The notes beneath the pieces were generated by a model, which saw nothing but the letters and a program-made list of their open reading frames with translations, was not told the origin of the DNA and did not search any database. A DNA stretch of 64,000 nt from Tilletia caries (lineage: Eukaryota; Basidiomycota; Exobasidiomycetes; Tilletiales; Tilletiaceae), in assembly GCA_032718865.1 (NCBI GenBank), contig JALUTQ010000035.1:434001-498000 (forward strand), read 5' to 3'. Of this stretch, positions 1 through 64,000 are shown piece by piece; positions within the stretch are counted from its first letter, which is position 1, and every line of letters starts with the position of its first letter. The translations under genes were made by a program, and so were the position numbers.

Positions 1-1
1 C

Positions 2-406
2 GACGACGACGACGACGACGACGACCTGCCCCCTCACACCCACAGACAAAGCAGCCTGACCTCCATATCAACATCCTCACAATCAGCCTCAGCCTCCTCA
101 GCCTCCTCCTACGACTCCGAAGAAGAAGCCCGAATCGCACAAGAAGAGTGGGACGACGGAATACACCAGCTCCAACTCGCCCTCCAGCTCATCTTCCTCC
201 CCTACCTCGGCAAGTACCTCGGCAGGCGCTATGCCTACACCATCTGGAACCGGTACTTGCGCTATGGCCCTACCTCCAGCTTCTTCGGCTTCCATCCCGT
301 GTCTGCTTCGTCAACGTCACTCGCGCACGGAGGCATTTGGGCCCGCATGAACTCCCTCGTCCCCAGCTGGGCCGTCGCTCTCGTCAGCACAGCTGCAGAC
401 GCATAG
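2..406 (+). CDS. MIM2: Mim2-like mitochondrial outer-membrane import protein (3' part)
   Basis: The open frame runs in from the left edge and ends at TAG 404-406, giving 134 visible residues. It starts with a poly-Asp run encoded by (GAC)n and a Ser-rich stretch. A conserved block follows: EEWDDGIHQLQLALQLIF, then LPYLGKYLGRRYAYTIWNRY. The acidic/Trp start, one hydrophobic segment and the basic GRR-aromatic end match fungal Mim2, a small subunit of the MIM complex that inserts alpha-helical proteins into the mitochondrial outer membrane. The family core is about 90 residues; the tail here is longer. The start lies outside the window. The gene converges with the E2 gene, with 99 bp between stops. 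The family call rests on my recognition of the core motif. Confidence 0.7.
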   Translation, partial: DDDDDDDDLPPHTHRQSSLTSISTSSQSASASSASSYDSEEEARIAQEEWDDGIHQLQLALQLIFLPYLGKYLGRRYAYTIWNRYLRYGPTSSFFGFHPVSASSTSLAHGGIWARMNSLVPSWAVALVSTAADA

Positions 407-505
407 CACAACTCTCCACCTTGTACCAACAGCTGTCTCCCACTCTCACACTCTACACATACACCCAAGGTAACACGACTTGATTACACCGGTACCACCA
501 CAGCA

Positions 506-1833
506 TCACTTCGGTGATGCGTACTGCACAAACAAGATCAAATCTCATCTCAACAACCACAACCCATGATTCCAAGAGGGGGACAGCGAACTCACCTTTT
601 TTGTATATTCCCCAGCCATCTTGTCAAACTTGGGCCGGTCCGACTTGTACAGCTCCGCTGTTTGGACGAAGGTCGTCATCGATGGTAAGCAAAACGAACG
701 AAACAGGCAGAGCTGGAAGGGGGGAATGGGGGGGGGGACGCACCGATCGAGGCCACTAGCGCGTCGTCTGTGTTTGGCTCGGACAGTAGTTGGGCAATTG
801 CCATCAGGACTGCAGCAGTCATCGATCGGAAGGGGAGCGTCAGCACAGCATAGCATGGAACGACATGGGAGACAGACCTGCGCTCACTGCTCGACGCCTT
901 CGTGCTTGGCTTCCACGCCTCCGCCTTCAACAGGCCCACACATAGGTCTGGTGGAGAGAGAGAAAAGCCGCCGCAAATGTCAGCCAGCTGTGTGTTTAGC
1001 TCAGCGTGTCATCATGGGCCCGGGTAATGAAAGCTCACTCCCGCTGTCATCGACGTTTGGGTGGTAGATCTGCGTGTTGAACTTGACCTTCGGCGTCTTG
1101 AACGGGTACTCTATTGGGAACTCCAGCGAGAGCTGTGTCATTCCCGGGGGATACGATGGTTGTATGAGCTTCTGGAGGTTCGGACGCGCCAGCTCTCTGG
1201 GGACGAGGTGCTCACCTCGAAGACTCCGCCTTGGTATGCTGTATTTGACTGGGCGAAAGGGGGGAGGGCGAGGGCGAGTGTTCAGCTGTCTGCGAGTTCA
1301 AGGCTGGACTTATGCGCCTCCAGTGGGGACACTCACAGGCTGCACAGAAGGGAACGGGGAAGGGATCAGCAAGACGTCAGCATGGGGAAGTGTCAGAGGC
1401 CGCGTCCGCGCAGTCATGGACGAGGACGGGGATGGGGAAATAACGTACCCCTGAGATCTTTGCAGTCCATTTGTAGATGTTGTCCCTGCAGAAACAGTCA
1501 ATGAGCACTGTGTGAGCATACGCGCGATGTCTCCACCTCAGTCCCCGCACAGGCCCGCCCCTTGCTTCCTTCGTGGAGTAACGCACTCAGCAACTTCGAC
1601 AGCTGCAGGAGAAGCGGGGGAGAGTACGGCGGTCAGTTCAGAGTGCTAGTAGAGCTGCATTTGAGGGAGGTGAGGTGCGACGTACAGATGCCGTCGAGAG
1701 GCGTGTTGTGCAGGTCCGCGAGCTCCTGCGTCGTCAAGAAGCGCGTTCAGCATAGAGAAAAACGCAGGATAAGAAGGGAGGGAGGAAGACACACCTTCAC
1801 CAGACGCTTGTTGGATCCTGCGACTTGGGCCAT
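506..1833 (-). CDS. ubiquitin-conjugating enzyme E2 (UBC fold), 11 exons
   Basis: Exons in transcript order: 1833-1795, 1725-1686, 1602-1587, 1485-1449, 1339-1337, 1248-1216, 1132-1039, 947-888, 809-744, 657-596, 523-506. They sum to 468 nt, 155 residues plus stop, a normal length for a class I E2. The start MAQVAGSNKRL leads into helix 1 (ELADLHNTPLDGI), then DNIYKWTAKISGP, the YPFKTPKVKF strand, the HPN motif (IYHPNV) and the active-site Cys in GNLCVGLL, eight residues after the HPN Asn as in canonical E2s. The end EYTKKYAS is typical of the C-terminal helix. The Lys-Ala-Glu-Ala-Trp loop after the Cys suggests a UBE2D/E/L-like enzyme; I cannot assign the orthologue. It accepts ubiquitin (or a related modifier) from E1 as a Cys thioester. 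Confidence 0.9.
1337..1339 (-). other. 3-nt microexon of the E2 gene (one Pro codon)
   Basis: On the minus strand the three bases CCT lie between a good acceptor (..GTGCAG) and a good donor (GTGAGT..). They fall exactly between the exon ending GGG (Gly) and the exon starting TCA (Ser). Including them restores the Gly-Pro pair that E2 enzymes have just before the variable loop leading to GGVFE. Leaving them out keeps the frame but loses that Pro. The splice signals are seen; actual splicing is inferred. Confidence 0.7.
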
Positions 1834-2169
1834 ATTGTTGGGTGAGTGTCGAGGTGGGTGTTCGGGATGGGAGTGAGTGATGCTGTCGTCGAGGCGAGTC
1901 GAGACTCGAGTGTTGGTGTGTGGGGGTCAATCTGTGCTTACCTCATCTGCACAACTTCGGCCGAGAGCCTTCGGTGATTTGAGTGCAGGCTGTGAATCGC
2001 CGAGGTAGGGCACCCACCTTCCCGCCAGTCCAGCTAGCCGCCGCCGCCGTCGCCTGGATCACGGATCACAGCAGGTCGCCTTCGCCTTCTTGCTGGGCTA
2101 CACTCACTCACTCACTCACTCTCGCTCTCGCTCTCCTCTCCTCTCCCCTCGCTCGCTGCGGACTACACG
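1834..2169. promoter_or_regulatory. shared divergent promoter region, E2 gene / NDUFS5
   Basis: These 336 bp separate two divergent start codons. They hold no convincing gene. The NDUFS5-proximal part carries a (CACT)n/(CTCG)n pyrimidine-rich tract (about 2097-2160), a common feature just upstream of highly expressed fungal starts. No TATA box was recognised. Confidence 0.4.
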
Positions 2170-2741
2170 ATGGCTGTGAGTATTTAGCTGCGTGTCTTTT
2201 TCTGTGCGTCACTCACCCCCCCGCGCTCTCTCTCTCCTTCCCTCTGCAGTCCGGCTTCGGATACACGGGCGGTGCGCATCTCTCTTTCCTTCCTTCCATC
2301 TTCCAAAGCGCAAGAATGATAAATGCTGACCCCCTCGCTCCTTATCTGTGAACAGGCCCATCCCGCTGCTACCAATTCTTCCAAGAATTCCGCAAATGCT
2401 ACGCAAGCGCCGACCTCCCCGGCCAATGCGCAGCCCAACAAGCGGACTACTTCGAATGTCTGCATCATACCAAAGAGGTGCGTCCCTCCCCTCCCTCTCT
2501 CTCTTCCTTCACTAACCACCCCTTCTGATAATCGATCAACCAGATCGCACGCACGCGCGCCGTCAAGGAACACCTCCTCGAGCGCGTCGCGAAGGAGGTC
2601 AAGGAGGCTCGTAGTCGCGGCGAACTCTCGGCGTCGGGGAATCCGATTCGGCTGGGGTTGATCGTTGCTGATGATGCGCCGTCGTCATCCTCGGAGTCTT
2701 CGGGATCAGCGTCGGCGTCGGGGTCGGAGAGCGAGGCATGA
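2170..2741 (+). CDS. NDUFS5: NADH:ubiquinone oxidoreductase subunit NDUFS5 (15 kDa, twin CX9C)
   Basis: Four exons, 2170-2175, 2250-2271, 2356-2477 and 2544-2741, total 348 nt for 115 residues. The protein starts MASGFGYTGGPSRC and carries two CX9C motifs: C-YQFFQEFRK-C and C-AAQQADYFE-C. This is the disulfide hairpin of the intermembrane-space-facing complex I accessory subunit NDUFS5 (fungal 15 kDa subunit), imported and oxidised by Mia40. A Lys/Glu helix (HLLERVAKEVKEA) follows, then a Ser-rich acidic tail longer than in animals. Exon 1 encodes only Met-Ala, an extreme but common fungal arrangement. All introns have GT...AG ends. Confidence 0.88.
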
Positions 2742-3045
2742 TGCATGGGCGAAGAGGGGACCTTTGTACCTGGGCATCCCGAATCGAACTGGCATTTACA
2801 TCCATCCATACCGTCCAGGCCTGCTTCTCTCTCTGTCTAGACCCTGCTGAGCGTTTAGAATGCGTGATTGTGAGAAGAGCGTGGATTCCGTAGATACGTA
2901 TGTAAATGCCGGCTGTGTGTTACATCGCTTTCTTCTCGCTCCCACCCACCACCACCCATCCGAATCCGGACCACACTTCCCTTCTTCACAGCCGTCACAA
3001 AGCGGGCGCGAGTCGCAAGTGCGAGCGCAGGGACAAGACGAGCAG

Positions 3046-3076
<31 letters not shown>

Positions 3077-3084
3077 ACCCTCAA
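2742..3084 (+). promoter_or_regulatory. TAF5 upstream region
   Basis: 343 bp with no gene of its own. It contains an AGACGC hexanucleotide run (about 3047-3076) directly before the chosen TAF5 start. The frame is open upstream to 2860, so a longer N-terminus is possible, but the extra residues are low in information and partly encoded by the hexamer run. Confidence 0.35.
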
Positions 3085-6000
3085 ATGTCGTCCTCAGGCC
3101 CCGGCCCAAGCACAGGCACAGGCACAAACCAGACAGCCGCAGCCGCAGCCTCATCCTCAACAACCTCCCCCCTCCTACCCCAAGGCCCAACCCCGGCCCC
3201 GCCCTCCGAACAACACCTCCAAGCCGTGCTCGAATACCTCCAACGGCGCGGGTTCTCCCAGACCGAACAGGCCTTACGCGCCGAACTTCAAGCTCTTCCA
3301 ACTTCAACTTCATCCTCAACTTCGTCCTCGGGGTTGAATCGGAATACGGTCACGATTGGTGAATTGGCCGCTTCGGCTGCTCTTGGTGTCCATCCTGCGA
3401 CAACAACGACAACGGGGTACGTTCAGCAGGAGGAGGAGGAGGAGGATGTAGACGCGCTGCGTGCTGCGGAGGAGGCTGTCAGGCTCGACCCTACGGACCG
3501 CGCGAGGGGGTTCGGCATGCTCAAGGCGTGGTGCGAGGACAGTCTCGATATCTACCGCGCTGAGCTTTGTGGGGTCCTTCTGCCGCTCTTTGTCCATTGC
3601 TATCTGGACTTGATCACCCAGGGACATGCTCCTGCTGGTGAGTTTCTTCAAGATCGCGCGTTCGCAGGGCTTACTTCATGGCTCACTGACTCTCTCTCTC
3701 TCTCTCTGGTATGAAGCATCCGCCTTCTTCGCAGCCCACCAATCCTCCTTCCTACCAACCTACTCCCCCCTCCTAACCTCCCTCCGCGCAATCTCCCTCC
3801 CCACACACGTCATCACCGACCCCCTCGCCCAACGCTTCCGCACGGAGAGGTACATCGTCAAGATGACCCAGGCCGTCTTCTCCCTCTTCCTCTCCTGGCT
3901 CACCGACAGCTCGACGGCGGCGAGCGCGGCGAGCTCGAGTATCTCGGGGGCGAATGGGAGTGTGAGTGCGGCGGATTCGGGGCTGGAGGGGCCCTTGGTT
4001 CGCGGGAGGGATGCTATGTTGAAGGTTATTAATGAGCGGTGTCGGATCCAGCGTGCGTAATTCGTACCCTTCTTTCGGGCGTGCGCGCTCCCTGAATTTT
4101 TGGCTCATAAGTCGCATTCCCTTCCACAGTCCTCAAAAAGTCACGCACAGACATCGACTCCGCCACCCTCGAAGAAGGCTCAGGCCTAACCTCCTCCGTG
4201 CACTCCACAATCGAACCCACAGCCCGCTCCCAACGCTCCCCCTTCCACCCCTCCCTCCAAGTCTCCGCCGTGTCCCACAACGACGCGGTGAGCGACTACA
4301 ACGCGCGCAGTGCGGGTGCGCTCAAGTTGGGGAATCGGTTACCCCGCTCGGCGGAGTTGGAGGAGGAGGTTAGGAGGGAGCTCAGGGAGGAGGCGAGGAG
4401 GGTGAGGGCGGCGGAGTTGGTTAGGATGCGGAAGGTGGAGAAGAAGTTGAAGATGCAGCAGGGGGGTTCTTCGGCGTCGGCGTCGGGGACGGGGTTGGAG
4501 ATGTTGGAGCAGGATCAGGAGTTTGTTAAGATGGCCAAGAGGGAGATCGCGAGGGCGGCGGCGAACGCGGACGTCTCTCTTGACCCTTCCTCCCTCCCCT
4601 CGACAGCAGCAGCAGCAGCATCAGCCAGCGGCGGTGCTGCAGTTGGCAGCGGCAGCAATACCAGCGGAGGACCCACTACCACGTCCACGTCCACTTCCAC
4701 CGCCATCACCACCACAGCCTCCTCCTCCTCCACCTCCTCCTCAGCGCCCGCACTCCTCCAACCCACAGAAGCAGACATGCTCCCCCACCCACCCACCTTC
4801 CGCACAGTCGACATCATGCGCGAAGTAAGCCGGATCAAAGATGCCCGTCGCTCCATCGTCTTTGGCTCCAGCACTTCTACTGGAGCGGGGACCGCGGTGC
4901 CGGCGCACGGCTATCTGACCGGCGTCAGGGATCCGGTGTTCAATGGGTTGGGGGAGGCCGGTGCGTCTGTGGCCCGGGCGGCGATCTTGCCGAGTATTTG
5001 TGCTTATACGTTTCATGATGCTGAGGATGGGTGAGTTCTTTTTCTCTTTTTTTTTTTCCCTGGCTTCAGGAGTCCAGCACGGCACAGCACGGCACACTGG
5101 AATGGGTCGGACGATGGAAGTGGGCTGACCTAATTTTTTTTTCTTGTTCTTGCTGAAATTCAGGGTTACGTGTGCGACGTTCTCCGAGGACGCGACGCTC
5201 ATGGCTGCTGGGTTCGAGGAGAGCTATGTGCAGATTTGGAACTTGAAAGGCGAACCGCTGCGTGGGCTCCGAAGCGACTTTGCCCTCTCCCAGATCAAAG
5301 ATCGTGCGTAAGAAATTTGCATCTGACAGCTGAAGTACGCTGTTCGAAACTTTGGTTTGCTGATCATTCATTCTCTGACCCCACAGGCGACACGCTCCGA
5401 AAGTTTCGTCAACGGTCGGTCACCAGCACCCGAAAGCTAATCGGCCACTCCGGACCCGTCTACTCCCTCTCCTTCGACCCCTTAACCGGCTCCGCCTCAC
5501 CCCCCCGCCACCTCCTCTCCTCCTCCGCCGACGGCACAGCCCGGCTCTGGTGTCTGGACACCTTCTCCGCCCTCGTCTCGTACCGGGGCCACCAGCACCC
5601 GGTGTGGGATGTGGAGTGGAGCCCGATGGGGATCTATTTCGCTACGGCCAGTGCGGATAAGACGGCGAGGTTGTGGAGTACGGAACGGATCAATCCGTTG
5701 AGGATCTATGCGGGCCATTTGAGCGATGTCGATGTGAGTTTTCTCCCCCCCCCCCTTCTTTCTGGGTCCTTCCCTAACCCCTGAGCCTCGTTCGGAGCCA
5801 AAAGAACCTGATCTGAACCCCCCAATCATCTGTTCCAGTGCCTCAACTTCCACCCAAACACGCTCTACCTCGCCACCGGCTCCTCCGACCGCACCGCCCG
5901 ACTCTGGGACGTCCAACGCGGCTCCTGCGTCCGCCTCTTCATCGGGCACAACGCCCCCATCTCCACCCTAAAAATCAGCCCCTGCGGCCGGTACCTCGCC

Positions 6001-6522
6001 ACCGCCGGCGCGGGCCACGGCTCCTACGCGGGCATCCCACCGGCCAGCCTCGCGGGCGCGACGGATACGACGATCAGTCTGTGGGACCTGGGCAGTGGGA
6101 GGAGGGTCAAGAAGATGTGGGGACATAGTGCGCCGGTGCATTCGCTTACGTTCAGCTCGGACGGGGCGATGCTTGTTAGTTCGGCCGCGGATTGGACGGT
6201 GCGGTGTTGGGATGTCCGAGGGGCGGGTGGGCCGCGTAAGACGGGGGGTGCGGCGGCGGCGGCGGCTGCGTCTGCTGCTGCTGCGGCGGCGAGCAGTATC
6301 ATGCTCGGGAACGGCGCGAACGGGTCGGGCGGATCAGGCGGCGCGTCTGGAGTCGGAGCGATGGGGGGCACGCACATGGATCTGGCAGCGTCCAGCAGCA
6401 TAGCGCACCTCAACTCGTCCGTGGACTGTCTGGCGACGTTCCACACCAAGCGGACACCGATGACCACGGTCCAATTCACTTCTCGGAACCTCTGCTTGGC
6501 CGCGGGCGCGATGCAACTGTAA
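3085..6522 (+). CDS. TAF5: TFIID subunit 5 (TAF5), LisH + NTD2 + WD40
   Basis: Exons 3085-3637, 3717-4052, 4130-5030, 5164-5303, 5387-5733 and 5839-6522 sum to 2,961 nt, 986 residues. Near residues 48-75 is a LisH helix pair (VLEYLQRRGFSQTEQAL). The TAF5 NTD2 domain follows (FVHCYLDLITQGHAPA, then ERYIVKMTQAVFSLFLSWL). After a long Ser/Ala-rich linker come about six WD40 repeats, with signatures such as LLSSSADGTARLW, FATASADKTARLW, LATGSSDRTARLW and LVSSAADWTVRCW. TAF5 scaffolds TFIID (and SAGA in many fungi) in the nucleus. A Gly/Ala-rich insertion after the WD repeat near 6240-6370 and a further C-terminal segment depart from the animal protein. The start at 3085 is the last Met before the conserved region. 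Confidence 0.92.
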
Positions 6523-6716
6523 AACTATAGCAATCTGAAAAGCAAACATACTTGTTCATGTAACCACACCCAGCCCCGACTTCTTGCTGCGAAGAACCCG
6601 TCCTGCAATGCACTGAGCACAACGATCCATTCACAAGACAAGATTACGCGCGCGTCCTTGCACCGCACAGAAAGACTCCCTGGGGCGATCGTAGAGTTCC
6701 GAGCGCTGTCCGTCCA

Positions 6717-8381
6717 TCACCGGCCGCCACGACTGCTACCTGATCCTCCCCGTCCCCGCCCCCGTGCCCAACCGCGATAAGGTCTCCGAAAGCCGCTCCC
6801 GCCCCTAGCTTTGTAAGCACCACCGCTCGAGCTACCCGCTCCCGTCTTCCGACCTGTAAACCTGGATCCCGATCCCGATTGGTTCCCGCCGCTACCCCGT
6901 TCGTCCGCCCAATTTCCTCCGTAGCCCTCCTCATTGTCATCGTAATCACCGCCGGCCCTTCTTCCAGCCTGTCGGCCGCGAGCCCCTCCTGCTCCTCCCC
7001 TCCCACTTCCGGATGTGGAATTATGATAGCCTGGGCCGGAGGGTGGAGGATCATCATCGTCATCATCAGGGTTCCCGAATTGATCGAGGTACTTCCGTCT
7101 CTTGTCCTCCGGCAGGGCTGAGAGTGGAGTATGATGCGGCGGTGCAATGGGCCCGGAGGAAGCACCACTTCGTATCCGTATGGAAGTAGAGGCAGACGCC
7201 ATGGCCTGCTCTTCGATCATAGCCAGCGCATCGTCGTCGTCGTCGTAGAAACTGAGGAATGCGTCCTCAAGGTCGGGATCGGGAAGGAGCTCTTCGTGCG
7301 TGTTGGAATGATGTTGGTGATGGTTCGATGAGATGTGCGGCCGGGACTGGGCAGATGTGGATCGCAGGGGTGACGGACCGCCGGACACGGACACGATGTC
7401 GTCGGTGTCGTCGGTAAAACTGAGAGCGCGACCGCGGGCGCCGGTAGAAGCAGAAGTCGAGGCCGAGGCAGGATTCGGCACACGTCTCTTGTTGTTCCTC
7501 GAAGATAGGGGCGTTCCAGCACGCCGCTGCGGGGGCATGTTCGAACTCGGCCTCCGTGGTTCCTCCAGTCGCTCGAACTCTGAAGCAGAGATACTTTCCC
7601 AGAAATCAGCTGAGCTCGGAGGCGCCGCGATGGTGGCAGAGGACGAGACTGTGCGTGGTGTGTGTGGGACCGGTGATGCTGCTCGAGTGGGTTCTACGTC
7701 GTCTTGAGTGTCCAGAATCTCAATCACGTCCACTGCTCTCTTTTTGCCGAGTTGTAGATTCTTCTGAGCTGGCCGGGCGCTGGGGCCGGGTATCTTCAAC
7801 CAGCTGGCCAGCGATGGGGAGCTGGAGGAGGAAGATGCAGCGACGTCGGAAGAAGTAGGTCTTGATGCCGTTGCGCGTAGTCCTGATGCTGGTTTGCGAG
7901 GAGTGGGTAGATGCGAAGATCGACTATCTAGACCGGCCGCCGCTGCACTGCGGGAGCTGCTTGCGACGAATGCAGGCAGCTCGTCGTCGGAAGAGACAGA
8001 GGACGAGTCCAGCGTAATGACCGTGTCCCGCTTTCGCGCTGCGGGAGTCGATCGAGTCGGAAGCGCGTTGAGATGTCCGCCTTCGCTAGCCCTGGCTTTG
8101 CCCTTCGTGAACGTCGGCGCCGACCGAGGAGATGGAATGAACAGGGACGGACTCTTCGTCCCCGACGTCGTGCTTGGTATGGACCTGCTCGAGCCCCGGG
8201 CGTTCTCCTTTCCCAGCTCTTTGACGGCCGATGCTACGCTGTCGCCTCTGCGCTGCTCACGGCCGTCGTTCGCTCCGCTGGGGGCCCGAAGCCCGGTGCT
8301 GTGGAAGTTGAGGCGGTCGACGAGCGAGGGGAACCTCGGAGACGCGTGTTCACGCGCTGAGCCCTCCGAGTCAGAGCGCAT
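6717..8381 (-). CDS. uncharacterised Ser-rich nuclear-type protein with C-terminal RGG repeats
   Basis: A single 554-residue frame, ATG at 8381-8379, no intron seen. Most of the protein is Ser/Pro/Arg-rich and probably disordered. Three features stand out: two hydrophobic-acidic patches resembling SUMO-interacting motifs (DTVITLDSSS and VIEILDTQDD), a short conserved-looking block DFWESISASEFERLEE, and a C-terminal Gly/Arg segment with GRGRGG and SRGGR ending the protein. RGG tails commonly bind RNA and are methylated on Arg. I do not recognise the family. It converges with TAF5 (194 bp between stops). Confidence 0.6.
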   Translation of the reverse strand: MRSDSEGSAREHASPRFPSLVDRLNFHSTGLRAPSGANDGREQRRGDSVASAVKELGKENARGSSRSIPSTTSGTKSPSLFIPSPRSAPTFTKGKARASEGGHLNALPTRSTPAARKRDTVITLDSSSVSSDDELPAFVASSSRSAAAAGLDSRSSHLPTPRKPASGLRATASRPTSSDVAASSSSSSPSLASWLKIPGPSARPAQKNLQLGKKRAVDVIEILDTQDDVEPTRAASPVPHTPRTVSSSATIAAPPSSADFWESISASEFERLEEPRRPSSNMPPQRRAGTPLSSRNNKRRVPNPASASTSASTGARGRALSFTDDTDDIVSVSGGPSPLRSTSAQSRPHISSNHHQHHSNTHEELLPDPDLEDAFLSFYDDDDDALAMIEEQAMASASTSIRIRSGASSGPIAPPHHTPLSALPEDKRRKYLDQFGNPDDDDDDPPPSGPGYHNSTSGSGRGGAGGARGRQAGRRAGGDYDDNEEGYGGNWADERGSGGNQSGSGSRFTGRKTGAGSSSGGAYKARGGSGFRRPYRGWARGRGRGGSGSSRGGR

Positions 8382-8982
8382 TGCTTTCCCGCTTCCCAGA
8401 CGCGTCGGTGGATGTGGGAATGCGATGGTGGTCGACGTCGACGCGAAAGACCAACACTCATACAGACACGCATTACATAATCGGAACGCGTCGCGTCGCG
8501 TCGCGTCGCGTCACAGCTCAAATCTCACAAAGACGGGGCAAAGGACAGAACAAGTTCGAAGATAACAGGGGTCTTTATTGCAAAAAGCGACTGGAGAGAA
8601 CAGAACTTCAGAGTCGACAGGGGGTTCAGAAAAAGGGAAGGAACGAGATGCTGCGACGAAACAATTTGTACAAGAACCGGGAAGGACCAAGTTGGAGACT
8701 GAAGCGAGCCAAAGGAAACGAGTCGAGCGCCGGAGACGAGATGCGGATTCGAAGGGAAGAGGGAGAGTGTGGCGGATGTTGTTTTGCGATGTGCACCGGT
8801 GACAGGGGACCCCGAACGAAATGAAGGTGCTGCCTGGATGAGGGAGACGAAAAAACCGGGCGAGCAGGACAAAGTATGTACGGTTGAAAAGACGAATGGC
8901 GAGCCGGAGTCAAAGTCGGAAAAGGAATGTGTGCATATTGTGATGGTTGCGTGTGTGCATGTTGTGATGGCTGCGTCTCCTT
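8382..8982. other. intergenic, giant-gene 3' region and promoter of the RGG gene
   Basis: 601 bp between the stop of the giant gene and the start codon of the RGG gene, both on the minus strand. A short tandem run of a CGTCG pentamer is visible near 8489-8511. No coding segment is supported. Confidence 0.4.
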
Positions 8983-11900
8983 TCAGAACGCGTAGCCGGA
9001 GCGTTGCATTTGGTAGCGTAGGAATCCACGGTCTTTTCCTTCTTCGCGACCGAAGAGCCTGAAAGTGCTCGTGGTAGTCGCTGCTCGAGTGGTCGTCGTC
9101 GTAACCGCCACCACAGGAGCTGCTGTCGTAGTCGCCACCAGAGGAGCGGTAGTTGACGAGAGACTGACCGCCGTCGCACCGAGAACCGTCACGCCAAGGG
9201 TCGTAGGATTGAGGGTGATGCACACAAGACCGAAAAGACCGCCGCACGAAACCGAGGATGTGGCTGCAGCGATGGCAGTGGTGGTCACTACGGGCACGGC
9301 AGTGGTGACTACGGGCACGGCGGTGGTAGACACGACCGGCACGGCAGTGGTGGTGATCACGGGGACGGCAGTGGTGACTACGGGCACGGCGGTGGTAGAC
9401 ACGACCGGCACAGCAGTGGTGACAGCAGGCGCGGCAGTAGTGGCGACCACGGGCGCGGCAGTAGTGGACACCGCGGGCACGGCGGCGGTGGTTGCGGGTA
9501 GAGCAGTGGACACGACCGGCACGGCAGTGGTAGCCACAGGTTGAGCACTGGACACAACCGGCACAGCAGTAGTGGCCACGGGTTGAGCGGTGGAAGCGCC
9601 CGGTACTGCATTGGAAAGCGCGAGAACGGATGTTGGAGAGAGACTGACCGCCGTCGCACCGAGAACCGTGACGCCAAGGGTTGTGGGATTGAGGGTGATG
9701 CACACAAGACCGAAAAGACCGCCGCACGAAACCGAGGGTGTGGCTGCAGCGATGGCAGTGGTGGCAACGGCCACGGCAGTGGTGCCAACCGCCACGGCAG
9801 TGGTGGTGACTACAGGCACGGCAGTGGTGGTGAGAACGGGCACGGCAGTACCTGTGGGCAAGGCACCTGAAGGAGCAATGGTCGTGGCACCAGCGTTCGA
9901 CGCCGTGGGGAAGAGGTTGCTGAGGCCGGGAAGACTCAAGGACGGGATCAGCCCGCCAGGGATGCTGATCGAGGGCAGACCCGTGGACAAGATGCCGGAA
10001 ACATCACCGATCCTGAACAGATGTAGTCAGAAAAGAAGATCGTATGTCAGTACGAAATCAAGAAGCCTGTCCCAATGAAGAGAGAGAGACTTACGGAACA
10101 GAACCGGAGACGGATGCAAGTGGAAGCGATGCCGAGACACCGCCGAGTCCACTCGTCACCGGGACGCCAACACCCGCGACACTGCTGCCAGCGAGAGCTG
10201 ACGTGACTGCCGGAAGCAGGGAAGTAAGGCCAGGAACGGTGGCCGTCACCGAGGCAACGGGAAGGGTCGCGCTGCCAGTCACACCGCTCAAGCCAGCGCC
10301 GAGGTCCACCGAGCCCGAGACAGGAGCGCTGACCGGGACATTCACAGGGATTGTGATACCGCCAACGGTCACTGAAGCGCCGATCGTGCTGCCCAGGCCG
10401 GCGTTGACAGAGATGAGACCGGTACCTGTGGGCAAGGCACCTGAAGGAGCAATGGTCGTAACACCAGGGATCGTCGCCGTGGGGAAGAGGTTGCTGAGGC
10501 CGGGGAGACTCAAGGACGGGATCAGCCCGCCAAGACCGCTACCTGTAGACAAGGCACCTGTAGACAAGGCACCTGTAGGAGCAACGCCCGTAGCACCAGT
10601 GTTCGTCGCCGTGGGGAAGAGGTTGCTGAGGCCGGGAAGACTCAAGGTCGATGAGATCAACCCGCCAGGGATGCTGATCGAGGGCAGACCCGTGGACAAG
10701 ATGCCGGAAACATCACCGATCCTGAACAGATGTAGTCAGAAAAGAAGATCGTATGTCAGTACGAAATCAAGAAGCCTGTCCCAATGAAGAGAGAGAGACT
10801 TACGGAACAGAACCGGAGACGGATGCAAGTGGAAGCGATGCCGAGACACCGCCGAGTCCACTCGTCACCGGGACGCCAACACCCGCGACACTGCTGCCAG
10901 CGAGAGCTGACGTGACTGCCGGAAGCAGGGAAGTAAGGCCAGGAACGGTGGCCGTCACCGAGGCAACGGGAAGGGTCGCGCTGCCAGTCACACCGCTCAA
11001 GCCAGCGCCGAGGTCCACCGAGCCCGAGACGGGAGCGCTGACCGGGACATTCACAGGGATTGTGATACCGCCAACGGTCACTGAGGCGCCGATCGTGCTG
11101 CCCAGGCCGGCGTTGACAGAGATGAGACCGGTACCTGTGGGCAAGGCACCTGAAGGAGCAATGGTCGTAACACCAGGGATCGTCGCCGTGGGGAAGAGGT
11201 TGCTGAGGCCGGGGAGACTCAAGGACGGGATCAGCCCGCCAAGACCGCTACCTGTAGACAAGGCACCTGTAGACAAGGCACCTGTAGGAGCAACGCCCGT
11301 AGCACCAGTGTTCGTCGCCGTGGGGAAGAGGTTGCTGAGGCCGGGAAGACTCAAGGTCGATGAGATCAACCCGCCAGGGATGCTGATCGAGGGCAGACCC
11401 GTGGACAAGATGCCGGAAACATCACCGATCCTGAACAGATGTAGTCAGAAAAGAAGATCGTATGTCAGTACGAAATCAAGAAGCCTGGCCCAATGACGAG
11501 AGAGAGACTTACGGAACAGAACCGGAGACGGATGCAAGTGGAAGCGATGCCGAGACACCGCCGAGTCCACTCGTCACCGGGACGCCAACACCCGCGACAC
11601 TGCTGCCAGCGAGAGCTGACGTGACTGCCGGAAGCAGGGAAGTAAGGCCAGGAACGGTGGCCGTCACCGAGGCAACGGGAAGGGTCGCGCTGCCAGTCAC
11701 ACCGCTCAAGCCAGCGCCGAGGTCCACCGAGCCCGAGACGGGAGCGCTGACCGGGACATTCACAGGGATTGTGATACCGCCAACGGTCACTGAGGCGCCG
11801 ATCGTGCTGCCCAGGCCGGCGTTGACAGAGATGAGACCGGTACCTGTGGGCAAGGCACCTGAAGGAGCAATGGTCGTAACACCAGGGATCGTCGCCGTGG

Positions 11901-14900
11901 GGAAGAGGTTGCTGAGGCCGGGGAGACTCAAGGACGGGATCAGCCCGCCAAGACCGCTACCTGTAGACAAGGCACCTGTAGGAGCAACGCCCGTAGCACC
12001 AGTGTTCGTCGCCGTGGGGAAGAGGTTGCTGAGGCCGGGAAGACTCAAGGTCGATGAGATCAACCCGCCAGGGATGCTGATCGAGGGCAGACCCGTGGAC
12101 AAGATGCCGGAAACATCACCGATCCTGAACAGATGTAGTCAGAAAAGAAGATCGTATGTCAGTACGAAATCAAGAAGCCTGGCCCAATGACGAGAGAGAG
12201 ACTTACGGAACAGAACCGGAGACGGATGCAAGTGGAAGCGATGCCGAGACACCGCCGAGTCCACTCGTCACCGGGACGCCAACACCCGCGACACTGCTGC
12301 CAGCGAGAGCTGACGTGACTGCCGGAAGCAGGGAAGTAAGGCCAGGAACGGTGGCCGTCACCGAGGCAACGGGAAGGGTCGCGCTGCCAGTCACACCGCT
12401 CAAGCCAGCGCCGAGGTCCACCGAGCCCGAGACGGGAGCGCTGACCGGGACATTCACAGGGATTGTGATACCGCCAACGGTCACTGAGGCGCCGATCGTG
12501 CTGCCCAGGCCGGCGTTGACAGAGATGAGACCGGTACCTGTGGGCAAGGCACCTGAAGGAGCAATGGTCGTAACACCAGGGATCGTCGCCGTGGGGAAGA
12601 GGTTGCTGAGGCCGGGGAGACTCAAGGACGGGATCAGCCCGCCAAGACCGCTACCTGTAGACAAGGCACCTGTAGACAAGGCACCTGTAGGAGCAACGCC
12701 CGTAGCACCAGTGTTCGTCGCCGTGGGGAAGAGGTTGCTGAGGCCGGGAAGACTCAAGGTCGATGAGATCAACCCGCCAGGGATGCTGATCGAGGGCAGA
12801 CCCGTGGACAAAATGCCGGAAACATCACCGATCCTGAACAGATGTAGTCAGAAAAGAAGATCGTATGTCAGTACGAAATCAAGAAGCCTGGCCCAATGAC
12901 GAGAGAGAGACTTACGGAACAGAACCGGAGACGGATGCAAGTGGAAGCGATGCCGAGACACCGCCGAGTCCACTCGTCACCGGGACGCCAACACCCGCGA
13001 CACTGCTGCCAGCGAGAGCTGACGTGACTGCCGGAAGCAGGGAAGTAAGGCCAGGAACGGTGGCCGTCACCGAGGCAACGGGAAGGGTCGCGCTGCCAGT
13101 CACACCGCTCAAGCCAGCGCCGAGGTCCACCGAGCCCGAGACGGGAGCGCTGACCGGGACATTCACAGGGATTGTGATACCGCCAACGGTCACTGAGGCG
13201 CCGATCGTGCTGCCCAGGCCGGCGTTGACAGAGATGAGACCGGTACCTGTGGGCAAGGCACCTGAAGGAGCAATGGTCGTAACACCAGGGATCGTCGCCG
13301 TGGGGAAGAGGTTGCTGAGGCCGGGGAGACTCAAGGACGGGATCAGCCCGCCAAGACCGCTACCTGTAGACAAGGCACCTGTAGGAGCAACGCCCGTAGC
13401 ACCAGTGTTCGTCGCCGTGGGGAAGAGGTTGCTGAGGCCGGGAAGACTCAAGGTCGATGAGATCAACCCGCCAGGGATGCTGATCGAGGGCAGACCCGTG
13501 GACAAGATGCCGGAAACATCACCGATCCTGAACAGATGTAGTCAGAAAAGAAGATCGTATGTCAGTACGAAATCAAGAAGCCTGTCCCAATGAAGAGAGA
13601 GAGACTTACGGAACAGAACCGGAGACGGATGCAAGTGGAAGCGATGCCGAGACACCGCCGAGTCCACTCGTCACCGGGACGCCAACACCCGCGACACTGC
13701 TGCCAGCGAGAGCTGACGTGACTGCCGGAAGCAGGGAAGTAAGGCCAGGAACGGTGGCCGTCACCGAGGCAACGGGAAGGGTCGCGCTGCCAGTCACACC
13801 GCTCAAGCCAGCGCCGAGGTCCACCGAGCCCGAGACAGGAGCGCTGACCGGGACATTCACAGGGATTGTGATACCGCCAACGGTCACTGAAGCGCCGATC
13901 GTGCTGCCCAGGCCGGCGTTGACAGAGATGAGACCGGTACCTGTGGGCAAGGCACCTGAAGGAGCAATGGTCGTAACACCAGGGATCGTCGCCGTGGGGA
14001 AGAGGTTGCTGAGGCCGGGGATACTCAAGGACGGGATCAGCCCGCCAAGACCGCTACCTGTAGACAAGGCACCTGTAGACAAGGCACCTGTAGGAGCAAC
14101 GCCCGTAGCACCAGTGTTCGTCGCCGTGGGGAAGAGGTTGCTGAGGCCGGGAAGACTCAAGGTCGATGAGATCAACCCGCCAGGGATGCTGATCGAGGGC
14201 AGACCCGTGGACAAGATGCCGGAAACATCACCGATCCTGAACAGATGTAGTCAGAAAAGAAGATCGTATGTCAGTACGAAATCAAGAAGCCTGTCCCAAT
14301 GAAGAGAGAGAGACTTACGGAACAGAACCGGAGACGGATGCAAGTGGAAGCGATGCCGAGACACCGCCGAGTCCACTCGTCACCGGGACGCCAACACCCG
14401 CGACACTGCTGCCAGCGAGAGCTGACGTGACTGCCGGAAGCAGGGAAGTAAGGCCAGGAACGGTGGCCGTCACCGAGGCAACGGGAAGGGTCGCGCTGCC
14501 AGTCACACCGCTCAAGCCAGCGCCGAGGTCCACCGAGCCCGAGACGGGAGCGCTGACCGGGACATTCACAGGGATTGTGATACCGCCAACGGTCACTGAG
14601 GCGCCGATCGTGCTGCCCAGGCCGGCGTTGACAGAGATGAGACCGGTACCTGTGGGCAAGGCACCTGAAGGAGCAATGGTCGTAACACCAGGGATCGTCG
14701 CCGTGGGGAAGAGGTTGCTGAGGCCGGGGAGACTCAAGGACGGGATCAGCCCGCCAAGACCGCTACCTGTAGACAAGGCACCTGTAGGAGCAACGCCCGT
14801 AGCACCAGTGTTCGTCGCCGTGGGGAAGAGGTTGCTGAGGCCGGGAAGACTCAAGGTCGATGAGATCAACCCGCCAGGGATGCTGATCGAGGGCAGACCC

Positions 14901-17900
14901 GTGGACAAGATGCCGGAAACATCACCGATCCTGAACAGATGTAGTCAGAAAAGAAGATCGTATGTCAGTACGAAATCAAGAAGCCTGTCCCAATGAAGAG
15001 AGAGAGACTTACGGAACAGAACCGGAGACGGATGCAAGTGGAAGCGATGCCGAGACACCGCCGAGTCCACTCGTCACCGGGACGCCAACACCCGCGACAC
15101 TGCTGCCAGCGAGAGCTGACGTGACTGCCGGAAGCAGGGAAGTAAGGCCAGGAACGGTGGCCGTCACCGAGGCAACGGGAAGGGTCGCGCTGCCAGTCAC
15201 ACCGCTCAAGCCAGCGCCGAGGTCCACCGAGCCCGAGACAGGAGCGCTGACCGGGACATTCACAGGGATTGTGATACCGCCAACGGTCACTGAAGCGCCG
15301 ATCGTGCTGCCCAGGCCGGCGTTGACAGAGATGAGACCGGTACCTGTGGGCAAGGCACCTGAAGGAGCAATGGTCGTAACACCAGGGATCGTCGCCGTGG
15401 GGAAGAGGTTGCTGAGGCCGGGGATACTCAAGGACGGGATCAGCCCGCCAAGACCGCTACCTGTAGACAAGGCACCTGTAGACAAGGCACCTGTAGGAGC
15501 AACGCCCGTAGCACCAGTGTTCGTCGCCGTGGGGAAGAGGTTGCTGAGGCCGGGAAGACTCAAGGTCGATGAGATCAACCCGCCAGGGATGCTGATCGAG
15601 GGCAGACCCGTGGACAAGATGCCGGAAACATCACCGATCCTGAACAGATGTAGTCAGAAAAGAAGATCGTATGTCAGTACGAAATCAAGAAGCCTGTCCC
15701 AATGAAGAGAGAGAGACTTACGGAACAGAACCGGAGACGGATGCAAGTGGAAGCGATGCCGAGACACCGCCGAGTCCACTCGTCACCGGGACGCCAACAC
15801 CCGCGACACTGCTGCCAGCGAGAGCTGACGTGACTGCCGGAAGCAGGGAAGTAAGGCCAGGAACGGTGGCCGTCACCGAGGCAACGGGAAGGGTCGCGCT
15901 GCCAGTCACACCGCTCAAGCCAGCGCCGAGGTCCACCGAGCCCGAGACAGGAGCGCTGACCGGGACATTCACAGGGATTGTGATACCGCCAACGGTCACT
16001 GAAGCGCCGATCGTGCTGCCCAGGCCGGCGTTGACAGAGATGAGACCGGTACCTGTGGGCAAGGCACCTGAAGGAGCAATGGTCGTAACACCAGGGATCG
16101 TCGCCGTGGGGAAGAGGTTGCTGAGGCCGGGGATACTCAAGGACGGGATCAGCCCGCCAAGACCGCTACCTGTAGACAAGGCACCTGTAGACAAGGCACC
16201 TGTAGGAGCAACGCCCGTAGCACCAGTGTTCGTCGCCGTGGGGAAGAGGTTGCTGAGGCCGGGAAGACTCAAGGTCGATGAGATCAACCCGCCAGGGATG
16301 CTGATCGAGGGCAGACCCGTGGACAAGATGCCGGAAACATCACCGATCCTGAACAGATGTAGTCAGAAAAGAAGATCGTATGTCAGTACGAAATCAAGAA
16401 GCCTGGCCCAATGACGAGAGAGAGACTTACGGAACAGAACCGGAGACGGATGCAAGTGGAAGCGATGCCGAGACACCGCCGAGTCCACTCGTCACCGGGA
16501 CGCCAACACCCGCGACACTGCTGCCAGCGAGAGCTGACGTGACTGCCGGAAGCAGGGAAGTAAGGCCAGGAACGGTGGCCGTCACCGAGGCAACGGGAAG
16601 GGTCGCGCTGCCAGTCACACCGCTCAAGCCAGCGCCGAGGTCCACCGAGCCCGAGACGGGAGCGCTGACCGGGACATTCACAGGGATTGTGATACCGCCA
16701 ACGGTCACTGAGGCGCCGATCGTGCTGCTCAGGCCGGCGTTGACAGAGATGAGACCGGTACCTGTGGGCAAGGCACCTGAAGGAGCAATGGTCGTAACAC
16801 CAGGGATCGTCGCCGTGGGGAAGAGGTTGCTGAGGCCGGGGAGACTCAAGGACGGGATCAGCCCGCCAAGACCGCTACCTGTAGACAAGGCACCTGTAGG
16901 AGCAACGCCCGTAGCACCAGTGTTCGTCGCCGTGGGGAAGAGGTTGCTGAGGCCGGGAAGACTCAAGGTCGATGAGATCAACCCGCCAGGGATGCTGATC
17001 GAGGGCAGACCCGTGGACAAGATGCCGGAAACATCACCGATCCTGAACAGATGTAGTCAGAAAAGAAGATCGTATGTCAGTACGAAATCAAGAAGCCTGT
17101 CCCAATGAAGAGAGAGAGACTTACGGAACAGAACCGGAGACGGATGCAAGTGGAAGCGATGCCGAGACACCGCCGAGTCCACTCGTCACCGGGACGCCAA
17201 CACCCGCGACACTGCTGCCAGCGAGAGCTGACGTGACTGCCGGAAGCAGGGAAGTAAGGCCAGGAACGGTGGCCGTCACCGAGGCAACGGGAAGGGTCGC
17301 GCTGCCAGTCACACCGCTCAAGCCAGCGCCGAGGTCCACCGAGCCCGAGACGGGAGCGCTGACCGGGACATTCACAGGGATTGTGATACCGCCAACGGTC
17401 ACTGAGGCGCCGATCGTGCTGCCCAGGCCGGCGTTGACAGAGATGAGACCGGTACCTGTGGGCAAGGCACCTGAAGGAGCAATGGTCGTAACACCAGGGA
17501 TCGTCGCCGTGGGGAAGAGGTTGCTGAGGCCGGGGAGACTCAAGGACGGGATCAGCCCGCCAAGACCGCTACCTGTAGACAAGGCACCTGTAGACAAGGC
17601 ACCTGTAGGAGCAACGCCCGTAGCACCAGTGTTCGTCGCCGTGGGGAAGAGGTTGCTGAGGCCGGGAAGACTCAAGGTCGATGAGATCAACCCGCCAGGG
17701 ATGCTGATCGAGGGCAGACCCGTGGACAAGATGCCGGAAACATCACCGATCCTGAACAGATGTAGTCAGAAAAGAAGATCGTATGTCAGTACGAAATCAA
17801 GAAGCCTGGCCCAATGACGAGAGAGAGACTTACGGAACAGAACCGGAGACGGATGCAAGTGGAAGCGATGCCGAGACACCGCCGAGTCCACTCGTCACCG

Positions 17901-20900
17901 GGACGCCAACACCCGCGACACTGCTGCCAGCGAGAGCTGACGTGACTGCCGGAAGCAGGGAAGTAAGGCCAGGAACGGTGGCCGTCACCGAGGCAACGGG
18001 AAGGGTCGCGCTGCCAGTCACACCGCTCAAGCCAGCGCCGAGGTCCACCGAGCCCGAGACGGGAGCGCTGACCGGGACATTCACAGGGATTGTGATACCG
18101 CCAACGGTCACTGAGGCGCCGATCGTGCTGCCCAGGCCGGCGTTGACAGAGATGAGACCGGTACCTGTGGGCAAGGCACCTGAAGGAGCAATGGTCGTAA
18201 CACCAGGGATCGTCGCCGTGGGGAAGAGGTTGCTGAGGCCGGGGAGACTCAAGGACGGGATCAGCCCGCCAAGACCGCTACCTGTAGACAAGGCACCTGT
18301 AGACAAGGCACCTGTAGGAGCAACGCCCGTAGCACCAGTGTTCGTCGCCGTGGGGAAGAGGTTGCTGAGGCCGGGAAGACTCAAGGTCGATGAGATCAAC
18401 CCGCCAGGGATGCTGATCGAGGGCAGACCCGTGGACAAGATGCCGGAAACATCACCGATCCTGAACAGATGTAGTCAGAAAAGAAGATCGTATGTCAGTA
18501 CGAAATCAAGAAGCCTGGCCCAATGACGAGAGAGAGACTTACGGAACAGAACCGGAGACGGATGCAAGTGGAAGCGATGCCGAGACACCGCCGAGTCCAC
18601 TCGTCACCGGGACGCCAACACCCGCGACACTGCTGCCAGCGAGAGCTGACGTGACTGCCGGAAGCAGGGAAGTAAGGCCAGGAACGGTGGCCGTCACCGA
18701 GGCAACGGGAAGGGTCGCGCTGCCAGTCACACCGCTCAAGCCAGCGCCGAGGTCCACCGAGCCCGAGACGGGAGCGCTGACCGGGACATTCACAGGGATT
18801 GTGATACCGCCAACGGTCACTGAGGCGCCGATCGTGCTGCTCAGGCCGGCGTTGACAGAGATGAGACCGGTACCTGTGGGCAAGGCACCTGAAGGAGCAA
18901 TGGTCGTAACACCAGGGATCGTCGCCGTGGGGAAGAGGTTGCTGAGGCCGGGGAGACTCAAGGACGGGATCAGCCCGCCAAGACCGCTACCTGTAGACAA
19001 GGCACCTGTAGGAGCAACGCCCGTAGCACCAGTGTTCGTCGCCGTGGGGAAGAGGTTGCTGAGGCCGGGAAGACTCAAGGTCGATGAGATCAACCCGCCA
19101 GGGATGCTGATCGAGGGCAGACCCGTGGACAAGATGCCGGAAACATCACCGATCCTGAACAGATGTAGTCAGAAAAGAAGATCGTATGTCAGTACGAAAT
19201 CAAGAAGCCTGTCCCAATGAAGAGAGAGAGACTTACGGAACAGAACCGGAGACGGATGCAAGTGGAAGCGATGCCGAGACACCGCCGAGTCCACTCGTCA
19301 CCGGGACGCCAACACCCGCGACACTGCTGCCAGCGAGAGCTGACGTGACTGCCGGAAGCAGGGAAGTAAGGCCAGGAACGGTGGCCGTCACCGAGGCAAC
19401 GGGAAGGGTCGCGCTGCCAGTCACACCGCTCAAGCCAGCGCCGAGGTCCACCGAGCCCGAGACAGGAGCGCTGACCGGGACATTCACAGGGATTGTGATA
19501 CCGCCAACGGTCACTGAGGCGCCGATCGTGCTGCCCAGGCCGGCGTTGACAGAGATGAGACCGGTACCTGTGGGCAAGGCACCTGAAGGAGCAATGGTCG
19601 TAACACCAGGGATCGTCGCCGTGGGGAAGAGGTTGCTGAGGCCGGGCACATCCGAAGTCGAGACGACACCAGGAGTCGGCACAGCACCAGTCCCGCTAGG
19701 GGAACCCGAAGTCGAGACGGCTCCAGTAGGGGTCGTGGCCAATGGCAGCAAACTGGTAACACCAGGCACACCGGTAGTAGAGACATCAGTTGCGCCAGGA
19801 GCTGCCGACGTCGAGCCAGCACCGCCAGGCAGAGAGATCGACGGGAAACCGGAGGAGGCAGCAGGAAGATCCGAAGTCGGCACAACACCAGTCGCGATAG
19901 CGGAAGTCGAAGTCGAAGGCGAGCCGGCTCCAGTGGGCAGAGAGATCGACGGGAAACCGGAGGAAGCAGCCGGAAGATCCGAAGTCGGCACAACACCAGT
20001 CGCGATAGCGGAAGTCGAAGTCGAAGGCGAGCCGGCTCCAGTGGGCAGGGCGTTCGTCGTGCCAGGGGCTGCAGAGGTCGGAATGACGCCGCCAGGAATG
20101 CTAATCAATCAAATAGAAAACATGATGGGTGGTCAGCCAAAAGAAGCTGTGGAAGTGTCAGAAAGAAAGCACTCACGAGTTGGTGGAAAGCACGTCCGTA
20201 GCTCCAGGAAGTCCCGAACTCGAGCTACCACCAGCCGGAAGATTGGAGGAAGCAGCCGGAAGACCCGAACTCGGAAGAACACCAGTCGCGATAGCGGAAG
20301 TCGAAGTCGAAGGCGAGCCGGCTCCAGTGGGCAGAGAGATCGACGGGAAACCGGAGGAAGCAGCCGGAAGATCCGAAGTCGGCACAACACCAGTCGCGAT
20401 AGCGGAAGTCGAAGTCGAAGGCGAGCCGGCTCCAGTGGGCAGGGCGTTCGTCGTGCCAGGGGCTGCAGAGGTCGGAATGACTCCGCCAGGAATGCTAATC
20501 AATCAAATAGAAAACATGATGGGTGGTCAGCCAGAAGAAGCTGTGGAAGTGTCAGAAAGAAAGCACTCACGAGTTGGTGGAAAGCACGTCCGTAGCTCCA
20601 GGAAGTCCCGAACTCGAGCTACCACCAGCCGGAAGATTGGAGGAAGCAGCCGGAAGACCCGAACTCGGAAGAACACCAGTCGCGATAGCGGAAGTCGAAG
20701 TCGAAGGCGAGCCGGCTCCAGTGGGCAGGGCGTTCGTCGTGCCAGGGGCTGCAGAGGTCGGAATGACTCCGCCAGGAATGCTAATCAATCAAATAGAAAA
20801 CATGATGGGTGGTCAGCCAAAAGAAGCTGTGGAAGTGTCAGAAAGAAAGCACTCACGAGTTGGTGGAAAGCACGTCCGTAGCTCCAGGAAGTCCCGAACT

Positions 20901-23900
20901 CGAGCTACCACCAGCCGGAAGATTGGAGGAAGCAGCCGGAAGACCCGAACTCGGAAGAACACCAGTCGCGATAGCGGAAGTCGAAGTCGAAGGCGAGCCG
21001 GCTCCAGTGGGCAAGGCGTTCGTCGTGCCAGGGGCTGCAGAGGTCGGAATGACTCCGCCAGGAATGCTAATCAATCAAATAGAAAACATGATGGGTGGTC
21101 AGCCAAAAGAAGCTGTGGAAGTGTCAGAAAGAAAGCACTCACGAGTTGGTGGAAAGCACGTCCGTAGCTCCAGGAAGTCCCGAACTCGAGCTACCACCAG
21201 CCGGAAGATTGGAGGAAGCAGCCGGAAGACCCGAACTCGGAAGAACACCAGTCGCGATAGCGGAAGTCGAAGTCGAAGGCGAGCCGGCTCCAGTGGGCAG
21301 AGAGATCGACGGGAAACCGGAGGAAGCAGCCGGAAGATCCGAAGTCGGCACAACACCAGTCGCGATAGCGGAAGTCGAAGTCGAAGGCGAGCCGGCTCCA
21401 GTGGGCAGGGCGTTCGTCGTGCCAGGGGCTGCAGAGGTCGGAATGACTCCGCCAGGAATGCTAATCAATCAAATAGAAAACATGATGGGTGGTCAGCCAG
21501 AAGAAGCTGTGGAAGTGTCAGAAAGAAAGCACTCACGAGTTGGTGGAAAGCACGTCCGTAGCTCCAGGAAGTCCCGAACTCGAGCTACCACCAGCCGGAA
21601 GATTGGAGGAAGCAGCCGGAAGACCCGAACTCGGAAGAACACCAGTCGCGATAGCGGAAGTCGAAGTCGAAGGCGAGCCGGCTCCAGTGGGCAGAGAGAT
21701 CGACGGGAAACCGGAGGAAGCAGCCGGAAGATCCGAAGTCGGCACAACACCAGTCGCGATAGCGGAAGTCGAAGTCGAAGGCGAGCCGGCTCCAGTGGGC
21801 AGGGCGTTCGTCGTGCCAGGGGCTGCAGAGGTCGGAATGACTCCGCCAGGAATGCTAATCAATCAAATAGAAAACATGATGGGTGGTCAGCCAGAAGAAG
21901 CTGTGGAAGTGTCAGAAAGAAAGCACTCACGAGTTGGTGGAAAGCACGTCCGTAGCTCCAGGAAGTCCCGAACTCGAGCTACCACCAGCCGGAAGATTGG
22001 AGGAAGCAGCCGGAAGACCCGAACTCGGAAGAACACCAGTCGCGATAGCGGAAGTCGAAGTCGAAGGCGAGCCGGCTCCAGTGGGCAGGGCGTTCGTCGT
22101 GCCAGGGGCTGCAGAGGTCGGAATGACTCCGCCAGGAATGCTAATCAATCAAATAGAAAACATGATGGGTGGTCAGCCAAAAGAAGCTGTGGAAGTGTCA
22201 GAAAGAAAGCACTCACGAGTTGGTGGAAAGCACGTCCGTAGCTCCAGGAAGTCCCGAACTCGAGCTACCACCAGCCGGAAGATTGGAGGAAGCAGCCGGA
22301 AGACCCGAACTCGGAAGAACACCAGTCGCGATAGCGGAAGTCGAAGTCGAAGGCGAGCCGGCTCCAGTGGGCAGAGAGATCGACGGGAAACCGGAGGAAG
22401 CAGCCGGAAGACCCGAACTCGGAAGAACACCAGTCGCGATAGCGGAAGTCGAAGTCGAAGGCGAGCCGGCTCCAGTGGGCAGGGCGTTCGTCGTGCCAGG
22501 GGCTGCAGAGGTCGGAATGACTCCGCCAGGAATGCTAATCAATCAAATAGAAAACATGATGGGTGGTCAGCCAAAAGAAGCTTTGGAAGTGTCAGAAAGA
22601 AAGCACTCACGAGTTGGTGGAAAGCACGTCCGTAGCTCCAGGAAGTCCCGAACTCGAGCTACCACCAGCCGGAAGATTGGAGGAAGCAGCCGGAAGATCC
22701 GAAGTCGGCACAACACCAGTCGCGATAGCGGAAGTCGAAGTCGAAGGCGAGCCGGCTCCAGTGGGCAGGGCGTTCGTCGTGCCAGGGGCTGCAGAGGTCG
22801 GAATGACTCCGCCAGGAATGCTAATCAATCAAATAGAAAACATGATGGGTGGTCAGCCAGAAGAAGCTGTGGAAGTGTCAGAAAGAAAGCACTCACGAGT
22901 TGGTGGAAAGCACGTCCGTAGCTCCAGGAAGTCCCGAACTCGAGCTACCACCAGCCGGAAGATTGGAGGAAGCAGCCGGAAGACCCGAACTCGGAAGAAC
23001 ACCAGTCGCGATAGCGGAAGTCGAAGTCGAAGGCGAGCCGGCTCCAGTGGGCAGGGCGTTCGTCGTGCCAGGGGCTGCAGAGGTCGGAATGACTCCGCCA
23101 GGAATGCTAATCAATCAAATAGAAAACATGATGGGTGGTCAGCCAAAAGAAGCTTTGGAAGTGTCAGAAAGAAAGCACTCACGAGTTGGTGGAAAGCACG
23201 TCCGTAGCTCCAGGAAGTCCCGAACTCGAGCTACCACCAGCCGGAAGATTGGAGGAAGCAGCCGGAAGATCCGAAGTCGGCACAACACCAGTCGCGATAG
23301 CGGAAGTCGAAGTCGAAGGCGAGCCGGCTCCAGTGGGCAGGGCGTTCGTCGTGCCAGGGGCTGCAGAGGTCGGAATGACTCCGCCAGGAATGCTAATCAA
23401 TCAAATAGAAAACATGATGGGTGGTCAGCCAAAAGAAGCTTTGGAAGTGTCAGAAAGAAAGCACTCACGAGTTGGTGGAAAGCACGTCCGTAGCTCCAGG
23501 AAGTCCCGAACTCGAGCTACCACCAGCCGGAAGATTGGAGGAAGCAGCCGGAAGATCCGAAGTCGGCACAACACCAGTCGCGATAGCGGAAGTCGAAGTC
23601 GAAGGCGAGCCGGCTCCAGTGGGCAGGGCGTTCGTCGTGCCAGGGGCTGCAGAGGTCGGAATGACTCCGCCAGGAATGCTAATCAATCAAATAGAAAACA
23701 TGATGGGTGGTCAGCCAGAAGAAGCTGTGGAAGTGTCAGAAAGAAAGCACTCACGAGTTGGTGGAAAGCACGTCCGTAGCTCCAGGAAGTCCCGAACTCG
23801 AGCTACCACCAGCCGGAAGATTGGAGGAAGCAGCCGGAAGACCCGAACTCGGAAGAACACCAGTCGCGATAGCGGAAGTCGAAGTCGAAGGCGAGCCGGC

Positions 23901-26900
23901 TCCAGTGGGCAGGGCGTTCGTCGTGCCAGGGGCTGCAGAGGTCGGAATGACTCCGCCAGGAATGCTAATCAATCAAATAGAAAACATGATGGGTGGTCAG
24001 CCAAAAGAAGCTTTGGAAGTGTCAGAAAGAAAGCACTCACGAGTTGGTGGAAAGCACGTCCGTAGCTCCAGGAAGTCCCGAACTCGAGCTACCACCAGCC
24101 GGAAGATTGGAGGAAGCAGCCGGAAGATCCGAAGTCGGCACAACACCAGTCGCGATAGCGGAAGTCGAAGTCGAAGGCGAGCCGGCTCCAGTGGGCAGGG
24201 CGTTCGTCGTGCCAGGGGCTGCAGAGGTCGGAATGACTCCGCCAGGAATGCTAATCAATCAAATAGAAAACATGATGGGTGGTCAGCCAAAAGAAGCTTT
24301 GGAAGTGTCAGAAAGAAAGCACTCACGAGTTGGTGGAAAGCACGTCCGTAGCTCCAGGAAGTCCCGAACTCGAGCTACCACCAGCCGGAAGATTGGAGGA
24401 AGCAGCCGGAAGATCCGAAGTCGGCACAACACCAGTCGCGATAGCGGAAGTCGAAGTCGAAGGCGAGCCGGCTCCAGTGGGCAGGGCGTTCGTCGTGCCA
24501 GGGGCTGCAGAGGTCGGAATGACTCCGCCAGGAATGCTAATCAATCAAATAGAAAACATGATGGGTGGTCAGCCAGAAGAAGCTGTGGAAGTGTCAGAAA
24601 GAAAGCACTCACGAGTTGGTGGAAAGCACGTCCGTAGCTCCAGGAAGTCCCGAACTCGAGCTACCACCAGCCGGAAGATTGGAGGAAGCAGCCGGAAGAC
24701 CCGAACTCGGAAGAACACCAGTCGCGATAGCGGAAGTCGAAGTCGAAGGCGAGCCGGCTCCAGTGGGCAGGGCGTTCGTCGTGCCAGGGGCTGCAGAGGT
24801 CGGAATGACTCCGCCAGGAATGCTAATCAATCAAATAGAAAACATGATGGGTGGTCAGCCAAAAGAAGCTGTGGAAGTGTCAGAAAGAAAGCACTCACGA
24901 GTTGGTGGAAAGCACGTCCGTAGCTCCAGGAAGTCCCGAACTCGAGCTACCACCAGCCGGAAGATTGGAGGAAGCAGCCGGAAGACCCGAACTCGGAAGA
25001 ACACCAGTCGCGATAGCGGAAGTCGAAGTCGAAGGCGAGCCGGCTCCAGTGGGCAAGGCGTTCGTCGTGCCAGGGGCTGCAGAGGTCGGAATGACTCCGC
25101 CAGGAATGCTAATCAATCAAATAGAAAACATGATGGGTGGTCAGCCAAAAGAAGCTGTGGAAGTGTCAGAAAGAAAGCACTCACGAGTTGGTGGAAAGCA
25201 CGTCCGTAGCTCCAGGAAGTCCCGAACTCGAGCTACCACCAGCCGGAAGATTGGAGGAAGCAGCCGGAAGACCCGAACTCGGAAGAACACCAGTCGCGAT
25301 AGCGGAAGTCGAAGTCGAAGGCGAACCGGCTCCAGTGGGCAGAGAGATCGACGGGAAACCGGAGGAAGCAGCCGGAAGATCCGAAGTCGGCACAACACCA
25401 GTCGCGATAGCGGAAGTCGAAGTCGAAGGCGAGCCGGCTCCAGTGGGCAGGGCGTTCGTCGTGCCAGGGGCTGCAGAGGTCGGAATGACTCCGCCAGGAA
25501 TGCTAATCAATCAAATAGAAAACATGATGGGTGGTCAGCCAAAAGAAGCTGTGGAAGTGTCAGAAAGAAAGCACTCACGAGTTGGTGGAAAGCACGTCCG
25601 TAGCTCCAGGAAGTCCCGAACTCGAGCTACCACCAGCCGGAAGATTGGAGGAAGCAGCCGGAAGATCCGAAGTCGGCACAACACCAGTCGCGATAGCGGA
25701 AGTCGAAGTCGAAGGCGAGCCGGCTCCAGTGGGCAGGGCGTTCGTCGTGCCAGGGGCTGCAGAGGTCGGAATGACTCCGCCAGGAATGCTAATCAATCAA
25801 ATAGAAAACATGATGGGTGGTCAGCCAGAAGAAGCTGTGGAAGTGTCAGAAAGAAAGCACTCACGAGTTGGTGGAAAGCACGTCCGTAGCTCCAGGAAGT
25901 CCCGAACTCGAGCTACCACCAGCCGGAAGATTGGAGGAAGCAGCCGGAAGACCCGAACTCGGAAGAACACCAGTCGCGATAGCGGAAGTCGAAGTCGAAG
26001 GCGAGCCGGCTCCAGTGGGCAGGGCGTTCGTCGTGCCAGGGGCTGCAGAGGTCGGAATGACTCCGCCAGGAATGCTAATCAATCAAATAGAAAACATGAT
26101 GGGTGGTCAGCCAAAAGAAGCTGTGGAAGTGTCAGAAAGAAAGCACTCACGAGTTGGTGGAAAGCACGTCCGTAGCTCCAGGAAGTCCCGAACTCGAGCT
26201 ACCACCAGCCGGAAGATTGGAGGAAGCAGCCGGAAGACCCGAACTCGGAAGAACACCAGTCGCGATAGCGGAAGTCGAAGTCGAAGGCGAGCCGGCTCCA
26301 GTGGGCAGGGCGTTCGTCGTGCCAGGGGCTGCAGAGGTCGGAATGACTCCGCCAGGAATGCTAATCAATCAAATAGAAAACATGATGGGTGGTCAGCCAA
26401 AAGAAGCTTTGGAAGTGTCAGAAAGAAAGCACTCACGAGTTGGTGGAAAGCACGTCCGTAGCTCCAGGAAGTCCCGAACTCGAGCTACCACCAGCCGGAA
26501 GATTGGAGGAAGCAGCCGGAAGATCCGAAGTCGGCACAACACCAGTCGCGATAGCGGAAGTCGAAGTCGAAGGCGAGCCGGCTCCAGTGGGCAGGGCGTT
26601 CGTCGTGCCAGGGGCTGCAGAGGTCGGAATGACTCCGCCAGGAATGCTAATCAATCAAATAGAAAACATGATGGGTGGTCAGCCAAAAGAAGCTTTGGAA
26701 GTGTCAGAAAGAAAGCACTCACGAGTTGGTGGAAAGCACGTCCGTAGCTCCAGGAAGTCCCGAACTCGAGCTACCACCAGCCGGAAGATTGGAGGAAGCA
26801 GCCGGAAGATCCGAAGTCGGCACAACACCAGTCGCGATAGCGGAAGTCGAAGTCGAAGGCGAGCCGGCTCCAGTGGGCAGGGCGTTCGTCGTGCCAGGAG

Positions 26901-29900
26901 CTGCAGAGGTCGGAATGACTCCGCCAGGAATGCTAATCAATCAAATAGAAAACATGATGGGTGGTCAGCCAGAAGAAGCTGTGGAAGTGTCAGAAAGAAA
27001 GCACTCACGAGTTGGTGGAAAGCACGTCCGTAGCTCCAGGAAGTCCCGAACTCGAGCTACCACCAGCCGGAAGATTGGAGGAAGCAGCCGGAAGACCCGA
27101 ACTCGGAAGAACACCAGTCGCGATAGCGGAAGTCGAAGTCGAAGGCGAGCCGGCTCCAGTGGGCAGGGCGTTCGTCGTGCCAGGGGCTGCAGAGGTCGGA
27201 ATGACTCCGCCAGGAATGCTAATCAATCAAATAGAAAACATGATGGGTGGTCAGCCAAAAGAAGCTGTGGAAGTGTCAGAAAGAAAGCACTCACGAGTTG
27301 GTGGAAAGCACGTCCGTAGCTCCAGGAAGTCCCGAACTCGAGCTACCACCAGCCGGAAGATTGGAGGAAGCAGCCGGAAGACCCGAACTCGGAAGAACAC
27401 CAGTCGCGATAGCGGAAGTCGAAGTCGAAGGCGAGCCGGCTCCAGTGGGCAAGGCGTTCGTCGTGCCAGGGGCTGCAGAGGTCGGAATGACTCCGCCAGG
27501 AATGCTAATCAATCAAATAGAAAACATGATGGGTGGTCAGCCAAAAGAAGCTGTGGAAGTGTCAGAAAGAAAGCACTCACGAGTTGGTGGAAAGCACGTC
27601 CGTAGCTCCAGGAAGTCCCGAACTCGAGCTACCACCAGCCGGAAGATTGGAGGAAGCAGCCGGAAGATTGGAGGAAGCAGCCGGAAGACCCGAACTCGGA
27701 AGAACACCAGTCGCGATAGCGGAAGTCGAAGTCGAAGGCGAACCGGCTCCAGTGGGCAGAGAGATCGACGGGAAACCGGAGGAAGCAGCCGGAAGATCCG
27801 AAGTCGGCACAACACCAGTCGCGATAGCGGAAGTCGAAGTCGAAGGCGAGCCGGCTCCAGTGGGCAGGGCGTTCGTCGTGCCAGGGGCTGCAGAGGTCGG
27901 AATGACTCCGCCAGGAATGCTAATCAATCAAATAGAAAACATGATGGGTGGTCAGCCAGAAGAAGCTGTGGAAGTGTCAGAAAGAAAGCACTCACGAGTT
28001 GGTGGAAAGCACGTCCGTAGCTCCAGGAAGTCCCGAACTCGAGCTACCACCAGCCGGAAGATTGGAGGAAGCAGCCGGAAGACCCGAACTCGGAAGAACA
28101 CCAGTCGCGATAGCGGAAGTCGAAGTCGAAGGCGAGCCGGCTCCAGTGGGCAGGGCGTTCGTCGTGCCAGGGGCTGCAGAGGTCGGAATGACTCCGCCAG
28201 GAATGCTAATCAATCAAATAGAAAAACATGATGGGTGGTCAGCCAAAAGAAGCTGTGGAAGTGTCAGAAAGAAAGCACTCACGAGTTGGTGGAAAGCACG
28301 TCCGTAGCTCCAGGAAGTCCCGAACTCGAGCTACCACCAGCCGGAAGATTGGAGGAAGCAGCCGGAAGACCCGAACTCGGAAGAACACCAGTCGCGATAG
28401 CGGAAGTCGAAGTCGAAGGCGAACCGGCTCCAGTGGGCAGAGAGATCGACGGGAAACCGGAGGAAGCAGCCGGAAGATCCGAAGTCGGCACAACACCAGT
28501 CGCGATAGCGGAAGTCGAAGTCGAAGGCGAGCCGGCTCCAGTGGGCAGGGCGTTCGTCGTGCCAGGGGCTGCAGAGGTCGGAATGACTCCGCCAGGAATG
28601 CTAATCAATCAAATAGAAAACATGATGGGTGGTCAGCCAAAAGAAGCTGTGGAAGTGTCAGAAAGAAAGCACTCACGAGTTGGTGGAAAGCACGTCCGTA
28701 GCTCCAGGAAGTCCCGAACTCGAGCTACCACCAGCCGGAAGATTGGAGGAAGCAGCCGGAAGACCCGAACTCGGAAGAACACCAGTCGCGATAGCGGAAG
28801 TCGAAGTCGAAGGCGAGCCGGCTCCAGTGGGCAGGGCGTTCGTCGTGCCAGGGGCTGCAGAGGTCGGAATGACTCCGCCAGGAATGCTAATCAATCAAAT
28901 AGAAAACATGATGGGTGGTCAGCCAAAAGAAGCTGTGGAAGTGTCAGAAAGAAAGCACTCACGAGTTGGTGGAAAGCACGTCCGTAGCTCCAGGAAGTCC
29001 CGAACTCGAGCTACCACCAGCCGGAAGATTGGAGGAAGCAGCCGGAAGACCCGAACTCGGAAGAACACCAGTCGCGATAGCGGAAGTCGAAGTCGAAGGC
29101 GAGCCGGCTCCAGTGGGCAAGGCGTTCGTCGTGCCAGGGGCTGCAGAGGTCGGAATGACTCCGCCAGGAATGCTAATCAATCAAATAGAAAACATGATGG
29201 GTGGTCAGCCAAAAGAAGCTGTGGAAGTGTCAGAAAGAAAGCACTCACGAGTTGGTGGAAAGCACGTCCGTAGCTCCAGGAAGTCCCGAACTCGAGCTAC
29301 CACCAGCCGGAAGATTGGAGGAAGCAGCCGGAAGACCCGAACTCGGAAGAACACCAGTCGCGATAGCGGAAGTCGAAGTCGAAGGCGAACCGGCTCCAGT
29401 GGGCAGAGAGATCGACGGGAAACCGGAGGAAGCAGCCGGAAGATCCGAAGTCGGCACAACACCAGTCGCGATAGCGGAAGTCGAAGTCGAAGGCGAGCCG
29501 GCTCCAGTGGGCAGGGCGTTCGTCGTGCCAGGGGCTGCAGAGGTCGGAATGACTCCGCCAGGAATGCTAATCAATCAAATAGAAAACATGATGGGTGGTC
29601 AGCCAAAAGAAGCTGTGGAAGTGTCAGAAAGAAAGCACTCACGAGTTGGTGGAAAGCACGTCCGTAGCTCCAGGAAGTCCCGAACTCGAGCTACCACCAG
29701 CCGGAAGATTGGAGGAAGCAGCCGGAAGACCCGAACTCGGAAGAACACCAGTCGCGATAGCGGAAGTCGAAGTCGAAGGCGAACCGGCTCCAGTGGGCAG
29801 AGAGATCGACGGGAAACCGGAGGAAGCAGCCGGAAGATCCGAAGTCGGCACAACACCAGTCGCGATAGCGGAAGTCGAAGTCGAAGGCGAGCCGGCTCCA

Positions 29901-32900
29901 GTGGGCAGGGCGTTCGTCGTGCCAGGGGCTGCAGAGGTCGGAATGACTCCGCCAGGAATGCTAATCAATCAAATAGAAAACATGATGGGTGGTCAGCCAA
30001 AAGAAGCTGTGGAAGTGTCAGAAAGAAAGCACTCACGAGTTGGTGGAAAGCACGTCCGTAGCTCCAGGAAGTCCCGAACTCGAGCTACCACCAGCCGGAA
30101 GATTGGAGGAAGCAGCCGGAAGACCCGAACTCGGAAGAACACCAGTCGCGATAGCGGAAGTCGAAGTCGAAGGCGAGCCGGCTCCAGTGGGCAAGGCGTT
30201 CGTCGTGCCAGGGGCTGCAGAGGTCGGAATGACTCCGCCAGGAATGCTAATCAATCAAATAGAAAACATGATGGGTGGTCAGCCAAAAGAAGCTGTGGAA
30301 GTGTCAGAAAGAAAGCACTCACGAGTTGGTGGAAAGCACGTCCGTAGCTCCAGGAAGTCCCGAACTCGAGCTACCACCAGCCGGAAGATTGGAGGAAGCA
30401 GCCGGAAGACCCGAACTCGGAAGAACACCAGTCGCGATAGCGGAAGTCGAAGTCGAAGGCGAACCGGCTCCAGTGGGCAGGGCGTTCGTCGTGCCAGGGG
30501 CTGCAGAGGTCGGAATGACTCCGCCAGGAATGCTAATCAATCAAATAGAAAACATGATGGGTGGTCAGCCAGAAGAAGCTGTGGAAGTGTCAGAAAGAAA
30601 GCACTCACGAGTTGGTGGAAAGCACGTCCGTAGCTCCAGGAAGTCCCGAACTCGAGCTACCACCAGCCGGAAGATTGGAGGAAGCAGCCGGAAGACCCGA
30701 ACTCGGAAGAACACCAGTCGCGATAGCGGAAGTCGAAGTCGAAGGCGAGCCGGCTCCAGTGGGCAGGGCGTTCGTCGTGCCAGGGGCTGCAGAGGTCGGA
30801 ATGACTCCGCCAGGAATGCTAATCAATCAAATAGAAAACATGATGGGTGGTCAGCCAAAAGAAGCTGTGGAAGTGTCAGAAAGAAAGCACTCACGAGTTG
30901 GTGGAAAGCACGTCCGTAGCTCCAGGAAGTCCCGAACTCGAGCTACCACCAGCCGGAAGATTGGAGGAAGCAGCCGGAAGACCCGAACTCGGAAGAACAC
31001 CAGTCGCGATAGCGGAAGTCGAAGTCGAAGGCGAACCGGCTCCAGTGGGCAGAGAGATCGACGGGAAACCGGAGGAAGCAGCCGGAAGATCCGAAGTCGG
31101 CACAACACCAGTCGCGATAGCGGAAGTCGAAGTCGAAGGCGAGCCGGCTCCAGTGGGCAGGGCGTTCGTCGTGCCAGGGGCTGCAGAGGTCGGAATGACT
31201 CCGCCAGGAATGCTAATCAATCAAATAGAAAACATGATGGGTGGTCAGCCAAAAGAAGCTGTGGAAGTGTCAGAAAGAAAGCACTCACGAGTTGGTGGAA
31301 AGCACGTCCGTAGCTCCAGGAAGTCCCGAACTCGAGCTACCACCAGCCGGAAGATTGGAGGAAGCAGCCGGAAGACCCGAACTCGGAAGAACACCAGTCG
31401 CGATAGCGGAAGTCGAAGTCGAAGGCGAGCCGGCTCCAGTGGGCAAGGCGTTCGTCGTGCCAGGGGCTGCAGAGGTCGGAATGACTCCGCCAGGAATGCT
31501 AATCAATCAAATAGAAAACATGATGGGTGGTCAGCCAAAAGAAGCTGTGGAAGTGTCAGAAAGAAAGCACTCACGAGTTGGTGGAAAGCACGTCCGTAGC
31601 TCCAGGAAGTCCCGAACTCGAGCTACCACCAGCCGGAAGATTGGAGGAAGCAGCCGGAAGACCCGAACTCGGAAGAACACCAGTCGCGATAGCGGAAGTC
31701 GAAGTCGAAGGCGAGCCGGCTCCAGTGGGCAAGGCGTTCGTCGTGCCAGGGGCTGCAGAGGTCGGAATGACTCCGCCAGGAATGCTAATCAATCAAATAG
31801 AAAACATGATGGGTGGTCAGCCAAAAGAAGCTGTGGAAGTGTCAGAAAGAAAGCACTCACGAGTTGGTGGAAAGCACGTCCGTAGCTCCAGGAAGTCCCG
31901 AACTCGAGCTACCACCAGCCGGAAGATTGGAGGAAGCAGCCGGAAGACCCGAACTCGGAAGAACACCAGTCGCGATAGCGGAAGTCGAAGTCGAAGTCGA
32001 ACCGGCACCAGCGGGCACACCGGAAGAGACGCCAGGAATGCTGATGAATCAAATGAAAAAAATGAAGGGAGGTCAGTCAAACCGAGTGCTGGTTGTATGA
32101 GACTGAAAACACTCACGAATTCGTGGGAATCACGTTCGTAGCTCCAGGAATACTTGAGGTGGGAAGGGCATCCGTTACACCGGATATTGACACCGTTGGC
32201 AGCAAGCTAGTGAGGCCAGACAGACTGGAAGTAGAAAGGACATTCGGAGCACTAGGGACGCCTGAGGTGGCGGCACTACCGCCAGGGATGGTGGCCGATG
32301 ACAGACCAGAGGAGGCGCCAGGAAGACCCGAAGTCGGGATGACGCCGCCAGGAATGCTGATCGAGGGCAGACCAGAAGTTGGTCTGGTGCTGAAACCTCC
32401 GAGCGCGCTGCTGAGTCCACTCCGACTGGTCGTAGTGATGGCGCTGCCTCCTGGTGCGCCGCGTGTAGAGGTAGCCCCGTCACTGCCGCCGACGGAAGTT
32501 GAAGCACCAGATCCGCCGGTCCCGGCTGAAGAAGATGATCGACTAGCAGTCGATGAAGCCGGTCGGGTCGTGCTGCCGGCAAGAAGGCTTGAACGTGTAG
32601 TAGTACTTTGAGCCTGAGTGCTGGAGCCAGGCCCGCCCAATGATGTACCTGAACCGGAACCTGTACTTGAACCAGAGCCGCTGGTGCCGGCACTGCTAGA
32701 TCCAGAACCTCCGGCAGACCCTACGCTCGAAGAAGCGCCGGAACCTGCTCTTGAACTTGTGCTCGAGGCGGAACTTTGCCCAGGACGAGAAGTGGACGCT
32801 GACGACGATGCACCGCCAGGGTAGTTGCTCTGAATGATGGTCACGTGAGATGATGTAGGAGGTCTGGTGTTGGTGATAGAAGGGATTCCGACGCTTCCGC

Positions 32901-34713
32901 CACCGCCGCGAGTAGTCGAGCCACCTAATAAGGAAGTACCAGCCGAGCGAGATCGCGAAGACATCGATGCTTGCTGACCACCTGTTCCAGGGACGTTCAC
33001 AGACGAGCCCGGACCGCCAGCGTTGGAAGAAGACCGTGTACGAGATGTGGAAGAAGGACGAATGCCCCCAGCACCGCCGCCAGGGACGGTCGCAGACGAG
33101 CCCGGACCGCCAGCGTTGGAAGAAGACCGTGTACGAGATGTGGAAGAAGGACGAATGCCCCCAGCACCGCCGCCAGGGACGGTCGCAGACGAGCCCGGAC
33201 CGCCAGCGTTGGAAGAAGACCGTGTACGAGATGTGGAAGAAGGACGAATGCCCCCAGCACCGCCGCCAGGGACGGTCGCAGACGAGCCCGGACCGCCAGC
33301 GTTGGAAGAAGACCGTGTACGAGATGTGGAAGAAGGACTAATGCCCCCAGCACCGCTGCCGCCACTGCGAGTGGTCGAACCACCTAATAAGGAAGTACCG
33401 GCTGAGCGAGATCGCGAAGACGTCGATGCTTGCTGACCACCTGTTCCAGGGACGTTCACAGACGAGCCCTGACCGCCAGCGTCGGAAGAAGAACGCGTAC
33501 GAGATGTGGAAGTAGGGCGACTGCCACCCCCTCCTCCGCCACCGGCCCCTCCTGAAGCGGATCGAGTCCGTGTGGAAGAGGCTCCGGGACCGCCATGAGA
33601 CGAGTGCTTCTTGGTCGTACTGTGTCCTTTACCACCACCAGTATGGTCCCCCTTACCACCGCCCTGACCATTTCCGTTGCCGTGACCGTGGTCATGGTGC
33701 TGGCCGTTGTTGTTGCCGTTTGCACCACCCTTACCACCGCCTTGGCCATTTCCATTGCCGTGACCGTGGTCGTTGTGCTGGCCGTTGTTGTTGCCGTTTG
33801 CACCACCCTTGCCACCGCCCTGGCCATTTCCGTTGCCGTGACCGTGGTCGTTGTGCTGGCCGTTGTTGTTGCCGTTTGCACCACCCTTGCCACCGCCCTG
33901 GCCATTTCCATTGCCGTGACCGTGGTCGTTGTGCTGGCCGTTGTTGTTGCCGTTTGCACCACCCTTGCTACCGCCCTGGCCGTTGCCATTGTCATTGCCA
34001 TGGTCGTGCTGTCCGTGGTGGTGGTCCTTGCCACCGTCCTGACCATTCTCCCACCAGTTCCACCACGGTTTTCCACCTTCCTCCTCACAGCCGTCGTCAT
34101 CATGGTGGTGACCGGGACCCTTGTGGTTCTTCTTGGGCTTGTGGACCTTGTGAGGGATATCGGGCTTCTGCTGAGGTTGGTGATCACCGTGATCTTCCTC
34201 GCAGTCGTCGTCATCGTGGTGGTGACCAGGGCCCTTGTGATTCTTGGGTTTGTGAACCTTGTGAGGAATGTCGGGCTTCTTTTGGGGTTGAGAATGGTCG
34301 TGATCCTCTTCGCAGTTGTCATTTTCGTGATGACGCCCAGGTCCCTTGTGGATTTTCTGAGGGCGGGCAGGAGTTTTGACCACGGTTGATTTGTGAGGCT
34401 TGCCGTCGTCATCCTCACAGTCGTCGTGATCGTGATGATTACCTGGGCCACGGTGTTTCTTCTTCGGTTTCTCGTGGTAGGAGGCGTGGCGTTCCTCAAC
34501 CACGTTGACCTCCGGGATGGCCCTTCCGCTCATCTCGTGAGCGTTCAATACGATGCCGCCATCGTTGGTGTTCGTCCTCTCGTCGCTGTAAGTATAAATG
34601 CAGGTGAGTTCTCGCATACGCCTGGAAAGGAGAACGGCCGCGACGACTTACAGAGGGGAGGCGCTCGTAGCGAGCGTCAGCGCCAAAATGACGCCGATCT
34701 GCAAAAGCCTCAT
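8983..34713 (-). CDS. giant secreted exon-repeat protein, ~7,183 aa, 55 exons
   Basis: Exon 1 (34713-34652) encodes a signal peptide; exon 2 is 34585-32117 and exon 3 is 32040-31861. Then come 37 family-B exons of 210, 318 or 339 nt (31784-20177), a chimeric exon 20100-19237, 13 family-A exons of 627 or 612 nt (19154-10095) and the last exon 10012-8983. All 54 introns are phase 2, and the sum is 21,552 nt, exactly 7,184 codons. Exon 2 holds four His/Asp/Cys blocks (GPGHHHDDDDCEED type), four 26-residue Asn/Gly/His repeats and a Ser/Thr/Arg-rich stretch. Exons from the end of exon 2 onward share the motif SIPGG. The last exon is Thr/Val/Ala/Pro-rich with two copies of SVSCGGLFGLVCITLNPT and ends in a basic-aromatic tail. 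There is no transmembrane segment or GPI signal at the C-terminus. I infer an extracellular or wall-associated, O-glycosylated mucin-like protein; no known family recognised. Confidence 0.82.
10013..19236 (-). repeat. family-A exon array: 13 exons between 14 near-identical introns
   Basis: The period is 709 bp (8 units) or 694 bp (5 units). Each unit is an 82-bp intron (donor GTAAGTCTCTC, acceptor TCTGTTCAG) plus a 627- or 612-nt exon. The 15-bp difference is one or two copies of ALSTG. The exon encodes Gly/Ser/Val/Thr-rich sequence starting IGDVSGILSTGLPSISIPGG and ending LPLASVSGSVP. Two intron alleles alternate (CTGTCCCAATGAAG and CTGGCCCAATGACG). Copies otherwise differ by a few bases. 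Confidence 0.9.
19237..20100 (-). repeat. chimeric B/A exon at the array junction
   Basis: This 864-nt exon begins like a family-B exon (SIPGG, then two copies of the 36-codon block) and carries a unique middle (GVPGVTSLLPLATTPTGAVS). It ends exactly like a family-A exon, from PGLSNLFPTATIPGVTTIAP to its end. Upstream of it sits a B-type intron and downstream an A-type intron. Confidence 0.85.
20101..31860 (-). repeat. family-B exon array: 37 exons between 38 near-identical introns
   Basis: The period is 286, 394 or 415 bp. Each unit is a 76-bp intron (donor GTGAGTGCTTTC, acceptor ATTGATTAG) plus an exon of 210 nt (27 copies), 318 nt (9 copies) or 339 nt (1 copy). The exon starts SIPGGVIPTSAAPGTTNALP and ends SGLPGATDVLSTNS. 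The 318-nt form holds an extra 108-nt (36-codon) internal duplication with SGFPSISLPTGAGSPSTSTS. Copies differ at a handful of recurring positions. Only the intron at 28214-28290 has a non-triplet indel (one extra A). Confidence 0.9.
27641..27682 (-). repeat. 21-bp duplication inside one B exon
   Basis: Two adjacent copies (27641-27661 and 27662-27682) encode a repeated 7-residue SNLPAAS. This makes the only 339-nt B exon. Being 21 bp it preserves frame, and it occurs in no other copy, so it is a recent event. Confidence 0.85.
33001..33372 (-). repeat. four 93-bp tandem repeats (Ser/Thr/Arg-rich)
   Basis: Four near-identical 93-bp units encode 31 residues each, including SSTSRTRSSSNAGGPGSS. 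A more diverged relative lies at about 33460-33550. The repeats are in frame within exon 2 of the giant gene. Confidence 0.85.
33661..33972 (-). repeat. four 78-bp tandem repeats (Asn/Gly/His-rich)
   Basis: The 78-bp unit encodes 26 residues built around GANGNNNGQHNDHGHGNGNG. The copies differ at only a few positions. The unit is a multiple of three and lies inside exon 2, so copy-number change keeps the frame. Confidence 0.85.
34050..34490 (-). repeat. four His/Asp/Cys-rich repeats in exon 2 of the giant gene
   Basis: Four diverged copies of about 37 codons, each with a core like GPGHHHDDDDCEED followed by a basic His/Pro/Lys linker (PDIPHKVHKPK). Each copy has one Cys in an acidic/His-rich setting, which could bind divalent metals. 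The last copy runs into a Trp-rich stretch (PWWNWWENG). Metal binding is inferred from composition only. Confidence 0.7.
34652..34713 (-). other. signal peptide exon of the giant gene
   Basis: Exon 1 encodes MRLLQIGVILALTLATSASP plus two bases of a Leu codon. It has a basic n-region, a hydrophobic core (IGVILALTLA) and small residues before a likely cleavage site near Ser-Ala-Ser. The donor is GTAAGT at 34651. The next exon begins at 34585 after ..TTACAG and continues Asp-Glu-Arg-Thr. This is the reason to place the start here rather than at in-frame codons inside exon 2. Confidence 0.8.
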
Positions 34714-36315
34714 CTTTCGACGTATGCTCTAGCGTCTAAGCCTTTCCCTGTGGGCATATGTAACACGGTCAGCTCAGTGAGTTCGGTTAGACGCGTGTGC
34801 TTCCTATCGCAGAACTCACGCAAGGAGCAGGAATGCAGAGCGTCGGGGGGTGTGGGGGTTCGAGATTCGGCCGAGCAGTTGAGGTGGTTTTTGACAGTCG
34901 GGTAAGCTGATGTGGTGTAAGGATAACCTGTCCCAAGGGAACAGAGTGAATACGTGTGCTGGACACGAATTGCGTTCGCTCGCCGACGACCTTGATCGAA
35001 AGACTGTAGCAGAACGAGAAGGTGTTGTTGGAAAGCAAAAAGGTGTAGAAGATGAGCGGGTGAGAGGGAGGAAAAGGAAAGACGCGGGAAGGACGTGCTG
35101 CTCGAGAATCAAGCCCTCTTAAAGGCTGCACACAGAATGGGCTCGGATGAGGCGAGATTTCAGAGTCGTCGGTGACTGCTGCTGGCGACTCGTTCTGGGT
35201 TTATTCCGACTCCGATGCAAGTCAGCACAGGGTTGGAGAATAAGACTTTGTTTACGCTGTCCCTCTATGCAAGTGCGAGTTTACCTCGCGACTCGGCAGC
35301 ATGGGCAGGAAGACATCCGTGCAACGTACCGCCTCGCGGCTCGCGCATAGCGCTTCTGGCGGAGCATGGCAGGGGAGGAAGAAACACTGGATCATCGGTC
35401 ATCAACCCGAGGGTCATTCTAGCTCCGGATTCACACCGCGCCGAATGCGTCGTCGATCGAGACGCAAAGATGCTGGCGATACGTACCGGTCTCGTGGAAT
35501 TTCCTAGGTCGAGGTACGTATTGTGACCGGTGGGCGGAGTGAGTAGAGTTGGCTAGGCCCACAGACCACAGTCTGCTGGAGCGTGAGAAGTTGGCTAATA
35601 ACGAACCAATGGGCCATCAGCGTCTGGCGTGCAGCGGTACGCCGACTCAGCACTACTCACCAAAGCCCTTGATTCCAAGCTCCGCGAACGGCCCGCCTAG
35701 CCACCATTCTGACATCGGACGACTCCGAGCGCAGGACGGTCGACGGAGGTGCCCGGATTGGGACAGGCGTCAGTAAAAATTTAGAGACCGAACTGAAACT
35801 GACTCCTGTGCGTGTCAACAAAGGGAGGCTCGAGATGTTGAAAGAGAACCAAGGGAAATGAGACATGTAGAAGCGAGCCAGCTGTCCGGATTGGGTACCG
35901 TGGGAAACTTACAGTGTACATTAAGAACGGCATTCTTCTCACTCCATCGCGACAGACGAGCGAGATCCGAGTCCCAAGACTGCTGACCACCGCCTGAGGC
36001 CCGAGGCTCTGCTTCGGTACATGCACGTACTGGGATCTGGGATGATAGAGGATGAGGATGTCCCGACGTCCTGACGCCTTGTTCGCTCAGTTCCGGTTCT
36101 CAGTGAGTATGACTTCCTGTGCACAGCGTGTGCAGTGAGGGTTGGGTTAGAGCACTTGGTGCTCGCACGTCGGTGCAAGTCCGACCCGGAGCGTGGGTGC
36201 GGCGCAGACGCGAAGGGGGAGGACCCGGGGAGGTGGGTGGGTTTCTGAAGCAGCGCGAGCGAGGCAAGTCGAGCGAAGTGGTGGTTCTCGACGCGACCGC
36301 GCGCATCTTCGTCTC
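34714..36315. other. 1.6-kb intergenic region upstream of the giant gene
   Basis: No coding segment, tRNA or rRNA is supported. The first few hundred bases are the presumed promoter and 5' leader of the giant gene. It ends at the Harbinger element. I saw no convincing TATA box and no other repeat. Confidence 0.4.
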
Positions 36316-36318
36316 ATA

Positions 36319-36333
36319 AGGGGTGTTCAGTTT
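36319..36333 (+). repeat. left terminal inverted repeat of the Harbinger element
   Basis: AGGGGTGTTCAGTTT; pairs with 40132-40146 with one mismatch (G/A at base 7). It is preceded by ATA. Confidence 0.8.
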
Positions 36334-36509
36334 TGTTTTGAGCCGGCCCCTGACTTCATCATTTCGGTTACCCAAATTGAAACCCCCCGTTCTCTTCCGG
36401 TTTCCTGACTTCGCCGCGGAGCGCATGTCGTGCTGACGCGTCGCGCTTTCCACGCGTTGCTGTCACCTCTCACCTGTAATCCTCGTTTTCATTCATTTAT
36501 GTCCCCTTC

Positions 36510-38027
36510 ATGCCACGCCTATCAGAACGAGCGCGCTTGATTCAAAGTCTTTCCAGGTGCCTCCGTCTCTCGCTATCTGCCGCCGCACTCGACGAGGAGT
36601 TCCAGGCCGACGTCGAGGAAGCTGAAGAAGCTCTTGGACTCGTCGATAGCAACCGATACCTGTCTCGAGACCGTCTGCCAAACGACATGCGCGCACGCAG
36701 AACTCGCGCGCGCTGCGTGCAACACTTGTCCTGGAATGAAGACGACTTCAAACGTGGATTCCGAGTCACAAAAGCCCAGTTCGAGTACGTAGTCAGTCTG
36801 CTGGAGACGGACGAAGTCTTTGCACGAAAGGCGCGCGGTCGGCCTCAGCATCCAGTGCAATATCAAGTTCTTCTGGTCCTATGGAGATTGGCTCATTCCG
36901 GCACTGGTGCCACAGCCTTCCAAATCGCGGAGCGCTTTGGGGTCTCTGGTGAGAGTGCAACGGTGTTAATTTCATATCTCTCGTCGATGCTACAGCTGCT
37001 GACGGGTGTCCTCCACCCCTCTTTGTCATGTTCCATCGCAGAGGGCACGGTCATCTCTTGGACGGATCGCGTTCTCTGTGCGTTGATCGGTATCGAAGAC
37101 AGATATGTGTGGTGGCCATCTCTCGGCGAGCGTCAGCAGTTGAGGCAGCAGCTCAGCGATCACCACGGACTCGCTGGCTGTATCGGCTTCATAGATGGAA
37201 CACACATCAATTTCGCGGGCGCGCCCGCCCGCAAAGATGCGGCTGATTTCTTCACCCGACACCATCGCTACTCGTTCAACGTTCTGGCTGTGGTCGACAT
37301 CGACAGGCGCTTCCGATTTCTCCATCTGGGCTTTCCGGGATCCGCTCATGACCAGCGTGTTTACAGAGCGTGCGCCCTCTTTCAGGCGCCTGATCAGCAT
37401 TTTTCTGCAAACGAGTTCATTTTTGGGCGACTCAGGATACACGAGCGATGCTCATTTGGTGTCTTTGTTCCGTCGGTACCGTGGACAGGAAACACTGGCG
37501 CCGTCGCAGGTGAGCAGCCTGCAGTTCCTAGCTGGCCCGTGGCCGTCTCTTTGCTCATCTCATTTCATTTATATTATTCCCACATTGCGCCGATGCGTGC
37601 CTCATTTGACCGTCAGGTTGCCTTCAACCAACACGCATCACCACGCCGAGTCACGGTCGAGCATGCCTTTGGCATCTTGAAACTCCGTTGGCAGTCTCTG
37701 AGAGCCCTTCCAATCTCGCTCAGAGACGAGCTCGAGGAGTCGAGGGCAGCGTGCTGGATTCGAGCGTGCGTGGTTCTCCACAACCTTCTTGTCGACGACG
37801 CGGCGGAACCTGGTCAATGGCTCACGGCCGAGGAGCGCGAACTCGCTCAGCGAGAGCACGGCCCAGACTTCACTCGCTGGGAGCACGACGGCGATGCGGC
37901 GTTGCATGCTGTGGGTGCAGACGTAGGACAGTCTGCACCGCAAGAGGAGCAAGTGGGGCGCACAGAGGGACAGATACTGCGTCAAAAGGTTCAGGAATTT
38001 GCGCGAGTGTGGAGACAGCAACGCTAG
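36510..38027 (+). CDS. Harbinger DDE transposase (DDE_Tnp_4 type), one frameshift
   Basis: The reading frame from ATG 36510 gives about 500 residues. It shows the DDE_Tnp_4 pattern: GCIGFIDGTHINF (first Asp), SFNVLAVVDIDRRF with FLHLGFPGSAHDQRVY, then LGDSGYTSDAHLV (second Asp) and VTVEHAFGILKLRW (Glu). The LGDSGY block is in another frame. The T5 run at 37420-37424 has one base too many, and the following 107-nt intron (37510-37616) brings the frame back. Without the extra T the protein reads on normally into APSQ|VAFNQHAS. The enzyme would cut and join element ends in the nucleus. It is either a recently disabled copy or a homopolymer sequencing error. Confidence 0.8.
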   Translation: MPRLSERARLIQSLSRCLRLSLSAAALDEEFQADVEEAEEALGLVDSNRYLSRDRLPNDMRARRTRARCVQHLSWNEDDFKRGFRVTKAQFEYVVSLLETDEVFARKARGRPQHPVQYQVLLVLWRLAHSGTGATAFQIAERFGVSGESATVLISYLSSMLQLLTGVLHPSLSCSIAEGTVISWTDRVLCALIGIEDRYVWWPSLGERQQLRQQLSDHHGLAGCIGFIDGTHINFAGAPARKDAADFFTRHHRYSFNVLAVVDIDRRFRFLHLGFPGSAHDQRVYRACALFQAPDQHFSANEFIFGRLRIHERCSFGVFVPSVPWTGNTGAVAGEQPAVPSWPVAVSLLISFHLYYSHIAPMRASFDRQVAFNQHASPRRVTVEHAFGILKLRWQSLRALPISLRDELEESRAACWIRACVVLHNLLVDDAAEPGQWLTAEERELAQREHGPDFTRWEHDGDAALHAVGADVGQSAPQEEQVGRTEGQILRQKVQEFARVWRQQR

Positions 38028-38062
38028 GGTGCATTGTCTAGTACGGTTGATTGTAATGAACA

Positions 38063-39814
38063 CTACATGGCCTCATACATAGTTTGAGCTTCTTTCATGG
38101 CTTCGGAAAACGAGAGGTTCTCGTCTTGGTTACGAAGCTCCCGTGCCAATGCCATGATGGCGCCGAGCCTCTCCGCTTTGATCTTCGTAGCGCTAACCTC
38201 GACGTCCATCTTGGCAGCTTCGACTTTAGCTGCGTTGAGCTCGGCCTCCATCTGTCCGCGTGCCTTGGCCCTTTCTTCCATAACCAACTCGATTGCATTT
38301 ATTTTGCGCTTGGGAGCTGACGAAGAGTAGAATGTAGATAGAGAGAGAGCTGTCAGCGAGCACGAAGCGAGAAGGAACAACATGGCCTGCAGATCCATCA
38401 TGGACTCACTGTTTGAGGTGTCTTTCTTGCCAAACTTGCGGCCCGAGTCCGACGGTCGACCTTTGCCCTCCTTCTTCACTTCCTCCTTCTCCCTCTTCTC
38501 CGTAGCCTTTTGCTTTCCTTTGTCCTTCCGGCCTTCTTCCACGTTCTTTTCCGCGCCAATTTCAACTTCCTTCCCCCCTTGCTCGTCCTCTCCGTCGTCC
38601 TCTCCGCCGTCTTCTTCGTCATCTTCCTCCTGATCAGACGCCAGAAGATGACCACGCAACGATTCCCCAGCGGGGTCATCGATAGCGGAAGTGCTGTAAG
38701 ACCCTTTGGGATTGGCGGCGATACGGTCGCCCATGACCTCCGCAAGCTCGTAATAGAATGGACACATCTTACGGACCGTATCTGCAGCGCGTTCAAGAAT
38801 AGATGTAATTAGCTTTGATTCAATGCCTATGATGCCCTATGATAGGCAAGAAAGCAGCTCTACATACCCTCGACGGACGACAGCGCAAGGGCAAGTCGCA
38901 GTTGTCCCTCTTCCTCTTCATTTTCGTCGCCGTCTCCTCCGAGATCCGCCGCGTCATCCAAGACACCCTGTCCGGTCTGCTTACGCCAGTCGTTTGCGTC
39001 CCGGAATGATTTTTCCATTGCTTTGATCTACGAAAAGGTGAAAGAGAGAGCGTTCAGCGCTGTGGAGAATGTCTCTCTTGATACTGGTACTGACCTTGTC
39101 CACGACTGCCCCTGGTTTACGTATCTGCTTGATCTTAAATTTTTTCATTCGTTGAACGATGTCCTGTGCCAGTTCCTCCTGCGTGTTCCCTTCAGAACCC
39201 TTCCATTTGTCGTAGTTGTTGTCCTCCTGTAACCAGTTGAGCAGTATAGTATAGGACGAGGGATGACCTGGACCAAACGCGTCATTCTTCCATTGCGGCG
39301 TGACCTCGGTCTTGTTCTTTGATTTCGCGGGTGTGATGGGTACAGAGAGGGTCTGAATTGGATAAGGGTAATAAATCATGTTAACGCTCCTGCTGCTATA
39401 TATCAACGCGTATCATGATTCATGTATGCGCTGTACTGACCGAGACAGAGCCTGCCGCCGCGGACGACTCGCTTGCAGCAACCACGTTCTCCTCAGCACT
39501 TCCAACGACGACACCAGCGTGCTCGACTCCACTGCCACTCTCGACAGATCCCTCGTCAGTGTTGTCGATAGCAGCAGGGGATTTGTCCAGAGCAGCAGCG
39601 GAAGCAAGCGCGCTGCTATCGTCGTTGACTGCTGATGTATTGCCCTGTAATGGAATGAAAGAGCCAGTTGTCAGTGATGTTAGCAGGAGCGTTGTAGAAC
39701 CCGGTTGCGACTCACCTTGCGCCCCTTCTTGCCTGTCGTGCCCTTCTTGGCTGGGGAAGGGGCAGGATTGGCAGGCAGGCTGCTTGAAGCCTTGCGCTTT
39801 GCCGGTCCGGGCAT
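38063..39814 (-). CDS. Harbinger-associated Myb/SANT-like DNA-binding protein
   Basis: Exons 39814-39716, 39644-39441, 39352-39095, 39027-38868, 38781-38410 and 38316-38063 sum to 1,347 nt, 448 residues. A basic N-terminus (MPGPAKRKA, KKGRK) leads to a Myb/SANT-like region: SYTILLNWLQEDNNYDKWKG, later WRKQTGQGV. Then come an acidic Glu/Asp/Lys stretch and a C-terminal coiled coil (VMEERAKARGQMEAELNAAK). Harbinger elements need such a partner for nuclear import of the transposase and for binding the ends. Reading through the last intron creates a false hydrophobic helix. The ATG sits right after an acceptor, so a 5' UTR intron is likely. No break was seen. Confidence 0.75.
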
Positions 39815-40131
39815 CTGTACGACAGGGAGAAAGCATCGTCAGCGTGCGTAGGATAATCACAGGAGCGCGAGACACTCACGAGTGCAGTCTTGACTGATGT
39901 AGGTAGGTCTGATACTCTGATCGATGGCTAAGTCAAGAAGACGAAGAAGTGATGTGGATGGGGCTGGTCGCTGCTACTCAAGATGCTTGCCGCTCTGAGC
40001 GAACTCAGGATTTACGGAAGAAAAGTTCGACCGATTTCGGCTGGTTGTGAACTCAGGGAGCTTTCATATGGAGGCGTCTGATTTTGTCTGAGTTCGTCGC
40101 AAATAATCTCCGGAAACTCGCGAACTCAGAG

Positions 40132-40146
40132 AAACTGAATACCCCT
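40132..40146 (-). repeat. right terminal inverted repeat of the Harbinger element
   Basis: Read on the minus strand it is AGGGGTATTCAGTTT. It is followed on the plus strand by ATA, matching the left flank. Confidence 0.8.
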
Positions 40147-40383
40147 ATAATAAAATTTTCTTCGCTCTCCTTGCTTCCTCCACTTTCTCTCAAGGCTCAG
40201 CGTTCCTCTTGCGTGCGCAGAACTAACAATTCCGCAGCGTCCATCACGGATTCACGGAACGGCGATCAAACCAAAACGGCACATACCGTTCCTGCTTGCA
40301 TCTCCGCCGCAAATAGAACCACTGGGCGAGTGAATTCAGTTGACGGAGTCCTACTCTGGCTCAAGAACGCAAGGAAGGGGAGT

Positions 40384-42572
40384 ATGCCCCGTGCAGAGTC
40401 CTCCGCAGGGAGTACGTGCTCCTCTCTCGGGCCGCAGCCGGAGTCTGTGCCGGCGCTTCCTGCAAAATTCGCCAATCCAGCATTGTACGATGTCCTGAAA
40501 CAGCGATGCTCGTTACCGCCCTCCCTGGTCAAGGACATTCGAAGCCTTGCCGCCGATCCAACCTTAGGCTCAGCATTGAGAGAGCGAGAACGGCTCTGGG
40601 AAACTCAGAGTTTGCGGGACTCAGACCGAGGTCGAGATATTGCTCAGCCGGGATGCGCGTCAGTCTCTACTTCGGCGGTATCAAACGAGGATGGTGTCGC
40701 ACAGCAGCATGCTCCCGCCGGCGTAGCAGGCACGGAGGCAGCGGAAAATTTTCTTCGCGTGTCTGAAGAAGAAGACGAAGGGCAGGCTCTCAGCAACAAA
40801 CGAAGAAAGCTGTCTCAAATCGTACACACTGCCGCGGCGATATCGACTCCAGGGCAAACATTGTCCGAGCACGACAGCGGAGGCCGAGGGCGTCCATCCG
40901 AAGGGTCAGGCCCAGCCAGTCTCTTGAGCATCGGACCTAGTCCCAGCCTGCAAGCCCGATTATCCAGCTTCGACGCTTCGCTTCCGACGGCCTTCCGGTG
41001 AGCATCCCTTCCATTTCTCTCTTTCTATGCCGAAACTGCCCAATCGGACACCCCTTCTGGACCCTGGGGACTGACCCTCCATATTTTCGACACCTTCAGA
41101 TTGTCCACTGCACGCTCTCACCCGTTCGCTTCCGGGCGTATCTCACATGGAGAAGGTGCCATCATCCAGCCGGTACGTTGTCCCAATGCCTTGTGCCAGA
41201 CCCACAGCCTTCTGTTTCTGAACCTTGGTTGTGTGGCCCTTGGGACTAGACCGAGACTCGGAAGATCATCTCATGCTCGCACAGCCTCGAGTCCGGGCAC
41301 CTTATCAGGTCCAACAGATCCGACGATGCATCTGAACCGCAGGAACGCCTTGTTGTCCGCCTCTCCGTATCGTCCATGCACGCTTCAGGCGGGCGCAGGA
41401 AGGCGGTCCCGTCATCCAAGAGCGACCCGGACACAGGCGGCCAAACCGCCGTAAGAGACGGAGCTTTGTCGCCACTTGTGAATCAAGAGGTGGAGGTTCT
41501 CGCCTCGATGTCTCTCGCAGCTCTCGGCGACGCGATTGTTTGCCCGACCCGTCGCTTGCCGGTCTCGTTGCCTTCCAACTCGACCGATGCTGGAGGTGGG
41601 GCTGAGCTCAACTTCATTGCGGCAAGTGGCCGCGTCTATCTTCCGCCAGATGCCTCAGACGCTGAACGGCGAGCGTACGTACCGAACCTACCTTTGTCCC
41701 TCGGATACAAATAAACTTGTTTGGTTGCTGACCTGTCTTGCCTTCATTTCTCCGCCTTGGGAAACTCTGGGTGCAGTTCGCTGAGAATCTCCCATGGGAG
41801 CGGTATTATCCCGTCCACGTCCGAGACGCTGGCGAAGGACATCGGTGACATGCGTCTGTGCGACCTCCCCGATCTCCGGGCTGGACAAGACCTGTTTCTG
41901 CTGCATTGTGGGAGTTGCACCCATCTTCTCACCGTTTGCCAGATTTGGTACGTAGACCTTCCCTTCCTGACGACCATCTTTGCGGCCTGATGGCATCTTT
42001 GAAGTGCATGCTGATTGCGTGACTTGGGACGACTTGTATGCGCTTCCAGTCTTCATACAGCCAGCGACCCTCCTACCAGCACATACCCACGGACGATCTC
42101 CCTGCCGCACGCAGCGTTGAGGAACCCGATGGTGAGCATGATGATCAAGAAGCGCTTCCACCCAAACGTGCTCAGTCCGATGCTATGCGGCATCTGCGAT
42201 ACATGGCCTGGTCAGGTCGTGCTGCTGGGCGGAGCCGACGTGCGTCCTTACTCGAAGAAAAGGCAAGCTCCTGCCTCTCGGGGCAGCGATGAAGAGCAAG
42301 AGACGGAGACGGCCCCGACGACGACGAGTCCCCTGCAAGGTGTGGGTGAAGAGGCGCTCGTCTGCTGTGCCGGCTGCTGGAGAGAGTGTGGTGGGGATGT
42401 CGAAGCTTTGGGTACGGACAATGGATCGACAGCGGATAGTCAACGCAGCAAGAAATCGTCTGCGGCGCGCAAAGCAAAAGGCAAGGCGGCGGAGACCAGG
42501 GCCAAGCTGAAGATTTCACACACTGAACGAGAGCATGAGGACGAGCGATGGGACGCATTACCGATTCGATAA
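40384..42572 (+). CDS. SNAPC3: snRNA-activating protein complex subunit 3 (SNAPC3-like)
   Basis: Exons 40384-40997, 41100-41172, 41250-41674, 41777-41947 and 42050-42572 sum to 1,806 nt, 601 residues. The C-terminal half carries the SNAPC3 signature: MSLAALGDAIVCPTR, ELNFIAASGRVYLPP, MRLCDLPDLRAGQDLFLLHC followed by GSCTHLL (the family's F.DL.LR.G..Y.Y.H.G.CEH), RFHPN, and the terminal zinc-binding pattern CGICDTWPGQVVLLGG with a later CCAGCW pair. SNAPc binds the proximal sequence element of snRNA promoters. The N-terminal 220 residues are poorly conserved, and the first Met of the frame outside the transposon was taken as start. The tail is Lys/Arg-rich. Confidence 0.8.
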
Positions 42573-43443
42573 AGAAGAGGCCAGAGTTCTACCTTCTGGT
42601 GTCCTTCTCGGGGACTCAGCTCGTTTGCAAATCCCGCACACCTTCGCTGTCGAGGAGCGCGACGACGGCCTGCTTGGCGACAGTCTGGGCCTCCTTGCGA
42701 GCCTCGGGCGCGACTGTGCCGTCGTTCTGCTCTTGGACGGGATGAACCGCGCTGAATCGAGGAGCGTCAGGGAAGGACACCAGGCAATCAGATACACACG
42801 AACATGTGCTGTTCTTCCTTCCAGACGTCAATGCCGACCCATGCGTTGACGATCAAATGCACCTTTCTGATCAACTTCGACTTGGCTTCGGCATGGTTGA
42901 GCCGGTCGGCTACCTTACATAGTGAGTGTTCTGGTACGCGTGAAAGGCCTCGTCAGCTGTTTGAGCGCCGACGGAAGGAGCTTCGAAGAGGACTTGGTCG
43001 GACAGCATGTTTGTGCAAGCTGACGGCGAGGAGAGAGAACGCTAAAAGGAAGGGGATAAAAAATCAAGATTTCACGCTCCGCGCTCCACAACGGCCCACT
43101 TTATACTACTGCATCATAAACAGCGTCCCGAGCGGGCCCCCTTCCTGCTGACAGCAGCTCGGCGCTCAGCGCTGCCGCTCAGCATTGATTCGGGTCGTGC
43201 GGTCACCCGGCGTCGATCAGCGCTCATCCAAGGGACCAAGGATGGTGTTGAGTCGGAACGGTGCCGGAGCGGTACGCGTCTCCCAACCGACACGCGACGC
43301 GACGCGTTTCCTTCTTCACCTCTCGCGAAAGGGAAGACACAGAAAGAGCAACACTGACCTCCTCGCCGTCGACGATATCGTACACACATACATACATCTG
43401 CTCTCGACTCTGCACTCGTCCAAGGAAAGAGGAGTGATCGGCA
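42573..43443. other. 871-bp interval, possible short minus-strand gene not resolved
   Basis: On the minus strand, ATG near 43009 opens MLSDQVLFEAPSVGAQTADE for 30 codons up to a GTAAGG. Downstream minus-strand pieces look coding (KLIRKVHLIVNAWVGIDVW; then VQEQNDGTVAPEARKEAQ ending near 42616). I could not join these into one frame with convincing splice sites. It could be a small mitochondrial-type gene or a relic. The part next to 43444 is the NSE1 promoter. Confidence 0.3.
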
Positions 43444-45189
43444 ATGGCAGAGCATCTCGTCAAGTCCATGTGGCTCCAGGCCATCATGTCGCGCCGGCTC
43501 GTCACCGACAAGGAGTCGCGCGCCATCTACAACATCGCATGCAAGACCGTCGGACGTGAGTTATCATGAATGCACTCCGGTGAGCGAGAACAGGTGCCAG
43601 CTCAGCTTTCCTTTTCTCTTCTTGTTGTTGTTCTGCGTGTGACAGTGCCGACGGAAAACTACAGAGACGATCTCAGCATGATCGTCGAGGCGCTTAGCAA
43701 CATCGGTCTCGAGCTCAGACAGATGCAGGACGAGGTCGACGGGCGCACAATGGTCGGAGTGGTACGTTCCCCCATGTTTGACGAGCGGTCGAACGCGACA
43801 GCGTATCAGAGTTTGGACTGACGTGCTTCTACTCCGTTTCCTGTTCGGATCGCGCGCATGTAGGTCAATGCAAAGGGCGACGCGCTGGCCCAACTCGGGA
43901 CTGGGTACACCCCCGCTGAGCTGGTCTACATCAAAGCATTGGTACGTCCACATTTGCGCGTCTGGAGTGAGGGGATCTTCCAATCACTTCACGCCCCTCT
44001 TACATGCGATCTTTCGTCCCTGCGCAGATCGAAGCCATCTACACAGCACCGCGCTCATCCTACAGCGTATCCTCCCTCGAGGCGCTCGCAATCGAGTCAG
44101 ATAACTCGCTCACGAAGAAGGCGCGCGAGGAGGTACTTGCCAACCTCGTCCGACACGATTGGCTCCGGAAATCAAAGTACGTTTCACACTCTCCTTCCAC
44201 ACGCTATGAGTAGGGTGCCGGCTTGCACTCCAGATTCATGCACATGGCTTGACCTGACTCCTATCTTGCTTCTTTTTGGGGGGAAACAGGAGCGGTCGTT
44301 ATGCATTGGGTGTACGTGCGGTGATGGAGCTTCAGACTTACCTGAAGCACGAATACGAAGACAACGCGCTGCAATGCTTCATATGCAACGACATCATAAC
44401 CATGGTGAGTGAGCCAGCACTCTACAAGCATCCTCCTCTCTCTCTCTCTCTCACTTTCAAGCCGCGGGCTCAAACACGACTTCTTGCTCTTCTTTTTCCG
44501 CGGCAGGGCAACGTCTGTGCGACTGACACGCCTGAGCAAAGCTGCGTCGTGCAGGTACATCTCCACTGCGAGGCGCGTCTCAAGGCCAGGGCGAGCCAAC
44601 TCCACCTGGCGGGCAAATGTCCCGAGTGCAAGCAGGATTGGCAGCCGTGGCCGTTTGGCCTCCCAGCAGCTGAAGAACTGTAAGTATTTCGTCCCCGTTA
44701 CTCCCCTTTTTCACTGCTCTGTTCCCTTTGTCTTTGCCGGAAGGGCTAACAAGCTCACCGCTCTCTGTCAACCGCTCCCCCCACAGCGCCAAGCGGAAGC
44801 CCGCATTTGGAGCCAGCGACGGAGGAGTCGTGGACGACGACAACTTTGACGACGCTGATGATTCGACTCAAGCAGCCGCAGCCTCATCTACGCGCCCAAG
44901 GCGGGGTAATGCTGCCGCGGACACTAGCACCAGTAGCCGCAAACCCAGCGCGAGATCGCGTGGGAAGAAGAGAGCTCGGGATGATGATGACGATGAGGAG
45001 GAGGAGGAAGAGGAAGGAGGAGAGGAAGACGAGGAGGAGGAAGTGGCTCCCGCGCGCGGTGGACGGCGAATCGCGTCAGGATCGCGGTCAACAACGACGG
45101 CATCAACGAAGAGACGATCACCCCGGAAGAGCGGCAATTCGTCGAGAGGAGGAGGATACGTCGACGATGAAGTCGAAGATTCCGAGTAG
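43444..45189 (+). CDS. NSE1: SMC5/6 complex subunit NSE1 (RING-like E3)
   Basis: Exons 43444-43555, 43646-43761, 43864-43941, 44028-44176, 44290-44404, 44507-44679 and 44787-45189 sum to 1,146 nt, 381 residues. The N-terminus (HLVKSMWLQAIMSRRLVTD) is the first winged helix that binds Nse3. A second winged helix follows (LANLVRHDWLR, SGRYALGVRAVMELQTYL). Then comes the variant RING: CFICNDI, a Cys before VVQVHLHCEARL, and KCPECKQDW. The last 130 residues are an acidic/basic tail (poly-Asp/Glu, then KRRSPRKS). Nse1 with Nse3/Nse4 forms the SMC5/6 subcomplex that binds DNA and supports ubiquitin ligation in repair. Confidence 0.9.
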
Positions 45190-45418
45190 AATCACGCTAT
45201 GACTCCCGCCCGGCGGGGGTCAGCCTTTCTGTATTCATGCTCCTTCCTTTTCTTCCCTTTCCTTCCCTTTTCTTCCTTTTCCCCACTCGTCGAATGCAAG
45301 TCCGCATACACTTCTCAACGCAGAGAGTCAACATTGGAGGATTGGATTGGGCAGCTGGAAAGAAAATATTGCAAGGGTTACATACGAGCAAGGGCAGCCC
45401 CATCGTGTCCGCGTTTTT

Positions 45419-48045
45419 TCACGCTTGCAACGCAAAGCTAACGATGACCGTCCCGTTCCGCGCCTCCGGGACGCGCATCCACCGACCCAGACGAGGTTCC
45501 TGCCCGAGCCCAATGACGAGCAGGGGCGCAATCCCGTCCTTCCGACCGCGAATCTCCTGTTCCTTCTTGCCCACCACCACCGCGTCTACCTCCGTATCCG
45601 TCGCTGTCGATGCTCCGTTCCCGTTCCCGTTAATGTGCCCGTTGACTAGCTTGGAAGACGAGAGCAAGGCCAGGCCGTCCTCTTCCATGCTCTCTTCCTC
45701 CATCCCAGCATCGCTCTCCTCTTCATCGTCATCACCAAGCTTCTCCTTCACCCGAAGCGGACCCCGTCGTTCCTCCCGCCACTTCTCAGCCATCACCGGT
45801 CTCCGATCGACCACCTCCGAATGATCCGCCGCCGCCTTTGCCCGACTCGTCTTGGGCACGGTGGGCGTGAGCAGTTGCAGGCTGTTCACGAAGCCGGGCG
45901 CCTCGATGGTGAAGGGTAGTGGCGCGAAGGAACGGAGCTGTCGATCGAGGGCCCAGAGTCGGACGTAGCCGTCCCATGAACCTGTAGTCGAAAGCACACC
46001 GCGTGTGAGTAGATATTGGTGAGCGAATGAAGAACCAAGCACAGCGAGAAAGGGAGGTATAAGCACGTACCACTCGCGAAGACATCGCCATAAGGCAGAC
46101 ATGACAGACTCGTAATCCAACGCGGGGTCGCAATAGTCCCCTCTGTCTCGGTGGCGGTCTCCTGTAAGCCGTGTGCGATGGCATATGTGAAGATGGGCTT
46201 CTTCTTTGTGCTCGACCACAGCGCAAGCATGCTAGAGAAGGGGGTGAATCAAGTGAGACAGTCAGCACTTTGCGCAGAACGGAGGAAGAAGGAAACCCCC
46301 GAACATACCCGCTATCGCCTCCGCTCAAGAAGTGCTGATTGTCAATCATGGCAACACAGTCGACGCTCCCCTCAAAAAAGCTCATCTGCGGCACCACAGC
46401 CGCCTCCGCCTTCGCCTTCGCCCTAATCCGAGCTTTACCCGCAGCATCCGCCGCCATCCCTCCCGGACCAGCAGCCGCAAGAGCAGCCGCGTCCTCCTTC
46501 TCCAATATCCTCGCCAAATCCCCACCCTCGAGCACCTCCCTGACTTTACTCTTCCCGCCCGCGCGGAACACGAGCTGGGACTCGTCCCGGATCTTCCACC
46601 AGCGACAGGTGCGATCGCGGCCGCCTGCGCTGACGGCGACCTCGGATCGGAGGGCGGACAGGCTGAGGACGGGGTCCTGGTGGCCGAAGAGGGTCTCGAT
46701 GTAGGAGCCCTGTGCGGCATCGAAGAGCTTGAGGGTGCGGTCGAGGGAGGCGCTGTAGAGTTCTGAGGAGGCGAGGCGGAAGGTGAGGGAGGTGATGCTG
46801 TCCTTGTGGCCTGAGAGGGTCTTCACCCATCGTGGCCGGGAGGACGATGTTGTTGAGGAGGAGGGTGTGAGTTCCCATAGACCGATGCGACGGTCCAGTC
46901 CGCCCGAAGCAAGGAAACGGCCATCTGTGCTGAGCGCAAGGGCCCAGATGGCATCGGTATGGCCCTGTCCTTCGTCCAATCTCAAAATATGCATACGCCC
47001 GCCATTTGAGGCGTCTGAATGAGATGTGCCATTGGCATTTTGGATCGAGCTAGACTTGCCCTTTGGATTAGTGCCATTGGCTGTTGCGGAGGCAACCTTC
47101 ATATCGACATCGTCGTCTTGTTGAGAGTCGTCGCCCGCATTCTGAAATGACGTGAGCCTCTGGGCGCGCATGCGACGACGAGCTGCTCCGCTGGTAGCTG
47201 ATTTTGGGATGGGGTGTGTCACCGTTCTCTCCTTCGCCTTTGCCTTACCTTTTCCTTTGGATCCAGCTGATGCTGCCGTAGGTATGGAGTCTGGTTTGAG
47301 TGCCTTTGGAATGACGGTGAGGAGTTTCCCGTCGCTGAGACGCCATTGGCAGATGGATCCATCCTTGCTGGCGGTGAAGAGTACTTGTGCGTCTGCACTT
47401 GCGACGGCCGAGGTGACGGGCAGGCGATGACCCTTGGTATGCACGATGCGGGAGCTGCTGCTGCTGCTGGCGCTGGTTGACGGTTCTAATGGTTTTGCGG
47501 AAGGCGGAAGCAGGCGATGTGCGAGGAAGACGTGCAGATTGCCGCTCTGCTCGAGGACGTCCTTCTGCAGCCGGGCAGCAATGTTGTCCTTGTCGGCCTG
47601 TACCGCATCCGGGCCTTCGAGCTCTGTGACAATACCAAATGAATCAGCAACGACCCCGAGCTCAGCGCAGTATCCTAACTGTGTGCAACTCACCATCGTC
47701 GTCCTTGAGGCGATCGAGGTACATCTTCGCGAGCCGTACGCGGGCCTGCGCTGGTGTTTCTGCGGCCTCGGCCTCGTCGTCGCTGCGGAGGCCATCGTCG
47801 CGCACGCGGAAGTCCATATCCTCCGCACGCGCCCCGCCTCGGCCGCCGTCGCTGTCATCATCGTCATCGTCGTCGCCGTTGCCGTTGCCGTTGCTCTTGT
47901 CCCTGCGGCTGGGAGCAGCGCGGCTGGCAGTGCTGGGTCCGCGGTGTGCATGGCTGGTTCCGGAGTTTCCGGTGCTGCGGCGCTGTGCCCCGGAAGGCGA
48001 GCCGTCCGGGCGCTTTCGCTTGCGCTGGAAGAACGCGTCTGGCAT
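45419..48045 (-). CDS. RRP9: U3 snoRNP protein Rrp9 (U3-55K), WD40
   Basis: Exons 48045-47694, 47623-46309, 46231-46071 and 45981-45419 sum to 2,391 nt, 796 residues. The N-terminus MPDAFFQRKRKRP and the acidic stretch are typical, followed by the Rrp9 block RVRLAKMYLDRLKDDDG. WD40 repeats include VLFTASKDGSICQW, FLASGGLDRRIGLWEL, ELYSASLDRTLKLFD, EVAVSAGGRDRTCRWW, FLSGGDSGMLALW and SWDGYVRLW. Rrp9 binds the U3 B/C motif and acts in 18S pre-rRNA processing in the nucleolus. It is longer than the roughly 475-570-residue norm because of low-complexity inserts between WD blades and an acidic insert near the C-terminus. It converges with NSE1 (229 bp between stops). Confidence 0.9.
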
Positions 48046-49968
48046 TGTCGCTGGCTTCTCCCTCTGTCGCTGTCTCCCGCTGTCTCGCTGCTGTCCAGAC
48101 AAGTGAAGCGACCTTCCTGCTCTGGAAATTTTTGGATGAGCGAGACGCGAGAAAAAAACAGGCAGCCAAGTGGAGGTCGCTCACCACGTGGCGGTCCAAT
48201 CGCCGAATCACCGACCATCACCTCCTCACCTCCTCAGTCCTCGACCGCCGCCGCCTCCGCCTCGACCTCATCTGCCTGCCTCATCCGCTCGTCTGGGAGA
48301 ACGAGTCAGGGTTCTCCATCTTGCTCAGTGGTGATGACTTGTGCGTGTAAGAGGGAAGCCTGGGTAAGAATAAGAAAAGTTCCTTTCCACAAGGTCTGCT
48401 CTGCTGACTGCCTCCATTTTCCATCTGCTGGGTCTCGCGTATACATCTGCCTCATCATCGAGCTCACACTTTCCATCGCTCCCCCTCCCCGCCTCCCCCT
48501 CCTCTGGGAATCTCACCTTTCCCCCAGACTGCGCAGTGCGTCGGGACCGAACGTGCTCCAACAAACGTCCGTGATTGATGAGCTGGTTGATGTTTCTCTC
48601 TCTTTCTCTCCTGCTCCCCTCCCTCCTCCTCCTCCTGTCTGGGCCGCCCTTCATCTCCGATACCACACGGAGACGACGTGGATGTGGACGTCTTGCCAGC
48701 GATGCACCTACGTCCATAACTGTCCGACGCATGACACCCCACCCTCAAAGCCTCCCGAGTCCCGTCGTATATCCTTCTTTGCCTCCTGAGTCCCGTCGTA
48801 TATCCTTCTTTACCCGTCTCAGCCACAGAATCACGTCACAATTTCACCGGTCCGCCGCAAAGTCTGCATCAGAATCCCGTCCGCTGCGAGCCACACATTT
48901 CCCTCCCATCCCCTTTCCTCCCCCACCTCCCCCATTCAAGGACCATCTCGCCAATCTCAGTCTGCGGTATCCATCCCTCCCCCGCGGACACAAGTGCCAC
49001 TGCAGAGGTTGATCCGTGCCGAGCGCCAATCGTTCACCCGGTGAGAGCAAGCGTCTGCGGGTTGCCCACATGAGCAGACGAAAGCTAACTGCAGCTTATC
49101 TCCGAAAGACCCCGCATCCCTCATACAGTTCATTCTTCGGTCCTCTTGTTTTTCCGCCTGCGTACCTCGATCTCCGCGAGAACCGGACCTGGTCAGTCCT
49201 GTCGTCTCATGAAGACTTCCACCGGGCTTGCGGTACTCATATTGACTTCGCGAGATGAGATGAGACAGGATGCTCTCACCTCACGTGCCTCGTGCTGGCT
49301 CTGCGCTCGGCCACGGGATATGTACTCTCGAAAGTCGAAGTAAGTCCCAAATCCAGCGTGCAAAAACCGCAGATGGCTCGCCCCGCTCGACAGCAGAAAC
49401 CTCCTTCTCTGCACGGATTCGGTGGGCTCCGAAGATCGCAAACCCACCCTTCCCCGACGAGCCTATCTCGCCTTACTTTCCTGCCCAAGCGCGAAGAACA
49501 CTCCCAAAATCTCATCACTGCAGTATTCCGATCTCCTCCAACGTCGCTCATCATCATTGTCATCATCCCAGGCTTCAGCTCGTCTTCGAGGGTGCTGATA
49601 GGACTCTGCTTCGAGAAAACTGGGCCTCATTTAGCCACGGATTCAAAAGACAGCTGATCTCCCTCCTGACAAGTCATCTACCCCCTCACTTCAGAGCCTT
49701 CTCACACTTTTCTCTCACCCTCCACGTTCCCTTCCTTTCTTTCTTTGGCCGCCTCCCCGCCCGTCTGCGCTTCCTTGCTTTGAATCCTCCAGTTCTTCAC
49801 ATCCTCTACACCCAATCCTCCTTTCCGCCCGCAAATCCCTGTCACTCCTACCGGCAACCAGGCACGCGTAAGTCAGTATCACTCCTCTCAAGCAGGCGGT
49901 CCTACTCACTCATCTGCGATTCCGCTGGTTTCATCCCGCAGTTAACGAAAGCAGCCTCCCTCAGAAAC
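48046..49968. other. 1.9-kb divergent interval between RRP9 and the Ste12-type gene
   Basis: Promoter region of both genes and probably a long 5' leader for the downstream regulator. An intron in that leader is suggested by GTAAGT near 49869 and CCGCAG near 49940. A 31-bp direct repeat sits at 48750-48780 and 48781-48811 (one mismatch). The frame ahead of 49969 is open back to 49270, but those residues are uninformative, so I did not extend the gene. Confidence 0.4.
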
Positions 49969-52900
49969 ATGTCGGACGGCTCGCGCGACTACTCCTCTCA
50001 ACAACAAGTCTCGCCCTACGACGACTCTGTCCGCCCTCCATGCCGGACTCCCTCGCCAGTCCGCCCATCCTCGGCATCGCTCACACCTCCTTCCGCACCG
50101 TTCAGTCCGAGTCCTATCTCAAGCCCTTCGTCATCGCTGCGCATCCACTGGCAGCAGCTGCACCAACGTCAGCACCAGTCGCCCAGCCTCGACTTGACTC
50201 AGCAGCAACAATGGGAGACATCGCATCAACTCCGGCTGGATCAAGCCTCACTTGGCTCTTCCCCCGCCCCTGCTGCTCCTACTCAAGATGGGCCGGATAC
50301 GATACACTCGACTCAACAGCACATCAACTCCGGATCGAGCTACGACGTCGACGTCGACGGAGCCTTGGTCGGTACATCTCCCTCAGCGTCCACGTCGTTC
50401 GCCTCGAGCGCAGCACCTAGCCTGTCATCAGCAGCACAACACGGTCACCGTCGAAAGCGCAGTCAGACCGAGCACATCAACATCGCTACCGCAGGTGGAT
50501 ACCTGCCCCTCTTCTCACCGCATGCCACTCGGTCTAGGCAAGACCATGCATCATCTCCCACGAGCCTCTCGACTTCAATAACGGCTCGTTCACGCTCGCC
50601 TCCACTGTTATGGGCCAGAACGCTGCCTCGCTCTCACAGCAGTCGCAGTCTGGGCAACCAGGTCTTCAAGGAGGGTTCATCGACATCTCTCAGCTCGACG
50701 AGTCCGTACGAGTTCAGCATCATGACTCCGCGAGGCTCTCGGTTCCAGGCCTCGGACGAGAGGACGGTGGTCGGGGAGTCAAGTGGTGGGACAAGAGACA
50801 CTGAATCGTCGCACAAGATTCCGACAGGCTCGTTTCCTTCAGGGTCGCACACATACGGCAGGGGTCCAGACATCCCAATCACCCCGCCCATGCCTCGCAT
50901 CGGATATGCTCCACTCCCTCCAACCCCTACGCCAGCCTACAGACCCTCCTCAACGACCCCTCCCGCCTCATCACTCAACCTGACCAGTCTCCCAGCCAGC
51001 CCCTTTCGAGCCCGGTACCAGACGGGAGACCTCACCAGCCCGTTCCTGAACCGCTTCGACGCTGCTCACATCGGCACATCATCCAGCTGCGCACCTGCAT
51101 CTCTCAAGCGCAGCTCGATGGGCTTCCCGCTGTCGACCAGTCCCACCCGGCCCCGGGCCTATCGGAAGATCGGAGCGACGAACGGACTGGGGCTGCACGT
51201 CCCTCCACTAGGTGTCTCCGGGTCGCAAGTGTCGAAAGCAGAGGAGGTGGCCGTGATGACGGGGCGTGAGGGTGGTGCTGCCCTCTTGCGTCCGGTCAAA
51301 AGTCAGGGTATGCGGATCACGTCGGCTCCGCAGGTTAAGCCTACGTTGCCTCGATTTGACGATCTCGAGCTGCCGGCACCGTCCGCTTCTGGGACTCTTT
51401 ATGGGAGCCGTTCGCTCACGGGTGCGTCAACAGGATATTGGCCGTCCCGCAAGCTCGGACGGCCGCAGTATCATGGGCACAGCGATACGCTTACGGCGGT
51501 ATACCAGCCGGCATACGTATCCACACTGTCATACGAGGACTCGTCTGTCGTCATGCTGCCTCCGCTCCGAAGCAACAACCTCATCCCATGGGCTAGTGTC
51601 GGGCCTACGGGCGGATTCGACGATGCTGCTGGAGACGAGGACGAGAATGACTCCCTCATCTGCTCCTCCGATCCGGGGAGCGAATCACGGCCGTCGGCCT
51701 TCTGCCAATCGACAACGGCATCACACCACGCTGCTGCGGCTGGATGGGAAGAGACGAGTCGACAAGTTCACCATGCTGCCACGTTCGAAACTAGGCCGTC
51801 CTCAGAGTTCTCGTTGCGATACGGATACACGTCGTCGTCGCCGAGGTTGCATGCGAGCACGGCGACAGCATCTGGCCATCGTCAGCGTGCTAGTACGTCT
51901 ATATCCCAGGTGCCGCGTCTCCCGCGCATTCTGAGGTCTCACAGCGATGGGTCGAATGTGAATACCGCCAGTCACAAGTTTACTTCGGCTGCTGATCAGT
52001 CGGTCTCCGGTGTCGAGCTCAGTGGCGACGAGAAGCCACTCCTGCCGACCCAGACCGGGTTGGTCCGTAGTACCCTCACCCGCTCGTCGACGAAGGTCAA
52101 GCCCTCGCAGCAGCAGCAACATCAACATGCTGAGCAAAGTGGAACCGGCGGCCCAACCGATCTCGGTCCACGGTACGATCTGATCAACCATGCCCACCAT
52201 CTCAAGCTCTTCCTCGCCTTCGCGCCTGAACTTCTGCTCGCGGATCAACTCGGCGACATCCCCGGTCTGCTCGTTGAGAATTCTCGATCTTCGTCCTCAG
52301 CCTCAGCCTCGGTCTCGGCGCGGGAGAGTCCGACACCTGGAGCGATCTTCATCACGCGGCCGAGAGGAAGCGAGCACGGCCATTCGGCCCTTGTGGGGAC
52401 GTGGTCGACCCTGCCTCGATCAGGCAAGGAGGGCGGAGGTGGGAGTGGCTCCGGCACGATCTCCGCCAGCACTCGTTCGTCCCAGCGCCACCAACAGCAA
52501 CAGCAGCAGCAGCAACAACAATCGACACAGACGGACCTGATGCGTTCTCACTTCGAAACATTTTACGTCCCTCAGTCGAAAGCGCGCCAACGGCTGGAGA
52601 AGGCTCGACAAGTGACTGCTTCCAAGTCGGCTAGTGGGAGTGCTCCTGCCCCTCATGCTGGGCGTCATACCTCGCATGGCACGGTGCTCGCCTCGCGCAG
52701 TCATCAACACGATCGGGCTTCGTCTTCGATCGCCCATCACCAACGAGCTCGACCGCTGGTGCTGTCGTCGGTCCCGCCCGCTTCTGCTTCTGCTTCTGCT
52801 TCTGCTTTGGCTAGACTACCGGCGATGCCGATCTTTCATCGCTTCCCGCTGCCTACGAACAACTTTGACGAAGCGGACCAAGGTGTCGGTGGAGCGGCGG

Positions 52901-53670
52901 AGTCGGAGGAGGTCTTTGTTTCATGTGTGCTGTGGGATGGGCAGACGTGGTTGACTGGGTGAGTTTCTCCATGGCGGAACACGCGCACCGACACAAGGAG
53001 AATGTTGTGGGCAGATGCTGATGGGTCCCCCTTCCTTGTTTTCTTCCTTGCACAGGACCGACATCTGCCGCATCATCCGCTTCCGATTCGAGAGCTTCGG
53101 TCGTAAGATCGTCAACCTGAACAAGTTCCACGAAGGGATCTACAGTGACCTACGCAACATCAAAGCAGGAGCCGGTGCGACCTGCGAAGAGCCCAAATCG
53201 GCCTTCCTCGAAGCGCTCTACATCTACGAGACGATCCAGTCGGCCAAGCGACAGAAGACGTTCCACTGGTTCCCCATCGCGATGCACGACCAGCTCTTCC
53301 TTGATCAGCTGTCGCGCGATTATGAGCGGAGGGTGCGGAATGAGGCTATGTGTACGGAGGCTGTTCGCGAGCCGGCGCTCAGCTTTGTGTATAATGGCTA
53401 TCTGGCTTTGGTGTGTGTTTGCACCGCTGCGACCTGAGCCTTGACATCGAGCACACTGCTGACACTTTTCCTCTTCTTCCTTTTTCCCACGGCGAACAGG
53501 CAGACCAGCTCGGATTGGGGGACGGAGAGTCGGGACGTCCCGCACCACTCCACCATCCGACGGTCTCACAGAATGAACTCCTCAAGCAGATACAAGTCGA
53601 CGAAGTGGCTCTACATGCGATGGCCATGGGCATCAACGACGCCTTCCTGCCTCCTCATGGGCATCGCTGA
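49969..53670 (+). CDS. Ste12-type transcription factor with C-terminal, interrupted STE domain
   Basis: Exons 49969-52958, 53056-53410 and 53500-53670 sum to 3,516 nt, 1,171 residues. The first ~735 residues are Ser/Pro/Thr/Gln-rich without a recognisable domain. The STE domain starts near residue 735 (NHAHHLKLFLAFAPELLLAD). It is interrupted by about 220 low-complexity residues, then resumes with EEVFVSCVLWDGQTWLTG, TDICRIIRFRFESFGRKI, GIYSDLRNIKAGA, EEPKSAFLEALYIYE and KTFHWFPIAMHDQLFLDQL. In Ste12 this homeodomain-like region binds pheromone-response/filamentation promoters. Unlike typical basidiomycete Ste12, the domain is near the C-terminus and no C2H2 fingers follow; about 80 residues remain. 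The intron between TG and TD keeps the conserved TGTDI motif intact. Confidence 0.82.
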
Positions 53671-54083
53671 GAACAACAACAAGAAATGCGGCCCAGCTTT
53701 AGTCGGCCGGTCCCTCAAAGCGCTCCCCTGCTCAGAATATCGTCCGTCCTCCAGAAATATCGCCCGCCTGGCCTCTTTAACATACCCTAAGTACGGTTTC
53801 GCATCATTATATCCTTCCCTCACACAGACAGTCCGACAGGGCTTCGTCCTCTTCTTCCCTTCCCCCCACCCCATCTTAGAACGAGCTATCACTGCTGTAT
53901 TCACATGTAAAAGGGCAAGCATCGAAGCTTCAACTGAATATAAGCAGCCAAATGACTAATATACTACTGGTATAGTAGGCAGTAGTCTCAGTAGAACGTG
54001 AGGTATTTGTAGGACGAGACGGAGGCCGAGAACGTTCTGGCCCGTCATCGTCTCTGTGGTCAGTCGCATTCTGCGGCCAACAA
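53671..54083. other. intergenic between convergent genes
   Basis: 413 bp of 3' flanking sequence shared by the Ste12-type gene and the TAP-type hydrolase. It is AT-richer than its surroundings. No coding segment supported. Confidence 0.4.
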
Positions 54084-56828
54084 CTACTTGCGTCGCAGAG
54101 GGAGCCAGGGCACTATCTTGTCCAGCACCGAGCTGTCATTCCCACCTTCCTTCTTCTCATCCTCCTCCCCGTCCTTCTTCCCATCCGCCTTCTCCTTCTT
54201 CTTCGCATCGAAAGGCTTCCGATCCGCCATGCACTCCCGCTCCTCCCCCTCCCCCGGCCACTTCCCACTCAAAATCACATCCCGAATAATCTCATTCGTG
54301 CACTCCGACGGGTCCTTGAACGACGTATGTCCGTACCCATGGTGGATGACGAGTCGGGTATTCTCGGTGCCCCATTCTTTTTGGACCATGCGCGCGTTGG
54401 GGATCGGCGTGACGGGGTCAAAGGTGCCTGCGATGAGGAGGAGCGGGTTCTTGAGCTTGCTCGTGTAGTTGCCCCGGTAGACTTCGGCGGGCGGGCCGTA
54501 GGAGTTCTGGTAGGTACGGCAGGAGAAGATGATGGGGAAGAAGTTGCCGGGCCATAGCCAGGATCTGCAGGGACAAGAGGAACATCAGCATGTGAGACCT
54601 TCGGGTTCGATCGAGGTGGGTTGGCCCGGGAGAGTGGGTGCGGGAAAGTACTCACCGGATCCTTGCGTCGTGGTAGTACGCCATCCAGGACGACCATGGC
54701 TCCTTGGGCGCATCATACGAATCTCCACAGATCACCTGGTACACCAGCTCCGAACTCGTCGACTCAGGCGCCTTGACGCCCTTCCACTCCACTTCACCCT
54801 TACCATCTCGCTGCGGCTGTTGTTCAAGCGGGTCGTACTCCCACGTGTGCGATTCTAGGGCGAGGGTGTTGTTGCCTTCCAGGAGCTGTTTGAGCATCTT
54901 GGCGACCTTGGTCCAGCTGCCGGGCGAGTAGGTGGACGAGAAGATGTTGGAGACGACCGATTCGTACCTGTTTACATCGGGGGCGCGCGAATGCACTTTC
55001 AGCTTGATTGGTGCGAAGGTATGTCAGACAAAAGCGACAGACTCACGTCACCAGTCCTGCGCCTTGCTCAGGGTGCGTAGCGGGTCGAGGCAGTACCCGG
55101 AGCGAGGCGAGCAAGTCGTGGATGTGGTCTTTGACCGAGTCCAAGGTCTGAACGGTACCGTTGATCTTGGCCAACTCGCAGGTTTCGGGTCCAGCTTTGA
55201 TGCACTCGGTGAGAAACCCCTTATAGAACGAAGCTGTGCCGTTTCCGTTTGTCTGTACCACAGAACGTGGAAGAGACGCAAGGGTCAGATTGATGGGCCT
55301 CTTCTTGTCCAGAGAGTCGTTCTTTCGCAGGATAGACTGGTAGATACTTACGGATCGGCCCCAGTCAAAGGGTGAACGAGTCAGTCGGGAGCTGATGGAA
55401 GTAGCAAACAGTTCAATAAGGTGGTCAGGTGGAATGGCTTGCCGACTGAATCTGTAAGAAGGCACCCACTACTGGACACCGTCGAGTACGACGCGTCCGA
55501 CTCGGTGAGGGAACATCTGCAGAGCATGGCCCAATCGTACACGTCAACAAGACTCGCCTCTGCTGATGAGGAGCCTTTACAAAGACACGTACAGCTGAGT
55601 AGGTCTGCATAAGATTGGTGCCGTAGGAGTAGACGATGGCTGTGATTTCGTCTTCGCCGAGCGCGTCGCGAATCGCGTCGACGTCGCGCGCGACGAAGGC
55701 CGTCGTCAAGAATCGACCAAGGTCGCCATTCTTCTCCTCGCAGGCTTTCCACATCGCTTGGAAGTAGCTGAATGAAGGAGAAGCGTGTTCAGATGCATCC
55801 CCCTCCGAGTAGCGCAAACAAAGTTGACACTCGATCGTGCTTACATGTCTGTGACGCGGAGATGGTTCTCGCCGACGCTCAGGTTGCGGTCGCCGTTGGC
55901 TGAGGTGTCGGTGAACTGCCGAGCCAGGGTCGACCACCGATCCCTGAAGACATCGTGTTTGTGACATGCGGCATTCGGAGTCGACATGTTGACTCCTGGA
56001 GGTTGCCGAACCTTCAAGGTGAGTATAGGTACATGTGGAAGAAAGGAACATCAACGGCAAAGGAAGCCGTACGCACCTCTGGGATCAAAGCCAAGGATAT
56101 CCATCGTGCCATTCGAAAAATCGTGGCTGTGCTGCTCTCCGAGATACCAAGCTGTGCCAGATCCCGATCCGCCAGGCCCGCCTGGATTCAGGACGATGGT
56201 TCGGTTCGACTTAGTCTTGCCGGCCTGGTACATGACGAGCGCGATGCGGGCGGTGCGAGAGTCGCTGTGGTTCGTGTAGTCGAGTGGGACGTCGAGGTAT
56301 CTGCACGATTCAAGAGGCTCCGATTGAGTATGGACAGAAGAGGGAGGCGGGGAAAGAGAAAACTATGACTGACCCGCATTTCCACTTGTGCTGGTTGGTG
56401 TCCTTAGCCGGATTGGGGAAGCACGGCGTGAAGTTGAGGCGATCAGTTGGGCTGTTGGGATCATGCTGTTCCGTTCGCACGCATGTAAGAAGTCAGTGAG
56501 CCGCCTTTTGATCCTCCCATAGCTGTGACACAGTGGCCCACTCCGAGCTCACGGTGATGATCCTGCTGAACTCGCGTCCCTTATCGACGAAGCCGTCCAT
56601 GGCATCGCGCACGTACATGAGGCTGGGTCCGAGCACGTAGACCGTCGCCAGACATGCTACAATGACTTTGAGGAATCGCAGGATCGAGAGTCTGCTTCTC
56701 CGTGGGGACGCGTTCTTGAGCTGATGCGACGCGCCAGCATCGCTGCTCCTGCTCCTGCTGGCGAACCTGTCATAGCCGATGCTGATATCGGGCCCGGCGT
56801 CCTTGTAAGCGGGAAGAAGGCCAGACAT
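54084..56828 (-). CDS. membrane-anchored alpha/beta hydrolase, TAP-like (peptidase S33 type)
   Basis: Ten exons: 56828-56553, 56465-56374, 56300-56077, 55995-55845, 55767-55593, 55516-55473, 55391-55352, 55252-55047, 54967-54656, 54564-54084; 2,001 nt, 666 residues. An N-terminal cytoplasmic segment precedes one transmembrane helix (LKVIVACLATVYVLGPSLMY), implying a type II membrane protein. The catalytic domain shows YLDVPLDY, the oxyanion loop NPGGPGGSG, FDPRGVNMSTP, the nucleophile elbow VYSYGTN, FLTECIKAGPETC, the acid in GTFDPVTP and the catalytic His in GYGHTS, matching secreted tripeptidyl-aminopeptidase-like hydrolases with a TAP C-terminal domain. The elbow has Val where GxSxG usually has the first Gly. 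The C-terminus is a Lys/Glu/Asp-rich tail. Substrate unknown. Confidence 0.85.
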
Positions 56829-57867
56829 TGCTGAAGGAGAGGTAAGCGCAAGAATTGAAGTCTATACGAAGGGAGAACACGGAACGAGCAAGAAGTGTAA
56901 GCAGGGAGGAAACGACGAGCAAGGCAGTCGTTGTTCTCGTCGTCGTCGCCGTCGTCGCCGTCGTCGTCGAGCTCATCTCTATCCTCACCACGACGAAGTA
57001 CCGTAAGATGCCCAGGCTAGCGCGGCGCACACGAGCCTCATCATCTCATCACGCCTCCCGTCCGTTCACCTCCCGTCCGTGCCCAGCTGGTGATTCGCGA
57101 ATCGCGGCTCATCACCTTCGTCAACCTCAGCCGCGATCGCGTCCATTCGGTTTCCTCACATTTTCTGCAACAGGAGGAACGCGTCCAGCAGCCAGCAGCT
57201 CAGCACGGAGCACCACTATCCACTCATTGCGCCATCGTCGCCTCGTCTGGCGGCATCGTCCCGCAAGCAGCAAGGCGCAGAACCTTCCTGGATAAATTAC
57301 TCTCGCTGCCGCGGCACGCAGCCGGGTTCTAGCCGGGTGTCTCACAGCGTTTCAGCGCCCCGACGGCCGACGATGTTCGGGATCTGCAGAAATCGGCACG
57401 GTTATTAGCTCCACCAAGATTCGGAAGGCCAGGCGGCAGGTCCGTTTTGCAGTTGTGAGCTGCAGGCCCGGCAGGGTCAGATACCCCCCAACAGACTATG
57501 CAGGATAAATTGTTGAGCTGTCTAAGAGGGCATAGCTGGGCCAGAAAACATATCCCTGGTTTTTCCAATCAGCTTGGATTCCCTCCATGATCATGATCTC
57601 CCACTACAATTCATCGATCGATCGGCCTATGACCGAGCGATGATGTCACGCTCTCGCGCCTCAAGCCCGGCTGTGGCACGTGACCGTGCCTCAGCCTGCC
57701 ACACCTCACCATCCATCTTGCCGCTCGCGGCGGTTCTTCCCCCATACGTGCAGAGCTGTCGAGGTCGAGAAATCCCTCCGCTCCCGACAGCCCCCCCCCC
57801 CCCCCGCCCCCAGCGGGCTCCGGTAGACCCCAGCGACCCTCGGACTAGCCATTTCTATAACGCAAAG
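56829..57867. other. gene-poor interval with a C15 homopolymer
   Basis: About 1 kb without a supportable gene. The first part is the promoter of the hydrolase gene and contains a GTCGTC-rich run (about 56936-56970). A run of 15 C lies at 57791-57805. Confidence 0.35.
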
Positions 57868-58324
57868 ATGAGGTACGTGACGCAGTTCTCGGGCGCGCTC
57901 TGCGGCTGCCGCTGCTGCTGCCACGCCGGTTACTGACGCCGGGTCTTCCTTTCGCTTTCCCACAGACGAATCAGACATAAGCGTACCCACCACGCCCGCC
58001 GAGGTTCGTACACGCCCCCGCTCTTCCTTCTCGGCCCCTCGACTACTAAATGCTGACCCTTTCCAATTCCTTCTTTCTCTCTGCTTCCCCTCCCTTTACC
58101 GGCTCCCCTTTCCAATCTCTCCTGCCCTCTTTCTTGCCTGCGCTACCACCCCACTTTGACAGATTTCTCCCGCGGCGCCCACATGCCCAGCGCCTCCCAC
58201 CTCGAGACCCAAGAAGGTCACGGAGGAGGCGCCGTTCACGCCGGCGGAGGCTGATCGCGCGGCTGGGTTGGGGGTGGATAATCGGCAGGGGAATGCGGAT
58301 TCGACAACAGCTATGTCAACATGA
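57868..58324 (+). pseudogene. ZNF593/BUD20-like relic lacking the zinc-finger core
   Basis: Possible exons are 57868-57872 (ATG AG), 57966-58003 and 58163 onward. The first two join to MRRIRHKRTHHARR, like the basic start of ZNF593/Bud20 60S-biogenesis factors. The end of the third piece, in another frame, reads RPKKVTEEAPFTPAEADRAA followed by GLGVDN, close to the conserved C-terminus of that family. The expected TKDLDQI block and the C2H2 finger are absent. A short stretch in the first frame (SASHLET) resembles the finger's helix, so a deletion plus frameshift is plausible. All splice guesses are tentative. Confidence 0.4.
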
Positions 58325-58575
58325 AGGCGGGCTTTGTCCTCTTCCACACTCTCTCTCTCACGGCTCCTTCCGCTCGATCCTCTCCCGGCCCTCGCAAGTG
58401 TACATTCTCCCTCCCTCTCTTCATGGTCCACAACACCGCTCAATGCATCGGCCTTTCCCATCTCCTCGCTCTATATCAACAACCGATGCGTTTATTGACA
58501 GGTCACGCAAGTAGAGCACACATGTGGTAGAGCGCATCCATTGAGCAAGTTATGAGCAAGTTATGGCGGGTTACA

Positions 58576-59724
58576 TCAGTCCGATAGTCCATCTCTAAAG
58601 TCATCCACCTCCTGATTGTCGTCGTTGTCTTCTTCTCCCACGGACTCCACGACCCGGAGCTCATCAGACTTGATTGCCTCTGCCACCGCACTGACCATTC
58701 TTTCCCGCCAATCCGCTTGATTCTTGAGACTTCCGCGCCAAATCGTGTAATGGGTCGGGAGCTCCGGGCCCGCGGGAAGATTGGTTGACGCGTCGCTGCT
58801 GATCATCTGGGAGGCAGCCAGGGGCCATCCCTTGACGTAGCATCCTGTCTCGGCAATCAGAGAAAAGAGATCCCGATAGCGCAGTCTCGTACCTCCCTTC
58901 GTGGCCTTGATCCATTTAGTCTCGATCGCTCCCTTCTTCCGCGCAACAACGGGGCCCACGACCTTGTGGATGCGATCTATGAGATCGTTCCGCACTTGCT
59001 CGTACGTCGTGGGGGGGTCTTGACTGCGTCGGTCCGAACTCCCCCACCAAGTCCTTGTTCGTCCACACCTTGAGCTTGACGGCGTGTTCGAAGGCATTGA
59101 CGAGGTCGTCCACAGTCTTGTCCGTGCCGATGCTACCGACCGACGCACTCATCGCCGCGCTGGTCTCCGTGGTCGAGGCAAAGAAGGGTGGCACGCCCTC
59201 CGTGCTAGATGCCACCACTGCGGCGACGCAAAAGCCGAAGCGAGACTGCAGAAGGGAGATCTGATCGACTAAGTTCCGGCATTCGCGATTGAAGTCCTTC
59301 TGCACGCTGAAGGCGTCCTTCTTGTGTTGGTTGTCGGCCGCCCACTGCTTGATGGCCTTCAGACGTTGGGGGCAAGCCGCTGAAACGACACCACTGGGGT
59401 CCGGCTGGGCGTGGGAGCGTCCGGATCGTCTTTGTGACGTTTGGCCCAGGCCTGGTAAGCGTTCCACCCGTTGTCCTTGCGATACGTGACGAACCGTCGC
59501 TCCACGCGTCGCCGGATCGTGTACGGGTTGATCCCGCTCCCCTCGGCGAGCTGCCGGATGCCACGCGCATACTGCGTGTTGAGACCCAGGATCTCTGCCT
59601 TGTTACGCGAATACCATCGAGCGACGTTTTTCCGGCTGGGAAGGAGTTGCGAGTGCGACGACCTGTTGCTGGTCGCAGCGGCGCCTGTGGCGGATGCGGA
59701 AGGTTCCGGTCCTGCGCTCTCCAT
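58576..59724 (-). CDS. uncharacterised protein, frame broken at two G/C homopolymers
   Basis: From ATG 59724 the frame reads MESAGPEPSASATG..., a helix-turn-helix-like block (IRQLAEGSGINPYTIRRRVE) and DNGWNAYQAWAKRH, then hits a stop just after the G5 run at 59368-59372. One added base there opens a second frame (RLKAIKQWAADNQHKKD to VWTNKDLVGEFG). At the G7 run 59011-59017, removing one base continues into the third piece (TYEQVRNDLIDRIHKVVG ... ETGCYVKGWPLAAS), ending at 58576 after an acidic tail. Together about 380 residues. I do not know the family; the style resembles lineage-specific or transposon-associated basidiomycete proteins. Diverges from the gene at 59997. Confidence 0.5.
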
Positions 59725-59996
59725 TATGAGCTGCCGAGGGGGGGCTGAAGGGAAGAGGCTGAAGTCTGGCTGGGCCGCGAGATGAGGAGATGTCAGATGA
59801 AGGTGACAGAGAATGAAGCCGAGAGAGAGAGACCACGCGTGACGCGTCGCGTCGAGTTGCGTCTGATCACGATCACGGAAACGCGCGTGCGAAAGAACCA
59901 ACGGCATCGTATTGACTCCCTCGCGTCCCTTCCTCTACATCACCCTCTCCGGCCACCGATCTCGAGTCCACTCAATACAAGATCGATTCATCCGTC

Positions 59997-60999
59997 ATGG
60001 TGCTCTCCGGCAATTCTTTCGAAGGCCCGTACGACTGGTACTGCGAGATCGCGATCTACTCCCTGTTTGCCCGCTTCCTTGTTCACGTTGATGCGACGAC
60101 ATCGGCGTTGGGTGTGGACGACGACATGCCCTTCGTGCGAGCGCACCTCAAGTCATACACGACCTCCCAGCATCTTGACCTTTGGATGCGTTTCTTCAAG
60201 CTGCACATTCCATACCGGCGCGCGCGTTTGGTCGGCAGCAAACAAGCCTCGCTCCTTCATACCCATCAGACGGTCAGTATTCAGTATCAGTCGTATTGTC
60301 CAGTCCCAACTCTCGCTGACTCATGATTTACGCCTCTACCAGCCTCCATGCCTGTATCCCTGCATTGCCCGCGCATTCCGGCTCATACCGCCACATATCA
60401 CGGTACAACAGACGGATCACAACACCGAAGCGTTCCCATCCAAGGCTCCTTCCAATGCCGATCCCCATTGGGCGGTGAAGGTGGCGCAGCAGCACATGGA
60501 GCTCATCGGAACACTTGCCGCGTCGTCCGCACCCCGACACCCTCTCCTCTCCTTCCAGTCGCGCAACCCCTTCGCGATCCGAACCGGTTACCCGACGCCT
60601 GGGACATCTCGCACCGGCGGACCTGGCGACAGTGACTCGAAGCGAGCTCGCGCGCGGGCTCAGGAACGACAGCGCTCCCTGCGGGACGGAATTCACGACA
60701 ACGAGACAGACTGGGCAATCTCGGCGCTTTCGAAGATAAGAAGCTGTCCCATTCTCAACTACTTCGACCTGCTTTCGTGTATCGGAGAAGAATCGGAACA
60801 ACGCTTCCGATGGCGATGCCGATGTTGTGATGGCGACTACCTCCACCGCAAGAGCATCACCAACAATCTCCTTACTCACCTTCACCACTGCCCGAACAGA
60901 AGAGCACCTAAGGCTTTGGATCTCTCTCCCTGGGTCAAGTCAAACCGAGCCGCCAGGAAAGCTCGGAAGCATCCCGTTGTTCCGGGAAAGAACGTGTAG
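59997..60999 (+). CDS. uncharacterised protein with a BED-like zinc motif
   Basis: Exons 59997-60272 and 60343-60999 (933 nt) give 310 residues. The N-terminus (PYDWYCEIAIYSLFARFLVH, DLWMRFFKLHIPYRR) looks like a folded domain. The middle is Arg/Ser-rich. Near the end, FRWRCRCCDGDYLHRKSITN leads to LLTHLHHC, which has Cys pairs and a His/Cys end, as in BED-type or degenerate zinc fingers of transposon-derived proteins. A 272-bp promoter interval separates it from the divergent broken gene, so the two may belong to one element; no inverted repeats were found around them. Confidence 0.5.
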
Positions 61000-61381
61000 C
61001 TCTCTTCCTTTTTCAAACCGCCTTGTATTAACAGCGTCGCCGACCAATTCACAAGTGCTCATTGAGAATGTACAGCGAGGGGTGTCAGAAGGGAACTTGA
61101 ATTGCGCGCCTACGGCTTCTTCGGCAAGCCGCACGTATGGAGTTGGACAAGTATGGATTGTGGTCTGTGGAGGGTTAAGAGAGTGAAGGTCGCTCAACTA
61201 GCGAGAGTCTTAGGGCTCGGGTGTTGCTGGTGAGCCATCTTGTAATGGCGGTGTAGGACGTTTGTCACGTTGGGGTCCACCGTCCTCACCGCATCACATC
61301 CCTCCGCCTGGCATCGCCAGCGTTCTTTCACCTGCTCGGTCTTGCTGAGAAAGAATGCCTTCTTAGAGCCGGGTGTTTTCC
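61000..61381. other. intergenic, nothing recognised
   Basis: 382 bp with no coding segment, RNA gene or repeat that I can support. Confidence 0.35.
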
Positions 61382-62374
61382 TCAGACATGAGGGGGCGAC
61401 CTTGGGTGGAAGACAAGGACGTCTTCAAGGAGCCACAGAGACATCCCAGCTGACACGGCTTCGCCGAGGATGGCGTTGCGGGCCGCCGTGCTGTGGGCGA
61501 GGCGAAGGGTGAGGTGCGCAGCGGCCCGGCGATGGGTCCTGTTGCCTTCATCCTGCTGTCGCGAAGCTGGTGCCGAGGTTGAGGATGACGACCCGCTCGA
61601 GACCGGCGCCGAGGTTGAGGATGAGGACCCGCTCGAGACCGGTGCCGAGGTTGAGGAGCGGGTCCCGCTCGAGACCGGACCGATGTCGCTGGCAGACGAC
61701 GCAGCAGGCACGCTGCTAAGTGCGGCGGGTGTGGGTGTACTTGTGGCGGAGTGCGTCGCAGGCGGAGGCGACGTAGGGGGCAAACCCAAAGACAAGAGTG
61801 CCGGAGTCGAGGATGTGATGAAGGGCTCGGGGGTATCATCGCGCGTCGTCGCCGGAGAGAAGACAGTGGCAGGCGAGGAAGGGAGGGCTGTCTCGGTGCC
61901 GGCGTGTTGAAGGGGAGCTGAGCCGTCGACATCCTGGTCTTCGTCCTCTGCGTCGGAAGTGGGCACAGTGTAGCCGGGGGTCCCGGAGAGTTGAAGGGGA
62001 GCTGAGCCGCAGTGTAACCCGCGGTGCCGGCGGTGCCGGCGCGTTGACACAGTGTAGCCATCGGTGCCCGCGTGTTGAAGGGGAGCTGAGCCGCCGACAT
62101 CCTAGACTTCGTCCTCTGCGTTGGAAGTGGGCACAGTGTAGCCAGCGGTGCCAGCGGTGCCGGCGTGTTGAAGGGGTTCTTCGTCCTCTGCGTCGGAAGT
62201 TTCTTCGAGCGCGCTCGTACCGTCTTGTCTCGTAACCAGTGTTGGTGCTCCATCGGCGCTGTCGTAGTACAAGTTGCCGCCCTGGGTGAAAGAGATCATC
62301 GCGCCGTCGGGCATGGCAACCAGGCCCGTCGTTCGAAGCGCGCGCCGAAGGCGGGAAGGCCATGAATTCGACAT
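61382..62374 (-). pseudogene. decayed Ser/Thr-rich repeat protein gene
   Basis: From ATG 62374 the frame reads MSNSWPSRLRRALRTTGLVA, then MISFTQGGNLYYDSADGAP, and meets TAG at 62104-62102. The same frame then stays open to the stop at 61382. Internal repeats of the type GSAPLQHAGT...GYTVPTSDAEDED recur about three times. In one intact copy the position of the TAG is CAG (Gln), so the stop looks like a point mutation. Another copy reads as out-of-frame sequence (RRHRRHRGLHC) where siblings read AGTAGTAGYT. Further along are three 36-bp repeats (SSGSSSSTSAPV type). Function unknown; alternatively a real gene ends at the TAG. Confidence 0.4.
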
Positions 62375-62966
62375 GATGAGGGCGAAAGATGAGGGCGAAT
62401 GCGGCGGCTCCGCGGTGCTGTGGTGTTGGGGTTGCCAGATACGAGCCACAACGAGATGGCGGATGCCGACTTGAGGTGTTGAGAACGCGTCCAAGAGCGC
62501 GTTCCGACGCGTACATACCTCGACGTAAACACTTGACGTAAATACCTTTCCAAAATAGCGGTATTGTCAAAAACCCTCCGAGTACGGCGTGCACGGCCCT
62601 CGCAAGTCGCAAGTCGCAACCATCGTCCTCAGGATGACCTCGAATGTACTGTTGAGGCGCGTACTTCCTCCGATGCCAACCCGTTCCGTCACTCACATAC
62701 AGCAACCTGACAAGTGTGCCACCGCGCTGACCTTTGAGTCGTTTGAATGACTGCTCCTTTCTCTCAAAGTCGATGACCTGTGGCTGACCGCTGACACTCC
62801 TACCCCATTTCTTACCCATGACACTCCGTCCACATCAGATCGTCTGTCTCCCCTCCCGCTGACTATTCTCAGCTTTCCCGCGTGCTTTCCTCCTCATCCT
62901 TTTTCGCACAGCGTCTTCCTTTGGGGCCGCCGCAATGGAGGGCCTGTGCCCTGTGCCTAGTGACCT
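62375..62966. other. intergenic, nothing firmly recognised
   Basis: 592 bp. A minus-strand frame starting near 62819 is open for over 300 codons but overlaps the repeat gene in another frame and shows no domain. I treat it as chance opening. Confidence 0.3.
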
Positions 62967-63328
62967 ATGCCATCACGGGGCCGACCCTATCGCCGCGTGT
63001 ACAACGAGCTTCCCACCAGCCAGGCGGTAGGTACGTGCTCTGAATAGCTCACAGAGTAGCTCTGCTCGCTAACACACCCTCCGCCTCAGTTTCCAGTCGC
63101 GTTGCACGACTGCTGCAAGCCCTATCACCGTCGATGTCGTCCATCCAACGATCAGGCACAAGTCCACTCGCATTGGTCTACCTCGTCTCTCTAGGCAGCT
63201 GTAGGAGGCATGCAGCAACGTCTTCTGGCTCTGTGAAGCTACATGGGGCCAGCGATGTTGTCTTTACTCCAAGCTCTCGGCGGACGCCTTCCAGGATACG
63301 CAATCGGGTTGCGTCACAAAATGCTTGA
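62967..63328 (+). CDS. possible small two-exon gene, 100 aa, unknown
   Basis: Exon 62967-63030 (ATG, then PSRGRPYRRVYNELPTSQA) is followed by a good donor GTACGT at 63031 and an acceptor CCTCAG at 63089. Exon 63090-63328 then ends at a stop. Frame and phase agree (303 nt). The predicted protein is basic and Ser-rich with no recognised domain. Weak evidence: two splice signals and one continuous frame. Confidence 0.25.
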
Positions 63329-64000
63329 TCTCACTACCGCTTTTACTTGATTCCACGCAGTACAACGATTCAAATCTCTGTCTGAAGGTCGATATAGACT
63401 TACAGGACACATAGCTATCGGTCCTCCTCCCTTTTGGCCATGATTTGAGATGTTGAAATCTGAGTCATACATCGATTCCTTCCGAGTGTTCGAGAATTGC
63501 ACTCAGGTCACTACCGTTGTTGGTTCAAGTATACACGTTTCACCACATTCGCTGCCACCATCATTCACGACTTAACACAAAGTGAAATCGGTTTCTACGT
63601 GCCCTGTACACCCTGGAGATCCTCTGCGCCGAGTTTGACGATGTTTCGAGCTCAAATGACTGCACAATGAGAGGAGGAAGTAGCTGTGAGCGTTAACCGA
63701 ATCAGGGGTGTTAACCGAATCTTACCCTCGACGTTTGCTATGCGGAAACCGCGAGTCCTAGAAGGAAGCATCTCTCTCATTCCAAACGTTTCCAAGAAGC
63801 CAATCTCGGAGGCAACATGCAACTGAATCAGGTCCAGCGTTTCAATTCAAGCTTCAGAAGCGATCGCGATGACAGAAGTACATTGAAGCAGAATCGATTG
63901 ATAGCACGAACAGGAGAGAGAAGGTAGGTGGAGACAAGGATGCCTCAGCTGCGCTCGCCATGCAGACGCCGAGCGAGTGCCACGTCTTGAGGATACCTCA
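63329..64000. other. intergenic to the window edge
   Basis: 672 bp, less GC-rich than the rest, without any supportable gene or repeat. Confidence 0.35.

What the first reader, a model, noticed from the sequence alone, without database searches (positions are those of the whole stretch)
8983..34713. A ~7,200-residue secreted exon-repeat protein filling 25.7 kb
A hand-joined model of 55 exons yields 21,552 nt with no stop and no frame conflict, from a clear signal peptide to a stop at 8983. About 80% of the protein is two related Ser/Thr/Gly/Val/Pro-rich exon families repeated 37 and 13 times. I know of no described fungal protein with this layout: a His/Asp/Cys-rich head, Asn/Gly/His repeats, a mucin-like body and a Cys-module tail. 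The size and preserved frame argue for selection on a working protein.
Basis: partly seen in the sequence, partly recalled or inferred. Interest (0 to 1): 0.95.

Follow-up and report, generated by a model that had tools for sequence, protein, structure and literature searches.

The report
Giant silk-like repeat protein of smut
A wheat bunt fungus carries a gene built from 51 copies of two intron-bearing modules that would encode a single secreted, water-hating, silk-like protein of about 7,200 amino acids, an architecture otherwise best known from spider silk genes.

Summary
Minus-strand 34713..8983 splices through 54 GT-AG introns into 55 exons, 21,552 nt, 7,183 aa plus stop, with no internal stop. 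The genome belongs to the Tilletia laevis/caries complex. All introns are phase 2: skipping any of 53 internal exons keeps the frame, and retaining any of 54 introns truncates the protein. Coding constraint is supported, modestly, by mostly synonymous variation among copies and by introns diverging faster than exons in four older copies of a B exon-intron-exon piece. That piece sits in frame inside an unrelated gene family, whose annotated proteins splice the same intron. The 5,997-residue body has no K, R, H, E, Q, C, W, Y or M; the protein has no N-glycosylation sequon and no KR/RR site. Best reading: a gene for one huge, unprocessed, hydrophobic, silk/elastin-like surface polymer, lengthened by recombination between intron-bearing modules. 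Near-identical iterated introns are known from spider Flag/MaSp2 genes and, on a small scale, Cryptococcus CNN00420; 52 here, in a fungus, is a new extreme. No transcript, read or orthologue evidence was available; function is inferred.

The parts
34652..34713 (-). exon 1: start codon and signal-peptide-like N terminus (MRLLQIGVILALTLATSASP)
   Evidence: residues 4-18 GRAVY +1.85. Signal peptide judged by eye, no predictor run
34586..34651 (-). intron 1 (66 nt, phase 2, GT-AG)
32117..34585 (-). exon 2 (823 aa): His/Asp/Lys head with 4 Cys (res. 22-205), Asn/Gly/His 26-aa repeats (206-345), Ser/Arg/Gly repeats (346 to about 756), and a seed segment (about res. 750-843) related to both A and B repeats
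   Evidence: seed-A and seed-B similarity exceed 300 of 300 shuffles
32041..32116 (-). intron 2 (76 nt), diverged relative of the A introns
   Evidence: aligned to an A intron, z 8.2, 0 of 300 shuffles as good
20177..32040 (-). A array: exons 3-40, mostly 70-aa (210 nt) or 106-aa (318 nt) modules, separated by near-identical 76-nt introns
   Evidence: introns after exons 3-40: 20, 10 and 7 of three types and one 77-nt variant
19237..20100 (-). exon 41 (288 aa): starts as A module, ends as B module
10095..19236 (-). B array: 13 exons of 204 or 209 aa (612/627 nt), bounded by 14 near-identical 82-nt introns in two types (8 and 6 copies; the last, 10094-10013, lies just after this span)
8983..10012 (-). 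exon 55: last partial B module, Thr/Ala/Val/Pro-rich tail, stop at 8985-8983; last 20 residues polar
9637..9735 (-). tail two-Cys module copy 1 (SVSCGGLFGLVCITLNPTTLGVTVLGATAVSLS)
9157..9255 (-). tail two-Cys module copy 2, same protein sequence

Best explanation
This is a functional protein-coding gene for one very large secreted structural protein of a Tilletia bunt fungus. SHOWN from sequence: a 55-exon frame; all introns phase 2; two exon-intron modules iterated in tandem; a body of about 6,000 residues without positive charges, Cys or aromatic residues other than Phe, between a charged His/Asp/Cys/Arg-rich head and a tail that holds the only other Cys. INFERRED: the signal peptide sends it out; O-mannosylation of the many Ser/Thr keeps it soluble in transit; it is not cut up by Kex2; outside the cell the Pro-Gly-rich, apolar body self-associates into an insoluble, hydrophobic, silk- or elastin-like layer or fibre on hyphae or spores, with the termini as anchoring or cross-linking ends. 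How it grew (inferred): an intron next to a seed motif in exon 2 was duplicated with its exon; because every module is 3n long and phase 2-2, unequal recombination (or exon skipping) changes length in whole modules without breaking the frame, while an unspliced intron stops translation at once.
For: Frame and splice model. 53 of 53 internal exon skips keep the frame; 54 of 54 single-intron retentions truncate. Internal exon lengths are all multiples of 3; the one odd indel lies in an intron. 6 of 8 independent exon variants synonymous, P 0.011-0.019. Four older copies of the B exon-intron-exon piece elsewhere keep the intron, its GT...CAG ends and a TACTGAC branch-like site, with the intron more diverged than the exon parts in each copy and dN/dS 0.32-0.70; the four annotated T. 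laevis/T. caries proteins found that contain the piece (P0001-P0004) splice that intron at the same place. Body composition: 0 K/R/H/E/Q/C/W/Y/M in 5,997 residues, 86 D, GRAVY +0.55; whole protein 0 sequons, only KK dibasics, starting at 346 or earlier; longest K/R-free stretch 6,394 residues. Block duplication: a five-unit run of unit types is repeated in the A array (16 of 2000 order shuffles as long). Near-identical iterated introns are what recombination is held to have produced in spider Flag and MaSp2 genes (passages of PMC3522626 and PMC1885213).
Against: No RNA, proteome or read evidence. Three protein-database searches gave no full-length relative: exons 54+55 found 13 proteins, 4 from Tilletia (the captured piece only) and 9 others that look like Thr/Ala/Val-Pro-rich low-complexity matches; the head (987 candidates of 535-1,703 aa) and the A/B junction exon (125 candidates of about 2,750-8,750 aa) found nothing at E 1e-3. 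Candidate lists were cut and length-limited. Structure models of one B exon and of the tail are useless (mean pLDDT 40.5 and 35.8), so no fibre fold is shown. No Pfam family in any of five parts. Antisense is also open in the tested B exon. The selection signal is small and weakens if the linked four-site block is counted. Localisation, O-glycosylation and self-assembly are untested.
Confidence: 0.55

Rival explanations
1. The gene is real but its array length is wrong or unstable: the assembly may have gained or lost modules, and isolates may differ widely, so '7,200 residues' is one draw from a length-variable locus.
For: Units are nearly identical and a longer run of units is repeated. Tandem repeats are a known source of assembly error (PMC6868369, title and abstract opening seen in the listing).
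Against: Units carry distinct variants in a mosaic order (14 A and 8 B exon+intron types), so it is not one unit copied by software; the frame is intact throughout.
Confidence: 0.2
2. A wall adhesin or mucin-like sensor: the body is a glycosylated stalk that holds a binding or signalling end away from the cell.
For: Signal-peptide-like start, Ser+Thr 32%, very long repetitive stalk.
Against: No GPI-type or membrane end: the last 20 residues have GRAVY -1.32 and are charged (no predictor run). No Pfam domain in head or tail. The body is hydrophobic, unlike a typical mucin stalk.
Confidence: 0.12
3. A Kex2-processed repeat precursor (repellent/KEP type) that releases many small surface peptides, as Ustilago Rep1 does.
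For: Same broad lineage (smuts); Rep1 peptides are surface active (PMC4617103 passages); a rep1 counterpart is listed for these Tilletia species (PMC9172201 table passage), which I did not compare with this gene.
Against: No KR or RR anywhere, and no K or R at all from residue 756 to 7149, so Kex2 could not cut the repeats apart.
Confidence: 0.03
4. Not a working gene: a degenerating or satellite-like array of an old exon-intron piece whose frame is intact only because the copies are recent.
For: Copies are nearly identical, and pieces of the B module occur elsewhere.
Against: Unique head and tail exons are open for 823 and 342 residues; variants favour synonymous sites; GT-AG ends in 54 of 54; the copies elsewhere are inside annotated spliced genes.
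Confidence: 0.08

Closest known systems
Spider flagelliform silk (Flag) and Argiope MaSp2 genes (PMC1885213, PMC3522626, passages)
   Same: Tandem exon-intron modules in which successive introns of one gene are nearly identical; huge secreted protein with a repetitive core between non-repetitive ends.
   Different: Fungus; no Pfam match of any kind in head or tail; introns here are 76-82 nt against 496-2,620 bp given for other silk genes in PMC3522626; two different module families in one gene; core richer in Val/Leu/Ile/Thr.
Cryptococcus neoformans CNN00420 (PMC2395259, passages)
   Same: Fungal gene whose repeats carry identical introns; intron number is polymorphic, explained by repeat expansion.
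   Different: Six introns, three of them identical and two near-identical, against 52 repeat introns here; no giant secreted protein is described in the passages read.
Ustilago maydis Rep1 repellent / Kex2-processed repeat proteins (PMC4617103, PMC7329392, passages)
   Same: Secreted repetitive surface protein of a smut; a hydrophobic surface role is proposed here too.
   Different: Rep1 is 652 aa and cut at Kex2 sites; this one is 7,183 aa and has no KR/RR site.
Elastin (recalled, no call)
   Same: Same-phase, 3n-long exons that can be skipped; Pro-Gly-rich apolar repeats.
   Different: No Lys for elastin-type cross-links in the body.
Candida megasatellite and FLO-type intragenic repeat genes (recalled; the term megasatellite was searched)
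   Same: Long coding tandem repeats in fungal surface proteins that change length.
   Different: As I recall them, those arrays lie in single exons; here each module carries its own intron.

Membership tests
Fungal gene with intron-containing tandem repeats (CNN00420 type) | near-identical introns within tandem repeats of one gene | tested here: met
   38 A-array introns in 4 types and 14 B introns in 2 types
Fungal gene with intron-containing tandem repeats (CNN00420 type) | intron number polymorphic between strains | not testable with these tools
   no relatives of this genome are held (note)
Fungal gene with intron-containing tandem repeats (CNN00420 type) | introns supported by transcripts | not testable with these tools
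   only indirect: annotated P0001-P0004 splice the homologous B intron
Spider silk (spidroin) | spidroin N- or C-terminal domain | tested here: not met
   0 Pfam families up to E 0.1 in five parts including head and tail; that Pfam holds spidroin end domains is recalled
Spider silk (spidroin) | iterated near-identical introns and apolar repetitive core | tested here: met
   supports 'works like', not membership
Kex2-processed repeat protein / repellent | Kex2 sites (KR/RR) between repeats | tested here: not met
   none in 7,183 residues; only KK at 62, 63, 123, 172, 346
Hydrophobin | small protein with eight-Cys pattern / Pfam hydrophobin | tested here: not met
   eight Cys in all, four in head and four in tail of a 7,183-aa protein; no Pfam hit in five parts
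GPI-anchored adhesin | C-terminal hydrophobic GPI-type tail | tested here: not met
   last 20 residues GRAVY -1.32; no GPI predictor run
Secreted protein | signal peptide | tested here: inconclusive
   hydrophobic start by eye and GRAVY; no predictor available

The most novel reading that the evidence does not exclude
A true fungal silk: a single unprocessed 650-kDa apolar polymer whose gene evolved, independently of spiders, the same trick of homogenised intron-exon modules, with length tuned by recombination or exon skipping in 70- and 204/209-residue steps, and whose module was also exported with its intron as an in-frame domain into another gene family.
Probability: 0.25. Interest if true: 0.85.

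Novelty: new variant of a known kind. Interest (0 to 1): 0.64.

Why it matters
It would show that the modular, intron-homogenised design of spider silk genes can arise in a fungus, and would give an extreme, well-bounded case of intron multiplication by repeat expansion (52 repeat introns in one gene). It also shows exon shuffling with the intron attached: a piece of up to about 390 bp (exon-intron-exon) captured in frame by an unrelated gene family. The protein would be nearly invisible to standard methods: the array exceeds the N50 of published Illumina assemblies of these species, and 6,394 residues in a row have no trypsin site, so such proteins may be under-counted.

Tried and rejected
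Head homologues: search with residues 1-973 gave none. Giant homologues: search scored on exon 41 with a candidate window of about 2,750-8,750 aa gave none. Both lists were cut to the candidates sharing most words, so absence is not proven. PDB sequence search with one B exon: none up to E 1. AlphaFold on one B exon and on the tail: no usable model, so no fold search was made. Hydrophobins in this genome: no hit, but the control set did not ring either, so nothing follows. Homology of A and B introns to each other: z 4.2 with 0 of 300 mononucleotide shuffles as good, but both have pyrimidine tracts, so left open. The hit on C23 looks like an unrelated low-complexity Val/Thr/Ala run. A DNA search of the genome with an A unit was not scored; the protein search with exon 41 showed A-type matches only in this locus. 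Terminal inverted repeats around the upstream transposase: none convincing. Papers: ten searches; in the rows shown (11 to 20 each) I saw no fungal gene of this size with iterated introns, the nearest being the Cryptococcus paper. This covers only that open-licence library, those terms and those rows.

Counting notes: one search tested 9 exon variants outside the block; two of them (A210 site 69, A318 site 177) are the same site, so the report uses 8. The four-site block 109-122 was left out of the main test as one linked sub-motif; with it P is 0.04-0.17. Variants were counted within four length classes holding 49 of the 51 module exons; exon 3 (180 nt) and exon 16 (339 nt) were left out, and differences between length classes were not counted.

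Full report
OBSERVATION. On the minus strand, 34713 to 8983 contains 54 introns with GT-AG ends. Removing them leaves 55 exons and 21,552 nt with a single, terminal stop: 7,183 residues. Exons 3-40 are A modules (27 of 210 nt, 9 of 318, one 339, one 180); exon 41 begins as A and ends as B; exons 42-54 are B modules (8 of 627, 5 of 612); exon 55 holds a last partial B module and the tail. A and B blocks make 79.5% of the protein.

IS IT CODING? Eight exons chosen to represent the distinct types sum to 1,915 codons, so the open frame is not merely one short open repeat copied. In exon 2 the used frame has no stop while the other five have 10 to 35. In the B exon tested (exon 43) and in exon 41 one antisense frame is also open, so frame openness alone is weak there. 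Every intron is phase 2: each of 54 single retentions ends translation early, each of 53 internal exon skips keeps the frame. Internal exon lengths are all 3n; the one odd-length indel in the array (77 for 76 nt) is in an intron. Among 49 of the 51 module exons, 8 independent exon sites vary outside one linked block; 6 are synonymous, against 30-33% expected (P 0.011-0.019; P 0.04-0.17 with the block). GC is 41% in introns and 57.9, 70.6 and 58.2% at the three codon positions.

INDEPENDENT COPIES. A piece made of about 150 nt of B exon end, the 82-nt intron and up to 157 nt of the next B exon start occurs at four other places of the genome: three on contig C5, one on C32. It begins at nearly the same point in all four (query 476 or 479) and ends at the same point (866) in three; the fourth is shorter (783). 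There it lies in frame inside genes of 407-501 codons. Four annotated proteins match these genes: P0001-P0003 from T. laevis and P0004 from T. caries. P0001 is 100% identical to its locus over both outer exons, which places this genome in the T. laevis/caries complex; the exact species was not settled. All four protein models splice out the B intron at the same position. That is annotation, not transcript data seen here. Against the array the four copies differ at 58 of 325 intron sites and 95 of 1,150 exon sites (my sums over the four rows; the copies share history and are not independent); in each copy the intron differs more, from 11% against 8% to 23% against 8% (9/81 against 26/309; 19/81 against 26/306). 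dN/dS is 0.32 to 0.70. Relatives of the host gene without B sequence exist: three for which I held DNA at the match (L060, L069, L080) have no B match, and more distant ones on C28, C35 and C21 are not among the B hits, which are a lower bound. So the piece was most likely captured from the giant gene once, with its intron, and then multiplied with its new host (inference). The reverse direction is less likely because the B start is related to the end of exon 2 of the giant gene. A more distant relic of B lies on C7. Searches of this genome with the head, the tail and exon 41 found the head, the two-Cys modules and A modules in this locus only; the tail query also gave 35-47% alignments to B-like or Ala/Thr/Pro-rich sequence that run across the first module (best candidates only).

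ORIGIN. The end of exon 2 resembles both A and B better than 300 of 300 shuffles (z 8.4 and 9.0), and intron 2 resembles the A introns (z 8.2). This fits a seed exon-intron pair in exon 2 that was duplicated, diverged into two modules, and was then expanded. Within the A array a five-unit run of unit types is repeated (16 of 2,000 shuffles as long), a sign of duplication of several units at once; no such run of three or more was found in the B array.

THE PROTEIN. Residues 844-6840 contain no K, R, H, E, Q, C, W, Y or M, 86 D and 39 F; Ser+Thr 32%; GRAVY +0.55 (A part +0.24, B part +0.88). The head is very polar (GRAVY -2.0 up to residue 345, then a Ser/Arg/Gly stretch with pI 12) and has four Cys; the tail has two 33-residue modules, identical in sequence, with two Cys each. 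There is no N-glycosylation sequon and no KR/RR in the whole protein. The last 20 residues are polar, so there is no GPI-like or membrane end. No Pfam domain in five parts. Structure prediction was uninformative.

MECHANISM. Shown: gene layout, frame logic, composition. Inferred: secretion, O-mannosylation, no Kex2 processing, self-association into an insoluble hydrophobic layer or fibre on hyphae or spores, head and tail as anchors. Ustilago maydis uses repetitive amphipathic surface peptides (Rep1) for attachment and aerial hyphae (passages of PMC4617103); a rep1 counterpart is listed for these Tilletia species (passage of PMC9172201). I did not compare it with this gene. This protein cannot be cut like Rep1, which is why I prefer a silk-like polymer.

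COMPARISON. Spider Flag and A. trifasciata MaSp2 genes have iterated exon-intron units with nearly identical introns, explained by intragenic recombination (passages of PMC3522626 and PMC1885213). Cryptococcus CNN00420 has six introns, three identical, polymorphic by repeat expansion, with EST support (passages of PMC2395259). The kind is therefore known; 52 repeat introns in two families within one fungal gene for a 7,183-residue secreted protein is, as far as the rows shown by ten searches of one library go, not described. Ten published Illumina-only assemblies of these species have N50 of 9.3-17.8 kb, which may be why the gene is not seen in the protein collection; but a PacBio hybrid assembly of T. 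controversa (scaffold N50 137 kb) exists, and the negative searches were limited by length and candidate number, so its absence there is unexplained.

VERDICT. A real and unusual gene, most likely for a giant silk-like surface protein. High interest for its architecture, moderate certainty for its being a working gene, low certainty for function until transcripts and protein are seen.

Noticed in passing
L038, L039, L040, L041 (contigs C5 and C32 of G000): A gene family of 407-501 codons without Pfam match (three of its proteins scanned) carries an in-frame exon-intron-exon piece of the giant gene's B module; related genes elsewhere lack it.
   Followed up: yes
L042:4077-4562 (+): Diverged relic of the middle of a B module (50% identical over about 103 residues) in a 161-residue open frame, with a short internal duplication of its own.
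   Followed up: partly
36510-38027 (+): 505-aa open frame with DDE_Tnp_4/Plant_tran transposase matches, 1.8 kb upstream of the gene's start and reading away from it; no clear terminal inverted repeats found.
   Followed up: partly
10044-10787 (+) and the matching place in the B units: Antisense open frames of 242-247 aa recur along the B array; read as a by-product of composition, not as genes.
   Followed up: partly
49270-52962 (+): A single open frame of 1,230 aa with no Pfam match.
   Followed up: no
61363-62253 (-): Open frame overlapping 36-bp and 84-bp tandem repeats, a second, small repeat-protein candidate.
   Followed up: no
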